This document shows, in pieces, positions 1 to 64,000 of a stretch of DNA of 64,000 nucleotides. A program made the position numbers and the translations under genes. The number at the start of each line of letters is the position of its first letter. Within the stretch, counting starts at the first letter, position 1. Source of the DNA: Cephalotus follicularis (taxonomy: Eukaryota > Streptophyta > Magnoliopsida > Oxalidales > Cephalotaceae). The DNA is taken from contig BDDD01002113.1 in assembly GCA_001972305.1 (NCBI GenBank), forward strand, positions 66,225-130,224, given 5' to 3'. A model generated the notes under the pieces. It made no database searches. It was given only the letters and a program-made list of their open reading frames with translations, and was not told the origin of the DNA.

Positions 1-1635
1 TTACTCTTCTTTTGCGAACTTCCTCTAAAGCTCGCAACTTCACGTTCAACATTTCCTGGAAGATTTATTTGAAAAATAAGACATTGAAAGGAGTGAGCTT
101 TTAAGATCCCAGTAAGAATCATAGTTATAAAACGTTATCGAAATCCATTTCTCTGATAATTTTCATAACATCAAAACATTTCTAAAATCATACATTTTCT
201 GGTATATATAACCAACATACTTGAAAACAATCAAAAAAACGTTTTCCAATCATACCTTATTTGGCTTGTATCACAACCATACTTGAAAACGTTAGCAAAA
301 TCATTTTCTTCACATTCATAAACAAAACATCTTTAAAACTCTTTTTCTGTTCATATATCATGAAACAGAATATTTCGTAAAACTTGGTGGTCGTGAACCT
401 CTTGTGAACCCTTTACACCGCTTCCCCGGGGCATTGTGCACTCCCCGATTACTATCCTTACATCACATGCATATCCACGAGCACTTTACGCTCCATTAAC
501 ATTGAGCCTTGCGCTCCATTAACATTGAGCCTTGCGCTCCATTCCCCTTAGATCGCAATCCAAGGGCGGTTCATTCATTAATCTTTGCGAGATTAATCCT
601 CACTGGATCGCAATCCAGTAGTTGTTCATTCATTTCATAAAACATTTCTATACTTTGAGTAACCAGCTCAAAGTATTCATAACACATTTCTCTTCATTTG
701 AGTAATTAACTCAAATGCATTCATAAAACATTTTCATAAATCTTTCTTAATACCTTGAGTGATCAGCCCAAAGCATTCATAAAACATCATTATAAATCTT
801 TTCTAAAACTGGTTTCTCATGTAGAAACCTTCATTTCATTTCATTTCACAATCATAAAACATTTCTCATCACTTTGAGTAATTAACTCAAAATCCTTTAG
901 AAAACAGTTTTGGGCAACTTTGTGAAAACGGATAATTCATATAGAAATATGCATTTTCAGACAAAACTCCAAACATAAACATTAAAGTAGGCATCTTGAA
1001 GATTTCAGTAAGCTCAAGATCATAACAATTGGTTGAGAATTGAATCCTCTATGAATTTTTGAATGTGGCTAGTTTCATAAGAAAACGGGACATGAGCAGT
1101 GGAAGAAAACATAGCTTTTCATCAAGAATTCGATAGAATTTCGAGATGCATAAAACATATCAGTTAAAGTAGACATCTTGAGGTTTTCAAAACATTAAAC
1201 CATTAGAAATTTCATCAAGAACTCAGCAAGATATGAATTAAAGTATCTACTGCATAATTTTGAATCAAAACAGAGGAATAACTTTGGTAAAATGGGTATA
1301 GAATCTCCTTACCTCACTTGATCTCCTTCTCTTCTTCTCTCCCACGAAATCTCCCTCTTCAGCTCAGCAGAAACAAACTCTTTGTTCAGCTGAGAATGCA
1401 CTCATATATAAGGAGAAAGGGAAACTTGGAGGCTAAGCTTGCATGGTGTCATCCATGACCTCACCCATGTGAGCTTGCCTCCATGTGATGAAATTCATCA
1501 ATTCAGCTGATGCCACCTGTCCTATAGCAGCAAAATATCATAATTCATCCATTCCTTGCTTGACACGTGCCCTTAAATTCATTTAAATTTTCCAAAATGG
1601 AATAAAAAGCTAGAATTATGCACCTGACACAGGGC

Positions 1636-1897
1636 AAAGCGTCGACTCTTTATATTTAAGCGTCGACGGTCACAGCCTTTACCTGAGTTTTTCACCTCTA
1701 TCCCGACTAAAGCGCTGACGCTTTCTTACAAAGCGTCGACGCTTTAAGTCTTCGTCCAAGTCAACTGACACATTTCACTTCAACGCGTCGACGTCTAAAT
1801 TTGGACATCGACTGTTACCCAAAGCGTCGACTCTTTCAATAAAACCGTCGGCGCTTTAGACAATTTTGTCAACTTTTAGCCTTTTAGATCGACGTTT
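1636..1897. repeat. Palindromic GTCGAC cluster (GCG..CGC arms) in family A LTR
   Basis: About eight copies of an imperfect palindrome of the form AAGCGTCGACGCTT, spaced roughly 15-50 bases, some degenerate. The cluster lies 239-500 bases inside the LTR start, upstream of the TATA-like site, so in U3. Confidence 0.85.
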
Positions 1898-1940
1898 TCA
1901 GCATGTCATTCATCCAAAACAAATAGCCAAATAAAATTTT

Positions 1941-2062
1941 CTTCTGGGGGCGCTACCCCCCGAACCCTCGCCCACTGACCGGGTAGCGGGACCCCCCGTC
2001 CGCTCACCGGGGAGCTAAACCCCCGTACTCCCCGAGCGTAGGGTCATACTATGGGTCCCTTA
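1941..2062. other. GC-rich module in family A LTR
   Basis: A strongly GC-rich block in an otherwise AT-rich LTR, with GGGGGCGCTACCCCC able to fold on itself and a conserved AGCGTAGGGTCATACTA. The same module is at 15298-15392 in copy 2 but absent from copy 3 (48768-50905). No ORF; function unknown. Confidence 0.7.
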
Positions 2063-2237
2063 AACTATCTGCCAATTTATACAATAGAAATCATATTCCA
2101 TAATTAATATCTTTACTGGAAATCCGGGTCATTACAATGCAATGCAACCATATGCTCAAACATGCCTAGAGTCATTTCTAGAATCGTTCCGGAGCCAACG
2201 GGTCCAAATTGGGTCAAACCATACAAACAAGGAGGAA

Positions 2238-2775
2238 AGACGTCGATGCTTTTCCTCAACACATCAATGTTCATCGCCCCAAAAGCGTCAAGGTTTATCT
2301 TCAAGGTCAGTGCTTGCAACAGTACGAATCGCGTCGACGTTTTTTTCTGTAGGCGTCGATGCCTATAAGCCAAAACCCTTGGGCGTCGATGTTCATCACA
2401 ACGCATCAACGTTTAAGGTAGGAACCTTAACACGTCCTCACGTTATGTGCAAGACCTAATGCGCAGCTACCAAAGACGTCGATACCTTCCATAGACGTCG
2501 ACGTTTAAGTGGTATCCAATCTCCATTCCAAGGAAGAAAACATCCTCCATCCACGCATGCAAATTTCCAGATGCATTACTCACAGCGTAACACGCACAAT
2601 AGGTTATTCATATGTATAACAAGATCATCAACCCATCAGCAATCCATGAAGTCCAAAAGTAAACATTGCATTCTGCAAATGTTTGAAATAGACATCGACG
2701 CTTAACTAAGACGTCGACGTCTATTGCCTCATCGCATAAAGACATCGATGCTTACCACAAGAGCATCGATGTTTA
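2238..2775. repeat. Palindromic cluster 2 of family B copy 1 (GACGTCGATGTC type)
   Basis: At least twelve copies of imperfect palindromes such as AGACGTCGACGTCT and AGACATCGATGCTT, downstream of the LTR promoter region. Position corresponds to the CAGTCGACTG cluster at 27451-27626 in another family B copy. Confidence 0.85.
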
Positions 2776-3537
2776 AGAGCCCAGAACACTGTCTCTTCCA
2801 TACAACACCCAAACATGAACATAAAATCCAATTATACATGCAATCTAACATGGGATTCACACAGAAATCAACATGCATGCATTGTCCACACAACCAGGTG
2901 TTCATATTATCAACCAAACATCTAAATCAACTCCAAAACAGGCATGCAATTCATGCATTCTATTCATGGCAAAACATTAGCTTTGAACTCAAATGTGTAC
3001 ATATACTTCCCCTACCTATAGTTTCATGTTAGAAACCTTGTAAGTCCACCTCTTTGTGTTCCCAGAATTGGTCACAGCAGCTTCAAGGTTGTCCCGTTGC
3101 TGCAAGCTATCAGCTCCAAGCTCCCAAGCTCCACTGGTTCAACAATGGTGGTATTCCTCTTTCACACTCACTGTTTCTTTCTTTTCCTCTCCTTAGGTGT
3201 TTTAAACGAGAGAGAGGGGTGGGGATGGGGTTGTTCTTATGCAGATGGCTCTCTCTCCTTCTTTCTCTCTGCACAAAATGAACTCTCTCGTGTCCTCTCC
3301 CTCTTCCCCATTCAATTTCTGCAGTCTAACTTTGTTTCCTTCTCCTCTTCTTTTGCAGGTTGCATGCATGCTAACACTTGTTACATTCTCCATCCCTCTT
3401 TAGTCATACAGGTCAGGAGGCTATTATGCATGCCCAACACGTCCCACTTTGTGTCCCAAGGTGCCTGCAACAAGTCCAGAATTGTCTCCCTTTGCACGTT
3501 ATTTTGTCAGTTCATAACGTGACTGATATTCTTCTCA

Positions 3538-3692
3538 AAGACATCGACGTCTTCTCTAGACGTCGATGTATTTTCCTCTTTCATACAAGGGTGTTGATGC
3601 CTTCGTCTGCATCGACATGCATGTGCATGCATTTACGTGCGCCCTTTGTTCCCATAGGCGTCGACATCTTTCCAAAGGACAACGACGCGTTT
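3538..3692. repeat. Palindromic cluster 1 of family B copy 1 (GACGTCGATGTC type)
   Basis: Five or six copies such as AGACATCGACGTCTTC, 187-341 bases from the LTR start. Position corresponds to the CAGTCGGCTG cluster at 28404-28559 in another family B copy. Confidence 0.85.
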
Positions 3693-3879
3693 AGCCCAAA
3701 ACTATACCGTTTTGCCTTTTCATGCCTTGAATCATTTCTTTATCCTTTTTCCTCCCAAAGGTTAACATTTTAAATTTGAAAAACGCCATCAAGGTCAGGA
3801 ATCAGACGTTCTTATTAAATCCGAAATAAGATTCCAATCAAATTGAAATATCACATGTGCAAAAATCTCGGGCGTTACA

Positions 3880-5499
3880 ATTACTCACATGAATGGAGCG
3901 GCTCCTTCCTTCTTCCTATGTGTCTTCTTACTTCCAAAAGCACAACTACTTGTTGAATGTATTAAACGGTTCTAGCTTCCAACTATAGAAAGCCTCCAAG
4001 GTATCCACACCAAGCTTTAGTCTCCAACACTATTGCTTCACAAGTAATCAACACTTGATTGTATGAGAGAGCGAAAGAGAGAGGCAGCTAGGGTTATGGA
4101 ATTGTCAAAATGTCTTAATTGTGAATAGGGAGATGTGTTTATATATTAGCTACTAGACTAATCTCACTTAAAAACAATCTCCTATTAAGCCATCCCTTTA
4201 TCTTAAAAGAAATTCTTTTCTTTTAAATTTCTTTCTTTCTTTAATATAATTAATCTTATTAATTATATTTATATATTTAATCTCGTTAAATATATTTATA
4301 TATTTAATCTCATTAAATATAATTAGGAAATAACATCCCAGTTATTTTTCTCTCATCGCGTATTGGAAATATTAGCCCCGTATTGTGTGTGACCCCATGG
4401 ATTCACTATTATGTTGGCCATAGGATTGATATTGTGACGCTCACAATTATTCGATTAAATATGTATTATCACATAAAAAATATTATCTCGAATATTTTGA
4501 ATTAAAACTCTTTTAATCCTTTTCTTCTAAGATTAATTTATCAATTTAATCTTGGGCATCCTACTGGTTGACATCGACATCTAGCAATGAATAACGACCC
4601 CCAAGTAATATGAATAATTTACGAACCACTATTTACAGGTACATGCACGTGTATTCCTTCCATTGACAATGCTCTAATTAAATCTATGGTACGGATTATG
4701 TCAGACCCCAATAATTTAATCTTTAGCCTCATGACTATCTTTCATTAGTCTAAATAATATTAGAGCTGCCCCTCTAATATTCAACCAATGATATCGCACT
4801 CTTGATATCGTGGCTAGCCTAGCCAGGCATTTGATTGCTAGCAAAAATCATCCTGAGCATAATCTTCTTTTACTAGAAGCAATGGATTCATTATTGCCAG
4901 TTCACATGCCTCCATACATAAGCGTAATATGTCCAACTAATGCATGTATACACTTCATAGAATATGTATTTAAGCATCATCAAAACACAACACCCTATGC
5001 ACAAGACATCCAGTGACGGCTCATGTCCAAGGACCACATGCACTGCTGTAAAACTAGAATTATGTCTGACATGCAAGTAAAAATCCATATAGATATTCTA
5101 TCAACAGTCACCCTCAATGCACTCATAAAATGAGCAACCATGTAGTTGTCATAGCATCATTCATGCGAGTGAGTGTGAGATCAGTCACCCTCTGCTTACC
5201 GATCTGACAGTATGTGCTGGTCTGTCCGGATTGATCATGCCCTGAGTGTCAATCCTATGACCAGGAAGTTTCAAAATAAAGTATACCAAGATTCCAATTC
5301 TCACATCATGATCTCATCATGAACTTGGTTCTCTAACTTTATTCCAGGACATTCATTTACAATTAATTAATCATGTATTAATTAAACGAACTCATAGCCA
5401 TTGATAAAACATAAACATCTTTATTGAATTTATAAATCGTTTATCCAAGATAAAGTAAATACAAGGTCGACATTGGCTCGCAGCACTTCATCTCTAACA
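3880..5499 (-). repeat. Copia-1 3' LTR (partial)
   Basis: On minus it starts TGTTAGAGATGAAG at 5499, directly after the PPT. It aligns along its length with 17823-18369 plus 44450-45518. The last roughly 165 bases (equivalent of 17658-17822) are missing because the family B LTR is inserted at 3879. Confidence 0.88.
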
Positions 5500-5509
5500 A
5501 TCTCCCACT
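5500..5509 (-). other. Copia-1 polypurine tract
   Basis: Minus strand AGTGGGAGAT immediately before the LTR start, the usual Copia plus-strand priming site. Confidence 0.85.
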
Positions 5510-5514
5510 AAGTG

Positions 5515-6193
5515 CTAAAGCCAGTTGCCATAGTCTCTCACACCCATAGCATCAAGGTGTCTGTCGAAGACCGCCTTTGGTAGTGCCATAGTAAGTGGGT
5601 CTGCAATATTGTCTTCACTTGGAACTCGTTCCACTTTTATATCTCAACGATCAACGATCTCACGTATAAGGTGAAAGTGCCTGAGAATGTATTTAGACTT
5701 TAAGTGCGATCTAAACTCCTTGGATTGCGCTATCGCTCCATTGTTATCACAGTACAACGATACTGGATCTTCAATGTCAGGAACAACACCCAAATCTTCG
5801 ATGAACTTCTTCATCCATACACCTTCCTTGGAAGCTTCCGATGCCGCAATGTATTCAGCTTCAGTCACTGAATCGACAGTGGTAGGCTGCTTGGAACTCT
5901 TCCAGCTCACTGCTCCGCCATTCAAGGTGAACACAAACCCCGATGTTGATTTTGAATCATCCTCATCTGTCTGAAAATTAGAGTCAGTAAAACCCTCAAT
6001 CTTCAAACCTTTTCCTCCATACATTAAGAACAAATCCTTAGTCCTGTTAAGATACTTGAGGATATCTTTGATAGCCTTCTAGTGACTTTCACCTGGATCT
6101 GACTGATATCTGCTTGTAACACTTATAGCATAGGCGATATCTGGTCTAGTGCAAAACATAGCATACATGACGCTTCGCATTGCCGAAGCATAT
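5515..6193 (-). pseudogene. pol: Copia-1 RNase H domain, end of pol
   Basis: The minus strand encodes the Ty1/Copia RNase H: a TRPDIAYAI-like entry upstream of 6034, then GFTDSNFQTD, STSGFVFTLNGGAVSW, EAEYIAASEA, LYCDNNGAI and a final ADPLTMALPKAVFDRH before a stop at 5515-5517, just ahead of the PPT. The acidic residues of the family (D in DSNF, E in TEAEY, D in CDNN) are visible. The reading frame has a stop near 6080, and the part before it is separated by the solo LTR at 6194-8882. It was once the C-terminal nuclease that removes RNA during reverse transcription; it is now a relic. Confidence 0.88.
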
Positions 6194-6327
6194 TGTAACG
6201 CCCGAATTTTTCGTGTATTGTATTTCACAATGTAAATGTACTTTATTGTGGAATTAATAAAGTGATGGTTGTTGCCCTTAAATCAATTGTGTATTTGAAG
6301 TGTGATTGCTTGGGGAAATTACTGGAG

Positions 6328-6482
6328 GCAGTCAACTGGTATGTAGGGCTAGCCGACTGAATGGCTGCATGTGGGGGCAGTCGACTGGTGGGATGAACCA
6401 GTCGACTGGCCAACTGTCATGACACCTGGCAACAGACTGCCAGGCAAACAGCCGACTGCCAGGGGAAAGGCAGCCGACTGGA
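6328..6482. repeat. Palindromic cluster 1 (CAGTCGACTG type), family B solo LTR
   Basis: About eight copies of CAGTCGACTGG and variants (CAGCCGACTG, CAGTCAACTGG), 134-288 bases from the LTR start and upstream of the TATA-like site. Confidence 0.9.
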
Positions 6483-7304
6483 TCGTGCTCTGTTTGTTGC
6501 ATGTGACTGAAATCACATGTTATAACTGAAAGAAGGATGAGGGCGCCATCTGTACTCCATGCAGCCGAAGAAAAGGGTGTAAGAGACACATGTGGTTCAT
6601 GCAATACTTCCTGGGGCAGAGAAATTGCCTCTGTGAGTGTGTGCTTGCATGTGAAGGGGGAGTGTGGCATTTAGTGCCATGTGAGGTGTGAGGGAAGAAA
6701 AGAGAGGAAAGCCTCTGCATAAAAACATCTCAAGCATCTCTCTCGTCCTGGCACTGTTTGTTTTGAGAATCACAGAGAGAATTGTAGAAAGAAACCACAA
6801 GAAAGAGAGGAAGGGAGTGTTTACCATTGATAAAAGCTTGGAGCTCGGGTAGGAGCTGTTGGGGATGTCCTTGGAGCTGCTGGGCTTGGAATTGGAGTTT
6901 CTGTGGAGCTCAGAACGTCTCTGATTGGAACACAAAGGGTGGGCTTACAGATTCCTAACTTGGAATCAAAGGTAGGGGAAGTTGTAATGGCATTTTGAGT
7001 TAAACTTACTGCATGTTCCATGAATTGTAATGCCTGGTTATGTGAGTTATGGCTACTGGTTTTAGGACGTAATTCCTACTGTTTTGAGAGCTATTGTGCT
7101 TGCTACTGAGAATCAATATGGTGGTTATGCATGCATGTTGAACCTTATATTGCTTGGCTCACATGATGAAATGAATGTTGGATAAACTGTTATATGAGTG
7201 ATATGACAACTGTAGTTGTATTTCCTGTCCCTGAACTTAAAGTTAGCTGCTTGCCATGATCCGTTGGAGTAATTAAATCGAATCATATGCCACTGGATTG
7301 CAGA

Positions 7305-7564
7305 GCAGCCGACTGTCGAAGCAAGACAGTCGACTACTCATTGATTCCAGTCGACTGCCAATGGAAAGCAGTCGACTACTCATACTCCTCCCTGCCCAGA
7401 AGATGAAATCTGGGAAACTTCTCGTGTGTAAGTACTGGAACAGTCGACTGTTGAAGAACAACAGCCGACTACCTAATGGACAGTCGACTGGTAGAAGGAA
7501 CCAGTCGACTACTCATACTGCTCTACCCAGAACAGTCGACTGGTGAGGATTCCAGTCGACTGGT
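7305..7564. repeat. Palindromic cluster 2 (CAGTCGACTG type), family B solo LTR
   Basis: About ten copies of CAGTCGACTG or close variants at 20-40 base spacing, about 590 bases downstream of the TATA-like site, so in transcribed LTR sequence. Confidence 0.9.
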
Positions 7565-8882
7565 TGGCTGCTGTCTGGACTAAAACGATACGAAACGATC
7601 CCGATTCCTGTTGGAGTGAATTTGAGCATATGTATGCATTGCATATGTACTGTTTACTGCCTGATTGTATACTATTTGTGAATTGTTTATGATTTCTAAA
7701 GTTTTGATATTTGGAAATGCATATATGAACTCGGAATGTGATATTCTGAGTATGAAAATATGTGTTGGTTAAATAACGTATTTTTGACCGAACTGATAAA
7801 CAATTTACACTACTGAAACTGTTTAATGATATTTTCTATTGAAAATGTATATTTCAAATGTTGTCACTTTGGGAAAAATTTTGGAAATAACCTGCCTGCT
7901 GTAGATCAAATCGATCACTACTGTTTACTGTACTGTTACTGCTTGAATTCCTGTGTGCTCTGTGAATTGCTTTGTGGTTGTGCTTGAACCACTAGTTGCA
8001 TGGCGGAGACTGTCAGCGCCGACTAGTGGAGGGTTGACCTAGGGGCCAGGAGTATGGCTGGGTAACTCACTGTACTGTTGCCTCGCTCGGTTGCCTGATG
8101 TAGGGGCCAGAGTGGGAGTGTAGCGTGGGGCCAGGAGTTGGCGGTGCTACATATACTGCCTGTTGTGGTCCTATGTGGACATACTGACTGTTGTTGTGGT
8201 CCTATGCGGACATACTGTACTGCCTGTTGGTCCTTCTTGGACATTACTATGTTTGTTGATGTAGCCCTGGCCGGGTTACTACTGTACTGTTACTGCATAC
8301 GCATATTTCTTATATATGTAACACTGATATTTACTGTACTGTTAAAATATATATATTTCTCATATATATATATATATATGAACTGGTTTTCCTACACTGC
8401 ATCATTTATGCATTCATATCATGACATGCATTATGTTAATCCCGAACTACTGTTATGACTTGGCCGAGTGAGGACAAAGGCTAACCCCTTACTTTACAGA
8501 TTGATGCTATGGACCGGTTGGACTGACATGGATGAAGATCAAGTTGTTATGGTCTTGTTTTTGCTTATTCTCCTGCTTTGTATTAAACCTTTGTTGGTTA
8601 TGGTTTTCGGATGTACCGTTGTTATAGTTTTGTTTCTGAAGAACTTTATTCTCGTACTGTAATTCACGCTCCGTTTCATGGGCGATTAACTTTGATGACT
8701 CGTATTTGCGTAGCGTGCGGTATGGGACGCACGTCACGTGTTACAGCTTATGAACTTGTTATGCTTCCGCAACTGACAGTTTGTTTAAAAGTTTTAAATT
8801 TTATGGATTTTACATGAGCTGTATTTTATGTTAATTGCCTTTACCACTTTAATGTTGCGTTTCTCTTGAACGGCGTGTGACA

Positions 8883-9796
8883 CATATGGAATGTGCATCA
8901 TCCTCTGTTTTTCTTCAACTGTCTTGGGATTGTGTATCTGTGGTAGTTGACATTTCAGGAACATCAATTTGAACAGGATTGGATAGATCCTCAAATTGTG
9001 GTTCTTTAGATCGTTCATCTAGTTCTATCATACTCTCACTACTATCTTCCAACAGGAAGTCCTTCCCAAGAAAAGTAGCATCCCTGGCTATAAACACTTT
9101 GTTGTCAGGTGGATAATAGAAGTAATATCCTCTTATTTCTTTAGGATATCCCACAAGTTTACATTTAATGGACCTGGATTCCAATTTATCTGCTACCGTC
9201 TGCTTGACATATGCATGATAGCCCCATATCCATAGATAACTAAGATTGCGTTTCTTCTCGTTCCATATCTTATATGGGGTTTTGGGAGCAGATTTTGTTG
9301 GAGTCCTGTTCAATAAGAGAACAGCAGTCTCTAAAGCATAACCCCAGTAAGACAGTGGAAGTCCAGCATCACTCATCATGCTACGCACCATGTCAAGCAA
9401 GGTACGATTTCTCCTTTCGAACACACCATTATGCTGTGGTGTTCCCGGGGGGGGTCCACTGAGAGATAATCCCATTATCCTTGAGATAAGTTAAAAACTT
9501 GGTGGTTTTCAGACTTTTACCAGTCTGTTTCTCTACTCCATGTCTGAATACTTTGAACTTTTCAAAGGCTTCAGATTTATGCCGTATAAGGTACAAATAA
9601 CCAAAACGAGAATGATCATCCGTAAAGGTTATGAAGTAGGAATATCCACCTCAGGCATCAACTGTCATTGGTCCATCCGAGATCAACCTGCGGACTCTTT
9701 TCTCACTTGTATGACCAAGTCTGCAATGCCATAGGTAGGATTGATTAACTTCATCTCTCTTTCTTTTATTGTCTTTTTGCATATTGAAAACAGTCT
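8883..9796 (-). pseudogene. pol: Copia-1 pre-integrase and integrase remnant; RT excised
   Basis: Minus-strand translation gives the GAG-pre-integrase signature YLWHCRLGHTSEKRV near 9700-9760, then part of the integrase core (FTDDHSRFGYLYLIRHKSE), the glutamate region GTPQHNGVFERRNRTLLD and the C-terminal region PTKSAPKTPYKIWN. Family members have a Cys-Cys zinc segment and the first catalytic Asp before FTDD, and an SDRGGEY second Asp after it; both stretches are missing. A run of eight Cs near 9450 shifts the frame. At about 8935 the sequence jumps from the INT-RT linker (STTTDTQSQDS) to the end of RT (KTVEEKQRMMHIPY), so almost all reverse transcriptase is gone. Confidence 0.85.
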
Positions 9797-12700
9797 TGTA
9801 ACACCCCCGATTCGGAACTGGGATCACTCCCGATTCAGGATCGATGTGTCACACAAAACTGAACTAAAACATATCAAAGATCTTAATCTTAATCATCATC
9901 AATACGTGGTGGTTCTAAAAATCTGAAAAACATGTATAATCATGAAACATAAACTGAATCTGAAACATAATCTGAAAACTTTATCATAAACCAAAATGTC
10001 ATAATGCTGTTTAAATAACTGGCCTATACACGACCATAACACTACGAAGAACATAACCGGATCAAACTCCTAGATGATCCTCTGACATAGGGTAACTCTC
10101 TCATCACACTTGCCCATGCTGTCCCTGGAAACCTGCCGCATGGAAAACAAAAAAAAACGCGACTGAGCAAACCTCAGTACGGATATAGAATCATAAAACA
10201 GTTTACGAACAATTTATGAAACAAATCAGTTACGAAACAACATAAATACGAATCAAAACGATACGAATCAAAACAGAACGGTTTATGAAACAAAACAGAA
10301 CAGTTATGAATCATAACAGATCAGTTACGAATCATAACAGAACGAAACAAAACTGTATCCGAAACAAAACAGTTTGCCAAAACGAAACAGTATCCGAAAC
10401 AAAACAATATCATGCTCAATACAGTATCTGAAACAAACACGATACGATACAAAACATTTTACGAAACGAAACACTTTACGAAACCGGAAAGAACAGTTTA
10501 CGGAACAAAAGAAAACAGTTTCTGAACAGTACGAAACAACATATTACAGAACAAAACAAAACAGTAAACGACAAATGATAATTTAAAAGCAGTAAGATTT
10601 CAAAGTTAACTCCAAACAGAAATCTTAAGCAATATATCAGTTTAAACATTCTTTGAAGTCACATATGAACTTTCATAAAAACCAAATCCGTAACTTTCAA
10701 AACATACACGAAAGCTTTCAAAACATAAGTTCCATAACTTTCAAAACATACACGAAACCTTTCAAAACATAAGTTCCATAACTTGAAACCATAAAGTATA
10801 CCTTTCCAAAACATAGGTTACCAAAACCCATAACATATCAGAAACACATAGTAACAAGGGAGTAGCTAATTCCACATTGCCAAATAGAATTGCAGTGTAC
10901 GGCACTACACATACAATTCCCATATCGCAAAACATATCCCAAAACATATAATTAGGATCGATCCATACGCCTCTATCCCAAATCCTATCAAAGGATATCC
11001 CAAAGAGACGCCGTAAACAAATCACACCATTACGGAAAGTGTCATGCCCCCGTGCCAGGCTCACAGCATGCCTATGGTACCCCCATAGGTGGTTATAAAA
11101 AGCTCAGTATTTCACCATTTCAAAAACTATGATTTCATCAAATCATTTTAAAATACATAGAAAGATTTCCCAAACATAATCATAAATCGTTCTCAAACGA
11201 TATAAACACATGCTTTCATAATCGGAAAAATCAACTCATTTAATTTTACAATAAAGAGATGATTGCATAACATTTCGTAAACACATCATAACTGAATTCA
11301 TAAAGTCAGAAATATCTACCTCATAAAATATCAAGTGACTTTATTTTCAAAATCCAAATATAACGGAGTTCATAAACCAAAAGAAAACATATTCATAAAA
11401 CCGAATAATAACCCAAAACAAAGAATCTGTATTTATTCTCAAAACAGAACTGAATCAGTAAGAGTTTATCAAGGAACGAAAATCCTTACTTTATTAACAT
11501 ATTCCAAGTTCATTTCAATAAAACGGGTAGATAAACCAAGGAAAGGGAATCCATACCAAATACAGAATCGGAAATTATTTCAAATAAAATCAGAAGGATA
11601 GCCAAGAAAGAAGGACATCCATACTTAAATCATAAAGGTGAAACGGAATTGTTTCAATAAAATCAGATAGCCAAAGAACGAAAGCATCCGTACTTCATTT
11701 ACTAAAACAAAACCAAAATTATCTCAACAATACCGAAGGAGATATCAAGGAAAGAGAATCCGTGCTTTATTCATAAAAGTAAATTTAACTTTTTACTCTA
11801 ATAAAAACAATAGGAGGGTATCAAGGAACGAAAGATCCGTACCTCATGCAATCACCCAAAACAACCTCAAGAATATATATATCGAGACTTCTCTAGACCA
11901 CTCCTCGGTTGTTGCAAACATCTAACAGAAATAAAATCGTTCTCATAAGGACTTGAAATAAAATCAAACCTCAACTCATGGGTCATTGTACACTGTTCAT
12001 GACCATATAACATAATGATAGGTTTATTAAGTCCAATTCGTAGAAGTCTCATCTAAACATAATTTTGAATTCACTAAGGTAAGTCCAAGTTGTCCAATTC
12101 ATCCAATTTCGAATCATAATACTAGTTCAGCTCATAATATCGTAAAACGATAACATAAATACATAATTGAACCAAAAAAAGAATTTAACGGAGTAGGGTC
12201 CAGAGTTTACCGAAAGCAGTCGAAACGGAGCACAGAGCCATAATCACATCGCGGAAACAGAGCGGATCACACATATGCGGAGAACGGAGTCGGAAAACTG
12301 TCCGAAAACATGTTGCCGGAGACAGCCGAGCGTGGGCTCACGCGCCGCCGCTGGCCGGCATGTGTCTATCACGCGTCGCCGGTCAGTCACTGAGAAGGGT
12401 CGATCTGGAGCGTTTAAGGCCGGGGATCACATATCCATGGCGCGTTTGCCATGAAACCGTCGCGTTTTCCCGGAACATGCGCCTTTGACCGCGGTTGGAC
12501 TTTGCGCCGATCTACTTTTCCGGCGTCGCCAAGGGTCGGGGCTGGTCGAGTTCGATTCCTCTCGTCGCTAGGATGCCAAATATGTCCTTGGCTTGTCGTG
12601 CCGATCACCGGAGCGGGAGAATCGACGCCAAATAGATGCGGGAGAGAGAAGACGTTGCGCACGCCGGTGGAGCAGTTGGCCGGTGCAGGGGTTAGGTCCG

Positions 12701-12811
12701 ATGGACTCAGGAGCTCGTGGGGGTTCGACCGGTGCCTTCGCCGAGGCCATATCGGTGCCGACGGTGACGGCAAAGGGTGAGAGGGGAGAGAGAACGGGAG
12801 AGATGGTGGCC

Positions 12812-12854
<43 letters not shown>

Positions 12855-13109
12855 TAATGTAAAATAGGGTTTTTGTTATTCAAAAATGCTGAAAGGGTTT
12901 TTAACCAGTAAATAAAAAGCCAAAATTTATTTTATTTATTCATAAACTTAATATCAAAACCCACTAGGCTAATGCCAAAATCCGCTTAGCCTAGCCAAAA
13001 GCAAAACAAACCGAAAAATGGGCAGTCCACAAACCGAAAAAAAATCGACAGCCCATACGAAACATATCGAAAAGCCCGAAAATTCTATACGAAAAAATGG
13101 GATTTTACA
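9797..13109 (-). repeat. Family C solo LTR (full length, 3.3 kb)
   Basis: On minus it runs TGTAAAATCCC...GGGGGTGTTACA, flanked by perfect TSDs AGTCT (9792-9796, 13110-13114), inserted between the Copia-1 protease and integrase. Same family as the LTRs at 22016-24651 and 26234-27450, but it holds both segments those lack. Contents: a CGAAACAAAACAG-like degenerate array (10200-10570), a TACGGAT-unit minisatellite (about 11340-11850), a GC-rich block (12300-12800) with overlapping spurious ORFs on both strands, and a GA run (12817-12843). No convincing gene. Confidence 0.93.
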
Positions 13110-13728
13110 AGTCTCATGTTTACTCAATATATATAATCCATCATGAAGGAAACATTTTGCATAAATCATATTATTAAATGAAATAAAACAACACTTGTCT
13201 TTAAAAATAATATGAAAACCTTCAGCATCTAACGCTGGAATAGAAATAATATTTCGTAAAATGTGAGGCGAATAAACACAATGTTTGAGTTCTAAACTCT
13301 GGCCCGAAGGCAACAAAATATAAACCGATCCTATAGCTATGGCTTCAACAACGGAACCATCCGTAAGCCGTAGATCTCCCTCACCCTTCTCAAGGTTTCT
13401 TCTGTTTGTGAGGGCCTGTAAATTAGAACATATGTGAGTACCACATCCGCTGTCTAAAATCCAAGAAGATGAATCAGAAATATTCATATTCACCTCTATA
13501 TAAGACAAATAGGGCATACCTTTGCCAATTGATCAAAGGAATGTCACACAGTTCCTTTTCCAATGTCTTGGCTTCCCACAGTGGAAGCACGGTCCCTTAG
13601 CAGGAGCTTCTAAGGCAGACTCCTCAACTGGTGCAACTCTTACAACAGTGTTCGGCGCAGCAACAGCTTGCTGGTTTGTCTGATTATGTGGTCTGGCTCT
13701 CACTGGTTTGAAGGATGTCGATCATGGT
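13110..13728 (-). pseudogene. gag-pol: Copia-1 gag zinc knuckle and protease
   Basis: Minus strand near 13550-13600 encodes a zinc knuckle, CFHCGKPRHWKRNC, that binds genomic RNA in nucleocapsids. After a stop near 13520 comes the protease with WILDSGCGTHI (Copia usually DSGAS/C-H) and the LTDGSVVEA and VYSPHILRNIISI stretches typical of the family. The reading ends at 13110 at the family C insertion; the last forty or so residues of the apparent ORF down to 12969 are LTR sequence read through, not protein. Upstream it is separated from gag by the family A solo LTR. Confidence 0.88.
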
Positions 13729-14899
13729 TGTAACGCCCCAGATCCGAGTCTACTTTATGATCAAAGCGAACTTCGGGGAGTCGGTGCGTTACGTGGTGGT
13801 GAAACCTATTATCCTTTAACAATCCTACTAATTGCTAATATCTATAAATAACTTGATATACTAAACCTTAAAATTTTATACTCTTATTTAAATCATCATA
13901 CATCATAACAATTATAGTCAATATCTTACATCTCCACAGGATCTATCAAAAGGCATAATACAGCGGAAAACATTAGTTTATAATGTCATAAACTATTACA
14001 CAAACTATATTTCGTAACATAATTCGTAACATAATTTCTTCTCGAAATTATCACTTATGAGCTCCTGCCAAAGCTCGATTTTCCACGTTCAATCTTTTCC
14101 TGGAAAATTTTAGTTGAAAACAAAAACATTGAAAGGAGTGAGCACCAAAATAGCTCAGTAAGAATTATCGTAATAAAAAATTATTGAAATTCATTTTCTG
14201 GTATTTTTATAAAACCAGTATATTTCACATTCATTCATTTCTTTTCTGATCATATCTCATGAATCAGAATATTTCATAAATACTGAGGGGTTGTAAAAAC
14301 GTAAATAACCCTGTTGAACCATTGCTTCACCGGGGCATTGTGCACTCCCCGATTACTATCCTTACATCACATGCATGTCCGAGAGCACTGCATAAAACTG
14401 CTTAATTGAAATATTAAATTAAAAATTAACTTCCTCCACTCGGTCAGACGGATATACCGATCATATCGATGGGAAAGTTAAATTAAATTGAGTTGAATAC
14501 TAAAATAAAATACTTTTAAAAGAATGAGTAGAAATTCCTTACTAACATAAAGTATTTTTAGAAAAAGAATAGGAATCCTTACCTTACTTTATCTCCTTCT
14601 CTCTTTTCTCCACACTGAAGAAATTACTATGCTGAAATCCCAACAAAATTCTCTTTTCTCCTCTTCCCTTCTTTCTCTCTTTCTCTCTTCCTTCTCTTCT
14701 TTCTCTCTTTCTCTCTTCCTTCACTTCTTTCTCTTTCTCTCTTCCTTCTCTCAGTAAACACTCTCTCTCAATTTTTTTTTCTACTGATCACTCTCTCAAT
14801 TTACTGCTATTTATAGGTAAAAACGCCGCCTCCATTTTTGTAATTTTCTGCCCATTTTTACCGCATCCGTTCGTTGCACAAAACGTCAAAAAACGACTC

Positions 14900-15259
14900 A
14901 AAGCGTCGACGTTTTCGCTCTAAGCGTCGACGGTCACAGGCTTGACCTGAGCTTTTTCACCTCTATCCCGACTAAAGCGCTGACGCTTTCTTACAAAGCG
15001 TCGACGCTTTCTTACAAACCGTCGACGCTTTTAAGTCTTTGTCCAAGTCAACAGACACACTTGACTTCAAAGCGTCGATATTTTCATTTAGAACGTCGAC
15101 CGTTGCCCAAAGCGTCGACTCTTTATCCCTAAGCGTCAACGGTTAGAGGCATATTTCCAATTTGCCCTTGCACTGTTTAAAGCGTCGTTAGGGGGGGTCT
15201 AAGCATCGACCGTTACTACCCAAGCGTGGACGCTTTAAGTACAACTGTCGGCGCTTAAG
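14900..15259. repeat. Palindromic cluster (GCGTCGACGC type), family A copy 2
   Basis: About twelve copies of AAAGCGTCGACGCTTT-like palindromes, 205-564 bases from the LTR start and just upstream of the TATA box. Confidence 0.9.
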
Positions 15260-15297
15260 ACAGTTTTCCTTCTCATCACTTAGCCAAAAAAAAAATT

Positions 15298-15392
15298 CTT
15301 CGGGGGGCGCTGCCCGCCGAACCCCCGCCCGCTATCCGGGTAGCGGAACCCCCATACTCCCCGAGCGTAGGGTCATACTACGGGTCCCTTGA
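15298..15392. other. GC-rich module in family A copy 2
   Basis: Counterpart of 1941-2062, including AGCGTAGGGTCATACTA, with GGGGGGCGCTGCCCGCC as a partial fold-back. Absent from copy 3. Confidence 0.7.
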
Positions 15393-15464
15393 AATATTTT
15401 CCAACTACACAATAGCAATCATTTTCCATAATTAATATCTTACATGGAAATTTAGGTCCTTACA

Positions 15465-16161
15465 GTGGTGGTATCATCCCATTTTTAGTCTTCCCCTTCT
15501 CAAGGTTGGACTTGCCCTTCATGTTGGGCCTATGGGACTGCCCTACCATCATGACTGGTGCCTTGCCCTTATTCATGTTCACTTCGGCTTCCCTCATAAT
15601 GTTTAGAAGATCAGGCATAGTAGCTGATATCCTATTCATGTTAAAATTGGTGATGAAACAAGAGAATGGAGGTGGAAGCGAATGAATGAAAAGATTTGTG
15701 CTTAATTCAGCATATTGAATGATGCCAAGAGCAGCAAGATGTTCAATCGCATTGATCATCTTAAGCACATGATCACTAACAGAAGATCCTTCAACCATTT
15801 TAGTGCCATATAGCTCAGCAGTGAGCTAGAACCGAGCATTCCTACTAGTTTCTCCGTATATCTCGTGGAGATGTAGGAGAATTTCCCTAGAGTCTCGCAT
15901 CGATTCATGCTAGACTTGTAGGGCATTGCTCATCGATGCCATTCAGTAGCTTCTGACTTTCTTTTTATCAGCCACCCATTTCTTATAAATGGCATAATCT
16001 TCGATTGAGGCATCTTCAGCAGGCAGTGCTGTCATAGGAGCCTCTAAGACATAATCTATGTCCTCGGAATTCAGAACTATTCTGACATTCCGTAGCCAGT
16101 CCATATAATTTGGACCTGTCAACTGATTCTTCTCAAGAATTACAGTGACGGGGTTTGTCAT
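15465..16161 (-). pseudogene. gag: Copia-1 gag, capsid part
   Basis: Starts at ATG 16161 (MTNPVTVILEKNQLTGPNY), matching the usual Copia gag opening with its LTGPNYxDWLRN motif; the longer in-frame upstream Met at 16209 lies in leader sequence. It continues through MVEGSSVSDHVLKMINAIEHLAALG and FNMNRISATMPDLLNIMREAE, typical gag-polypeptide (UBN2-type) segments, with stops near 15945 and 15800. It is cut at 15464 by the family A solo LTR; the zinc knuckle follows beyond it. Gag forms the virus-like particle; this copy is broken. Confidence 0.87.
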
Positions 16162-17640
16162 TGCGATTTCTGCAGATATAAAATAAAAACAATATTCAGA
16201 TAAATTCAATTTAAATGTTTATAACCATAAAGATTTGGTCTTTAATCTTTAGGTGTTTTTCCTCTCAGGCTCCCACTGTTTTATGCGAATCCCATAACCC
16301 TCAAATATTATTGGAGACGAGAAATAACAATCCAAGTCTCACGAATCTTATTTCCGAGTGGGGATCAGTGTCCTACAACATATTTAGTATAACCTTGACG
16401 GGGGCCAAAACGCTATACTGAATCTTGTAGTTACACAAACTCTTGCCAACCTTATAATAGCATGATTCCCGATCATCGCTTTTGCCTCTAGTCTACACAT
16501 GACCTTGACAGGGGCCAAAACGTCATATGTATTCCAGTCAAGTTTAACCTATCATCCAACACACAATGAATCAATGAATGTGAATCTTGACGGGGGCCAA
16601 AACATTCACTTTCACAATTCATATGTATGTACATCTCATGTTCAACTCATATAGATGTTCCTAGAAAATCTCAAGAGAAAAATTTAGACATGCATCACAT
16701 ACATACTATAATCTAATGACAGGTTATGGACTTTTACTACTGTAACTTTTTTGACTCTCAAACAAGCTGCCGGTCTCATTCCTAGGTATGTTATTACAAT
16801 CATATATTCACTCCCATACATGCATGGGTCTTGTAATATCTTGGTTCTCCTCCAACTTTCTTCCACTGCGACACTCGCTCTTCAATTACATAAACCAACT
16901 ATAAACTACAGAAACCTTGAAATAAATCAAGGGGAGTTACAAGGAGGTGAAGAAGAATTATAGATACAAATTAAGAGAGAGAAGAAAGATATACAAGTCT
17001 CAAAATATTACAACCCAGAAAATATGAAAAATAAAAACCATACATTCAACACTTGAATAAAATAAGACAAACTAGGTCAAGTCCATAGCCATACCATCAT
17101 GCATAATCAATCTCATTGAATTAACAAATAAACTTGACGGATATGTTTCTACAAATATAGACAATTGATTGGGTAATTAACTGAAAAACTCTTTTTCGTA
17201 ATTTTAACGCCAGAGCGTCGATGCTTTAGAACAAAGCGTCGACGTTCATGCGTTGTGCTTCGACGCTTGCGTCGACGCATCCTTAAGGGTCGAAGCTATC
17301 GTTGAGTGAAGGCACAGTATTAACGTCGTAGGCATCGACGCTTTAGAGAAAAGCGTCGACACTTTAGCGCCTAAGCGTCGACATTTTTCTCAAAAGCGTC
17401 CTCGCTTTAGCGCCTAAGAGTCGACGCTTTTCTCAAAGGCATTGACGCTTTATTCGTCTTCGTGCGATTATGTAGTGGTATCACGCGCAGACGTCGACAC
17501 TTTTCTAGAAGGCGTCGACGATTTTGTGACTATAGGGAATCACAAATTTGCATCCCATTCTTCCGTCTCACAGATTAAAACCAAACAATTCAAGCATATC
17601 ATCAACAAACATGTTTCTAACTATATATATGCATCAAATC
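16162..17640 (-). other. Copia-1 5' leader
   Basis: About 1.5 kb between PBS and gag without a supported gene. It holds three direct copies of CTTGACGGGGGCCAAAACG or close variants (16394-16412, 16504-16522, 16586-16603) and a GTCGAC palindrome cluster (17213-17524). Confidence 0.75.
17213..17524. repeat. Palindromic cluster (GCGTCGACGC type) in Copia-1 leader
   Basis: About a dozen copies such as AAAGCGTCGACACTTT, GAGCGTCGATGCTTT and GGCGTCGACG. It lies outside the LTR, about 130-445 bases downstream of the 5' LTR. Confidence 0.88.
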
Positions 17641-17654
17641 TGGCTCTGATACCA
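17641..17654 (-). other. Copia-1 primer binding site (initiator tRNA-Met)
   Basis: Minus strand TGGTATCAGAGCCA, three bases inside the 5' LTR end, complementary to the 3' end of plant initiator tRNA-Met. Confidence 0.93.
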
Positions 17655-17657
17655 ATT

Positions 17658-18369
17658 TGTTGGAACCTTATGGCGATTTAGGCAATAAAATATCTATATG
17701 CATAAAACCCTAAAACATAATTGTGCTATCATCTCATGAATATCAAGCCATATGGTTCGTTTCCAGAATCTTTTGAGCATACATATATAGTTAGATATAA
17801 ATCAATAGGGAGGAGCAGGCGGAATTACTCACATGAATGGAGCGGCTCCTTCCTTCTTCCTATGTGTCTTCTTACTTCCAAAAGCGCAGCTACTTGTTGA
17901 ATGTATTAAACGATTCTAGCTTTCAAGTATAGAAAGCCTCCAAGGTATCCACACCAAGCTTCAATCTCCAACACTATTCGCAAGCGATCAACACTTGATT
18001 GTATGAGAGAGAGAAAGAGAGAGGAAGCTAGGGTTATGGAATTGTCAAAAAGTCTTAATTGTGAATAGGGAGATGTGTTTACATATTCGCTACTAGACTA
18101 ATCTCACTTAAACACAATCTCCTATTAATCCATCCCTTTATCTTAAAAGAAATTCTTTTCTTTTAAATTTCTTTCTTTCTTTAATATAATTAATCTCATT
18201 ATTTATATTTATATATTTAATCTCATTAAATATATTTATATATTTAATCTCATTAAATATAATTAGGAAATAACATCCCAATTATTTTTCTCTCATCGCG
18301 TGTTAGAAATATTAGTCCGTATTGTGTGTGACCCTATGGGTTCACTATTATGCTGGCCATAGGATTAAT
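17658..18369 (-). repeat. Copia-1 5' LTR, end part
   Basis: LTR end (minus ...GGTTCCAACA at 17658) to the Tekay-like insertion; 17823-18369 aligns with 3882-4430. The break leaves TSD TTAAT at 18365-18369 and 44445-44449. Confidence 0.9.
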
Positions 18370-19288
18370 TGTAAGAGCCCTAAATATTATAAAGTATTAT
18401 TATTGGGCCTTGGAATTCCTTTCTCTCCTTTGGGCCGAAATGGGTAAGGTATTAAGTAATTTTGGGCTTGAGGAATTGTTCCTTCCTTGGGCCGGTTTTT
18501 TAAGTGATGTGTAATTGGGCTCAAGAATGAAGTGAAGAGAAAGAGGCCCAATGGTTGAAGTCATCCCAGGCATGTTGAATGGCCAATTGGAGGAAGTCGG
18601 CCCAAGATGTTAGACATGGCCTGCATCCGTTGGAATGGTCTAAAGAGTTATGGAACATTCTCTCATGTGAATAAGAGGGAATGAACACCTGGGAGACACG
18701 CTTTTTGGCATTTCTTGCATGCTTCGACTTGAAAGATCGAGAAAAAGGCGACAATAGTGGGAGATAGGGCCAGATGCCGGAAAAAGGAAGAAGAAGACAA
18801 GCAGGGGGCCTTCCTCAAAAGAGTCCCTGCTCACATATATAAATACCATCTCCTGGAAGTGAAGAAATTGTACAAGAGAGTCGGATGAGACTAGCTGAAG
18901 CGTGTAATAGTCCTCGGCAAGGAAGGAGCCCAGAACTAAGTGAGGAAGAAGACTTTCTCCATTTCCAACCATCATCGAGGTAGGTTGCTTCATGTCCGAG
19001 CGCCTGCCAGCATGTGTATTTGTGTGTAGTGTTGTTGTTTTGTTTTATTGTTTGAATGTGTGTGTTGTTGTGTGTTATTTTTGTGATTGTTTGTGTTTGT
19101 TAGACTAGGATTCTACCCTTCTCTGTCGAAATTGAAACCCGACCATGCCTCAGTGCTTGCAAAGCACTTAGAGATGAAGTAAATGCTTGGAGTGGACTAT
19201 GTGTCTGACCTGAGATAGTGCGTCCGAGGAGGACTATGCGTCCGACCAGCACTAGTATGACCAGGGAAGATTACGCATCCTACCAGTA

Positions 19289-19620
19289 AGGATCCATGTT
19301 GCCGGAGGAGCAACTACCCGAGGATCCATGTTGCCCAAGGAGCAACTACCAAAGGATCCATGTTGCCTGAGGAGCAACTACCCGAGGATCCATGTTGCCC
19401 GAGGAGCAACTACCCGAGGATCCATGTTGCCCGAGGAGCAACTACCCGATGATCCATGATGCCCGAGGAGCAACTACCCGAGGATCCATGTTGCCTGAGG
19501 AGGAACTACTCGAGGATCCTAACATGGCTTTCTCCTGCCATTCGGCAGAGGATCCCAACATGGTCTTCCTCTGCCAACCGTCCGAGGATCCCAACGTGGT
19601 TCTCCTCTACCACATATCTG
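19289..19620 (+). repeat. 32-bp and 36-bp minisatellite in Tekay-like 5' LTR
   Basis: Seven tandem 32-base units starting AGGATCCATGTTGCCCGAGG (each with GAGCAACTACCCG), then three related 36-base units starting AGGATCCCAACATGG. The 3' LTR has only four of the 32-base units (43213-43340) and three of the longer ones, so copy number changed between the LTRs. Confidence 0.9.
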
Positions 19621-19784
19621 AGGACAGTCAAGCCAAGTAAAGGATAAAGTATTGCACCATAGTAGCGCCAAGTCGGACTAAGGGTCCGAGGATAAGCAAA
19701 ATTCCTCCTCTGACGAAGGACATAGGACGAATGATGAAACCCTACAGTAGGTGAGCTTAATGAGCGAATCCACATAGGAAGTGT

Positions 19785-20030
19785 CCCAAGCAGTGAACCC
19801 CTGTGAGGAGAATTCTGCCAAGTAGGTGAACCAAATGGGTGAATTCTGCTGGGTAGGTGATCCTCAGCTGAACTAGCTAAAGGGTGAGCCTAAGGGTGAA
19901 TTCCGCTGATAGCAGGTGATATCAAGGGTGACATCCGCGAAGCAGGTGAGCAAAGGGTGAATTCCTCTCGTTAGGGGATCCCAAGAGTGAATTCCGCTGG
20001 CAGGTGATCCCAGAGGTGAACCTTATAGAT
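19785..20030 (+). repeat. Degenerate 30-base repeats (GTGAATTCCGCT) in Tekay-like 5' LTR
   Basis: About seven irregular units around GGGTGAATTCCGCTGG-AGGTGATCCCAA, repeated at about 43613-43855 in the 3' LTR. Confidence 0.8.
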
Positions 20031-20619
20031 GACCAGACCATAGGATACCGGACTTGACTCCTTTGCATAATGTTTATGATTTGTATGGTTTGAGTAGAGT
20101 AGTCCGAGGACCAGGGATGGCATAGGTATCATGATATCGTGGCCTGCTCTTATATTATGGTATGAGTGCATTCTTTTTCCTCTACATCTTGTCCTCTGCT
20201 TTTTGGTTGTGTTCCTGGTATGTGTCGAGCATGTGACTCCTACAAAACCACTGCGTTGCTGACCCATTCTCTGTAATGGGTCAGGTTAAGGTACAGGCCC
20301 AGGCATTGGCGGAGGATCCCAGCAGCGGCAAGGATAAAGAGAAGAGTAAGTCCTGCTCCTCGACAGTGCGCTCCTGCAGTCGAATTTTACAAGCAATATT
20401 TATGTATTTGGTTTTAATAATCTGCCGGGCTGTGGCAGTGTATTTTTATATGTATTATTTTGGAATTGGGTATATATATCCTACACTTTAAATAAATGGT
20501 TTTGTATGAAGTTTTTATTTGGCTGGTTTTTGCATACTGGAAACGGATAAGGAAAAATGTATGGATTGCCACGTGTCGGGTCGTGGGGACCAACCCACGA
20601 TTCGGGACGTGACAAGTTT

Positions 20620-20630
20620 TGGTATAGAGC
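20620..20630 (+). other. Tekay-like primer binding site
   Basis: TGGTATAGAGC five bases after the LTR; the initiator tRNA-Met complement TGGTATCAGAGC with one base lost, a likely post-insertion change. Confidence 0.8.
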
Positions 20631-20722
20631 TGTACTATTCTGGATATGCCGGGATAGGACCCTTGGCAAGTGAAGTTAAGACATATGTGTGGATATTGAT
20701 TCGTTCTATTATGTGAATCAGA

Positions 20723-20829
20723 ATGGAGGGACAACGAAGTAGAAGCGTACGAGGATAGAGGTCCGGGCCGTCGTCTAGGCCTACCCGTACGAATAGAAAT
20801 GCCAAAGGGCAAGGAGAAGTAAATATACC
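20723..20829 (+). pseudogene. gag: Tekay-like gag, N-terminal piece
   Basis: ATG at 20723 opens MEGQRSRSVRG followed by a stop, then basic Arg/Gln/Gly-rich residues up to the solo LTR at 20830. The frame resumes at 28726 (EVEPIVAARVERRGF). Element 3 starts gag in the same way (MDGRRSRTARG at 47448, minus), which supports this start. Confidence 0.78.
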
Positions 20830-22015
20830 TGTCACGCCCCCATTTTCCAAGAAGGCAACATAAAAGGTAAGGCAATCAACACAACATAATTCAGCTTATG
20901 CGATATTACGTATAAACAAAAACCTTCAGTAGCGGAAGCAATAACATGAAGTAAGCTGAATTAAAATATGTATCATGCATCCCATACTACGTGATACCCA
21001 TAGAGTTTATATAAAACCCAACATCATTGTCGATCGCCCATAAACGGAGCGTAATGATACAGTACGAAATAAAATAACCCACGTTACAATAATCCAGTTT
21101 ACATAGTCATTGTTCAGTAATCCAATACATAAAATAAGAGAGATAACTTAGTCTTCTCCTTAAGTCTCCTTGCGTGCTCCAGATCAAAACCCACTCCATC
21201 AATCTATTACAGTAGGGGGTTAGCCTTTGTCCTCACTGGGCTAAGTAGAAAAGGTTATGTATACAGTTCAAGGTCAAAGGTAATGCGTATCATGAATGAA
21301 TGCATAGTGATGCAGTATGACTTGTAATTTTCACAGTAATTATATCTTCGTATGTACATATAAAAACATATGCATGTTCACAGTACGAGTATAACCTCAT
21401 AAGGTTATACCAAACACAGGTAGTAAGTATGTCCCCAAAAGGAACCAGACAAGCAGGTCGTCATAACCGTCGCCACCTCCTGGCCCCAACGTCATGCACT
21501 CTTACCCCATCCCCATTTGCGAACGGCTTGGAGCAAGTCCTTCGTATGTTGCTTAGCACGGTAGCTAAACCAATAGCAGGTTACTAGCACAACGGCTGAG
21601 TAATGAAGAGGTTACAAGCACAGTACAGTACAAGTCAAGCAACAAAATATGATTACTTGATCAAAATTTATTTGTTTAAAATATATTACTCCGTTATCGG
21701 GTTGTTATGAGTTGTAACAATACATTTCTCCATTTTTCTATGGAAATACTTCCCCAGTCGTTTGAAAATATATATATATGTTTGTCAAAGATACATTTTC
21801 TTACCCAAAATGATTATAATAATCATGCAAGTTTTCACGATGGTTAACACATTTAGAAATCAACCACAACCAACTCACAGTACATTAACAGTTCAAATGC
21901 AGGGCAAACATATGCTCAGAATGCACCTAGGGTTATGGGTATTTAACCTAGGCCTATCACCTTCTCTAAAGGTCCAATTTCTGCTATAACAGTCGGCTGT
22001 TTCCTAGAGTCAGTC

Positions 22016-24651
22016 TGTAATATCCCGTTTTTCCGTATAGAATTTTCGGGCTTTTTAAGTTATTTTATGTGGGCTGTCGATTTTTTTTTTTCGGTTTGTA
22101 GACTGCCCGTCTTTGGTTTGTTTTTCTTTTGGCTAGGCTAAGCGGGTTTTGGCCTTAGTCCAGTGGGTTTTGATATTATGTCTATGAATAAATAAAATAA
22201 TTTTGGCTTTTTATTTACTTGTTAAAAACCATTTTCAGCATTTTTACAAAAAGAAAATTGGATGAATTGGACAAATTGGACTTACCTTAGTGAATTCGAA
22301 AATTATGTTTAGATGAGAATTCTGCGATTAGACGTATTAAACGTGTTATTATCATATATGGTCATGATTAGTGTACAATGACCCATGAGTTGAGGTCTGA
22401 TTTTATTTCAAGTCCTTATGAGAACGATTTTCTTTCTGTTAGATGTTTGCAACAACCGATGAGCGGTCTAGAGAAGTCTCGATACATATTCTTGAGGTTG
22501 TTTTGGTGATTGCATGAGGTACGGATCATTCTTTCTTTGGCGCTCTTATCGATTTTGTTTGAGTACAGTCAATTTTACTGTTTAATGATTATGTACGGAT
22601 ACTTTCGCTCTTTGGCTATCTTTCTGATTTGATCGTAATAAATTCCGTTTCTGTTTTGGAAGTACGGATAACTCTTTCTTTGATACCCTCCCACTGGTTT
22701 GTTAAGGAATAAATTTCAGCTTTATCTTTCGTTATTGTACGGATTCTCTTTGCTTTGGATTTCTCTGTTGGTTTTGTTTAAATGAATTCGGTTTTATGAT
22801 TAATGTACGGATTATTCTTTTGTTCTTGGATACTCCGTTCGATTTTATTTGAATAAATTCGGTTATGTTTTTGTACGGATTTTTCGTTCCTTGATATCTC
22901 CTTCGGTATTGTTGGGATAAATTCAGTTTTGTTTTAGTAAATGAAGTACGGATGTCCTTCTTTCTTTGATATCCTTCTGATATTATTTGAGATAATTTCA
23001 GATTCTGTATTTGGTATGGATTCCCTTTCTTGGTTATCATCGATCAGTTTTTGATTGAATAAAACCCGTTTTATTGCCTAATGGATATGTACGGATATTT
23101 TCTGTTCCTTGGCTATCTGGCACTCGAACTGAAACTGTTTTGCTAAGCATCTTCATTTATGAACACAACGATGTTTCATGATTTTGATACGTTTCGAATT
23201 TAAAGTTGGTTTGACATTTTTAATTGATTCCGACTTTATCGATACAATATGTTATGATATGATATGTTATAATACCGTTGTGAGCGATTTTTCAAAAATA
23301 TTGTATGAAAATATAATTATGTGATTTAAATTGATTTTGATGAATCAATAATTTTAAAATACTGAGTATTGTACCCACCTATGGGGCGTACCATAGGCAC
23401 GTCGTGGGCCTGACACGGGGACATGACACTTCCGTAGTGGTGTGATTAGACTACGGCGTCTCTAAGTGTATGAACAAATCCCATGAGGTGGATTTGTGGA
23501 TCCACTATGTATGATAGCGGCGTATGAATCGATTCTAGTTTATGTTATCTGAGATGTGATCAGATATGTGATCCGAGGTGTGATCGGATATGTGTTATGT
23601 GAGAATTAACTGTGTAGTGCCGTACACTTCAATTCTAGTGGGCATGTGGAATTAGCTACTCCCTTGCTATATGTGATCAGATGTGTGATCTGATATGTGA
23701 TATGTTATGTGGCTCAGTATGGAACTTATGTTTTGAAAGGTTTGTCATACGTTTTAAAAGATACGAATTTGATTTTTATGAAAGCTCATATATGATTTCA
23801 AAGAATGTTTAAACTGATTTATTGCTTAAGATTTCTGTTTGGAGTTAACTTTGAAATCTTACTGCTTTTAAATTATCGTTTATCGTTTACTGCTTTGTTT
23901 TGTTCCTTAATCTGGTTGTTTCGTACTGTTCAGAAACTGCTTTCTTTTGTTCCGTAAATTGTTCTATTCTGTTTCGTAGAGTGTTTCGTTTCGTAAAATG
24001 TTTTGTATCTCATCGTGTTTGTTTCAGATGCTGTATTGAGCATGATATTGTTTTGTTTCGGATACTGTTTCGTTTCGTAAAACTGCTTTGTTTCGGATAC
24101 AGTTTTGTTTCGTTCTGTTATGATTCGTAACTGATCTGTTATGATTCGTAACTGTTCTGTTTTGTTTTGTAACTGTTCTGTTTTGATTCCTATCTATTTT
24201 GATTCGTAATTATGTTGTTTCGTAACTGATTTGTTTCATAAACTGTTCGTAAACTGTTTTATGATTCTATATCTGTACTGAGGTTTGCTCAGCCGCGTTT
24301 TTGTTTTCCATGCGGCAGGTTTTCGGGGACAGCATGGGCAAGTGTGATGAGAGAGTTACCCTATGTCAGAGGATCATCTAGGAGTTTGATCTGGTTATGT
24401 TCTTAGAAGTATTATGGTCGTGTATAGGCCAGTTATCTAAACAGTATTGTGATTTTGGTTTATGACAAAGTTTTCAGATTATGTTTCAGATTCAGTTTAT
24501 GTTCCAAGATGATACATGTTTTTAGATTTTTAGAACCACCACGTATTGATGAGGATTAAGATTAAGATCTTGATATGTTTTTAGTTCAGTTTTGTGTGAC
24601 ACACCGATCCCGAATCGGGAGTGATCCCGGTTCCGAATCGGGGGTGTTACA
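22016..24651 (+). repeat. Family C element 5' LTR
   Basis: TGTAATATCCC...GGGGGTGTTACA. Compared with the full LTR at 9797-13109 it lacks the GC-rich and GA/CT segment (junction near 22255, equivalent to about 12110-12893). It keeps the TACGGAT minisatellite (22508-23110) and a GTTTCGTAACTG-rich degenerate array (about 23900-24290). Confidence 0.9.
22508..23110 (+). repeat. TACGGAT minisatellite (about 68-base units)
   Basis: About nine diverged tandem units of 65-75 bases, each opening TACGGAT followed by a TTTCTTTGG/CTTGG-ATATC block and an AAATTC-GTTTT block. The inverted counterpart is at about 11340-11850. Confidence 0.82.
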
Positions 24652-26233
24652 GTTATGGTATCAGAGAATAGGTTTTTCTTTCCTTAGAAGACCTATCTAG
24701 GTTTGACCTGTGAGATGGGTAGATATTTGGGTTAGGGCTATTCGTTAAGAGTCGTTTCGATATGTCCTTTGTATTCCAGTTTTCTGTCTCTCCTTGTTTT
24801 ACTCCATTTCGGTTTTGTTTCTTTGATGACACGAAGAGTCCAACGACTAAGGAATGTTAATCCGGAAGCTGAGTCAGCTGTTTCACAAAAGGATGCACGG
24901 TATGAGCCAACTGTATAGCGATTAAAAGACCGACCGAATGAGCCGTAATGCTAAGCGATCGATCGAATGGGCCGAAAGGCATAAGTGTTGTCTGAATAGC
25001 TTCCGTATCGAATGGTGGTTGATCGAGATAGAATATGAGTGGTCATTGCGAATGGATAGTGTATGGATGGCTAGTGTATCGTTATCGATCGCATCGTATC
25101 GTTAAGGACCGTTATTGAACAGATCGTGATCGTAAGGATCATTGTTGAACGGATAGTGATCGTGTGACCCGTTATCGAATGGACAGTGATCGAATGGATC
25201 GTTATTGATCAGACAGTGATCGTAAGGGTCGTTATTGAATGGTTAGTGATCGGATGGACTGTTATTGAATGGGTGGGCATTGCATGGATGCTCGAAATAG
25301 TTTGTGAATGAATCGATGTGAAAGTTAACTACTTATATATGCTGGTATGGGACAATATATGTATTTATTCAACCCCTCGATGTCAACTACATATGGAGTT
25401 TACCTCTACATTCCTAGTGGAGTGCTATATGGCTATGAATTATAAACGGATATGGATTGTAAATGGATATGGACCGCAAACGGATATGAAATGTAATAGA
25501 TATAGCATGGTCATGGATTGATATGGATAAAAGTCTTTGGATGATGACATATGGTGGAGTTACTGATGATAGATTGTGTTATGGCTTATATGGATATGAT
25601 ATGACATTGTTCACATTTTCTTTTTATGCTATATATGCATCTCACATGATCGATAAGGTTTACTGAGGGCGGAGCCTATTTATAATTGATTGTTCCTCCT
25701 TCGGGAGTGTGGATATAAATTGTGTTTTCTTTACAGGGGGCATAAGTCCGATAAACGAATACTACATGCCCAATTTTCGGGAGATTCTAAGAGTTAGAAT
25801 GTACTCAATTGATTATTTCTTTGACATGATTATCTTTTGGATGCTTATGATATTATTGGATATGATTAAGCCAATCTTTGAGAGTATTGAAAGGACTGCC
25901 CTTCGCATGTAAATGGTATTTTTGATTTAGTGGTGATATAGTTTGGTGCGGGCTAAACCCGAGCATATAGATTGTTATGAGATATGAGAGTTGATCTCCA
26001 AACATATAAACTGTGGTTTATCAGGTGCCATGGAGTCCGATAAAAGAATACATCATGCCCGATTTTTGGGAAATCCTAAGAGTATGGTTTGTAATGGTTA
26101 TCCATACTTCTTTTACATATGGTTTGAGGTTTTCGCTGATACGATATGGTGTGTTTCGTTGGGATAATCTGTTTGCTTCAGGTTATTAGTAGTTTTAGAT
26201 TTCGGGACGAAATCTTTTTAAGGGGGGTGGAAT
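24652..26233 (+). other. Internal region of family C element
   Basis: PBS TGGTATCAGAG at 24656-24666 (initiator tRNA-Met). Near 24830 an ATG opens MTRRVQRLRNVNPEAESAV, a possible gag start, which soon meets stops. A degenerate array of GTTATTGAATGGACAGTGAT-like units fills about 24960-25290. A block of about 65 bases around TCCGATAAACGAATAC (25740-25800) is repeated at 26028-26090. PPT AGGGGGGTGG at 26221-26230. No pol domain is found. Confidence 0.8.
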
Positions 26234-27450
26234 TGTAATATCCCGTTTTTCCGTATAGAATTTTCGGGCTTTTTAAGCTATTTTATGTGGGCTGTCGATT
26301 TTTTTTTCGGTTTGTGGACTGCCCGTTTTTGGTTTGTTTTGCTTTTGGCTAGGCTAAGAGGGTTTTGGCCTTAGCCCAGTGGGTTTTGATATTATGTCTA
26401 TGAATAAATAAAATAATTTTGGCTTTTTATTTATTTGTTAAAAACCATTTTCAGCATTTTTACAAAAAGAAAACCCTATTTTGTGTTAAAAATTGTTTCT
26501 CTCCCACACATACACACACTCTCTCTCTCTCTCTCTCTCTCCCGGCCATCTCTCCCGTTCTCTCTCCCCTCTCACCTGCTGCCATCGCCGTCGGTACCGA
26601 TATGGCGTCGGCGAAGACACCGGTCGAACCCCCGCAACGTCCTGAGTCCACTGCACCCAACCCCTGCACCGGGCGACGTCTCCAACGGCGTGCGCGACGC
26701 CTTCTCTCTCCCGGACCTGTTTGGCGTCGATTCTCCCGTTCCGGTGATCGGCACGACAAGGCAATCACATATTCGGCATCCTGGCGACGAGAGGAAGCGA
26801 ACCCGATAGGCCTCGACCCTTGGCGACGCCGGAAAAGCAGATCGGCGCAAAGTCAGCCGCAGTCAAACGTCTTCGTGCCTGCCAAATGCGGCGGTTTTAG
26901 GGCAAACGGGCCCCAGATATCTCATCCCCGGCCTCAAAAGGTCCAGATCGGCCCTTCTCAGTGACTGACCGGCGACGCGTGACAGACACTATCTGTTTTG
27001 ATTCGTAATTATGTTGTTTCATAACTGATTTGTTTCATAAACTGTTCGTAAACTGTTTTATGATTCTATATCTGCACTGAGGTTTGCTCAGCCGCGTTTT
27101 TGTTTTCCATGCGGCAGGTTTTCAGGGACAGCATGGGCAAGTGTGATGAGAGAGTTACCCTATGTCAGAGGATCATCTAGCAGTTTGATCTGGTTATGTT
27201 CTTAGTAGTATTATGGTCGTGTATAGGCCAGTTATCTAAACAGTATTGTGATTTTGGTTTATGACAAAGTTTTCGGATTATGTTTCAGATTCAGTTTATG
27301 TTCCAAGATGATACATGTTTTTAGATTTTTAGAACCACCACGTATTGATGAGGATTAAGATTAAGATCTTGATATGTTTTTAGTTCAGTTTTGTGTGACA
27401 CACCGATCCCGAATCGGGAGTGATCCCGGTTCCGAATCGGGGGTGTTACA
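26234..27450 (+). repeat. Family C element 3' LTR (internally deleted)
   Basis: TGTAATATCCC...GGGGGTGTTACA. It keeps the CT run (26519-26541) and GC-rich block (26570-26990) missing from the 5' LTR, but lacks about 2.1 kb with the minisatellite and most of the GTTTCGTAACTG array (junction near 26988). The 181-codon ORF at 26419-26964 lies mostly in this block and is probably not a gene. Confidence 0.88.
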
Positions 27451-27626
27451 CAGTCGACTGTTCTTCCCCAACAATCGACTTGTTCATCACGAGTAATCAG
27501 TAGTCGATTGTCTTCCTTCGACAGTCGACTGTTCTAGGCAAGAACGCATGCATAGTCGACTATTCTTACTTGACAGTCGACTGGATGATCGAGTAGCCGA
27601 CTGTTTTACTTAAACAATCGGCTGTT
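27451..27626. repeat. Palindromic cluster 2 (CAGTCGACTG type), family B in Tekay-like gag
   Basis: About nine copies of ACAGTCGACTGTTC-like palindromes; the cluster begins at 21990-22015 and is split by the family C insertion. Confidence 0.9.
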
Positions 27627-28403
27627 CTAGGCTGGACAATACCAGTAATTCACTTCTAATCCATTCAACAAGCAATTGAGACTTATCCACACGTATTCAG
27701 ACCCCAGAATATCACCAGTAGTCATATCCCAGTCTAAAACACAACTCAATTCATGCATTATTCTCCGTTTTCATCGTAGTTCAAATGAAATCCAAACATG
27801 GTATTGCATGAAAACCAATCCAAAAATCCATCCAAAACTCAGTGTGCATGTCAGATTATTTATTAACAGTAACCACAACATTAATACAAAAATCCACAGC
27901 CAAACAACTACACCATTCATTTATAACATCATTACTCTTAACCTCAAAATGCATGCATAGAATTCTCTACCATTTCCCCTACCTTTGATTTCAAGTTAGA
28001 AATCGGAAGTCCACCTCTTTGTGTCTCCTTTCCAGTATCTTTGAGCCTCCCAGTAGCTCCAAGAACAGTCCAATAGCTCCAATATGAGCTCCAAGCTTAA
28101 CAATGGAGAATCCTCTTAATTTCTCACTATCTTCTCTCTCAATTTCTCTGGTTCTTTCTTATCAGGTTGCAATGCAGTCCTCTCTCCCTCAACCCGTTTT
28201 TGCATGGCACTAAGGGCCCTTCTCTCCCATTATCACTTGCATGCACACACACTTGTCACTCTTTCTCTTCCCCTCTGTCCTTGCAGGTCCTGGCGTAGTA
28301 GTGCATGAACAACAAGTAATATTACAAGTGATGGCTTCTGAAGATGCTCTTCCCATGTCAGTTTGCATGTGATTTTGCCATTTGTCACAAAAATAGGGCA
28401 TGA

Positions 28404-28559
28404 ACCAGTCGGCTGCCCTTCCCTGGCAGTCGGTTGTTCACCTGGAAATCTGTTGCCAAGTGTCACGACAGTTGGCTAGTCGGCTGGTTCCTAGAGTCAG
28501 TCGACTGCCCCACACCTCAGCCTAACAGTCGGCTGGTATATCGCACCAGTCGGCTGTCC
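28404..28559. repeat. Palindromic cluster 1 (CAGTCGGCTG type), same LTR
   Basis: Seven or eight copies such as CCAGTCGGCTG and CAGTCGACTG, 161-316 bases from the LTR start at 28720. Confidence 0.88.
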
Positions 28560-28725
28560 AAGCCAAAATTCCCATAATTATGCTTAGAATCACACTTCTG
28601 AATGCTCTAAGTTAATTTAAATTCAAGATATCAACCAGGAAATGCACCTTTTATTAATTCAAGGTAAAAACTACATCGAGGATTACAATAATACATGAAA
28701 TCGAATTTTCGGGCGTTACAATACC

Positions 28726-29965
28726 TCAAGAAGTAGAACCTATTGTTGCTGCTAGAGTGGAACGAAGAGGATTTATGAGGAGAATTCATGCTATGATAAG
28801 TCAAATGCATGAATTTATGCAAAGGCAATCGGATGAAGATGAACAACCACCTTCTGCTGTACCAGCTGGGCGTGCAACAGAAGTACATGAACAGACATCG
28901 GCTATTAGACCAGCCAGGCGGGCCGAATCTGCAGGAAGATCAGTTGACCAACCTTCATGATGAGAGAACCCATTGATCGAATTCTTGAAGTTAAATCCTC
29001 CAGCCTTCACAGGAGATCCTGATGGCATATTGGTTGAGAGATGGTTAATGTAATTGGATAAGATCTTCCGTGTCATGGATTGTTCCGACTCACAGAAGGT
29101 TGTGTTTGCAACGTATATGTTACAAGGCGAAGCGGAACATTAGTGGAAGATGATTGAGTCTTTCGGAGAGACATATTCTTAGGATGCTTTTAAGACAGAG
29201 TTTAATGACAGATTCTATCCTGAGGTGGAGATTGATAAGAGAGAGGCTGAATTCCTAGGCCTTACACAGGGAGATATGACTGTGGCTCAATATGAGGCTA
29301 AGTTCATCGAGTTATCGAGGATAGCTCCATACATTGTGAACACTGAGTCGAGGAAAGCTAAGAAGTTCCTTTGAGGACTTCGACCTGATATTCAAGAGAA
29401 GTTAGTGCCCCTGCATTTGCAATCTTTCTTTGAGCTGTCTAACAGGGCACGTGAAGTTGAAGCCTTGGCTCAGCGATTCCAGAGTTTGGAAATTCAGACA
29501 GGCAATCGGAGACCTGCTCCTTCTGGTGATCAATCGAGAAGAATTTCTTGAAGCAACAATAAATCCCGCAGGTCCGGATATCACAGTAGTCCAAGGTAGG
29601 GTGAATCTCCCCGTAGTGTTGGTAGCCCAGCAAGACCTTTGAGATTGGGAAGGCAATCTCATGGTTCTCAGCAACTAGGTCATGATTCATGACGGAGACG
29701 ACAGCGAAGGACGACTTCGTAAGGAGGTTCTTCTAGACCTACCGATGATGAACAGGAGTCTATGGAACCCTGTGTGCATTGTGGATGTACCAATCATGTT
29801 TCAGATGATTGCTGGTGGAAGAATGATCGGTGTTAGAGTTGTGGAGCTTTAAACCACATAGCTATCGAATGTCCTCAGAACCAGTCCAATACAGGAGGTC
29901 AAACGGGGCAAGGTTCGAACCGATCACAAGGAAGTTTCCAGTAAGGCCATCCTAGCACCAGTTCA
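28726..29965 (+). pseudogene. gag: Tekay-like gag, main part with two zinc knuckles
   Basis: Recognisable Ty3 gag: FMRRIHAMISQMHEFMQ, then the capsid region with MLQGEAEH (29109-29140), FNDRFYPEVEIDKREAEFLG, and GDMTVAQYEAKFIELSRIAP (29272-29330). A double zinc knuckle (CVHCGCTNHVSDDC, then a second CX2CX4HX4C whose first part contains a stop) lies at 29766-29875. Several in-frame stops and shifts are present, for example TAG near 29141 and TGA near 29373. Gag packages element RNA; this copy cannot make full-length protein. Confidence 0.88.
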
Positions 29966-29989
29966 CGAGGAGACCATGGCAAATAGCCG

Positions 29990-30470
29990 ATGGGATCAGT
30001 GCCTATGGTTCAAGGAAGAGTATATGCTATGGGTCAACGAGCCGTAGCTCGATCACCCTCAGTGATTAGAGGTGTGGTATATATATCTCAGCTTTTAGCA
30101 CGAACTCTAATTGATCTAGGTTCATCTCATTCATATGTTGCTTCCCATTTTATAAGTCGTATAAATGTGGAGCCCTAGCCTTTACCTTTTGTAATAGAGG
30201 TCAGCACACCAGTAGGAGAGTCAGTTACCTCCCGCTGGGTGTGTGGATCTTGTATCATTGAGATTTCTAGACATGTTCTCCCGGCATACCTTATAGTGTT
30301 GCCGATGGGAGATCTTGATATGATTCTCGGTATGGATTGGCTGTCAACACATCATGCATATATGGATTATAATGGGAAGGTTGTAACCTTCCATCTGTCA
30401 AGACAGTCTCCGTTCCAGTTCTTCGGGACGTTAGAGCGTCAGCCAGCCTCTATGATATCTACCCTTTAGG
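29990..30470 (+). pseudogene. pol: Tekay-like aspartic protease
   Basis: VQGRVYAM and IRGVVYISQLLARTLIDLGSSHSYV mark the retropepsin. The active site is D-L-G-S where the family has D-T-G-A/S, so Thr is changed to Leu. Downstream MGDLDMILGMDWLSTH gives the conserved ILGMDWL stretch, and VVTFHLSRQSPFQF leads into the RT linker. A stop near 30178 splits it. The role would be cutting Gag-Pol into working parts. Confidence 0.87.
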
Positions 30471-30509
30471 ATGACAGACTTTTGAGACATGGTTGTACTG
30501 CTTACCTAG

Positions 30510-31478
30510 CGCATGTTATGGATGACAGCAAATGGACGCCGAAGTTGGAGGATGTTCCTGTGGTTTGTGAATACCCGGATGTGTTTCCGGAAGAGCTAAC
30601 GTCCTTACCTCCGGAGAGAGATGTGGAGTTTGCTATAGATCTTTTGCCAGGGATATCTCTAGTATCGACAGCTCCTTACTGAATGGCCCCTCCTGAACTA
30701 AAGGAATTTAAAGTACAGCTATAGGAGTTATTGGATAAAGGTTTCATCAGACCTAGTGTATCCCCGTGGGGAGCACCGGTCTTGTTTGTGAAGAAGAAAG
30801 ACGGATCATTACAGATGTGTATCAATTACCGACAACTGAATAAGGTGACAGTCAAGAATAAGTATCCATTGTCGCACATCGATGATCTATTTGATCAACT
30901 AAAGGGATCTTCAGTGTTTTCTAAACTGGACCTGAGATCAAGATATCATCAGCTTAGAGTAAAGGCAGAAGATATATCGAACACTGCCTTTAGATCACGA
31001 TATGGACATTGCGAATTTGTGGTGATGCCTTTCGGGGTGACCAACGCCCCTGCTGCATTTATGAGTTTGATGAATACGATATTCAGTCCATATCTGGATC
31101 GATTTATTGTGGTGTTTATTGATGCCATCCTGATATATTTGAAGTCCATGGAAGAACATGGAGAACACCTGCACTTGGCATTGCAAACTCTCAGAGACCA
31201 CCAGTTATATGCCAAGTTTAGCAAGTGTGAATTCTGGCTATCAGAGGTAGAATTCCTTGGTCATGTTATATCCAGCGTAGGATTGTCAGTAGATCCTACA
31301 AAGATCGAAGCAATGAAGAGCTGGAAACGACCAACGAATGTGACGGAAGTCCGAAGCTTTCTCGGCTTGGTAGGATACTACCGTCGTTTTGTAGAAGGAT
31401 TCTCCAAGATAGCAGCACCTCTGACCCGATTGAAGCAGAAGAATGTAGCCTTTGTTTGGGATGATGCTTGGGAATAGA
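30510..31478 (+). pseudogene. pol: Tekay-like reverse transcriptase
   Basis: Clear Ty3 [82 protein letters not shown], and [20 protein letters not shown] at the end. The catalytic motif usually read as FIDD is FIDA here (GAT GCC at 31121-31126), so one of the two active-site aspartates is lost. Stops occur near 30680 (TGA) and 30723 (TAG), both explicable by C-to-T changes from CGA and CAG. The frame runs open from 30731 to 31477. Confidence 0.93.
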
Positions 31479-31486
31479 GTTTCCAA

Positions 31487-31905
31487 GAATTAAGGTATCG
31501 TTTGACTACTACGCCAGCCATAGCCTTACCAGAGGGAAATAAGGGCTTGGTAGTATACAGTGACGCATCAGGCAGTGGCATGGGATGTGTCCTTATGCAA
31601 CATGGAAGAGTGATCGCATACGCCTCAAGGATGTTAAAGCCCCATGAAGAGAACTATCCAACTCATGATCTTTAGTTAGCAGCGATAGTATTCGCGCTGC
31701 GTAAATGGAGGCATTATTTATACGGTGTGAAGTTCGAGATGTATATCGATCACAAGAGCCTAAAGTATTTGTTCTCGCAGAAGGACCTGAATATGAGACA
31801 ACGAAGATGGATGGAGTTGCTCAATGACTATAACTGTGGAATACAGTTCCATCAAGGCAAAGCTAATGTTGTTGCAGACGCCCTCAGTCATCGATTGTCT
31901 TGCCT
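31487..31905 (+). pseudogene. pol: Tekay-like RNase H
   Basis: [40 protein letters not shown], then [20 protein letters not shown] and [11 protein letters not shown]. The catalytic Glu normally in the ELAA motif is replaced by a stop codon (TAG at 31673-31675). The other acidic positions (D in YSDAS, D in DHKSL, D in VADALS) are visible. The domain would degrade the RNA strand during cDNA synthesis. Confidence 0.92.
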
Positions 31906-32146
31906 AACCATTGCTCATATTCAGACCCATCCATGGTTAATGGATCAGATCCGTGAAGCTCAAAGTAACAATGGAAATCTGCTTAAGATAGCTTTGAGCG
32001 AACATGGAGGTTTGAAATCGGATTTTTCTGTACAAAGTGACGGATTGATCCGATATCATGGTAGAATATGTGTTCCTAATGACAAAGAGCTGAAGGATGA
32101 ACTGTTGTCACAAGCGCATCGTTCCAATTTCTCCGTACATCCGGGG
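31906..32146 (+). pseudogene. pol: Tekay-like integrase N-terminal part
   Basis: After RNase H comes the tether ([15 protein letters not shown]) and the integrase entry [22 protein letters not shown] segment with the first zinc-binding histidines. It is interrupted at AGTAC (32147-32151) by the Athila-like element; coding resumes at 40992. Confidence 0.9.
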
Positions 32147-32151
32147 AGTAC

Positions 32152-33785
32152 TGATGGGTATCGTTAGGTCGAATCAAAATTACCCTAATCTAACAATTTA
32201 GCAAATGGAAGTAGGGATCATTCCCACGAAGAGCTGAAAGGAGATGCTATAAAAATAAATTTAGGATGCAACTAAACAAAAATAACTAATACGAAATTAA
32301 TTTAATCTAAGTTAACAATGCAAATAAAATGAATTGAAAAGAGGATTGGTTTTGAATTAAACTAATTTAATGAAAAACTAAATAATTCAAATTAAATATC
32401 TAACGTAAACTAACAAAATAAATAAATAAGAAAAGTAATATGAAACAGCAATCCCATAGATATGAGAATCCCTACATGTACATATATATTCAAATTCATG
32501 GCACAAGTTTCAGTTTAGCGCAGAAAATTACCGAATTAACCTAGGTACAACCTATCCTGTAGACCTTGATACTCTCAAAAGGCTGATTGGTTAAAGGGTG
32601 TCTTTGATTAACACAGCAAACTAGTGATTTAGCCTAGGTACAACCTATCCTGTCACACCTTGATACTCTCAAAAGGATGATTGGTTAAAGGCTATCATTG
32701 GTTCAATCACAAAAAAAAGTATTGCATGATATAGATGAAATAAAGCTACTAACAATAAATCATCAAAACAGATTTTATGTATTAAAAATTATTCTCATCA
32801 ATGTTGTCACTACATTAACAAGAAAAGTGTCTCACAAACATGCAATTAAACTTGAAACCAAAACTGAAATATATATATAACATGGGTTCATCTACATCTA
32901 GGGATTAAAAATACTTAGCCGGACATGACGATGGAAGCAACAATATTTTTCTTCAATGAATTCTTCCTCTCCATGCCGTTTCTCTCCCTACTACCGTCTC
33001 TCTGTATATTTGCGTTGCAGCTCCCTTTTCAATCTCTCGCTATGCAATATATATATATGCACATGTAGCCGACTAAAAACCTAATGCATACATTACAATT
33101 TATGTTGCGTCGTGAGGCGCATGGGCTTGTGACGTTTAATTAATGCATGCATGCAGGCATTTTGGGCTGCGGGCGTGTTGCTGTTGGATGAAGCTTGCAG
33201 GCTGTTGATGTATGGGTTGCATGGGCTGATGTAGAAGATGTATGGATCCATGGTCGGCTTATGCACGTTTGAAGCCTCGTGTGCGTTTTGCATGTATGCA
33301 TGATGGGCTTGCATGGCGTTGAATGATGCGGTTGTGCATTGAAGACTGATGCGGGCTAGGCAGATGGCGTTAAATTGATGCATGTTGCGCATATATGCTG
33401 GGCTTTGCATGGAGAGACACGTGGCGCATAGCTTCAAATGATTCAACGTTGATTTTCTTGCAATATCTCTTTATCGGAGCTTCAGAATGAGTCGGCCCAA
33501 TAACTAAAAGTGCTCCAAATAATTTTATGAACAAAATGAGCCCAATATTCAATATCTTCTGAGTTTTAAATTTTGACTTCTCTCGCTTAAATGGGTGCAC
33601 TCTTTAGCCGATTGTTGACTTCAAACCACTTTAACTCGAAAAGTAATGTTTTCGCTTCATTTTCTCTTTTTCCGCAATAATAATCATAATACCTGAAAAT
33701 CAAATCAACACAACCACAGTAGTCTATTCCAAGCATAAAAATATAATAAATAAATCATTAAAAACACACATGTTTATGCTTATCA
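32152..33785 (-). repeat. Athila-like 3' LTR
   Basis: Minus TGATAAGCATAAACATG...CGATACCCATCA. It contains a tandem duplication with CCTAGGTACAACCTATCCTG (units starting about 32536 and 32632). It keeps a 656-base segment missing from the other LTR. Confidence 0.92.
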
Positions 33786-35179
33786 AATACCCCCATACTT
33801 GCACTTTGCTTGTCCTCAAGCAAACAAAATGGAAAGCTAAGAACACAAAAACATAAACATAAACAGCAAACACAAACAAAAAACCTAACTCACTTTCATA
33901 GGAATCACGATTGCATTTATCGGATGCAACAAGCCTTTAAACCCCTAGGTGGCCCTAGTGGACGAGTTTTGTCTCATGAGTGTTTTTCAAGTGAATAAAC
34001 ACACAAAATTTAGTTCATCAAAAATTTGACAATAGGTTAAATGTATCTCTACTCAAAAATTCATAGAACACCCCCATACTTGAATTTTATTATCTCGTTT
34101 CAAGTTCTAGAATCAAAACACATCTCAATTAAGGAGTTTTCATATGTATTTCTATTATTCCAAAATATATAAACCAATCAAAATATGCATTCTTAGCAAC
34201 ATAAAATCCTAGTTCGGAGTCGGACAAAAAACTTTAGCACTTACACATATTGTCTTTCTTTTGCTTTTCTTTTCTTTTTTTTTCATTCTTCCACTCTTCT
34301 CCATCTGAAATGTCATGGATGGAGCAAACACCAGACACTCAAAGTACTAAGTAGTTTCAGATTTTTTTTTTGTACCAACTTAAATTCGTGCAATGTCTTG
34401 ATCACTTAAGCTTTCTATAAGACCCATGTAGCGAGCTTTCGACCAGTTACTCTCAAACCAGTTGGCTTTAAGGAATTAGGTGTAAAACACCCCTCGGATT
34501 TAATTACTCGAATCAAATAGGTTACAGACCAAGACTAGATTCAAAAAGGTAAAATAAACATTATTTTTTTTCTTTTTTTTCTTTCTTTCTTTTTTTTTAC
34601 ATATATATGTAAGAACATCCATTCATCGTCCTTCTCCTCACTAAAATTTATGAAACTTCGAAAACATACAAGACGGTCTTTTATTAATTATTTTCATTTA
34701 TTTTTAGCATAAACTCCTACCTTGAGATATATTTCTTTTCTTTTCCTCGAAAACGAAAATTTTATTATTTCTCATATGGGGTTTTCTATTATTTCTAAGC
34801 ATATCAACATTTATTCCTACTTTCAAAATTAAAATGAACTACGGTACTAAACCCCCCCCCCCCCTCATACTTAAATGTTGTATTGTCCTCAATGCAATGA
34901 AACACAAATATAAAAATAACAAAATATGAGCAAAAATAATCAAACAATGCAAATAAATAAAAGAACAATGGGGTAGGATTTACCGGATATGATCATGAAG
35001 CTTGAAATATTCTATCGGTGCAGCTAAAAATTTTGAAGATTATCAATCCGTACTTAAATTACCTACAAAAACAAAAATGTAAAAGAAACGAGATATATGA
35101 AATAAAACAAAAATAGTGGGTTGCCTCCCACTAACCGCTTTGTTTTAACGTCTTTGGCTAGACGCAGCTGGTGTGGATA
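33786..35179 (-). other. Athila-like 3' non-coding region with several PPT-like tracts
   Basis: No supported gene. On minus, AAGTATGGGGGTATT directly before the LTR (33786-33800) is the PPT. Similar G-rich sites are at 34070-34088 (CAAGTATGGGGGTGTT) and 34852-34870, where a run of 13 Cs on plus makes a long G run. Otherwise AT-rich with T/CT runs (about 34260-34370 and 34560-34600). Confidence 0.75.
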
Positions 35180-35845
35180 TCAAAGAGGAGTGTAGATAGG
35201 ATCAATCAAGTCAACAGACTCAATGATTTGTCCATCAGTAATTCCATCCACATATGGTTTCAAACGCGGCCCATGGACGTTAAATGTGTCTTCAAAACCT
35301 GTCCAAGCAAACTCAAAAATACCAAGTGAAATCACAGTTTGAACAATATAAATGGCATCCCAAAAATATTTCCACCAATAAAATCCATCAATAGAACCAT
35401 AACATTTAAATGCATCAACACAATGGGAGAAAACAACTTTTACAATATAAGAACCATCCCAACAAGAATTCCACCAGTAAAAACTGTCAAGAATGCAATC
35501 TACCAAATTACTAGTCTCCCAATCCCAAAGAACATTAACAATTTCAAATGATGTGGAACAATGACCCATGAATGAATTACAAGGAAATTCTTTTAATTCA
35601 AATTTCGGAGGCTTTTCTATGAATGGTTTACGCCAATATGTGGGCAATGGACCCTCTGATTCTAATGGTTGTGGACCTAACACCTCAAAGAAATCTCCTT
35701 TTTCAATCTCCTTAAATTCCCTCATACACTCACTGATGATTTCATCAAATTCGCGTTCCCTATCTGAGATGGATTCAATAACCCCATTATCTAACCACTT
35801 CAAAAATTCCTGTTGAATTGCTTCCTCATCCTCTATTTCCTTCAA
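35180..35845 (-). pseudogene. ORF between protease and 3' end of Athila-like element
   Basis: A 221-residue frame, likely continuous with sequence up to 36036 before a stop and frameshift. Its start (EEAIQQEFLKWLDNGVIE, then IEKPPKFELKEFP) looks like the protease-RT linker of Athila/Ogre elements. Its end (VHGPRLKPYVDG) resembles the extreme C-terminus of their integrase. Between them RT, RNase H and integrase are replaced by two similar segments around FYWWNSCWDGSYIV and FYWWKYFWDAIYIV, a diverged duplication of about 100 bases. Interpretation: internal deletion joined to unrelated repeated sequence. Function not known. Confidence 0.6.
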
Positions 35846-36036
35846 GCATTAAATGAAGTTGCTATCAAACTCTATGTCAAAGGACGTTTGGTCAGGTGTG
35901 GCAATTTTGTGAGTGTAATGGGATAGATGATCCCATTCGCTATCTGATGTTGGCTCATTGAGCTTATTTTCTAGCCATGCTAACTCTACTTCATTTTTCA
36001 ACCACTGTGTGTCAATCCTATCAGGAGTCGAGTGTA

Positions 36037-37217
36037 TTAAAGGAGATCCAACATGGCATTAATCTCAATAGTGTCTGAATCTGCCTCACAATAGTCGTCA
36101 ACAAAACTTTGAGGATATGTCCTATCTATCCTATCTATGGCAAAACAAACTTCCTCATCTTGCGGTCCTAGGGCTGCATTGAAGATGTTTATTCTCAATT
36201 TCTTATCACCAAAGGATATGTCCATAGCTCCAGATCGACAATTTATGCAAGCATTTGCTGTGGCTAAGAAAGGACGACCTAAGATAATCGAATGTGGTTT
36301 CCCAATCGCAGGTGTTTCCATATCAAGCACAAGGAAATCCACTGGAAAATAAAGCTCGTCTACTTTTACTAGCACATCCTCAATGAATCCCTTCGAAATT
36401 TTCAAAGATCTATCAGCAAGTTGAAGGGTTACCTCAGCGGGTTTCAATTCTCCAAATCCGAAATGATCATAAACTGAGCTAGGGAGGATGTTAACGCTGC
36501 CCCCTAAATCTAAGATTGCTCTATCTATGAGTAAATTTCCAATCTTACACGATATCAGAGGAGCTCCAGGATCTTTTAGTTTAGGTGGCAACTTGTTAGA
36601 AAGCACTGCGCTCACCTGCTCTGTGAGATGGACCATTTTTGGAATGTACGTTTTCAGCTTACGCTTCGTGGTGCATAAGTCCTTTAAGAACTTCGCATAA
36701 GCTGGAACTTGTCGTATCGCATCTAAGAGAGGAAGGTTGATTTTGACTTGTTTGAATAGTTCCATCATCTCATCCATTCTTGCTAACTTTTTACCAAACA
36801 GAGGAACTAAAGACGGAGATCGCAAACACTCGGGGAAAGGTGCTTTAGGTGTGGCAAAGGTAATGTCTTTTTCCTTCCCCTTTTGTTCACTTTCTTTAGA
36901 CGTGGATGCTTTAGTGACTTCCATTTCAGATTGGTCAACGGTCTCTTTCTCACCACTCTCGGAGGACACACTTTCTTCAGGATTCTTTTGATGAATCAGA
37001 TTAGGATTTGATATAGTTTCTTGCATTCCTTCGATTACTCGACCACTTCTCAAGGTAGTAATTTCTTGGGCTTGTTCTACGTAGGAACACTGTCCAGCCT
37101 GATTTCTCGGATTGCCTACCACTTGACTGGGCATGTAGCCTTCTTCTCTCTTCCTCATCATATCATCTAGCTGTCCTATTTGCATTTCCGATTTGGAGAT
37201 GGATTGGGTATGGGAGT
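36037..37217 (-). pseudogene. pol: Athila-like gag C-terminus and protease
   Basis: From [12 protein letters not shown] through [13 protein letters not shown] to the protease: [25 protein letters not shown] lead, then [20 protein letters not shown] with D-L-G-G (family D-L-G-A/S) and [15 protein letters not shown]. This is the Athila/Tat (Ogre-like) protease, not the chromovirus type. The open frame appears to run to 37593, but residues before 37217 belong to the Ty3 relic. This part alone is open and ends at a stop at 36037; the frame relation to 35845 is shifted. Confidence 0.87.
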
Positions 37218-37222
37218 GGATG

Positions 37223-38608
37223 TGTAGCGACCCCGACCCGAGTCCACTATTGTTGTAGGCAAACTCAATCAGAGTAACATGTTGTTCCCAATTACCTTGG
37301 AAATCTATAACACAAGCACGTAACATGTCTTCCAAAGTTTGTATAGTCCGTTCTGATTGCCCGTCTGTTTGCGGATGGTACGCCGTACTGAAATTCAACC
37401 TTGTACCCAAAGCATTCTGTAAACTTTTCCAAAAGCGTGACGTGAAACGGGGATCTCGATCCGAAACGATAGATACGGGTACACCATGTAATCTGATGAT
37501 CTCTTGTTCATAAATCCTCGCTAGTTGACTCAATGAATGACTGTCCTTGATCGGTAGAAAATGAGCTGACTTCGTTAATCGATCCACAATCACCCATATT
37601 GCATTATTTCCTTGGCAGTCCTGTCACGAAGTCCATACTAATATGCTCCCACTTCCATTCTGGTATGGGAAGTGACTGTAAGGTTCCTTTCGGTAACTGA
37701 TGCTCAGCTTTCACTTGTTGACAAACTAGACATCTTGACACAAAGTCCGCAATTTCTCTTTTCATATTATTCCACCAATAGAGATCTCGCAAATCTCTAT
37801 ACATCTTTGTACTTCCAGGGTGTACAGAGAAATTTGAACTATGTGCTTCCATCATCAGTTCCTCTTTTAATTCTGCTTGAGCTGGAACGCATAACCTTGT
37901 ATCAAATCTCAATACGTTGTCGGCTCCCAAGTTGAAGAGCGATACTTTTCCATTCTTTACTCCCTCTGCTATTTCCTTAAATTCCAAGTCCTCCAACTGA
38001 CTTTGCTTTATTCTCTCAACTAGAGAAGGTTGTGCTATGACTTGAAATAGGGAAGCTCCTTCTTCTTGTCTTATCACTTCCAAGTTCATCCGTTGGAAAT
38101 CTCTTATCAAATCTTCCTGTGTAGTGATCATCATTGCCAAGTTCCCCGTACTTTTTCGACTTAAGGCGTCTGCCACCACATTCGCTTTACCCGGATGGTA
38201 TTGAATGGTGCAATCATAATCTTTGATAAGCTCTAACCATCTCCTTTGCCTCATGTTTAACTCCTTTTGGGTGAAAATATATTTGAGGCTTTTGTGGTCG
38301 GTGAAGATTTCACACTTCGCTTCATATAGATAGTGTCTCCAAATCTTCAGCGCGAAGATAACTGCGGCTAATTCCAAATCATGTGTAGGATAATTCTGTT
38401 CATGTGGTTTAAGCTGTCTGGAAGCATAGGCGATCACTTTTCCTTGTTGCATCAGCACGCAACCAAGTCCTTTGTGAGATGCATCACTATACACCACAAA
38501 ACTTTCTGATTCCGTTGGTAATGCTAATATCGGGGCATTCATCAGTCTGCCGATAAACACAATAGCAATCATATATAATATCTTACATGGAAAATTTGGG
38601 TCCTTACA
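37223..38608 (-). mobile_element. Gutted Ty3 relic: LTR tips around RNase H-integrase
   Basis: TSDs GGATG (37218-37222, 38609-38613). On minus it begins with about 61 bases of an LTR start (TGTAAGGACCC..., resembling family A), jumps into RNase H and integrase, then into about 27 bases of an LTR end (...GGGGTCGCTACA). So both element tips and the target duplication survive, but most of both LTRs, gag, protease, RT and the rest of integrase are gone. Total 1386 bases. Confidence 0.87.
37250..38545 (-). pseudogene. pol: RNase H and integrase of the Ty3 relic
   Basis: Starts at [20 protein letters not shown] and gives a complete-looking RNase H ([40 protein letters not shown]: all four acidic sites visible). 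Integrase follows: zinc-binding [15 protein letters not shown] and [12 protein letters not shown], the first Asp in SMDFVTGLP, the second in [10 protein letters not shown], and Glu in [10 protein letters not shown] shift near 37600 divides two frames. It stops after FAYNNS where the LTR tip begins. Domains are better kept than in the surrounding elements. Confidence 0.9.
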
Positions 38609-38613
38609 GGATG

Positions 38614-39803
38614 ATCTGATCATATTTCTGGCTGTTCTTGTTGATCCCATCTAACGCAAATAGTACCTTATCCAATTTATTTTCATTTGACAAGGGCACT
38701 TGAGGTGGAAAATTCGATTGTTGCACATCCCTATAGGTATTCTGATAAGGGAAGGAATTGTCTTGCCTATACGGGAGATTCTGGCTAGTATTAGGCTGCT
38801 TCCATGAAAAATTGGGGTAATTCCTCCATCACGGGTTATACGTGTTGGAATATGGATCATTCCCCGGCCTAGAGAATCCTTGTATTGCTTGTGCTTATTC
38901 TTGAATAAAATCCGGATAATGCACAGCAAGCGGGCAATCACTCATATAATGTGTTGGGCTGACACATAAAGTGCAAGCCTCATGTGCAATGGAAGTCTGA
39001 GTAGATTGCGTAGGAAGCGTTCCTATGGTAAGCACTTTATCTAATTTCTGAGATAGGATGTCCACCTTGGCATTGATAGTCTCAAATTGGCTAACCTCGT
39101 ATATGCCTCCCTTCTTTTGAGTACCCATTGCGGAGGACTCTACTCTGGATGATAAATGATGTAAAGAGTTCTCATTGAGGGACTCAAATAATTGCCAAGC
39201 CTCGCCCTCACTTTTATGTATGAATGTACCTCCACAAGAAGCATCCACCATCTACCTATTTTGTGCGGTTAGTCCATCGTAGAAGCATTGGACTAACTGC
39301 CATTTAGGAAGGGCATGATGGTGACATTTTCGAATGAGGTCCTTTAATCTTTCCCATGACTCGTGGAACTGCTCACCATCTTGTTGCAAAAAGCTAGTGA
39401 GAGCTCGTCTTATCTGGTTAGTTTGACCTATAGGAAAATATTTCTTGAGGAACTGTTGTTGTAATTGTGCCCACATGGTGATGATTACAGAGTCTAAGGA
39501 ATGTAACCATTGTTTAGCTCTATCTTTCAATGAGAATGGAAATAAGATCAACTTAAGGGCATCCTCCGACAAATTCTGAATTTTAAACGTGGAGCAAATC
39601 TCAATGAATTCATCCAAATGTTCGTACGGTTCCTCATTGGCGAGTCCATAAAAGGATGGTGACATCTGAATAATACTGGACTAAATCTCATATTGAGCAG
39701 CTTGGACAGCAGGCACCCTAATACACAAGGATGTGGTGTAAGCACCTGGCGTAAAGTGTTCACTTAAGGGCCGTCTTTGGGGCGCGTTCTGATTTTCACC
39801 CAT
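38614..39803 (-). pseudogene. gag: Athila-like gag
   Basis: Likely start ATG 39803 (MGENQNAPQRRPLSEHF). Capsid motifs of the Athila/Tat group follow: FYGLANEEPYEHLDEFIEIC, LFPFSLKDRAKQWL, FLKKYFPIGQTNQIRRALT, and CHHHALPKWQLVQCFYDGL. A zinc knuckle CTLCVSPTHYMSDC lies near 38930-38980. Stops near 39680 and 39252 in one frame and a shift near 38940 inactivate it. The longer reading up to 40043 crosses the PBS and LTR and is rejected as start. The frame continues past the relic at 37217. Confidence 0.9.
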
Positions 39804-39984
39804 TCTGTTATTCGCTCTAATACCGGCTAAAGTTCTTTCAATCTCTAGGTTGCAAGTAACCACTTCGGCATCTAATGATCGGCCGCATCTATCTACAATG
39901 AAAAAAGAAAATTTCCTAAGTTTTTTTCTTTTTTTTTTTTGAATAACTAAGCTCCCTAAGCTATTTTTATGACACTCACTACGC

Positions 39985-40002
39985 TCCCCGGAAACGGTGC
40001 CA
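39985..40002 (-). other. Athila-like primer binding site (tRNA-Asp type)
   Basis: Minus TGGCACCGTTTCCGGGGA, close to the TGGCGCCGTTGCCGGGGA site known for Athila-group elements (tRNA-Asp), six bases from the LTR end. Confidence 0.85.
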
Positions 40003-40008
40003 AAATTT

Positions 40009-40986
40009 TGATGGGTGTCGTTAGGCCGAATCAAAATTACCATAATCTAACAATTTAGCAAATCGAAGTAGGGATCGTTCCCACGAAGAGCTGAAAGGAG
40101 ATGCTATAAAAATAAATTGAGGATGCAACTAAACAAAAATAACGAATACGAAATTAATTTAATCTAAGTTAACAATGCAAATAAAATGAATTGAAAAGAG
40201 GGTTGGTTTTGAATTAAACTCATTTAATGAAAAACTAAACAATTCAAATTAAATATCTAACGTAAACTAACAAAATAAATAAATAAGAAAAGTAATATGA
40301 AACAGGAATCCCATAGATGTGAGAATCCCCGCATTATATATATATTCAAATTCATGGCACAAGTTTCAGTTTAGCGCAGAAAATTACCGAATTAACCTAG
40401 GTACAACCTATCCTGTCAAACCTTGATACTCTCAAAAGGCTGATTGGTTAAAGGGTGTCTTTGATTAACACAGCAAACTAGTGATTTAGCCTAGGTACAA
40501 CCTATCCTGTCACACCTTGATACTCTCAAAAGGTTGATTGGTTAAAGGCTATCATTGGTTCAATCACATTAAAAAGTATTGCATGTTGCGCATATATGCT
40601 GGGCTTTGCACGGAGAGACACGTGGCGCATAGCTTCAAATGATTCAACATTGATTTTCTTGCAATATCTCTTTATCAGAGCTTCAGAATGAGTCGGCCCA
40701 AGAACTAAAAGTGCTCCAAATACTTTTATGAACAAAATGAGCCCAATATTCAATATCTTCTGAGCTTTAAATTTTGACTTCTCTCGCTTAAATGGGTGCA
40801 CTCTTTAGCCGATTGTTGACTTCAAACCACTTTAACTCGAAAAGTAACGTTTTAGCTTCATTTTCTCTTTTTCCATAATAATAATCATAATACCTGAAAA
40901 TCAAATAAACACAACCACAGTAGTCTATTCTAAGCATAAAAATATAATAAATAAATCATTAAAAACACACATATTTATGTTTATCA
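40009..40986 (-). repeat. Athila-like 5' LTR (656-base deletion)
   Basis: Same ends as 32152-33785, but the segment equivalent to 32729-33384 is missing. The junction keeps one TGCATG, present at both sides of the segment in the intact LTR, suggesting a short-homology deletion. Confidence 0.92.
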
Positions 40987-40991
40987 AGTAC

Positions 40992-42200
40992 CAAGATGTA
41001 TCGAGATCTAAAGATGGACTATTGGTGGAACAATATGAAGAGAGAGATAGACGAGTACGTTGCTTGCTGTTTGACATGCCAACAGGTTAAAGCAAAACAT
41101 CAAAGACCGGCAGGATTGTTGCAACCATTGCCCGTGGCACAGTGGAAATGGGAACACATAATGATGGATTTCGTGACAGGACTGCCCAAAATGAGAAATA
41201 GACGTGATGCTATATGGGTGATTGTTGATCGCTTCACTAAATCAGCCCATTTTCTTGCGATCAAGACGAATTATTCTCTCACACGACTAGAAAATCTATA
41301 TGTTGATGAAATTGTGAGGCTCCATGGAGTACCAATCAGTATAGTGTCCGACAGAGACCCTCGTTTTACATCGCGGTTTTGGAAGAAACTGCAAGAAGCT
41401 TTTGGTACTCAGCTTAATTTCAGCACAGCTTTCCATCCCTAGACTGATGGATAGTCTGAGAGGACCATTCAGACTCTAGAAGACATGGTACGAGCATGTG
41501 TTTTGGATTGGGGAGGTAGCTAGGAAGATCATCTACTGTTAGTAGAGTTCTCGTATAACAACAGTTTTTATGCCAGTATTGGAATGGCACCGTTCGAGGA
41601 TCTCTATGGGCGGAAATGCTGAACCCCGATCTGTTGGTTTGAAGTAGGTGAACAGAGTCTGGTGGGATCTAAGCTTGTGTAAAACACAACTGAGAAGGCA
41701 AAGGTTATCAGGGAAAGACTTCTTACAGGACAAAGCAAACAGAAAAGCTATGCAGGCCATCGCAGGCGAGAGTTGGAGTTTACTGTAGGCGATCATGTAT
41801 TCCTTAAAGTCTCTCCGACTAAAGGAGTTATGAGGTTCAGCAAGAAAGGGAAATTAGCCCATCGATTTATAGGACCTTTTGAGATCCTTGAAAGAGTGGG
41901 TACTGTTGCTTATCAACTTGCCTTACCACCCAGCCTAGCAGATGTACACGATGTGTTTCATGTTTCAATGTTGCGAAAGTATCATACTGACCCTTCTCAT
42001 GTACTACAATGGGAACCTTTGGAGTTGAGACCGGATATGAGTTTCAAGGAGATACCTATCCAGATTCTCGACCGATGAATTAAGCAGCTAAGGAGCAAAA
42101 CCATTCCATTAGCAAAAGTTTTATAGCAATACCACGGAGTGGAAGCAGCTACTTGGGAAAGAGAAGATGATATACAGACTAAATACCCCCACTTATTCAC
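40992..42200 (+). pseudogene. pol: Tekay-like integrase and chromodomain-like tail
   Basis: Resumes as [19 protein letters not shown] with the Cys pair [13 protein letters not shown]. The catalytic triad is visible: D in [10 protein letters not shown] in [11 protein letters not shown] in [10 protein letters not shown]. Then VGDHVFLKVSPTKGVMRF, HDVFHVSMLRKY and a chromodomain-like end (PIQILDR...LRSKTIPLAKVL...AATWERED) as in Tekay/Del chromoviruses, where it targets integration to heterochromatin. At least six in-frame stops (two near 41440-41454, others near 41522, 41622, 41680, 42125), mostly explicable as C-to-T or G-to-A changes. Confidence 0.92.
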
Positions 42201-42232
42201 ATCCTAGGAAATCTCGGGACAAGATTTCTGTA

Positions 42233-42244
42233 AGGAGGGGAGGA
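42233..42244 (+). other. Tekay-like polypurine tract
   Basis: AAGGAGGGGAGGA directly before TGTAAGAG, preceded by GGGACAAGATTTC, the usual chromovirus 3' end. Confidence 0.9.
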
Positions 42245-44444
42245 TGTAAGAGCCCTAAATATTATAAAGTATTATTATTGGGCCTTGGAATTCCTTTATC
42301 TCCTTTGGGCCGAAATGGGGTAAGGTATTGAGTAATTTTGGGCTTGAGGAATTGTTTCTTCCTTGGGCCAGTTTTTGAAGTGATATGTAATTGGGCTCAA
42401 GAAGTAAGTGAAGAGAAAGAGGCCCAATGGTTGAAGTCGGAATAGGCGTGTTGAATGGCACAATTGGAGGAAGTCTGCCCAAGTAACAAGGAGAGGAGGA
42501 TTGATCCAATAGGAGGAGGTCGGCCCAAGACGTTAGACATGGCCTACACCCATTGGAATGGTATAAATAGTTCTGGAACCTTCTCTCATGTGTATAAAAG
42601 GGAATGAACACCTGGGAGACACGCTTTTTGGCATTTCTTGCATGCTTCCACTCGAAAGATCGAGAGAAAGGTGACAATGGTCGGAGATGGGGCCAGATGC
42701 TGGAAAAGGGAAGAAGAAGACAAGCAGGGGCCTTCCTCGGAAGAGTCCCTGCTCACATATATAAATACCATCTCCTGGAAGTGAAGAAATTGTACAAGAG
42801 AGTAGGAAGAGACTACTTGAAGCGTGTAACAGTCCTCAGCAAGGAAGGAGCCCAGAACTATGCGAGGAAGAAGACTTTCTCCGTTTCCAACCATCATCGA
42901 GGAAGGTTGCTTCATGTCCGAGTGCCTACTAGAATGTGTATTTGTGTGTGGTGTTGTTGTTGTTTTGTTTGATTGTTTGAATGTGTGTGTTGTTGTGTGT
43001 TTTTCTTGTGATTGTTTGTGTTTGTTAGACTAGGATTCTGCCCTTCTCTGTCGAAATTGATACCCGACCATGCCTCAGTGCTTGGAAAGCACTTAGAGAT
43101 GAAGTAAATGACTAGAGTGGCTACGTGTCTGACCTGAGCTAGTGCGTCCGAGGAAGACTATGCGTCCAACCAGCGCTAGTGTGTCCAGGGAAGATTACGC
43201 GTCCTACCAGTAAGGATCCATGTTGCCCGAGGAGCAACTACCCGAGGATCCATGTTGCCCGAGCAGCAACTACCCAAGGATCCATGATGCCCGATGAGCA
43301 ACTACCAGAGGATCCATGTTGCACGAGGAGCAATTACCCGAGGATCCTAACATGGCTTTCTCCTGCCATTCGTCGGAGGATCCCGACATGGTCTTCCTCT
43401 GCCAACCGCCCGAGGATCCCAACATGGTTCTCCTCTACCATGTATCTGAGGACAGTCAAGCCAAGTAAATGATAAAGTACTACGCCAGAGTAGCGCCAAG
43501 TCAGACTAAGGGTCCGAGGATAAGCAGAATTCCTCCTCTGCCAAAGGACATAGGACGAATGATGAAACTCTATAGTAGGTGAGCTTAATGAGCGAATCCA
43601 CATAGGAAGTGTCTCAAGTAGTGAATCCCTGTGAGGAGAATTCCGCCAAGTAGGTGAACCAAATGGGTGAATTCCGCTGGGCAGTTGATCCTCGAGTGAA
43701 CTAGCTAAAGGGTGAGCCTAAGGGTGAATTCCGCCGATAGCAGATGATCCCAAGGGTGACATCCACGAAGCAGGTGAGCAAAGGGTGAATTCCGCTAAGC
43801 AGGGGATCCCAAGAGTGAATTCCGCTGGTAGGTGAGCCCAGAAGTGAACCTTATAGATGCCCAGACCATAGGATACCGGACTTGACTCCTTTGCGTAATG
43901 TTTATGATTTGTATGGTTTGAGTAGAGTAGTCCGAGGTCCAAGGATGGCATAGGTATCATGATATCGTGGTCTGCTCTTATATTATGGTATGAGTGCATT
44001 CTTTTTCCTCTGCATCTTGTCCTCTACTTTTTTGTTGTTTTCTTGGTATGTGTCGAACATGTGGCTCCTACACAACCACTGGGTTGCTGACCCATTCTCT
44101 GTAATGGGTCGGGTTCAGGTACAGGCCTACGCATTGGCGGAGGATCCCAGCAGCAGCAAGGATAAAGAGAAGAGTAAGTCCTCCTCCTCGGCAGTGCGCT
44201 CCTGCAGTCGAATTTTACAAGCAATATTTATGTATTTGGTTTTAATAATCGGTCGGGCTGTGCTAGTGTTTTCTTATATGTATTATTTTGGAACTGGGTA
44301 TATATATATCCTACACATTAAATAAATGGTTTTGCATTCATTTTTTATTTGGCTGGTTTTTGCATAATGGAAATGGATAAGGAAAAATGTACGGATTGCC
44401 ACGTGTCGGATTGTGGGGCCCAACCCACGATTCGGGGCGTGACA
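42245..44444 (+). repeat. Tekay-like 3' LTR
   Basis: TGTAAGAGCCC...GGGGCGTGACA, aligned end to end with 18370-20614. TATA-like CATATATAAATACC near 42757-42770. Minisatellite with four 32-base units at 43213-43340 plus three longer units to about 43450, and GTGAATTCCGCT repeats at 43613-43855. Confidence 0.92.
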
Positions 44445-44449
44445 TTAAT

Positions 44450-45518
44450 ATTGTGACACTCACAATTATTCGATTAAATAGTTATTATCACATAAAAAAT
44501 ATTATCTTGAATATTTTGAATTAAAACTCTTTTAATTCTTTTCTTCCAAGATTAATTTATCAATTTAATATCGGGCATCCTACTGGTCGACATCGACATC
44601 TAGCAATGCATAACGACCCCCAGGTAATATGAATTATTTGCGAACCACTGTTTATAGGTACATGCACGCATAGTCGTTCCATTGAGAATGCTCTAATTAA
44701 ATCTCGGGTACAGATTATGTCAGACCCCAATAATTTAATCTTTAGCCTCGTGACTATCTTTTATTAGCCTAAATAATATTAGAGGTGCCCCTCTAATATT
44801 CAACCAGTGATATCACACTCTTGATATCGTGGCTAGCCAGGCCAGGCCTTTAATTACTAACGAAAATCATCATGAGCATAATCTTCTTTTACTAGAAGTG
44901 ATGGATTCATTATTACCAGTTCACATGCCTCCATACATAAGCGTACTATGTCCAACTAATGCATGTATACACTTCATAGAATATGTATTTAAGCATCATT
45001 AAAACACAACACCTTATGCACAATACATCCAGTGACGGCTCATGTCCAAGGACCACATGCACTGCTATAAAACTAGAATTCTATCTTACATGTAAGTAGA
45101 ACTCCATACAGATATTCTATCAACAGTCGCCTTTAGTGAACTCATAAAATGAGCACCCATGTAGTTGTCATAGCATCATCCGTGTGAGTGACTGTGTGAT
45201 CAGTCACCCTCTGCTTACTGATCTGACAGTACGTGCTGGTCTATCCGGATTGATCATGCCCTGAGTGTCAATCCTATGACCAGAAAGATTCGAAATAAAG
45301 TATACCGAGATTCCAATTATCACATCATGATCTCATCATGAACTTTGTTCTCTAAATTTATTCCAGAATCTTCATTTATAATTAATTAAGCATGTATTAA
45401 TGAAACGAACTCATAGTCATTGATAAAACATAAACATCTTTATTGAATTTATAAATCGTTTATACAAGATAAAGCAAATACAAGCTCGACACTGGCTCGC
45501 AGCACTTCATCTCTTTCA
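44450..45518 (-). repeat. Copia-1 5' LTR, start part
   Basis: Aligns with 4431-5499 of the 3' LTR. The LTR starts (minus) at 45518 as TGAAAGAGATGAAG where the other copy has TGTTAGAGATGAAG. The expected TSD is AACCC (45519-45523); its partner lies left of the window. Confidence 0.85.
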
Positions 45519-45746
45519 AACCCTTGTCAATACCAATGCATCCTTTGTAGGCATTGTGAGAGGAAGTGAGTGATAAACACAGGCTGTTTTCATTGTCTTC
45601 TTGCTGGCTTCACAAATTTCTGCCAAGAGCTGTAGCAGTTCAACTTGGAAGAGTATTTGAGGGAGTCTTCGCAAGCTTGAAGCGGCAAAGACGAAGGAGC
45701 CTACACCGAACAGTATAAACTCCATGTCTCCCTCTCTTGTTTCCAT
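45519..45746 (-). pseudogene. Unrecognised ORF fragment cut by Copia-1
   Basis: A minus-strand frame of about 76 residues starting METREGDMEFILFG, with a helical-looking, non-repetitive middle (ILFQVELLQLLAEICEASKK) and ending LTMPTKDALVLTRV. Its stop is made by the first bases of the Copia-1 LTR, so it was longer before insertion; the rest would lie left of the window. It does not resemble RT, RNase H or integrase, although it occupies the place where element 3 RT should follow protease. It may be a captured or underlying host gene fragment, or chance. I do not recognise the family. Confidence 0.4.
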
Positions 45747-45752
45747 GCTTGT

Positions 45753-45780
45753 GTGTCACCATTACATGCTATGGTGACAC
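45753..45780. other. Perfect 10-bp inverted repeat
   Basis: GTGTCACCAT, 8-base spacer, ATGGTGACAC. No terminator-like T run, no known element end. Confidence 0.6.
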
Positions 45781-45889
45781 CAATTCAACCATTGTGATGA
45801 TGTGGTGATCCTTGTGGCTTGTGGTTTTGCAAAGATGGACTAGTATTAAACTTGTTAAGGGTGTTTCTTCCGCTGTGTTATATGTTTTA

Positions 45890-47448
45890 AAAGTTTTGTT
45901 TTACACTCTTTACACGCAAGTCCATTTTTGGCTCCAGAGATGGTTATACTGTTTCCAACACTAACTTCTATAACAAATGGCAAAGGCTCTGGCTCCATGC
46001 TCATATGTTTTATAAAATGCAGTGCAATATAAGAATGAGATGAGCCAAAATCTATAAGAGCTTGTGCTTTACAATGAAATATGTAAACCGTACCTCCAAT
46101 AACCGAGGCAAATCCTACTGCAGTTTGCTTGTTCAAAGCATACACCCTACCTTGCACAGTAGGTGTTGATCTCATTGGTTGCTTTCCACGGTCTCCTCGT
46201 CTTGAGCTATTGCTAGGACGGCCCTGACATTGCTGTCCAGAATTACGATTCTGGTGAGGACCTTCCTGTTGTGAAAACGAACCCTGTCCTGATTGATTAC
46301 CATATCCATACCTTCCATAAGGACATTCCGCAACTTTATGATCTGTAGCTCCGCATACCATGCAATTTCTAGCCTTCCACGAACAATCGTCGGAGGCATG
46401 ATTCGTACACTGACAATGCATGCATGGTTCATAAGAAGCTTTACTGCTAGAGTCAGCAAGTCTGGAATGACTCCTCTGTGGTGACAATAATCCTCGATCT
46501 CTTCATCGAGAGCCACGGCCTCTTCTTCTTTGTTGTCTTCCAAATTTGGAAGGACCAGCTAAGCTGCCAGTACTGTGTGGGGATCCACTCTTGCTAGGGC
46601 TATTGCTATATCTTGATCTCTGGGATTTATTATTGCCCCCAGAACTTCTACCAGAATGTTCTCCTAGAGAAACCAATCTCTTATTGTCCATCTGGATCCT
46701 TAATTTATGTATCTCATTAATCACAGCTTCTATGTCTCTGGTCCTGCTAGACACCTCAATGAGGGATCTTAGTCGTAGAGGTACAAGCTGTTGTCTGATA
46801 TCAGGTCAGAGGCCAATAAGAAACTTCTTGGCTTTCCTTGTCTCAGAATCAACCATGTGTGGAGCTACTCTTGACAATTCAACGAACTTGGCCTCATATT
46901 GGGCCACTGTCATATCACCTTGAGCCAGGTTAAGAAATTCGGCTTCTTTTTTGTCCACTTCAGCCTCAGGATAGTACTGTTTATTAAATTCTTCCTTAAA
47001 TTTATCCCATGATCTAACTATCCTTGATCGTTCCCCTGAGTCTTCAATCATTTTCTAGTAGTAATCTGCTTCGCCTTGTAGCATATATGCGGCAAAGAGT
47101 ATCTTCTGAGAGTCAGAACATTCCAAGACTCTGAAAATCTTCTCAATTTGCATTAACCATCTCTCAGCTGCTATAGCATCTGAGTCCCATGTAAACACCA
47201 GAGGATTTAACCTAAAAAATCTAACTCGGGGATCCTCTAGGCGTACAGGTTGATCGACTGATATCCTTACTGTCATCAAACGCTTAAGGGGTCTTGCAGT
47301 CAGAGGTGGTTATGGTGCTTCAGCCACTCGCTATCACTTCTGCTTCTTGGCCCACATTCACTTCTTCTGCATCTCTATTTGCTCAATTAAGTCCAGTCGA
47401 TGGCTCGGCTCTCGCTCCTCGTGCAGTTCTACTTCGACGACCGTCCAT
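45890..47448 (-). pseudogene. gag: Element 3 gag and protease
   Basis: Start ATG 47448 (MDGRRSRTARGARAEP), matching the Tekay-like gag start. Then RVRFFRLNPLVFTWDSDAI, FAAYMLQGEADYY, FKEEFNKQYYPEAEVDKKEA and GDMTVAQYEAKFVELSRVAP. Two zinc knuckles, CMHCQCTNHASDDC and CMVCGATDHKVAEC, lie at about 46310-46420. The protease has ALIDFGSSHSYIALHF (D-F-G-S instead of D-T-G) near 46030-46060, and the reading fades after GLACKEC near 45910. Stops near 47385, 47053, 46804 and 46500 inactivate it. No ILGMDWL segment, RT or integrase follows, so the protein is truncated. Confidence 0.87.
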
Positions 47449-47560
47449 TTTTATACCTTGTATAAGAAGAAATGATTAATAACCACTTATCTTATCCGTA
47501 TGCAATCAACTTTACTCACCAAGGATTCTATACTGGTGTGTCCAGCATAGATGAACCTGG

Positions 47561-47574
47561 TGCTCTGATACAAA
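47561..47574 (-). other. Element 3 primer binding site
   Basis: Minus TTTGTATCAGAGCA, a one-mismatch form of the initiator tRNA-Met complement, three bases from the LTR end. Confidence 0.78.
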
Positions 47575-48579
47575 ATTTGTAACCCCCAAAACCCCAAGGG
47601 TCAATCCCCCAAGGCTTGACAAGCCATAAGCAGTACCATTCAATTTACTAAACATTCAGTGGATAATTTAAAACAATTTATCATACAATAATGCATGCAA
47701 AAAATCCAAATAAATAATAACTCATGTGGATAAAACCCAACGTTATACAATACTGTCCATAACAAGCTCTGCCACAAACCGGTAAGTCACAAAACAATAT
47801 ACAATCTCATCATAAAACACTTGGGTCGTCGAACTGCAACTGAAGGGAGGAGACTTACTCAGTGTTCAATCCTCTGCTTGCTGTGAAGTTCCACCTATAC
47901 CTGACCCATTACATTGAAATGCAATGGGTCAGCAACCACTGGTTGTGTAGGAACTACTACCCATGTATATGTGAAGTGCAATGCAGCAAGTATGAGCATG
48001 TATGGAATGAGATATGCAATTACAGTTTCAACCATACAACACAAGCATTCGTGACATTCACAAAACCCTTATCAATCATTTATAGATATTCTTCCTCGGC
48101 ATCCCCTACTTAGGGAGGAGCGGAATATGCACTCCAGACATTAAAGGTAGAGGAGTCAGGTCAAGAACCTCTACATTTGCCTTAGGTCAGACCTCACAAC
48201 ATTTATGTCATTTATACAGTTTTCCTTACACTATACAATAACATTCATTCAACATTATGGCTCATCTCGATTGGTGATCCTTTTGGCTCATCTCAATCAA
48301 TGATCCATTGGGCTATCTCAGTGACCCCTCCTGGTTTATCTCAGCTGGTGACCCATTGGTTCATCTCGGGAATAGCCTTACTGATTCATCTCAATGGTGA
48401 CCCAGTACGTTACATTACATTACAGTACTCATTATTACATTATCATTTCATTAACACTACATTTCTATTTCTCTGAGAGGTTTGCCTTTATTACATTACA
48501 TTACACTGCATTCATTTATCCTTCCATAATTTATATTTTCATTCACTCAGCCACATTAGTCCTTCTTGGATGCCTAAGG

Positions 48580-48762
48580 TCGGGCACGGTTTGAACACGC
48601 ATGCAGTAACGAGCTCAAGCACATAACGTTGTAAGCTCGGAACGTATGTTGTGGAGAGCTCGGGCGCATAACATTGCATGCTTGGAATGCATGCTGTGGA
48701 GAGCTCGGGCGCATAACATTGCATGTTCGGATCTCATGCTGTAGAGCTCGGGCACAATGTGT
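48580..48762. repeat. GAGCTC/GCATGC array, left half
   Basis: About four units of 40-55 bases with GAGCTCGGGCGCATAACATT followed by GCATGCTTGGAATGCATGCTG. Both GAGCTC and GCATGC are palindromes. The right half is at 50911-51105, split by the family A insertion. Confidence 0.82.
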
Positions 48763-48767
48763 AGCAT

Positions 48768-50905
48768 TGTAATGACTGGAAAATTTTGTTAAAGTTATAA
48801 GAAAATATGATTGCCATTGTTAAGGTTGGAAAATATTTTATAAGGCCCAGAAGAAAATTGAATTTAGATATTTGTTTTGGACTGGAAATTTTGTTGAAGT
48901 CATTGTTATATGGTTGTTCTAGGGCTTGTAATGTGAGAAAACGTTTTGCGCATGTTTTGCAACGTTGAAAGCGTCGACTGCCAAGAATAAGCGTTGATAG
49001 TTTACAAAGCGTCGCTGCCTATTTTAAGGTGTCGACAGTTTGCCTTGGTTATGCGGTGAAATGCCTTAAGTATCGACTAATTTCAAGACAAACGTTTTAG
49101 CCTAAAAACGCCGACGGTTTTAAGCGTTTTTGTCGACAGTTAAAGCCCATTTTCTTTGTTAAGGCGTTTAACCGGCGACGCTTCGTGGTCTAAGCGGAAG
49201 AGCTTTGAGACTTAAGCGGCGACGCTTTGCTCATAACCTCCGACGCTTTAAGGAAAAAACTTGGAAATACTGGCGTTTTTGTCGTTTAGCGCGTTAATAA
49301 TTTTAAGAAAGGACGAGTGTCGCCAAACAATTGAAGGAGTGAAGATATTGATTTTTTTAAGCAGAAAACGACAAATCTAAGGCGGCTTTCACTTCCTATA
49401 AATACAGGTGAGTAGAACGTCTTAGTGCAGTAGTAATTTGGGCTGAAGTTACTGAGAGAAAGAGAGTCTGAGAGTTTGAGAGAGAAAGAGGAGAGAAAGA
49501 AAAGAGAAAGAGAGAAATAAGTAGAGAAAAGAGGAGAAAAGAGAGGGAAAGTTCTGCTGAAATTACTTCAGTGTAGAAAAGAAGAGAAGGAGATTAAAGC
49601 AATGTAAGGAAAATCTTATTTTCACCAAAGTATTTTATTCCATTTTTTTAAAAGTATTAAATGTTGTATTTTTTGATATTTTGTTATGGCTTTACTTACC
49701 AGTTAAAATTTACGAATTCGTTGAAATATTTACGTTAACTTTATTTATGAATTTTAGCTTTCTAAATTCGTTGAGAAATTTACCATAATGTTAATGCTTT
49801 AAATTTTCTCTGAGAATTATACAACAGATTATCATGCTTTATGTATTCAAAAATTCTGTCAATTTCTTGATAAAATTATATGTTTAGATTTCGTTATGAA
49901 AGATATGATTTTATCATTTTACTGTTTTACGTTGCTATATGTAAACTCAGTTTTACAAATGTTGTACGAATTTATTTTTATGAATGCTTTGAGCTGATCA
50001 CTCAAAGTATTTAAGAAAATGATATATGAAATGTGAAAATGTAATGAACTGAGATGAACAACTACTAGATTGTGATATAGGGAGGATTAATCTAGACAAG
50101 GATTAATGTTATGAGCAGAGAGTGCTCACGGACATGCATGTGATGTAATGATAGTAATCGGGGAGTGAACAATGCCCCGGTGAAGTAATGGTTCAATTGG
50201 GTTATTTAAGGTTATACAACCCCTCAGTTATTTATGAAATGTTCTGATTCATGAGATATGATCAGAAAATGAAATGAAATGTTCTGTTTCATGAGATATG
50301 AACATAAAAGGAAATAAATGTGAAATATTTTGGTTTTCATACCAGAAAAAGAATTTTAATGATGTTTTGTTTTCAAGCATGATTATGTTATATGCCGAAA
50401 GAATGTATGATTTGAAATCATTTTGATATAAAGATCATCAAAAAGGAATTTCGTTAACATTTTTTTTATAACTATGATTCTTATTGGGCTATTTAAGCTC
50501 ATTTCTTGCAATATTTTGTTTTCAAATAAAATTTACAGGAGGTGATTGACGTGGAAATTTGGACTTTAGAGGAAGCTCGGAAAGCATATCTTGAAAGAAA
50601 TTATGTTATACATTAATGTTTTATATAAACTGTTGTTGATGTAATAAGTTAATATTTTTCCGCTGTGAAATGAATCATGATGATGTTATCAATGAACGTT
50701 AAAGTTTATGATGATTTAAATGAGAGTATGATGTTAGAAAGTTTAATATAGAAAGTTGCAAATTATGTATGAGATTATGAGAAGTTTGATGAATATTAGC
50801 AATTAGTAAGATTGTTAAAAGATTAAAAGATTTACCCCCACGTCACGCACTGAATCCTCGAGATTCGCTTTGAGCTTAAAGTGAACTCAGATCGGGGGTG
50901 TTACA
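48768..50905 (+). repeat. Family A solo LTR, copy 3
   Basis: TGTAATGACTGG...GGGGGTGTTACA with perfect TSDs AGCAT (48763-48767, 50906-50910). TATA box CCTATAAATACAGG near 49392-49405, then a GA-rich transcribed stretch (49450-49600). Lacks the GC-rich module of copies 1 and 2. No gene. Confidence 0.93.
48967..49250. repeat. Palindromic cluster (GCGTCGACGC type), family A copy 3
   Basis: About ten degenerate copies (AAAGCGTCGACTG, AAGCGGCGACGCTT, CTCCGACGCTTT), 199-482 bases from the LTR start and about 140 bases upstream of the TATA box. Confidence 0.85.
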
Positions 50906-50910
50906 AGCAT

Positions 50911-51105
50911 GCTCAGAACGCATGCTGGAGTGAGCTCGGCACAAGGTGTGCTCGGGTGCATGCAATGGCATGCTCGGCGCACAGCATGGCATGCTCGGCG
51001 CACAGCATAGCATGCTCAAGACGCATGTTGTAGTGAGCTCGGCACAAGGCATGCTCGGGTGCATGCAATGGCATGCTCGGTGCACAGCATAGCATGCTCA
51101 GGACG
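50911..51105. repeat. GAGCTC/GCATGC array, right half
   Basis: Units around GCATGCTCGG-CGCACAGCATG and GTGAGCTCGGCACAAGG, about five copies; short ORFs on minus here only read the repeat. Confidence 0.82.
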
Positions 51106-51759
51106 CATTAGTGAACCACTAATCACTAACACTCGATTGGAGATTCTATCATTTCCAAAAGACGATAAAACACATTTAAGCTTACATTCATTTACTATCC
51201 TTGATCTATGCAATCACAGTAACAATACATTCATTCAAGATATTCATACAGAGGTGCGAGGAGGCAGTAGAACCTACCTCAATTCTGCCGAAACTTGATC
51301 CCTTTCGAGCTTTAGCATTCCACAGTCTTTCTCTCCACTCCTTTCTTGCTGCTAACGAGAGCAATCATTCTTCTGACTGTACGCCAGGCTCCTTCCTTCT
51401 CTGTTTCTCCTTCCACTTCCAGGTTGCTTGCTCCACATCCTTTTCAAGGGTGAAAGTGAGGGATTTAAATGAGAGAGGAGGGGGGAGGCAGGAACTCTCC
51501 AGACACTGCCATTCCTTTGTCTCTTTCTCTCTATTTCAGCAACTACCGTCCCCACACTCATCACTTCCTCTTTTATAAACACAAAGGGAAAGCTCTAGAA
51601 TTCACTACACATTTCTAGCCGCCTCACTAAACGTGGGCTAAAGACTTGAGTTGGCCCAACCATACACTTTTCTTTCTTAATCCAATTCGGCCCAACAACA
51701 ATAATAAAGATTTCGGGCCCAATTTCCATACCTTCCATTATAAAATTTCGGGTATTACA

Positions 51760-51861
51760 TATATTCCCACAAAAGAGCAAATAGCAGACATTTTTACAAA
51801 ACCCCTTGATGAAAATACTTTTTCAAATCTTAGGAAGGAACTTGGTCTGTGTGATTTAGAA
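51760..51861 (+). pseudogene. pol: Copia-2 pol, last 33 codons
   Basis: YIPTKEQIADIFTKPLDE then FSNLRKELGLCDLE and a stop: the C-terminal end of Copia RNase H, whose IADIFTKPL is nearly universal. Everything upstream is absent because element 3 sits immediately left. Confidence 0.92.
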
Positions 51862-52175
51862 TAATGTGCATTTGTGTTTATATTATGACATTAGTAACCT
51901 TTGTAATGATTTCTAAAAGGGGGGAGAACTTTTGGTGTTTATAATATATTATAATATATGTTTAGTTTGCTTGTTTGGTATTTTGGTATAATTGAGCTTA
52001 TTTTTTGGTATAATGTTTTGCTTGTTTGATATTTATAAAAAGCTTAGAGCTTTTATTGTGATGTTAAGGGGGAGCTTTAATGCATAAGTTAAGGGGGAGC
52101 TTAGCCTTGTTTTCAAAATTGGTATTACTTAAGCTTTTATTGTGAATGTTTTGTCATCATCAAAAAGTGGGAGAT
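51862..52175 (+). other. Copia-2 3' untranslated region with four PPT-like tracts
   Basis: Purine tracts at 51915-51928 (AAAAGGGGGGAGAA), 52064-52077 and 52089-52102 (both TTAAGGGGGAGCTT) and 52162-52175 (AAAAAGTGGGAGAT), the last directly before the LTR and so the functional PPT. Repeated PPT-like tracts are typical of Sireviruses. Confidence 0.82.
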
Positions 52176-53511
52176 TGTTGACATTTATGCATTGCAATCT
52201 TGGTTTTGATGATAACAAAGCACCTAACTTATTTGTTGATGTGAAGGATAGTTTAAATGAAACAAACAAGTAAAGTTGCAAGTTAAACAAGCAAAAAATG
52301 CAGAAATATGCAGAACAGACCTATTGGCGTTAACGCCTAGATCATTAGCGTCAACGTGCTGGGCTTGATCATGTGTTCTGGGTTTTGTAAGATGATTTTG
52401 GTCAACATGCTGATTATTCTCGTCAACGTGTTGAGTATTATAATATTGGCGTCAATGCCAAAAGATGCAAAAAATCAGATAGTGACTTAAAAGTTAACGT
52501 GAAGACATATTGAGGTCAACACCTATACTAAAGTCGTCAACGTTATCGTTAGGCATCAACGTCAAAACTAGCAAACCTATGCTGAAGACGTCAACGATAA
52601 CATTAGATGTCAATGCAAAAATGTGAAAAAATCTAACAGTAACTTAGACGTTAACGCTCAAGAAGAATGGAGTCAACACAAAGAACATTTGCGTCAATGC
52701 CATGAGTACACGTTAACACAAATAAAGCAAAAATCAGACAGTAGCTAATGGAGTCAACGCGGAGAACCAAAGGAGTTAACGCACAAGGAGATAGACATCA
52801 ATGCCATGTGTAAACGTCAGCGCCCAAGACAGCCAGACACATAAATCTGCAAGATTTGGAGGTGCTAAAATGGTGAGAACTTTCCATAGATGATTCTAAT
52901 GGCTTCTTGATGATTTCAACGGATATATGACTACATGAAGCCTATAAATAGAGGACTGATTCAATGGTGAAGAACAAGAAAACAACAAGCAACAAAGTCT
53001 ACAATATTTTGCCATTGTCAAAGCTTTATTTGTGATATTCTCACTTTGAGTTTTTGAACAATATTGTTTTATCATCCAACCTTTTTAGAGGTTTCCAAAG
53101 ACACAAACAACTTTCTGAAAATCATTTGTGTATACCCCAGGTTGTTAATACATGAATCAAAAGTTATGATTAAGCTATAAAATCCAAGTTAGGATTTCTA
53201 TTGTAAAAATCCAGAAGTTAGATTTAGCTTGTAAAAATCCAGAAATTAGGATTGTGATCGGGGGATTACGAACCTAGTGGAACCTCAAGTGCTTCTTGGG
53301 AAAGTGGACGTAGGCATATTTGGCTGAACCAATATAAATTGTTTGCAATCTCTCTTTCCATACTCTTTTATTTAATTGCGATTTATTATTGTTAGAATAA
53401 TTGATTGGTTGATTGTCTATCTTGTTTGTATTGATCATTAAAATTGAAAAATAGGTTTTTATTTCCGTATAACCTATTCACCCCATCTAGGTTGCTATTA
53501 GTGGACCTACA
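52176..53511 (+). repeat. Copia-2 (Sirevirus-like) 3' LTR
   Basis: TGTTGACATTTATGC...GTGGACCTACA, with the ATTCACCCC...CTAGGTTGC end common in Sirevirus LTRs. TATA box CCTATAAATAGAGG at 52941-52954. It aligns in opposite orientation with 60845-62128, for example around GGAAAGTGGACGTAGGCA (53300-53320). The element's left side lies out of view. Confidence 0.87.
52325..52826. repeat. Palindromic cluster (GGCGTCAACGCC type), Copia-2 LTR
   Basis: About eighteen copies such as TTGGCGTTAACGCC, GCGTCAACG, AGACGTCAACG and ATGCCA-flanked variants, 149-650 bases from the LTR start and about 115 bases upstream of the TATA box. The core is GTCAAC or GTTAAC rather than GTCGAC. Confidence 0.88.
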
Positions 53512-54289
53512 GTTTCATTGTATGTCTAGTAACGGTATTTGATATGCACGGAGGTATATATTAGAGTAGAGACTATAAATGGGAACCTTAACTCACAAAA
53601 CCTCTCATTTCTCTCTTCTCCCTTTCTCTCTCCCTTTTCTCTCTCTTTTTCTCTCTCTATACAAACTCTCTCAAAACTCACCCAAATTGATTGTTTAGCA
53701 TGGGAAACTAAAGGGGAAAGGTGATAGATTGATCAGAAACTTGTTTGACACAAGATTGGAGCTCCACAAGCCAAGAACTTAAGTTCTTTCTTCAAGTTTT
53801 GAACCTAGAGACCAAGATCAAGCTCCAATCTTAGGTAGAAACATTATGTACTTAAATATGCTATGATTTACACATGTATACACATATATGAACTGTTTCT
53901 ATGTATTGAAATTGAATGTTTTGATTGAACAGAGAGATTAGGGTTTATAGGGTTAGTTAAGGGTCTTAGACCTAAAATGAAAATATAAGGATTTGATGGA
54001 TTGAAAACGGTTTTAACATAGAAATGGTTAATAGGACTTGGATTGAACTTGGATTGAAAAGATTTAAAGGAAAAATATTGATTTGCAAAGTTTTGGCAAG
54101 AACCCTAGTTTCTACCGTGTTAAGTGTCGACGCCCACGCTCTAAGCGTCGCCGCTTAGCCTTATTTCGAAAAAGAAAATCACTTTTAACCGTTGGCGCTT
54201 AGCTTTCATAGGCAGTTCTTGGCAAAGCGCCATTGCTTATGCCTTCTTCCAAATTATTTTAAAGTCTCTGTACCTAAGCGCTGACGCTC
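53512..54289 (+). repeat. Family-B-like LTR remnant
   Basis: Both sides are taken by insertions (Copia-2 left, element 4 right). TATA box GACTATAAATGGG at 53571-53583, then a CT-rich leader and GGAGCTC-containing stretch as in family B (compare 6718-6980), then a GCGTCGACGC cluster at 54124-54289 in the position of family B cluster 2. The short ORF at 53539-53724 lies over the CT tract and is not supported. Confidence 0.6.
54124..54289. repeat. Palindromic cluster (GCGTCGACGC type), LTR remnant
   Basis: Five visible copies (TGTCGACGCCC, AAGCGTCGCCGCTTAG, AAGCGCTGACGCTC and degenerate forms), about 545 bases downstream of the TATA box; cut by element 4. Confidence 0.8.
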
Positions 54290-56832
54290 TGTAACACCCC
54301 GCGCCCGCAAAACGGACACGTGGCATTACTCTCAATCCAATAACAATACAATGGTCGGGACTAGCAATATAAAAATACGGAAAAACTTAAAATTTTTCAA
54401 TACATATCATTAAGCGGAAGATACAAAACAACAATCCATCCTTACTGTACAATACAATACAATCCTTTACAATACCAATCTTTTACAATACACTTATCAA
54501 TTCTTCAATACAACATCTAAATACAATACATTTCAATCATTTCACTACAATATCTCACAACCAACTCTACGATACCCAAGCAGTCGTGCGATCAAATTGA
54601 GTCTTCAGTTCTTATGTCCGCTGCTACCTGCTGCCCTACCTATGCCGCACACAAGGTACAACACAGCCCCACACCAAAGGATAGGGTTAGCCACACTGGC
54701 TAAGCAGAAACCTCATGCAGCATGTATGCATGTACAATGTGCAATATCGGTGACAATCTATACAATATCAATGTGTGGTGTACAATATCAATGCATGACA
54801 TGGAAAGTGCATATGTACAGTTGGCGATCAGACTACCCGTATGACAATGGCCCATAACAGAGCATACGGATAGGATCTATAACAATCAATCAATGGCAGA
54901 CACTCAATGGTGGTGTATAAAACACCCAATCAATCAATCAATATACAATATAATGTCAATCAATTAGCAGTGATCAATCCCACGGAAGGTGGTCCTTCGA
55001 AAAAGGTGAGAGATCAACCTATTATCTCAAACTGATCAGGTTTGGGACTCATAGGTCTTCCAGCCTAGGGCTGGGACAATACAATATCGATGAGCTACAA
55101 CCATGGGGGAACTACTATACCGTTAGGGAGCTACGACCCTCCGGGAGCATCAATCGGTACCGCTCGTCAGCGGGTCAATACAATAAATGAAACGATCGAT
55201 GGAATAGGTGGACAGAGTCAACCTAACATTCCGACGTGAATCATAAGCCCGCTCTATAGGATCCTTACAATAAAATCAATTAATCAATCAAGTCAGTACA
55301 ATGTCAAAGCAAAGTCAATAAGTGGTTGTGTCTAATGGAGAAATGGGAACGTGCGTCCACTTTACCAACTTAGACTCGCAGCAACACTTATGACTCAAGC
55401 AATCGATCACTGTATCAATACAACGTCGACGCAAATCCAATAAGTGGTGGTGTCTAATGGAGAAATGGGAACGTGCGTCCATAATACCGACTTAGACTCA
55501 CAATAACACTTATGACGCAACAAACAGATAATCGATCAATCAATCAGTAACCGCGAGGCGGTGACAATCGAATCGACGGAATAGGAATGAACATCTATTT
55601 GGTCAATGAAAGTACTGGGTCGTCACCTATGGCACAAGATGTCACTCTATCAATCTATCTATTCTATCTTTGAAAACCATTGAAAACTGTGTTTTAAACG
55701 CTTTAATACCTCAAGTGAGGCCCCGGTCAAGCGGCAATGTGAAAAGGGTTGAAAAACCAGCTTTAACAGTTAAAAACTCCACTTAGCCTGAAAGGCGTCG
55801 ATGTCCTTGGCCAAAGACATCGATGCATATCAGGGCATTCCTTTTAAAACGGTAGAAGGACGTCGATGTCTTTGAAAGACATCGATGTCCTTCTCAATTT
55901 GGCCGAAGACGTCGATGTCCTTGGACAAAGACGTCGACGCATTTCAATAAAAACAGCCCGGGAATGCGCATCGATGTCTCGCGTCGATGCCTTCTTTGGG
56001 GAAAGGCATCTGAAGAAAAAGACAAAGACATCGATGTCTTTGCTGTGAAATCAATGAGGCTGCATCCCAAAGTGAAAGACATCGATGTGTATGGGCAAGG
56101 GGATCGATGTCTTTGCTGGGAATGGCCGATTTTTCTGCGGAAAACCAGCAATTTTCAAGCCAAAATCCAATCCAAACCCATTCTTTAAGAAATCAAGGGT
56201 TAAAATCATTCTTTAAGGTTAGTAAAACTAGTTACAACATTCTATTTAACATTTCAATCTTTCTATTAACAATTAGGTCAAGGATTTGCTAAAACCCTAA
56301 AAACCCCAATTCATTCAATACACTCAATTCAATCATTCAATACAATCAATTCAATTCAATCACGCAATACAAGCAGTAGGCAATTCAGTAAGAAGTCCTA
56401 CCTATCACTGAAGCTTCAAAAGTTGAGCTTCCAATCAATCGATCTACAGAAATCGCCCAATAACCCACTACTTTCTTGTTCAATCGGTAACCCACAACTT
56501 GCAATCAGTATCCTTGTGGAAGGAGATGTAAATCTGGCTGCTAGGGAGATGGAGGGAGGCTGTCAGCAAGAGAGAGAGAGGGAGAAAGATAGAGAGAGGG
56601 AGAAGAATGAAAGAATGATAGGATGATAGTGAGAACTTGACTTATAAAGTCAATTCGATCAACTCTCCGAAACTCTGCCCAGAATCTCGACTATACATGC
56701 ATATAACCAATACAATATCAATAGGTATAGGAATACCTCAATACAATACAATACAATACAATACGATCCGATACAGTACAATACCGTACAATGTATGCAT
56801 GAACAGTACCAAAGGGAATTCGGGTCGTCACA
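54290..56832 (-). repeat. Element 4 3' LTR
   Basis: Minus TGTGACGACCCGAATTCCC...GGGGTGTTACA. TATA-like TTTATAAG (minus) near 56641-56649. A CAATA run at 56734-56765, a tandem duplication of about 122 bases (units from about 55316 and 55438, with GTGTCTAATGGAGAAATGGG) and a palindrome cluster at 55791-56115. No gene. Confidence 0.88.
55791..56115. repeat. Palindromic cluster (GACATCGATGTC type), element 4 LTR
   Basis: About eleven copies such as AAAGACATCGATGTCCTT and AAGACGTCGATGTCCTT, downstream of the TATA-like site in transcribed LTR, 717-1041 bases from the LTR start. Confidence 0.9.
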
Positions 56833-56845
56833 TTCTCCCCTCCTT
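56833..56845 (-). other. Element 4 polypurine tract
   Basis: Minus AAGGAGGGGAGAA directly before the LTR start TGTGACG. Confidence 0.88.
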
Positions 56846-56886
56846 AAAAAAAATCTGGTCCCCAGATTCATCGGTCAATCGATCAA

Positions 56887-58255
56887 TCAATCAAATAGGA
56901 AAGGATATGTCTCTCTCATATCGTCCTCACGCTCCCAGGTGCGCTCCATAGAACCATGATACTGCCATAGAACACTGACCAAAGGGATGGTCTTGTTCCT
57001 CAATACTCTGATCTGTCGGTCAACAATCTGTATAGGAGTCTCAAAAAATGATAAGTCAGGTTCCAGCAGAATCTGACTGTACTCAATAATGTGTGAAGGA
57101 TCTCGAACATATTTCCTCAACTGAGAAATATGGAACACATAATGAATTCCTGACAATGCTGGAGGCAAGGCAAGCCTGTAAGCAAGTCATCCAATCTGAT
57201 CCAATACCTCAAAAGGTCCAATAAAACGAGGAGAAAGCTTCCCTTTCTTCCCGAATCTCATGACTCCTTTAGTGGGCGACACTTTGAGGAAAACATGCTC
57301 ACCAACACCAAATTCCAAGCCTCTGTGATGAACATCAGCATAGCTTTTCTGTCTACTCTGTGCAACAATCAATCGGTCTTTAATCAATTTCACTTTCTCT
57401 GTGATAACCTGTACAATCTCTGGCCCCAAAATACTCTTTTCACTAACCTGATCCCAAAAAACTGGCGATCGGCACTTCCTACCATATAGGGCTTCATAGG
57501 GAGCCATCTGAATGCTCTCGTGGTAACTATTGTTGTATGAGAACTCAATAAAATGTAAGTAGTCATCCCAACTACCTCCAAAGTCGAGAACACATGCACG
57601 AAGCATGTCCTCCAAAGTCTGAATGGTCCTTTCGGACAAACCATCTGTTTGGGGATGAAAAGCAGTCCTGAAACTCAATTCGGTACCCATAGCTACCTAT
57701 AACTTCCTCCAAAAACTGGAAGTGAAACGAGAGTATCGATCTGAAATGATGCTAACAGGAGCTCCATGTGCTTTAACAATCTCTTTCAAGAACAATCTGG
57801 ATTTCTCTAGAATAAGTCATCCGAATTAGCAGAAAGTGGGCCGACTTCGTGAGTCGGTCGACAATAACCCATATACCATCGTGTCTATCATGAGTCATAG
57901 GTAACCCGGACACGAAATCCATGTTGATATGCTCCCATTTCCACTCAGGAATGAGCAAAGGCTGAAGCAAGCCTGCCGATCTCTGGTGCTCTGCCTTAAC
58001 TTGCAGACAAGTGAGGCATCTCGATACAAATTCCACGATTTCTCTATTTATGCTAATCCACCAATAGCTAAGTTTTAGGTCACAAAACAACTTCGTACTC
58101 CCAGGATGGATAGAGAGACGAGATTTATGAGCTCGAGAAAGAAGCTCTTCCTTCAACTTGCCATCGGTTGGAATGCAAACTATGTTCTTGTATGTCAATA
58201 ACCCATCCTTAAATCGGGAGAAATCGGGTTTCAATCTTTCATCAATAGAAATAGC
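56887..58255 (-). pseudogene. pol: Element 4 integrase and chromodomain-like tail
   Basis: From KLKEELLSRAHKSRLSIHPG (zinc-binding His pair) and CLTCLQVKAEHQ (Cys pair). Catalytic residues: D in NMDFVSGLP, D in [10 protein letters not shown] near 57740 in another frame, E in [11 protein letters not shown]. Then VGEHVFLKVSPTKGVMRF, HYVFHISQLRKY and the chromodomain-like PIQIVDRQIRVLRNKTIP with TWEREDDMRE. Frames break near 57770 and 57690 and a stop lies near 57185. Without RNase H upstream, the N-terminus starts abruptly at AISIDERLKPDFSRF, the sequence normally between RNase H and integrase. Confidence 0.9.
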
Positions 58256-59228
58256 CACTCTCTGAAATCACTATCCCACACAAGGGCATCGTTCTTCTGT
58301 GTCAATCTGGTCAAAGGTGTAGCAATACGGGAAAATCCCTACACAAACCGACGATAATACCTTGCTAAACCCAAGAAGCTGCGAACTTTGGAAGCATTCG
58401 TCGGTCATTTCCAATATTTCACTGCCTCAGCTTTCGATGGATCCACTGATAAACCGTCACCAGAAACAATATGCCCGAGGAAAGCAATCTCTGATAACCA
58501 AATTCGCACTTGTCGAATTTGGCATACAATCGGTGATCTCTCAATGTCTGCAATACAATGTAGAGGTGCTGGGCATGCTCCTCATCGGTCCTAGAATAGA
58601 CCAAGAGGTTATCAATGAACACTACAATGAACTGATCCAAATAATGTCTGAACACTCGGTTCATCAGGTCCATGAAATCCACAGGAGCATTAGTCGCACC
58701 AAAAGGCATAACTAAGAACTCATAATGGCCCTATCTCGATTTGAAAGCCGTCTTCGGAATATCCTCCGGTCTGACTTTCAACTGGTGGTAGCCCGATCTC
58801 AAGTCGAGCTTAGAAAACACTGTCGCTCCTCTGAGTTGGTCAAACAGTTCATCAATGTGTGTTAGAGGGTACTTATTCTTTACTGTAACTTTATTAAGCT
58901 GTCGATAGTCAATACACATACGGAGCGATCCATCTTTCTTCTTGAAGAAAAGAACAGGTGCTCCCCAGGGTGAAACACTAGGTCTTATAAAACCTTGGTC
59001 CAGAAGATTCTGTAACTGTATCTTTAACTCTTTCAATTCTATCGGTGCCATACGGTACGGTGCTTGACAAATCTGTGTAGTTCTCGGTATCAAATCAATC
59101 ATAAACTCCATCTCTCTGTCTGGCGGCAATGACGTCAAATCCGGAGGAAAAACATCTCCGAACTCGCGAACCACTGGAATATCTTCCAGTTTCGGCCGCC
59201 ATCTATCGGTATCAAGAATATGTGCCAA
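58256..59228 (-). pseudogene. pol: Element 4 reverse transcriptase
   Basis: [87 protein letters not shown]. The usual FIDD is FIDN ([11 protein letters not shown] near 58600), changing the second catalytic Asp to Asn. A stop near 58729, a frameshift near 58500 and a further stop in YRRFV-GFSRIA follow. At about 58255 the reading passes from TRLTQKNDALVWDSDF straight into the pre-integrase region; the whole RNase H is absent. Confidence 0.92.
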
Positions 59229-59243
59229 AAACCCCTGGCATCC

Positions 59244-59700
59244 CTATCGTAACAATCTGTCCGCATGCAAAGCCGAAATCATCGAAACAAACAATGGCTC
59301 TAAGGTGCCAAGAAACCGAAAAGGTGGTCGTCTCGGAGGACTGAAAACCACTACTTTCCGATGACAAACCACCTGAGCAAAGCTAGCAGACAACCAATCC
59401 ATGCCAAGAATCACATCTAGGCTATCCATCGGTAAAATAATAAGATCGGCTAATAAGCAACGAACATCAATCTCTACAATACAATCTCTACACACTCGAT
59501 CGGTGGTCGCTGACTCACCGAGAGGTGTGGATCCTCCATCAAGAAAGGAAGGTATTCGGGTCTCAAACCAACATGGGAGACAAAATGCAATGCAATGAAT
59601 AAATGGGATGAACCCGGATCAATAAGAACCCATGCTAGAAGCTGAAAGAGTCGAATGGTACCTCTAATCACAACATCTGACCCTGCTGCAGCACTCGATT
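59244..59700 (-). pseudogene. pol: Element 4 protease
   Basis: VQARVFAM-type lead, VVIRGTIRLFQLLAWVLIDPG then SSHLFIALHF: active site D-P-G-S where D-T-G is usual. Then CIVEIDVRCLLADLIILPMD, DVILGMDWLSASFAQV and FRFLGTLEPL. A frame change lies near 59480-59495. Aspartic protease that would process Gag-Pol. Confidence 0.88.
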
Positions 59701-60782
59701 CCATAGCAAACACTCTAGCCTGAACTGTCGAAGCAGAACTCAAAGGCTGCTTCCCCTTGGACTGCGAAGTCCCATGGGAAGAAGACGGTACACTAGCTAT
59801 CGGTGCAGGTGGAGGCGGTGCCCGCTGTGTCTGATCCAATCCTCTAGGACGAGAACTCCGAGGACAGTCTCGAGCAATGTGGTCGGAACCACCACAAACC
59901 AAGAAATAGCCCAAGAACCATCTACAATTCTCAGAAGTATGGTTAGTCTTCTGATAATGCGCACAAGGAACCGTAGCACTCTGATTACTACTTTCAAAAA
60001 ATTTGGAGGGTGTACCCTGACTAGGTGCTGAAGATCGGTCTCCTCGGCGTGCATTCCTCGATCTGCCTCTCCTCCGAGAACGGGACAGATTCCCGCTATC
60101 TTGATTGCTACCATGAGAACCAGGTGAGGGGCTACTATCAGTCTTCTGTGATTTAGCATTGCCATTGTCACTACCACCCTGTCAAGAAGAAGGAGTAGGC
60201 CTGGTGTGGGCTATATCTCTCATCAATTTAGCCTCAGCTGCAATATCTTAAAGCTGCATGGCTCGGGAAGAAATATCTGATATAGAGGTCAACCCTAAGG
60301 GAGTCAGTTGCCTCCTCAAATCCAATCTCAGTCCCCGAAGGATCTTCTTTGCTCTACGCTATTGGCCTTCCACTAAGTATGGGGCAGATTGCTCTAACTA
60401 TGTGAATCTCGCCTCATACTCAGCAACTATCATGCTTCCTTGTACCAAGTTAGCATATTCAATCTCTCTTCTGTCTGTCTCTACCTGAGGGTAGTACCTT
60501 GCATTGAATTCTCTTTTGAAGGCATCCCAAGAGCGGACTGTGCCATTCCTTGTCCAAACCTGTGTTAACCATAGCCCACCAGTGCTCAGCTTCTCCTTGG
60601 AGCATATACACTGCCAATACCAATTTATGTTCATTATCACATCCCATGACTTCAAAGATTTTCTCCAAATGAGTTAGCCAAAACTCAGCAAGGGTAGGAT
60701 CAGGGAGTCCTACAAATGCTGGAGGCTGAAACTTTAAGAAGCGGCTCAACAACGGGATGATCATATACAATCTCTTTTCCAA
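59701..60782 (-). pseudogene. gag: Element 4 gag with zinc knuckles
   Basis: Capsid: FLKFQPPAFVGLPDPTLAEF, LVLAVYMLQGEAEHWWAMV, FKREFNARYYPQVETDRREI and GSMIVAEYEARFT. A serine-, asparagine- and arginine-rich linker follows (about 60030-60180), then knuckles: a first one decayed (CAHYQKTNHTSENC, with Tyr in place of the second Cys) and a second, CGGSDHIARDC. Stops near 60396, 60178 and elsewhere and at least two frameshifts. The N-terminus beyond 60782 leads into the Sirevirus-like LTR. Confidence 0.87.
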
Positions 60783-60844
60783 TAAAGCAATACCATGAAT
60801 AGATAAGGACCTACATCATGAGAATCCATTCAGTCAATCTCAAT

Positions 60845-62128
60845 TGATATAAAACACTCTTGCAATATACAAGAGGGGGGGTGAATTGAATATTGAAGTA
60901 AATGCGGAAATTTAAAAACTTTAAATGTAAATAGACAAGGAAAGAAAAACTTGTCCGAAATTTAGAGTGGTTCGGCTAACTCTTGCCTACGTCCACTTTT
61001 CCCAAGGGAGCTCCTTGAGTTTCCACTATCTCGATTTGATTAAGGCAGCAAATCGTTACACCTCACAATTTCGTGATTGACCTCAATCACAAGACTTTGA
61101 CCTCAAAGCCTTAGAGGATTCTCCTCTTTTACAAGTAATATGAAAGTGTTTTACAAGAACCTCTTAAAGTAGGTTGATGTGAATAAGTATAGCTCACAAA
61201 ATGAAACACTCAGATACACTCAAAGAAAGAAGCTTAGAAGCTTTGTTGAACAATGTAGAGCACTTTGAGCTTTTGGCACACTAGATAGCTTGAATTGGAT
61301 TTCTCTTGATGTTGTGTGATTGATGTAGATAATTCTGAATTGTAGTAGTTATTGGTTTTTCTTCTGAGGTTTCATGCTTCCTTTTATAGCCTGAAAAGGT
61401 TTATAGCCGTTGCTTAAATTGTGGAAGCTTTTGATTAAAGAATGTGAGTTGCATTTGTTGAATTTTATCTCTGCTGGTGGAAAGACGTCGACTTCTTTGA
61501 GAAAGGCGTCGATGTCTTTTAGCTGGTAGCCGTTAGAAGTGGTTAAACTAGCCGTTCCAGGTTTCCCGGGTGTTGTCCATTTGAAAAGGCGTCGACTTCT
61601 TTTTGAAAGGCGTCGATGTCTTTTCTGGGAAATCTCCAGGTCTTGTAGTTTGAACATCACATCGATCTCTATCCTTGGAGTCGATGCTTTTTCTGGGAAT
61701 GTTGAAAATGACGTCGATCTCTATTTCAAGGCGTCGATGTCTTTTGCTTAGACGTCGATGTCTTTTGATTAAGGATCGATGTCTTTGAGTGCATTTTGAT
61801 ACAGAAGCTTCTGTCTTGAAAAATGACTAAACACGTCGATGTTATCACTGAAGTAGTCGATGTCATCTTGAAAGTAGTCAACGTCTTCTGGAAGTAGTCG
61901 ACTTCTTTTGGTACGGACGTCGATCTCTATTACTGGGAGGACGATGCTTTCTTTGCAGTTAATCCTGTACAAAAGACGTCGATGCTATTTGTAAAGGAGT
62001 CGACTTCTTTTTCTGCAGATTGGTTTTTAGACTTTGATATTCAACTTGTAATTCCTTGCACATCAAGTAACTTAGTTAGATGCAAATATGTTATCATCAA
62101 AACAAGGATTGAGACTTAATTGTCAACA
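60845..62128 (-). repeat. Sirevirus-like LTR
   Basis: Minus TGTTGACAATTAAGTC at 62128 to GAGTGTTTTATATCA at 60845, with the ATTCACCCCCCCTCTTG end typical of Sirevirus LTRs. TATA-like GGCTATAAAAGGAAGC (minus) at 61376-61391. It aligns with the Copia-2 LTR outside the palindrome cluster. The flanking pentamers (TCAAT, AATCA) do not match, so it is treated as the 3' LTR of an element extending right. Confidence 0.85.
61481..62010. repeat. Palindromic cluster (GACGTCGATGTC type), Sirevirus-like LTR
   Basis: About eighteen copies (AAAGACGTCGACTTC, AAGGCGTCGATGTCTTTT, GTAGTCGATGTC), 118-647 bases from the LTR start and about 90 bases upstream of the TATA box, the same place as the differently built cluster in Copia-2. 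Confidence 0.9.
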
Positions 62129-62308
62129 AATCATTCATATAATTGTAAACACAATTCATAAAACACAATCATAAACACAATTAACATAAACATTTCATTA
62201 ATATCATTAATTTAAAACTTGTTCATTACATCCAAGGGAAAAACAATGAACACAAGGGTTCATAGCAACATCAAAACAACAATAAAAAAAACAAACAACA
62301 TCAAAACA
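62129..62308. other. AT-rich spacer between ORF and LTR
   Basis: No gene, and no clear purine tract next to the LTR start where a PPT is expected; either diverged or not the original element junction. Confidence 0.6.
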
Positions 62309-63619
62309 TCAAGACTCAGCAGGAGTGGAATCATCGGATGCGGATTCATCTCCCGAAGTTTCTTCACATTGATCAATTGTCTTTGATTGAGCAAGCTTCC
62401 TTTCTATCCTCTTTAAACGTCTCTTCATGACCTTTAAATCATAAAAGATAGTGCCATCAATGTGTTGGAAGTCCTTTTGAATTACTTTATGATCACCTTC
62501 CAATCGATTGAGCCGTGAGTTGACTTCTTGAAGAGAGGCTTCCATGGCAGAAAATTTTGCTTGCATAAACTCCATCATGCGATCGTAGTCAGTGGAGGAT
62601 GATGTTCCTTCTGCATGAGGTTGAGCAGGGGCAGATGGTGCAGGGGCATTTTGTTCCCAAGGAGGGTTGTCCTCTTGCTCCTCCCTTGCAAGTCTTGGAG
62701 CTTGATCCGCTCTAGGCACATATGTCCATACTCCTTGCTCCTTCTTCCATCCCATAAGATTTAAAGTGCTTTTGTTGTACGTGTCTTCCTTTTTCAATTT
62801 CGTAGATATCTCTCCTTCAAGAGGAATGTGATAGTGTAGGAAGATAAGTGTGAGAATGGATCCGTAAGGAAGGACCGATTTCTTTTGAGAGAACGCTCGT
62901 ACCATTGTTTTGAGAATCAAGAGAGGGAAACAAAACTCAATCTTCGATAGGATGCACCACATTATAAACACTTGCATCCGAGACAATTTGGCATACCCTC
63001 CACCGGTGGGTAGAATTTGATGCACGATGAGGTGGTGGAGGAGCCGATGATCAACAGACAAACAATTGGTTGTAAGAGCCATGTTAGGATGAACGTTTGG
63101 ATCATTGGGATACAAAATCGAGAGAATTTGGTTAGGGTGAAAACCCTCAACCTCCGGCCATTTTTTATGTTCGAAGACATAAATGCCGGTGTGTGGAATG
63201 TGGAGGATTGAAGCTAGAATCCTAGCATCAAGATACATTCGTTGACCTTTAACAACAGATGTGATGGCAAATTCTTCGTTTTGAGCCGAAACCATTTTTA
63301 GGTTAGAGTAAAAATCTTTAACCAATTTTATGTAAAAAGGGTTAGAGATTTGGACAAGAGGGAGTAAATGTAGGTCATCTAACCATGAAACAAACGAGAA
63401 TTCGGAGGAACAGAAATCAAAATCGATGTTTCTGCCTCCCATTACCCGTTTCTCAACAAAACTTAGGGTTTTAATCGGAACAGGGTGTTCGGATGAGGAA
63501 TCGGAGTGGGAAGACTCAGAAGATGATTCCCTAACCTCTAATCTCTGCTTTTTAGTAGATTTCTTGGGTTGAGAAGACGAAGGAGCCTGCTTTTTGGTAG
63601 CTCGCTTTGTCCTTGGCAT
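62309..63619 (-). CDS. Sirevirus-associated extra ORF (plant transposon protein, Transposase_32-like)
   Basis: An uninterrupted 436-codon ORF, the longest real one here. Start ATG 63619 (MPRTKRATKKQAPSSSQPKK) follows a long pyrimidine-rich leader. Residues 1-50 are basic and serine-rich, perhaps with nuclear signals (KKSTKKQR). Residues 60-300 are a globular region with the cues of the 'putative plant transposon protein' family (FYSNLKM, MYLDARILASILHIP, PNMALTTNCLSVDHRLLHHL, and a hydrophobic LILKTMVRAF stretch). Then comes a proline-rich linker and, at about 345-412, a likely coiled coil (MMEFMQAKFSAMEASLQEVN, RLKRIERKLA), ending acidic and serine-rich. It precedes a Sirevirus-like LTR in the same direction, where Sireviruses often carry an extra ORF. 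Function is unknown; an envelope role is not shown (no signal peptide or clear C-terminal membrane segment). Family call from memory of motifs. Confidence 0.65.
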   Translation of the reverse strand: MPRTKRATKKQAPSSSQPKKSTKKQRLEVRESSSESSHSDSSSEHPVPIKTLSFVEKRVMGGRNIDFDFCSSEFSFVSWLDDLHLLPLVQISNPFYIKLVKDFYSNLKMVSAQNEEFAITSVVKGQRMYLDARILASILHIPHTGIYVFEHKKWPEVEGFHPNQILSILYPNDPNVHPNMALTTNCLSVDHRLLHHLIVHQILPTGGGYAKLSRMQVFIMWCILSKIEFCFPLLILKTMVRAFSQKKSVLPYGSILTLIFLHYHIPLEGEISTKLKKEDTYNKSTLNLMGWKKEQGVWTYVPRADQAPRLAREEQEDNPPWEQNAPAPSAPAQPHAEGTSSSTDYDRMMEFMQAKFSAMEASLQEVNSRLNRLEGDHKVIQKDFQHIDGTIFYDLKVMKRRLKRIERKLAQSKTIDQCEETSGDESASDDSTPAES

Positions 63620-64000
63620 ATTGACAAACAGTTTGTGTGCACAAGGGGAAAGAACAAAGATTGAAACAAACAGTGGATTTGGACAGACGAAAGACGATGT
63701 TTGTAGAAGAAAAGAGATAGGAGATGATTTACGATCGACTTAGAAAGATTTTTGAAGAAAAACAGAAAGATTGGAAAATTTTTGAAAATTTGAAAAACAG
63801 AGGGAAAGTGAGAGATGAGCAAAATGTTGACTTTTTATGAAGAAGTCGAGTTCTGGGGAAAAGACGTCGACGTGATTCCAAAAGGAGTCGACGCGAATTT
63901 AAAAATTGGCTGTAAAAATGTAAAAACGGTAAAGGAATCGACGCATTTGAAAAAGAGGTCGACGTGTTTTAGAAAAACACATAGGGATCGACGTTTTTCA
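63620..64000 (-). other. Leader of the extra ORF, with palindrome cluster
   Basis: The 240 bases before the ATG are CT-rich without ATG-led ORFs, like a 5' leader. A possible TATA-like TTCATAAAAAG (minus) is near 63830-63840. GTCGAC-type motifs (AAGACGTCGACGTG, GGAGTCGACGCG, GGTCGACGTG, GGATCGACG) fill 63860-64000 and continue to the window edge. Confidence 0.65.

Follow-up and report, generated by a model that had tools for sequence, protein, structure and literature searches.

Helically phased palindrome arrays in Ty3 and Sirevirus-like retrotransposons of Cephalotus follicularis look like docking places for a dimeric DNA-binding protein

The window, the whole stretch of 64,000 nucleotides of DNA analysed here from the Australian pitcher plant Cephalotus follicularis, is heavily nested with retrotransposons. 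It contains arrays of palindromic boxes, with cores RTCGAY or GTYRAC (GTCAAC-like), and an additional ORF:

1636..1897, minus strand: array A1 in a Ty3 family A LTR starting near 2139, assigned by its boxes and by homology to A2
2238..2775, minus strand: array D, inside an LTR starting at 3879 (minus strand), Ty3-like TGTAACGCCC; putatively Ty3, by LTR start only
6328..6482, plus strand: array B1, close to the start of a Ty3 family B LTR that spans 6194 to about 8882
7305..7564, plus strand: array B2, in the middle of the same family B LTR (6194 to about 8882)
14900..15259, minus strand: array A2 in a Ty3 family A LTR that starts near 15465 (minus strand), at about 210-570 bp inside
17213..17524, minus strand: array T in a Copia leader, following the PBS at 17654 (minus strand)
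27451..27626, minus strand: array B3 in a truncated second B LTR, LTR start 28720 (minus strand)
48967..49250, plus strand: array A3 in a diverged family A LTR, assigned by boxes and sequence homology
52325..52826, plus strand: array S1, of GTCAAC/GTTAAC type, in a Sirevirus-like LTR
55791..56115, minus strand: array E in a Ty3 3' LTR starting at 56832 (minus strand), 717-1041 bp inside
61481..62010, minus strand: array S2 in a Sirevirus-like element, within its 3' LTR, which starts at about 62128 (minus strand)
62309..63619, minus strand: the S2 additional ORF, 436 aa, PF20167 Transposase_32
63860..64000, minus strand: array S2u, upstream of the S2 additional ORF, truncated at an assembly gap, with intact counterparts at other loci

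GTCGAC occurs 53 times in the window, compared with 7.0 ± 2.7 (maximum 16) in 60 local dinucleotide shuffles. Perfect TCGA-centred palindromes of at least 10 bp number 26, while the same number of such shuffles gave 3.7 ± 2.1 (maximum 9). The clusters described in the initial annotation are real, boxes being present in 12/12 of the ranges that it named as examples; with the pattern used for boxes, only 3 were found in 6328-6482 and only 5 in 48967-49250.

Arrays are sited in the LTRs of Ty3 families A, B and E (D putatively, by a Ty3-like LTR start only) and also in the Copia leader T and the LTRs of two Sirevirus-like Copia families, S1 and S2, which bears out the earlier claim that Ty3 and Ty1 elements both carry them. 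In family A, copy L078 has a Ty3 integrase, then a PPT-like run, then the start of the A LTR, and copies with a PPT such as this one place the A LTR of the window on the minus strand. Family E has pol from 60749 to 56893, a PPT-like run at 56845 and the LTR start at 56832, on the minus strand; the Ty3 assignment of both A and E was made by tblastn to the integrase of copy L002. That copy identifies family B as a Ty3 chromovirus, with Retrotrans_gag, RVP_2, RVT_1 and SH3_Tf2-1 domains and a Chromo match of 23.0 bits, under the cut-off of 25.1; we take this chromovirus group to be Tekay-like. The whole B LTR in the window is 95.6% identical to that of L001, and LTR pairs are direct in L001-L005, inverted in L006 and shorter in L008, with none in L007 and L009. 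In copy L076 a Copia gag and integrase lie further down on the strand of the T leader; because other insertions intervene, we infer the link between this leader and the Copia gag/integrase element. S1 and S2 are presumed to be Sireviruses from the PPT, the LTR start and the apparent RNase H end before the ORF. Treating D and E as one family was rejected, their sole match being 27 bp.

It had been claimed that when one arm of a palindrome changes, the other changes to match. Symmetric arm positions make up 50.3% over 119 boxes; the control, 317 like cores outside clusters, gave 26.4%. Dealing the right arms among all boxes lowered symmetry to 38.9 ± 1.8% (maximum 45.4% in 2000 shuffles), whereas dealing them within clusters left it at 49.8%, the observed value being reached in 756/2000 shuffles. 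Because only the first shuffle lowers symmetry, each family has its own symmetric box, and compensatory change is not seen in single boxes. Arm covariation thus stands between families but not box by box. Judged from the sequence, this family-specific dyad symmetry would fit sites for a dimeric DNA-binding protein, as had been proposed. By eye, arm types also cross the superfamily border, A going with T, and E and D with S2.

A distance of about 21 bp between adjacent sites is common, and the sites keep step with the helical turn of 10.3 bp. Tandem units of 21 bp are found in S2, B2 and A2, while A3 is without 21-bp spacing. Such units would be expected if each array had arisen by slippage as tandem copies of a single symmetric unit and were now functionless, and so would symmetry that is a property of the family and unchanged by within-cluster shuffles. 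We nevertheless consider this origin very unlikely: 75 of 257 pair distances are close to an odd multiple of 10.3 bp, for which a 21-bp duplication cannot account, the cores outlast the spacers, with the TCGA centre the best conserved part of the box, box positions are kept across subfamilies, and the rule, but not the flanking sequence, is common to the families. Insertion with identical flanks, the outcome that the initial annotation had set against its own reading, is not borne out. Among the window clusters with 150 bp flanks, the longest between-family local match is 79 bp and joins the two Sirevirus-like LTRs, A2 matches T over 62 bp at 73% and E matches S2 over 71 bp at 70%; the spread of one satellite via simple insertion is therefore unsupported within the window.

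The palindromes had been ascribed to either a dimeric protein or foldable RNA. Hairpins of RNA or DNA, acting in packaging or as small-RNA sources, have been proposed for maize Sireviruses, and the available part of one report describes small RNAs attracted by their palindrome clusters (PMC10760457); the T array, being in a leader, is transcribed. On the other hand, the would-be loop is the best conserved part of the box, arm compensation box by box is absent, and RNA gives no reason for phasing of sites at 10.3 bp. Phasing with the helix and conservation of the TCGA centre better suit DNA binding, so the protein half of the proposal is favoured, and we regard hairpins as quite unlikely. That the palindromes are insertion targets of the nested retrotransposons rather than regulatory sites seems hardly credible. 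The nesting here is heavy and plant LTR retrotransposons do prefer palindromes, but the preference is weak, slight by that paper's own account in its available part (PMC6911290), and it explains neither the phasing nor the fixed array places before the ORF.

The S2-type ORF has Copia-type sequence on one side and a retrotransposon LTR on the other and is thus not that of a VANDAL (Mutator-like) DNA transposon. Its product is predicted to have a VANC21-like globular part and a 70-residue C-terminal helix, from a fold search of the PDB only in which the realigned chains were Foldseek's best-ranked 436 and 123, so that further protein families may match as well; a search for a sequence link to VANC21 found none. 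The predicted fold lends suggestive structural support to the analogy with VANC proteins drawn in the initial annotation. Arrays lie on both sides of such ORFs: an S1-type array is in the 3' LTR beside the PF20167 ORFs in L014-L043, and boxes lie upstream of the additional ORF at 29/29 S1, 18/20 S2 and 12/12 P0106-type loci. One of the 29 S1 loci, L018, owes its upstream boxes to an inserted LTR; it had been a candidate for a Sirevirus-like ORF with its own CAGTCGACTG boxes, but these are part of a B-like LTR that has inserted close to where the ORF begins.

Comparison with known systems follows the available parts of the papers cited. Palindromes as such are not new for Sireviruses, in which RM boxes occur as high-copy palindromes in LTRs and upstream of the env-position gene, varying in sequence by element with symmetry kept (Bousios et al. 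2010, PMC2829016). The Vitis box CGGTCGACCG contains GTCGAC and the Tnd-1 box ACAATCGATTGT contains ATCGAT; the boxes were reported to be confined to Sireviruses and, apart from Tnd-1, to bear a CGG-CCG signature (Table 3, PMC2829016). S1 and S2 resemble this arrangement, with a repeated palindromic box in the LTR and copies before the env-position ORF. However, the CGG-CCG signature is absent here, the arrays extend to Ty3 LTRs (A, B, E), and, unlike the boxes as reported, those of Cephalotus are helically phased and accompany a PF20167 ORF with a VANC21-like model. In VANDAL elements an element-encoded VANC protein goes with motif arrays in the element's own noncoding parts, the motif type diverges between related families, and motifs are also found in an unrelated element (Hosaka et al. 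2017, PMC5735166). Arrays in the noncoding parts of the ORF-bearing S1 and S2 elements and the predicted fold similarity recall this system. The VANC21 and VANC6 motifs (YAGTATTAY, AGTTGTCC, AGTTGTAC) are, however, non-palindromic and in the same orientation, and VANC binding and demethylation have been demonstrated (PMC5735166), whereas the carriers here are retrotransposons with palindromic boxes, for which binding and demethylation would be by analogy. Sunflower Athila elements have a PF20167 additional ORF 3' of pol, the same Pfam domain in another plant LTR retrotransposon, with a product predicted to be nuclear; unlike S1 and S2 they are Ty3, and the available text mentions neither arrays nor VANC likeness ('palindrom' 0 times; PMC11728184). 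Retand likewise encodes an extra protein, Transposase 28 (PF04195), a predicted DNA binder amid short tandem repeats (PMC11963269), but its domain differs, its ORF is antisense and it belongs to another Ty3 lineage.

We propose, as a reading about evenly balanced between right and wrong, that the palindromes are arrays for a cooperative dimeric DNA-binding protein, likely the PF20167 product, that keeps the element active, with use in trans by Ty3 elements. Dimers would bind cooperatively in the LTRs, the one Copia leader and the regions upstream of the Sirevirus-like ORFs; because sites about 21 bp apart stay in phase at 10.3 bp, all bound dimers would be on one face of the helix. The likeliest binder, the predicted VANC21-like protein with its long C-terminal helix, would attach to the LTR of its own element and to the promoter from which it is expressed and, by analogy with VANC proteins on VANDAL elements, might keep the element transcribed or unsilenced, while Ty3 families whose look-alike boxes match may rely in trans on this protein or on a host factor. 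The sites thus resemble docking places that would help to keep elements active. More tentatively, and as a possibility short of even, Sirevirus-like elements may own a VANC-type anti-silencing system, in which a VANC-like-fold protein dimerises on phased palindromes in the LTR and in the promoter of its own ORF, the preferred site drifts apart from family to family, and the same sites have been gained by unrelated Ty3 elements, which use the protein in trans. The VANC21-like model for a protein between arrays ties the roles of array and ORF into one testable system. If true, element-encoded anti-silencing would extend from DNA transposons to retrotransposons, and box types common to Ty1 and Ty3 elements would mean one regulator exploited by unrelated parasites. 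Helical phasing is a simple test applicable to any plant genome. Searches confined to openly licensed papers turned up no description that brings together Ty3 sharing, phasing and a VANC-like partner.

It is also possible, though less likely than not, that the arrays are enhancers for host transcription factors, dimeric paralogues with a common TCGA core and differing arm preference, and that the ORF does something else, its own promoter having the same enhancer. By position, uncorrected for chance, TATA-like motifs lie about 20-225 bp after the arrays in A1, A2, A3, D, S1, S2 and S2u, the B arrays of L002 occur without an additional ORF, and RM boxes contain mainly stress-factor sites in the available part of Bousios et al. 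2010 (PMC2829016). Host enhancers would leave unexplained the predicted VANC21-like fold of the array-flanked ORF and the absence of internal copies in env-less Sireviruses reported there (PMC2829016). That absence would also fit a simple ORF promoter.

The window contains densely nested retrotransposon DNA. GTCGAC occurs 53 times, against 7.0 ± 2.7 expected from 60 local dinucleotide shuffles, and palindromes of at least 10 bp centred on TCGA occur 26 times, against 3.7 ± 2.1. The initial annotation had named 12 ranges as dense clusters; boxes, short imperfect palindromes with a GTCGAC-like core, are present in all 12, and the arrays are real. Its proposal that Ty3 and Ty1 elements have the core in common was confirmed by the lineages of the array carriers. 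Loci L001-L078 come from a search of the same assembly (1.577 Gb, the window being C2113:66225-130224). The elements concerned are as follows.

6194 to about 8882: LTR of family B, 95.6% identical to the L001 LTR over 2.5 kb
17654, minus strand: primer-binding site of Copia element T, followed by the leader array
18370-44444: Ty3 element C, LTRs 18370-20614 and 42245-44444, 86% identical
60749-56893, minus strand: Ty3 pol of element E
56832, minus strand: start of the E LTR, the array lying 717-1041 bp within it

Among nine loci with B arrays (L001-L009), direct pairs of 2.5-2.7 kb LTRs are present in five, an inverted pair and a shorter pair in one locus each, and no pair in two; L002 encodes Ty3 gag, protease, RT and integrase SH3, with a chromo match slightly below the cut-off. 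In L078 the family A copy comes after a Ty3 integrase and a PPT-like stretch; the sole lineage indicator for D is a Ty3-like LTR start. At the extreme end of an A LTR lies a further Ty3 element (L077:55-797 and about 4950-5230), whose short LTRs carry CAGTCGACTG-type boxes. On the Copia side, the T copy L076 has Copia gag and integrase on the same strand, past other insertions. The S1 and S2 LTRs we take to be Sirevirus-like from their PPT and LTR-start features and from an ORF read as following the apparent RNase H end.

No box array was found in the LTRs of Ty3 element C, which appears to have inserted into T, dividing a stretch that another copy (3879-5495) has unbroken; C in turn took up further insertions. 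Both C LTRs have an array of a 32-bp unit (19289-19519, 7.2 copies; 43213-43347, 4.2 copies) that contains GGATCC and is unrelated to the GTCGAC boxes.

Spread of one satellite by simple insertion, with identical flanks, was not borne out within the window: clusters of different families have no flanks in common, and the longest match between them, 79 bp, joins two Sirevirus-like LTRs. By eye, the arm types of A resemble those of T, and those of E and D resemble S2. Complementary arm positions make up 50.3% in 119 boxes, compared with 26.4% for 317 similar cores that lie outside the clusters. When right arms were dealt among all boxes, symmetry was 38.9 ± 1.8% (maximum 45.4%, 2000 shuffles); when dealt within clusters it was 49.8%, and the observed value was reached in 756 of 2000 shuffles. 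Of the arm covariation claimed earlier, a family-specific symmetric box thus stands, while compensation in single boxes does not. The S1 LTR boxes (52325-52826; L014-L043) are mostly GTCAAC with few GTTGAC in at least 22 loci having boxes, L035 being the exception with the reverse bias. Deamination should yield both forms, so these boxes are not simply deaminated GTCGAC.

The boxes are helically phased. Neighbours lie 19-23 bp apart in 48 of 93 cases (exactly 21 bp in 28), compared with 16%, at most 29%, under 300 random placements. Pair distances of 15-130 bp in all clusters have a coherence of 0.508 at 10.3 bp (null 0.182, the best-of-scan maximum in 200 simulations). Against the corresponding null maxima, coherence was 0.466 (0.341) for clusters filed as Ty3, 0.596 (0.288) for Copia and 0.529 (0.254) with one cluster per family. 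With neighbours left out (25-130 bp) it was 0.430 (0.242) for all, 0.390 (0.357) for Ty3 and 0.525 (0.348) for Copia. Of 257 pair distances, 120 fall near even multiples of 10.3 bp, 75 near odd ones and 34 in anti-phase. Single clusters strong at 10.3 bp are B2 (0.91), B3 (0.82), D (0.80), S1 (0.72), S2 (0.65) and S2u, which lies ahead of the S2 ORF (0.58); T is best at 10.6 bp (0.89; 0.25 at 10.3 bp), values for A1, A2 and E are low (0.22-0.24), and the pairs in B1 and A3 are too few. Five control site classes gave -0.13 to 0.15 at 10.3 bp and at best 0.10 to 0.35 at any period, on 19-110 pairs.

The S2 ORF, predicted to encode a VANC21-like PF20167 protein, lies in an open frame (62312-63739, minus strand) that matches a protein of Cephalotus follicularis at 95% identity across 92% of the frame; among 120 listed of 329 homologues, all are from this species. 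S1 loci were the best 30 of 150 PF20167 places scored among 13,073 first-look candidates, L015 being left out of counts. The window ORF retrieved 97 places, of which 20 (84-96% identical) serve as S2 loci; P0106, a protein sharing 70% identity with that ORF, retrieved 94, of which 12 serve as P0106-type loci. An array lies upstream in 29/29 S1 loci (counting L018, although its array is from an inserted LTR), and downstream too in 23/29; upstream arrays are present in 18/20 S2 and 12/12 P0106-type loci, over a shuffle baseline of 0 to 1.6%. Just past 64000, at the start of L010, an assembly gap (Ns) cuts the S2u array. In S2 and P0106-type loci (63860-64000; L044-L075), the boxes ahead of the ORF have variable inner arms framed by AAA and TTT on the outside.

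Between 15 of the 20 S2 upstream regions and all 12 of P0106 type, column identity is 87.7% in cores, 73.6% in arms and 70.1% in spacers. In methylated plant DNA, CpG is usually the dinucleotide lost most quickly; core CpGs are nevertheless kept (92.3% identity, 9 sites, versus 75.7% at 14 other CpGs), which points to selection on the box centre.

Candidate TATA-like motifs follow A1, A2, A3, D, S1, S2 and S2u at 20-225 bp, and one follows B1; for B2, B3, T and E, the next 350 bp contain none. Dyad symmetry, phasing, conserved centre and TATA-like motifs together fit cooperative binding of dimers at promoters. The simplest binder would be the element's own PF20167 protein, targeting its LTR and its own gene, with the Ty3 families as passengers; alternatively, host factors might read all the arrays. 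Ty3 passengers on a PF20167 protein would resemble AT9TSD1, a carrier of VANC6 motifs according to excerpts of PMC5735166. An excerpted 2022 meeting report mentions a then unpublished structure of VANC21, on which our search of openly licensed literature turned up no paper.

Bousios 2010 (PMC2829016) had already reported palindromic boxes, both in the LTRs of Sireviruses and ahead of env; in the excerpted text, internal copies are present in nine env-bearing elements and absent from four without env. In that text the term 'periodic' is absent, and 'helical' and 'spacing' occur in reference titles only. For maize, an excerpt of PMC10760457 also ranks the Sirevirus palindrome first among the motifs in structured regions of Helitrons, which is a precedent for motif sharing between unrelated elements.
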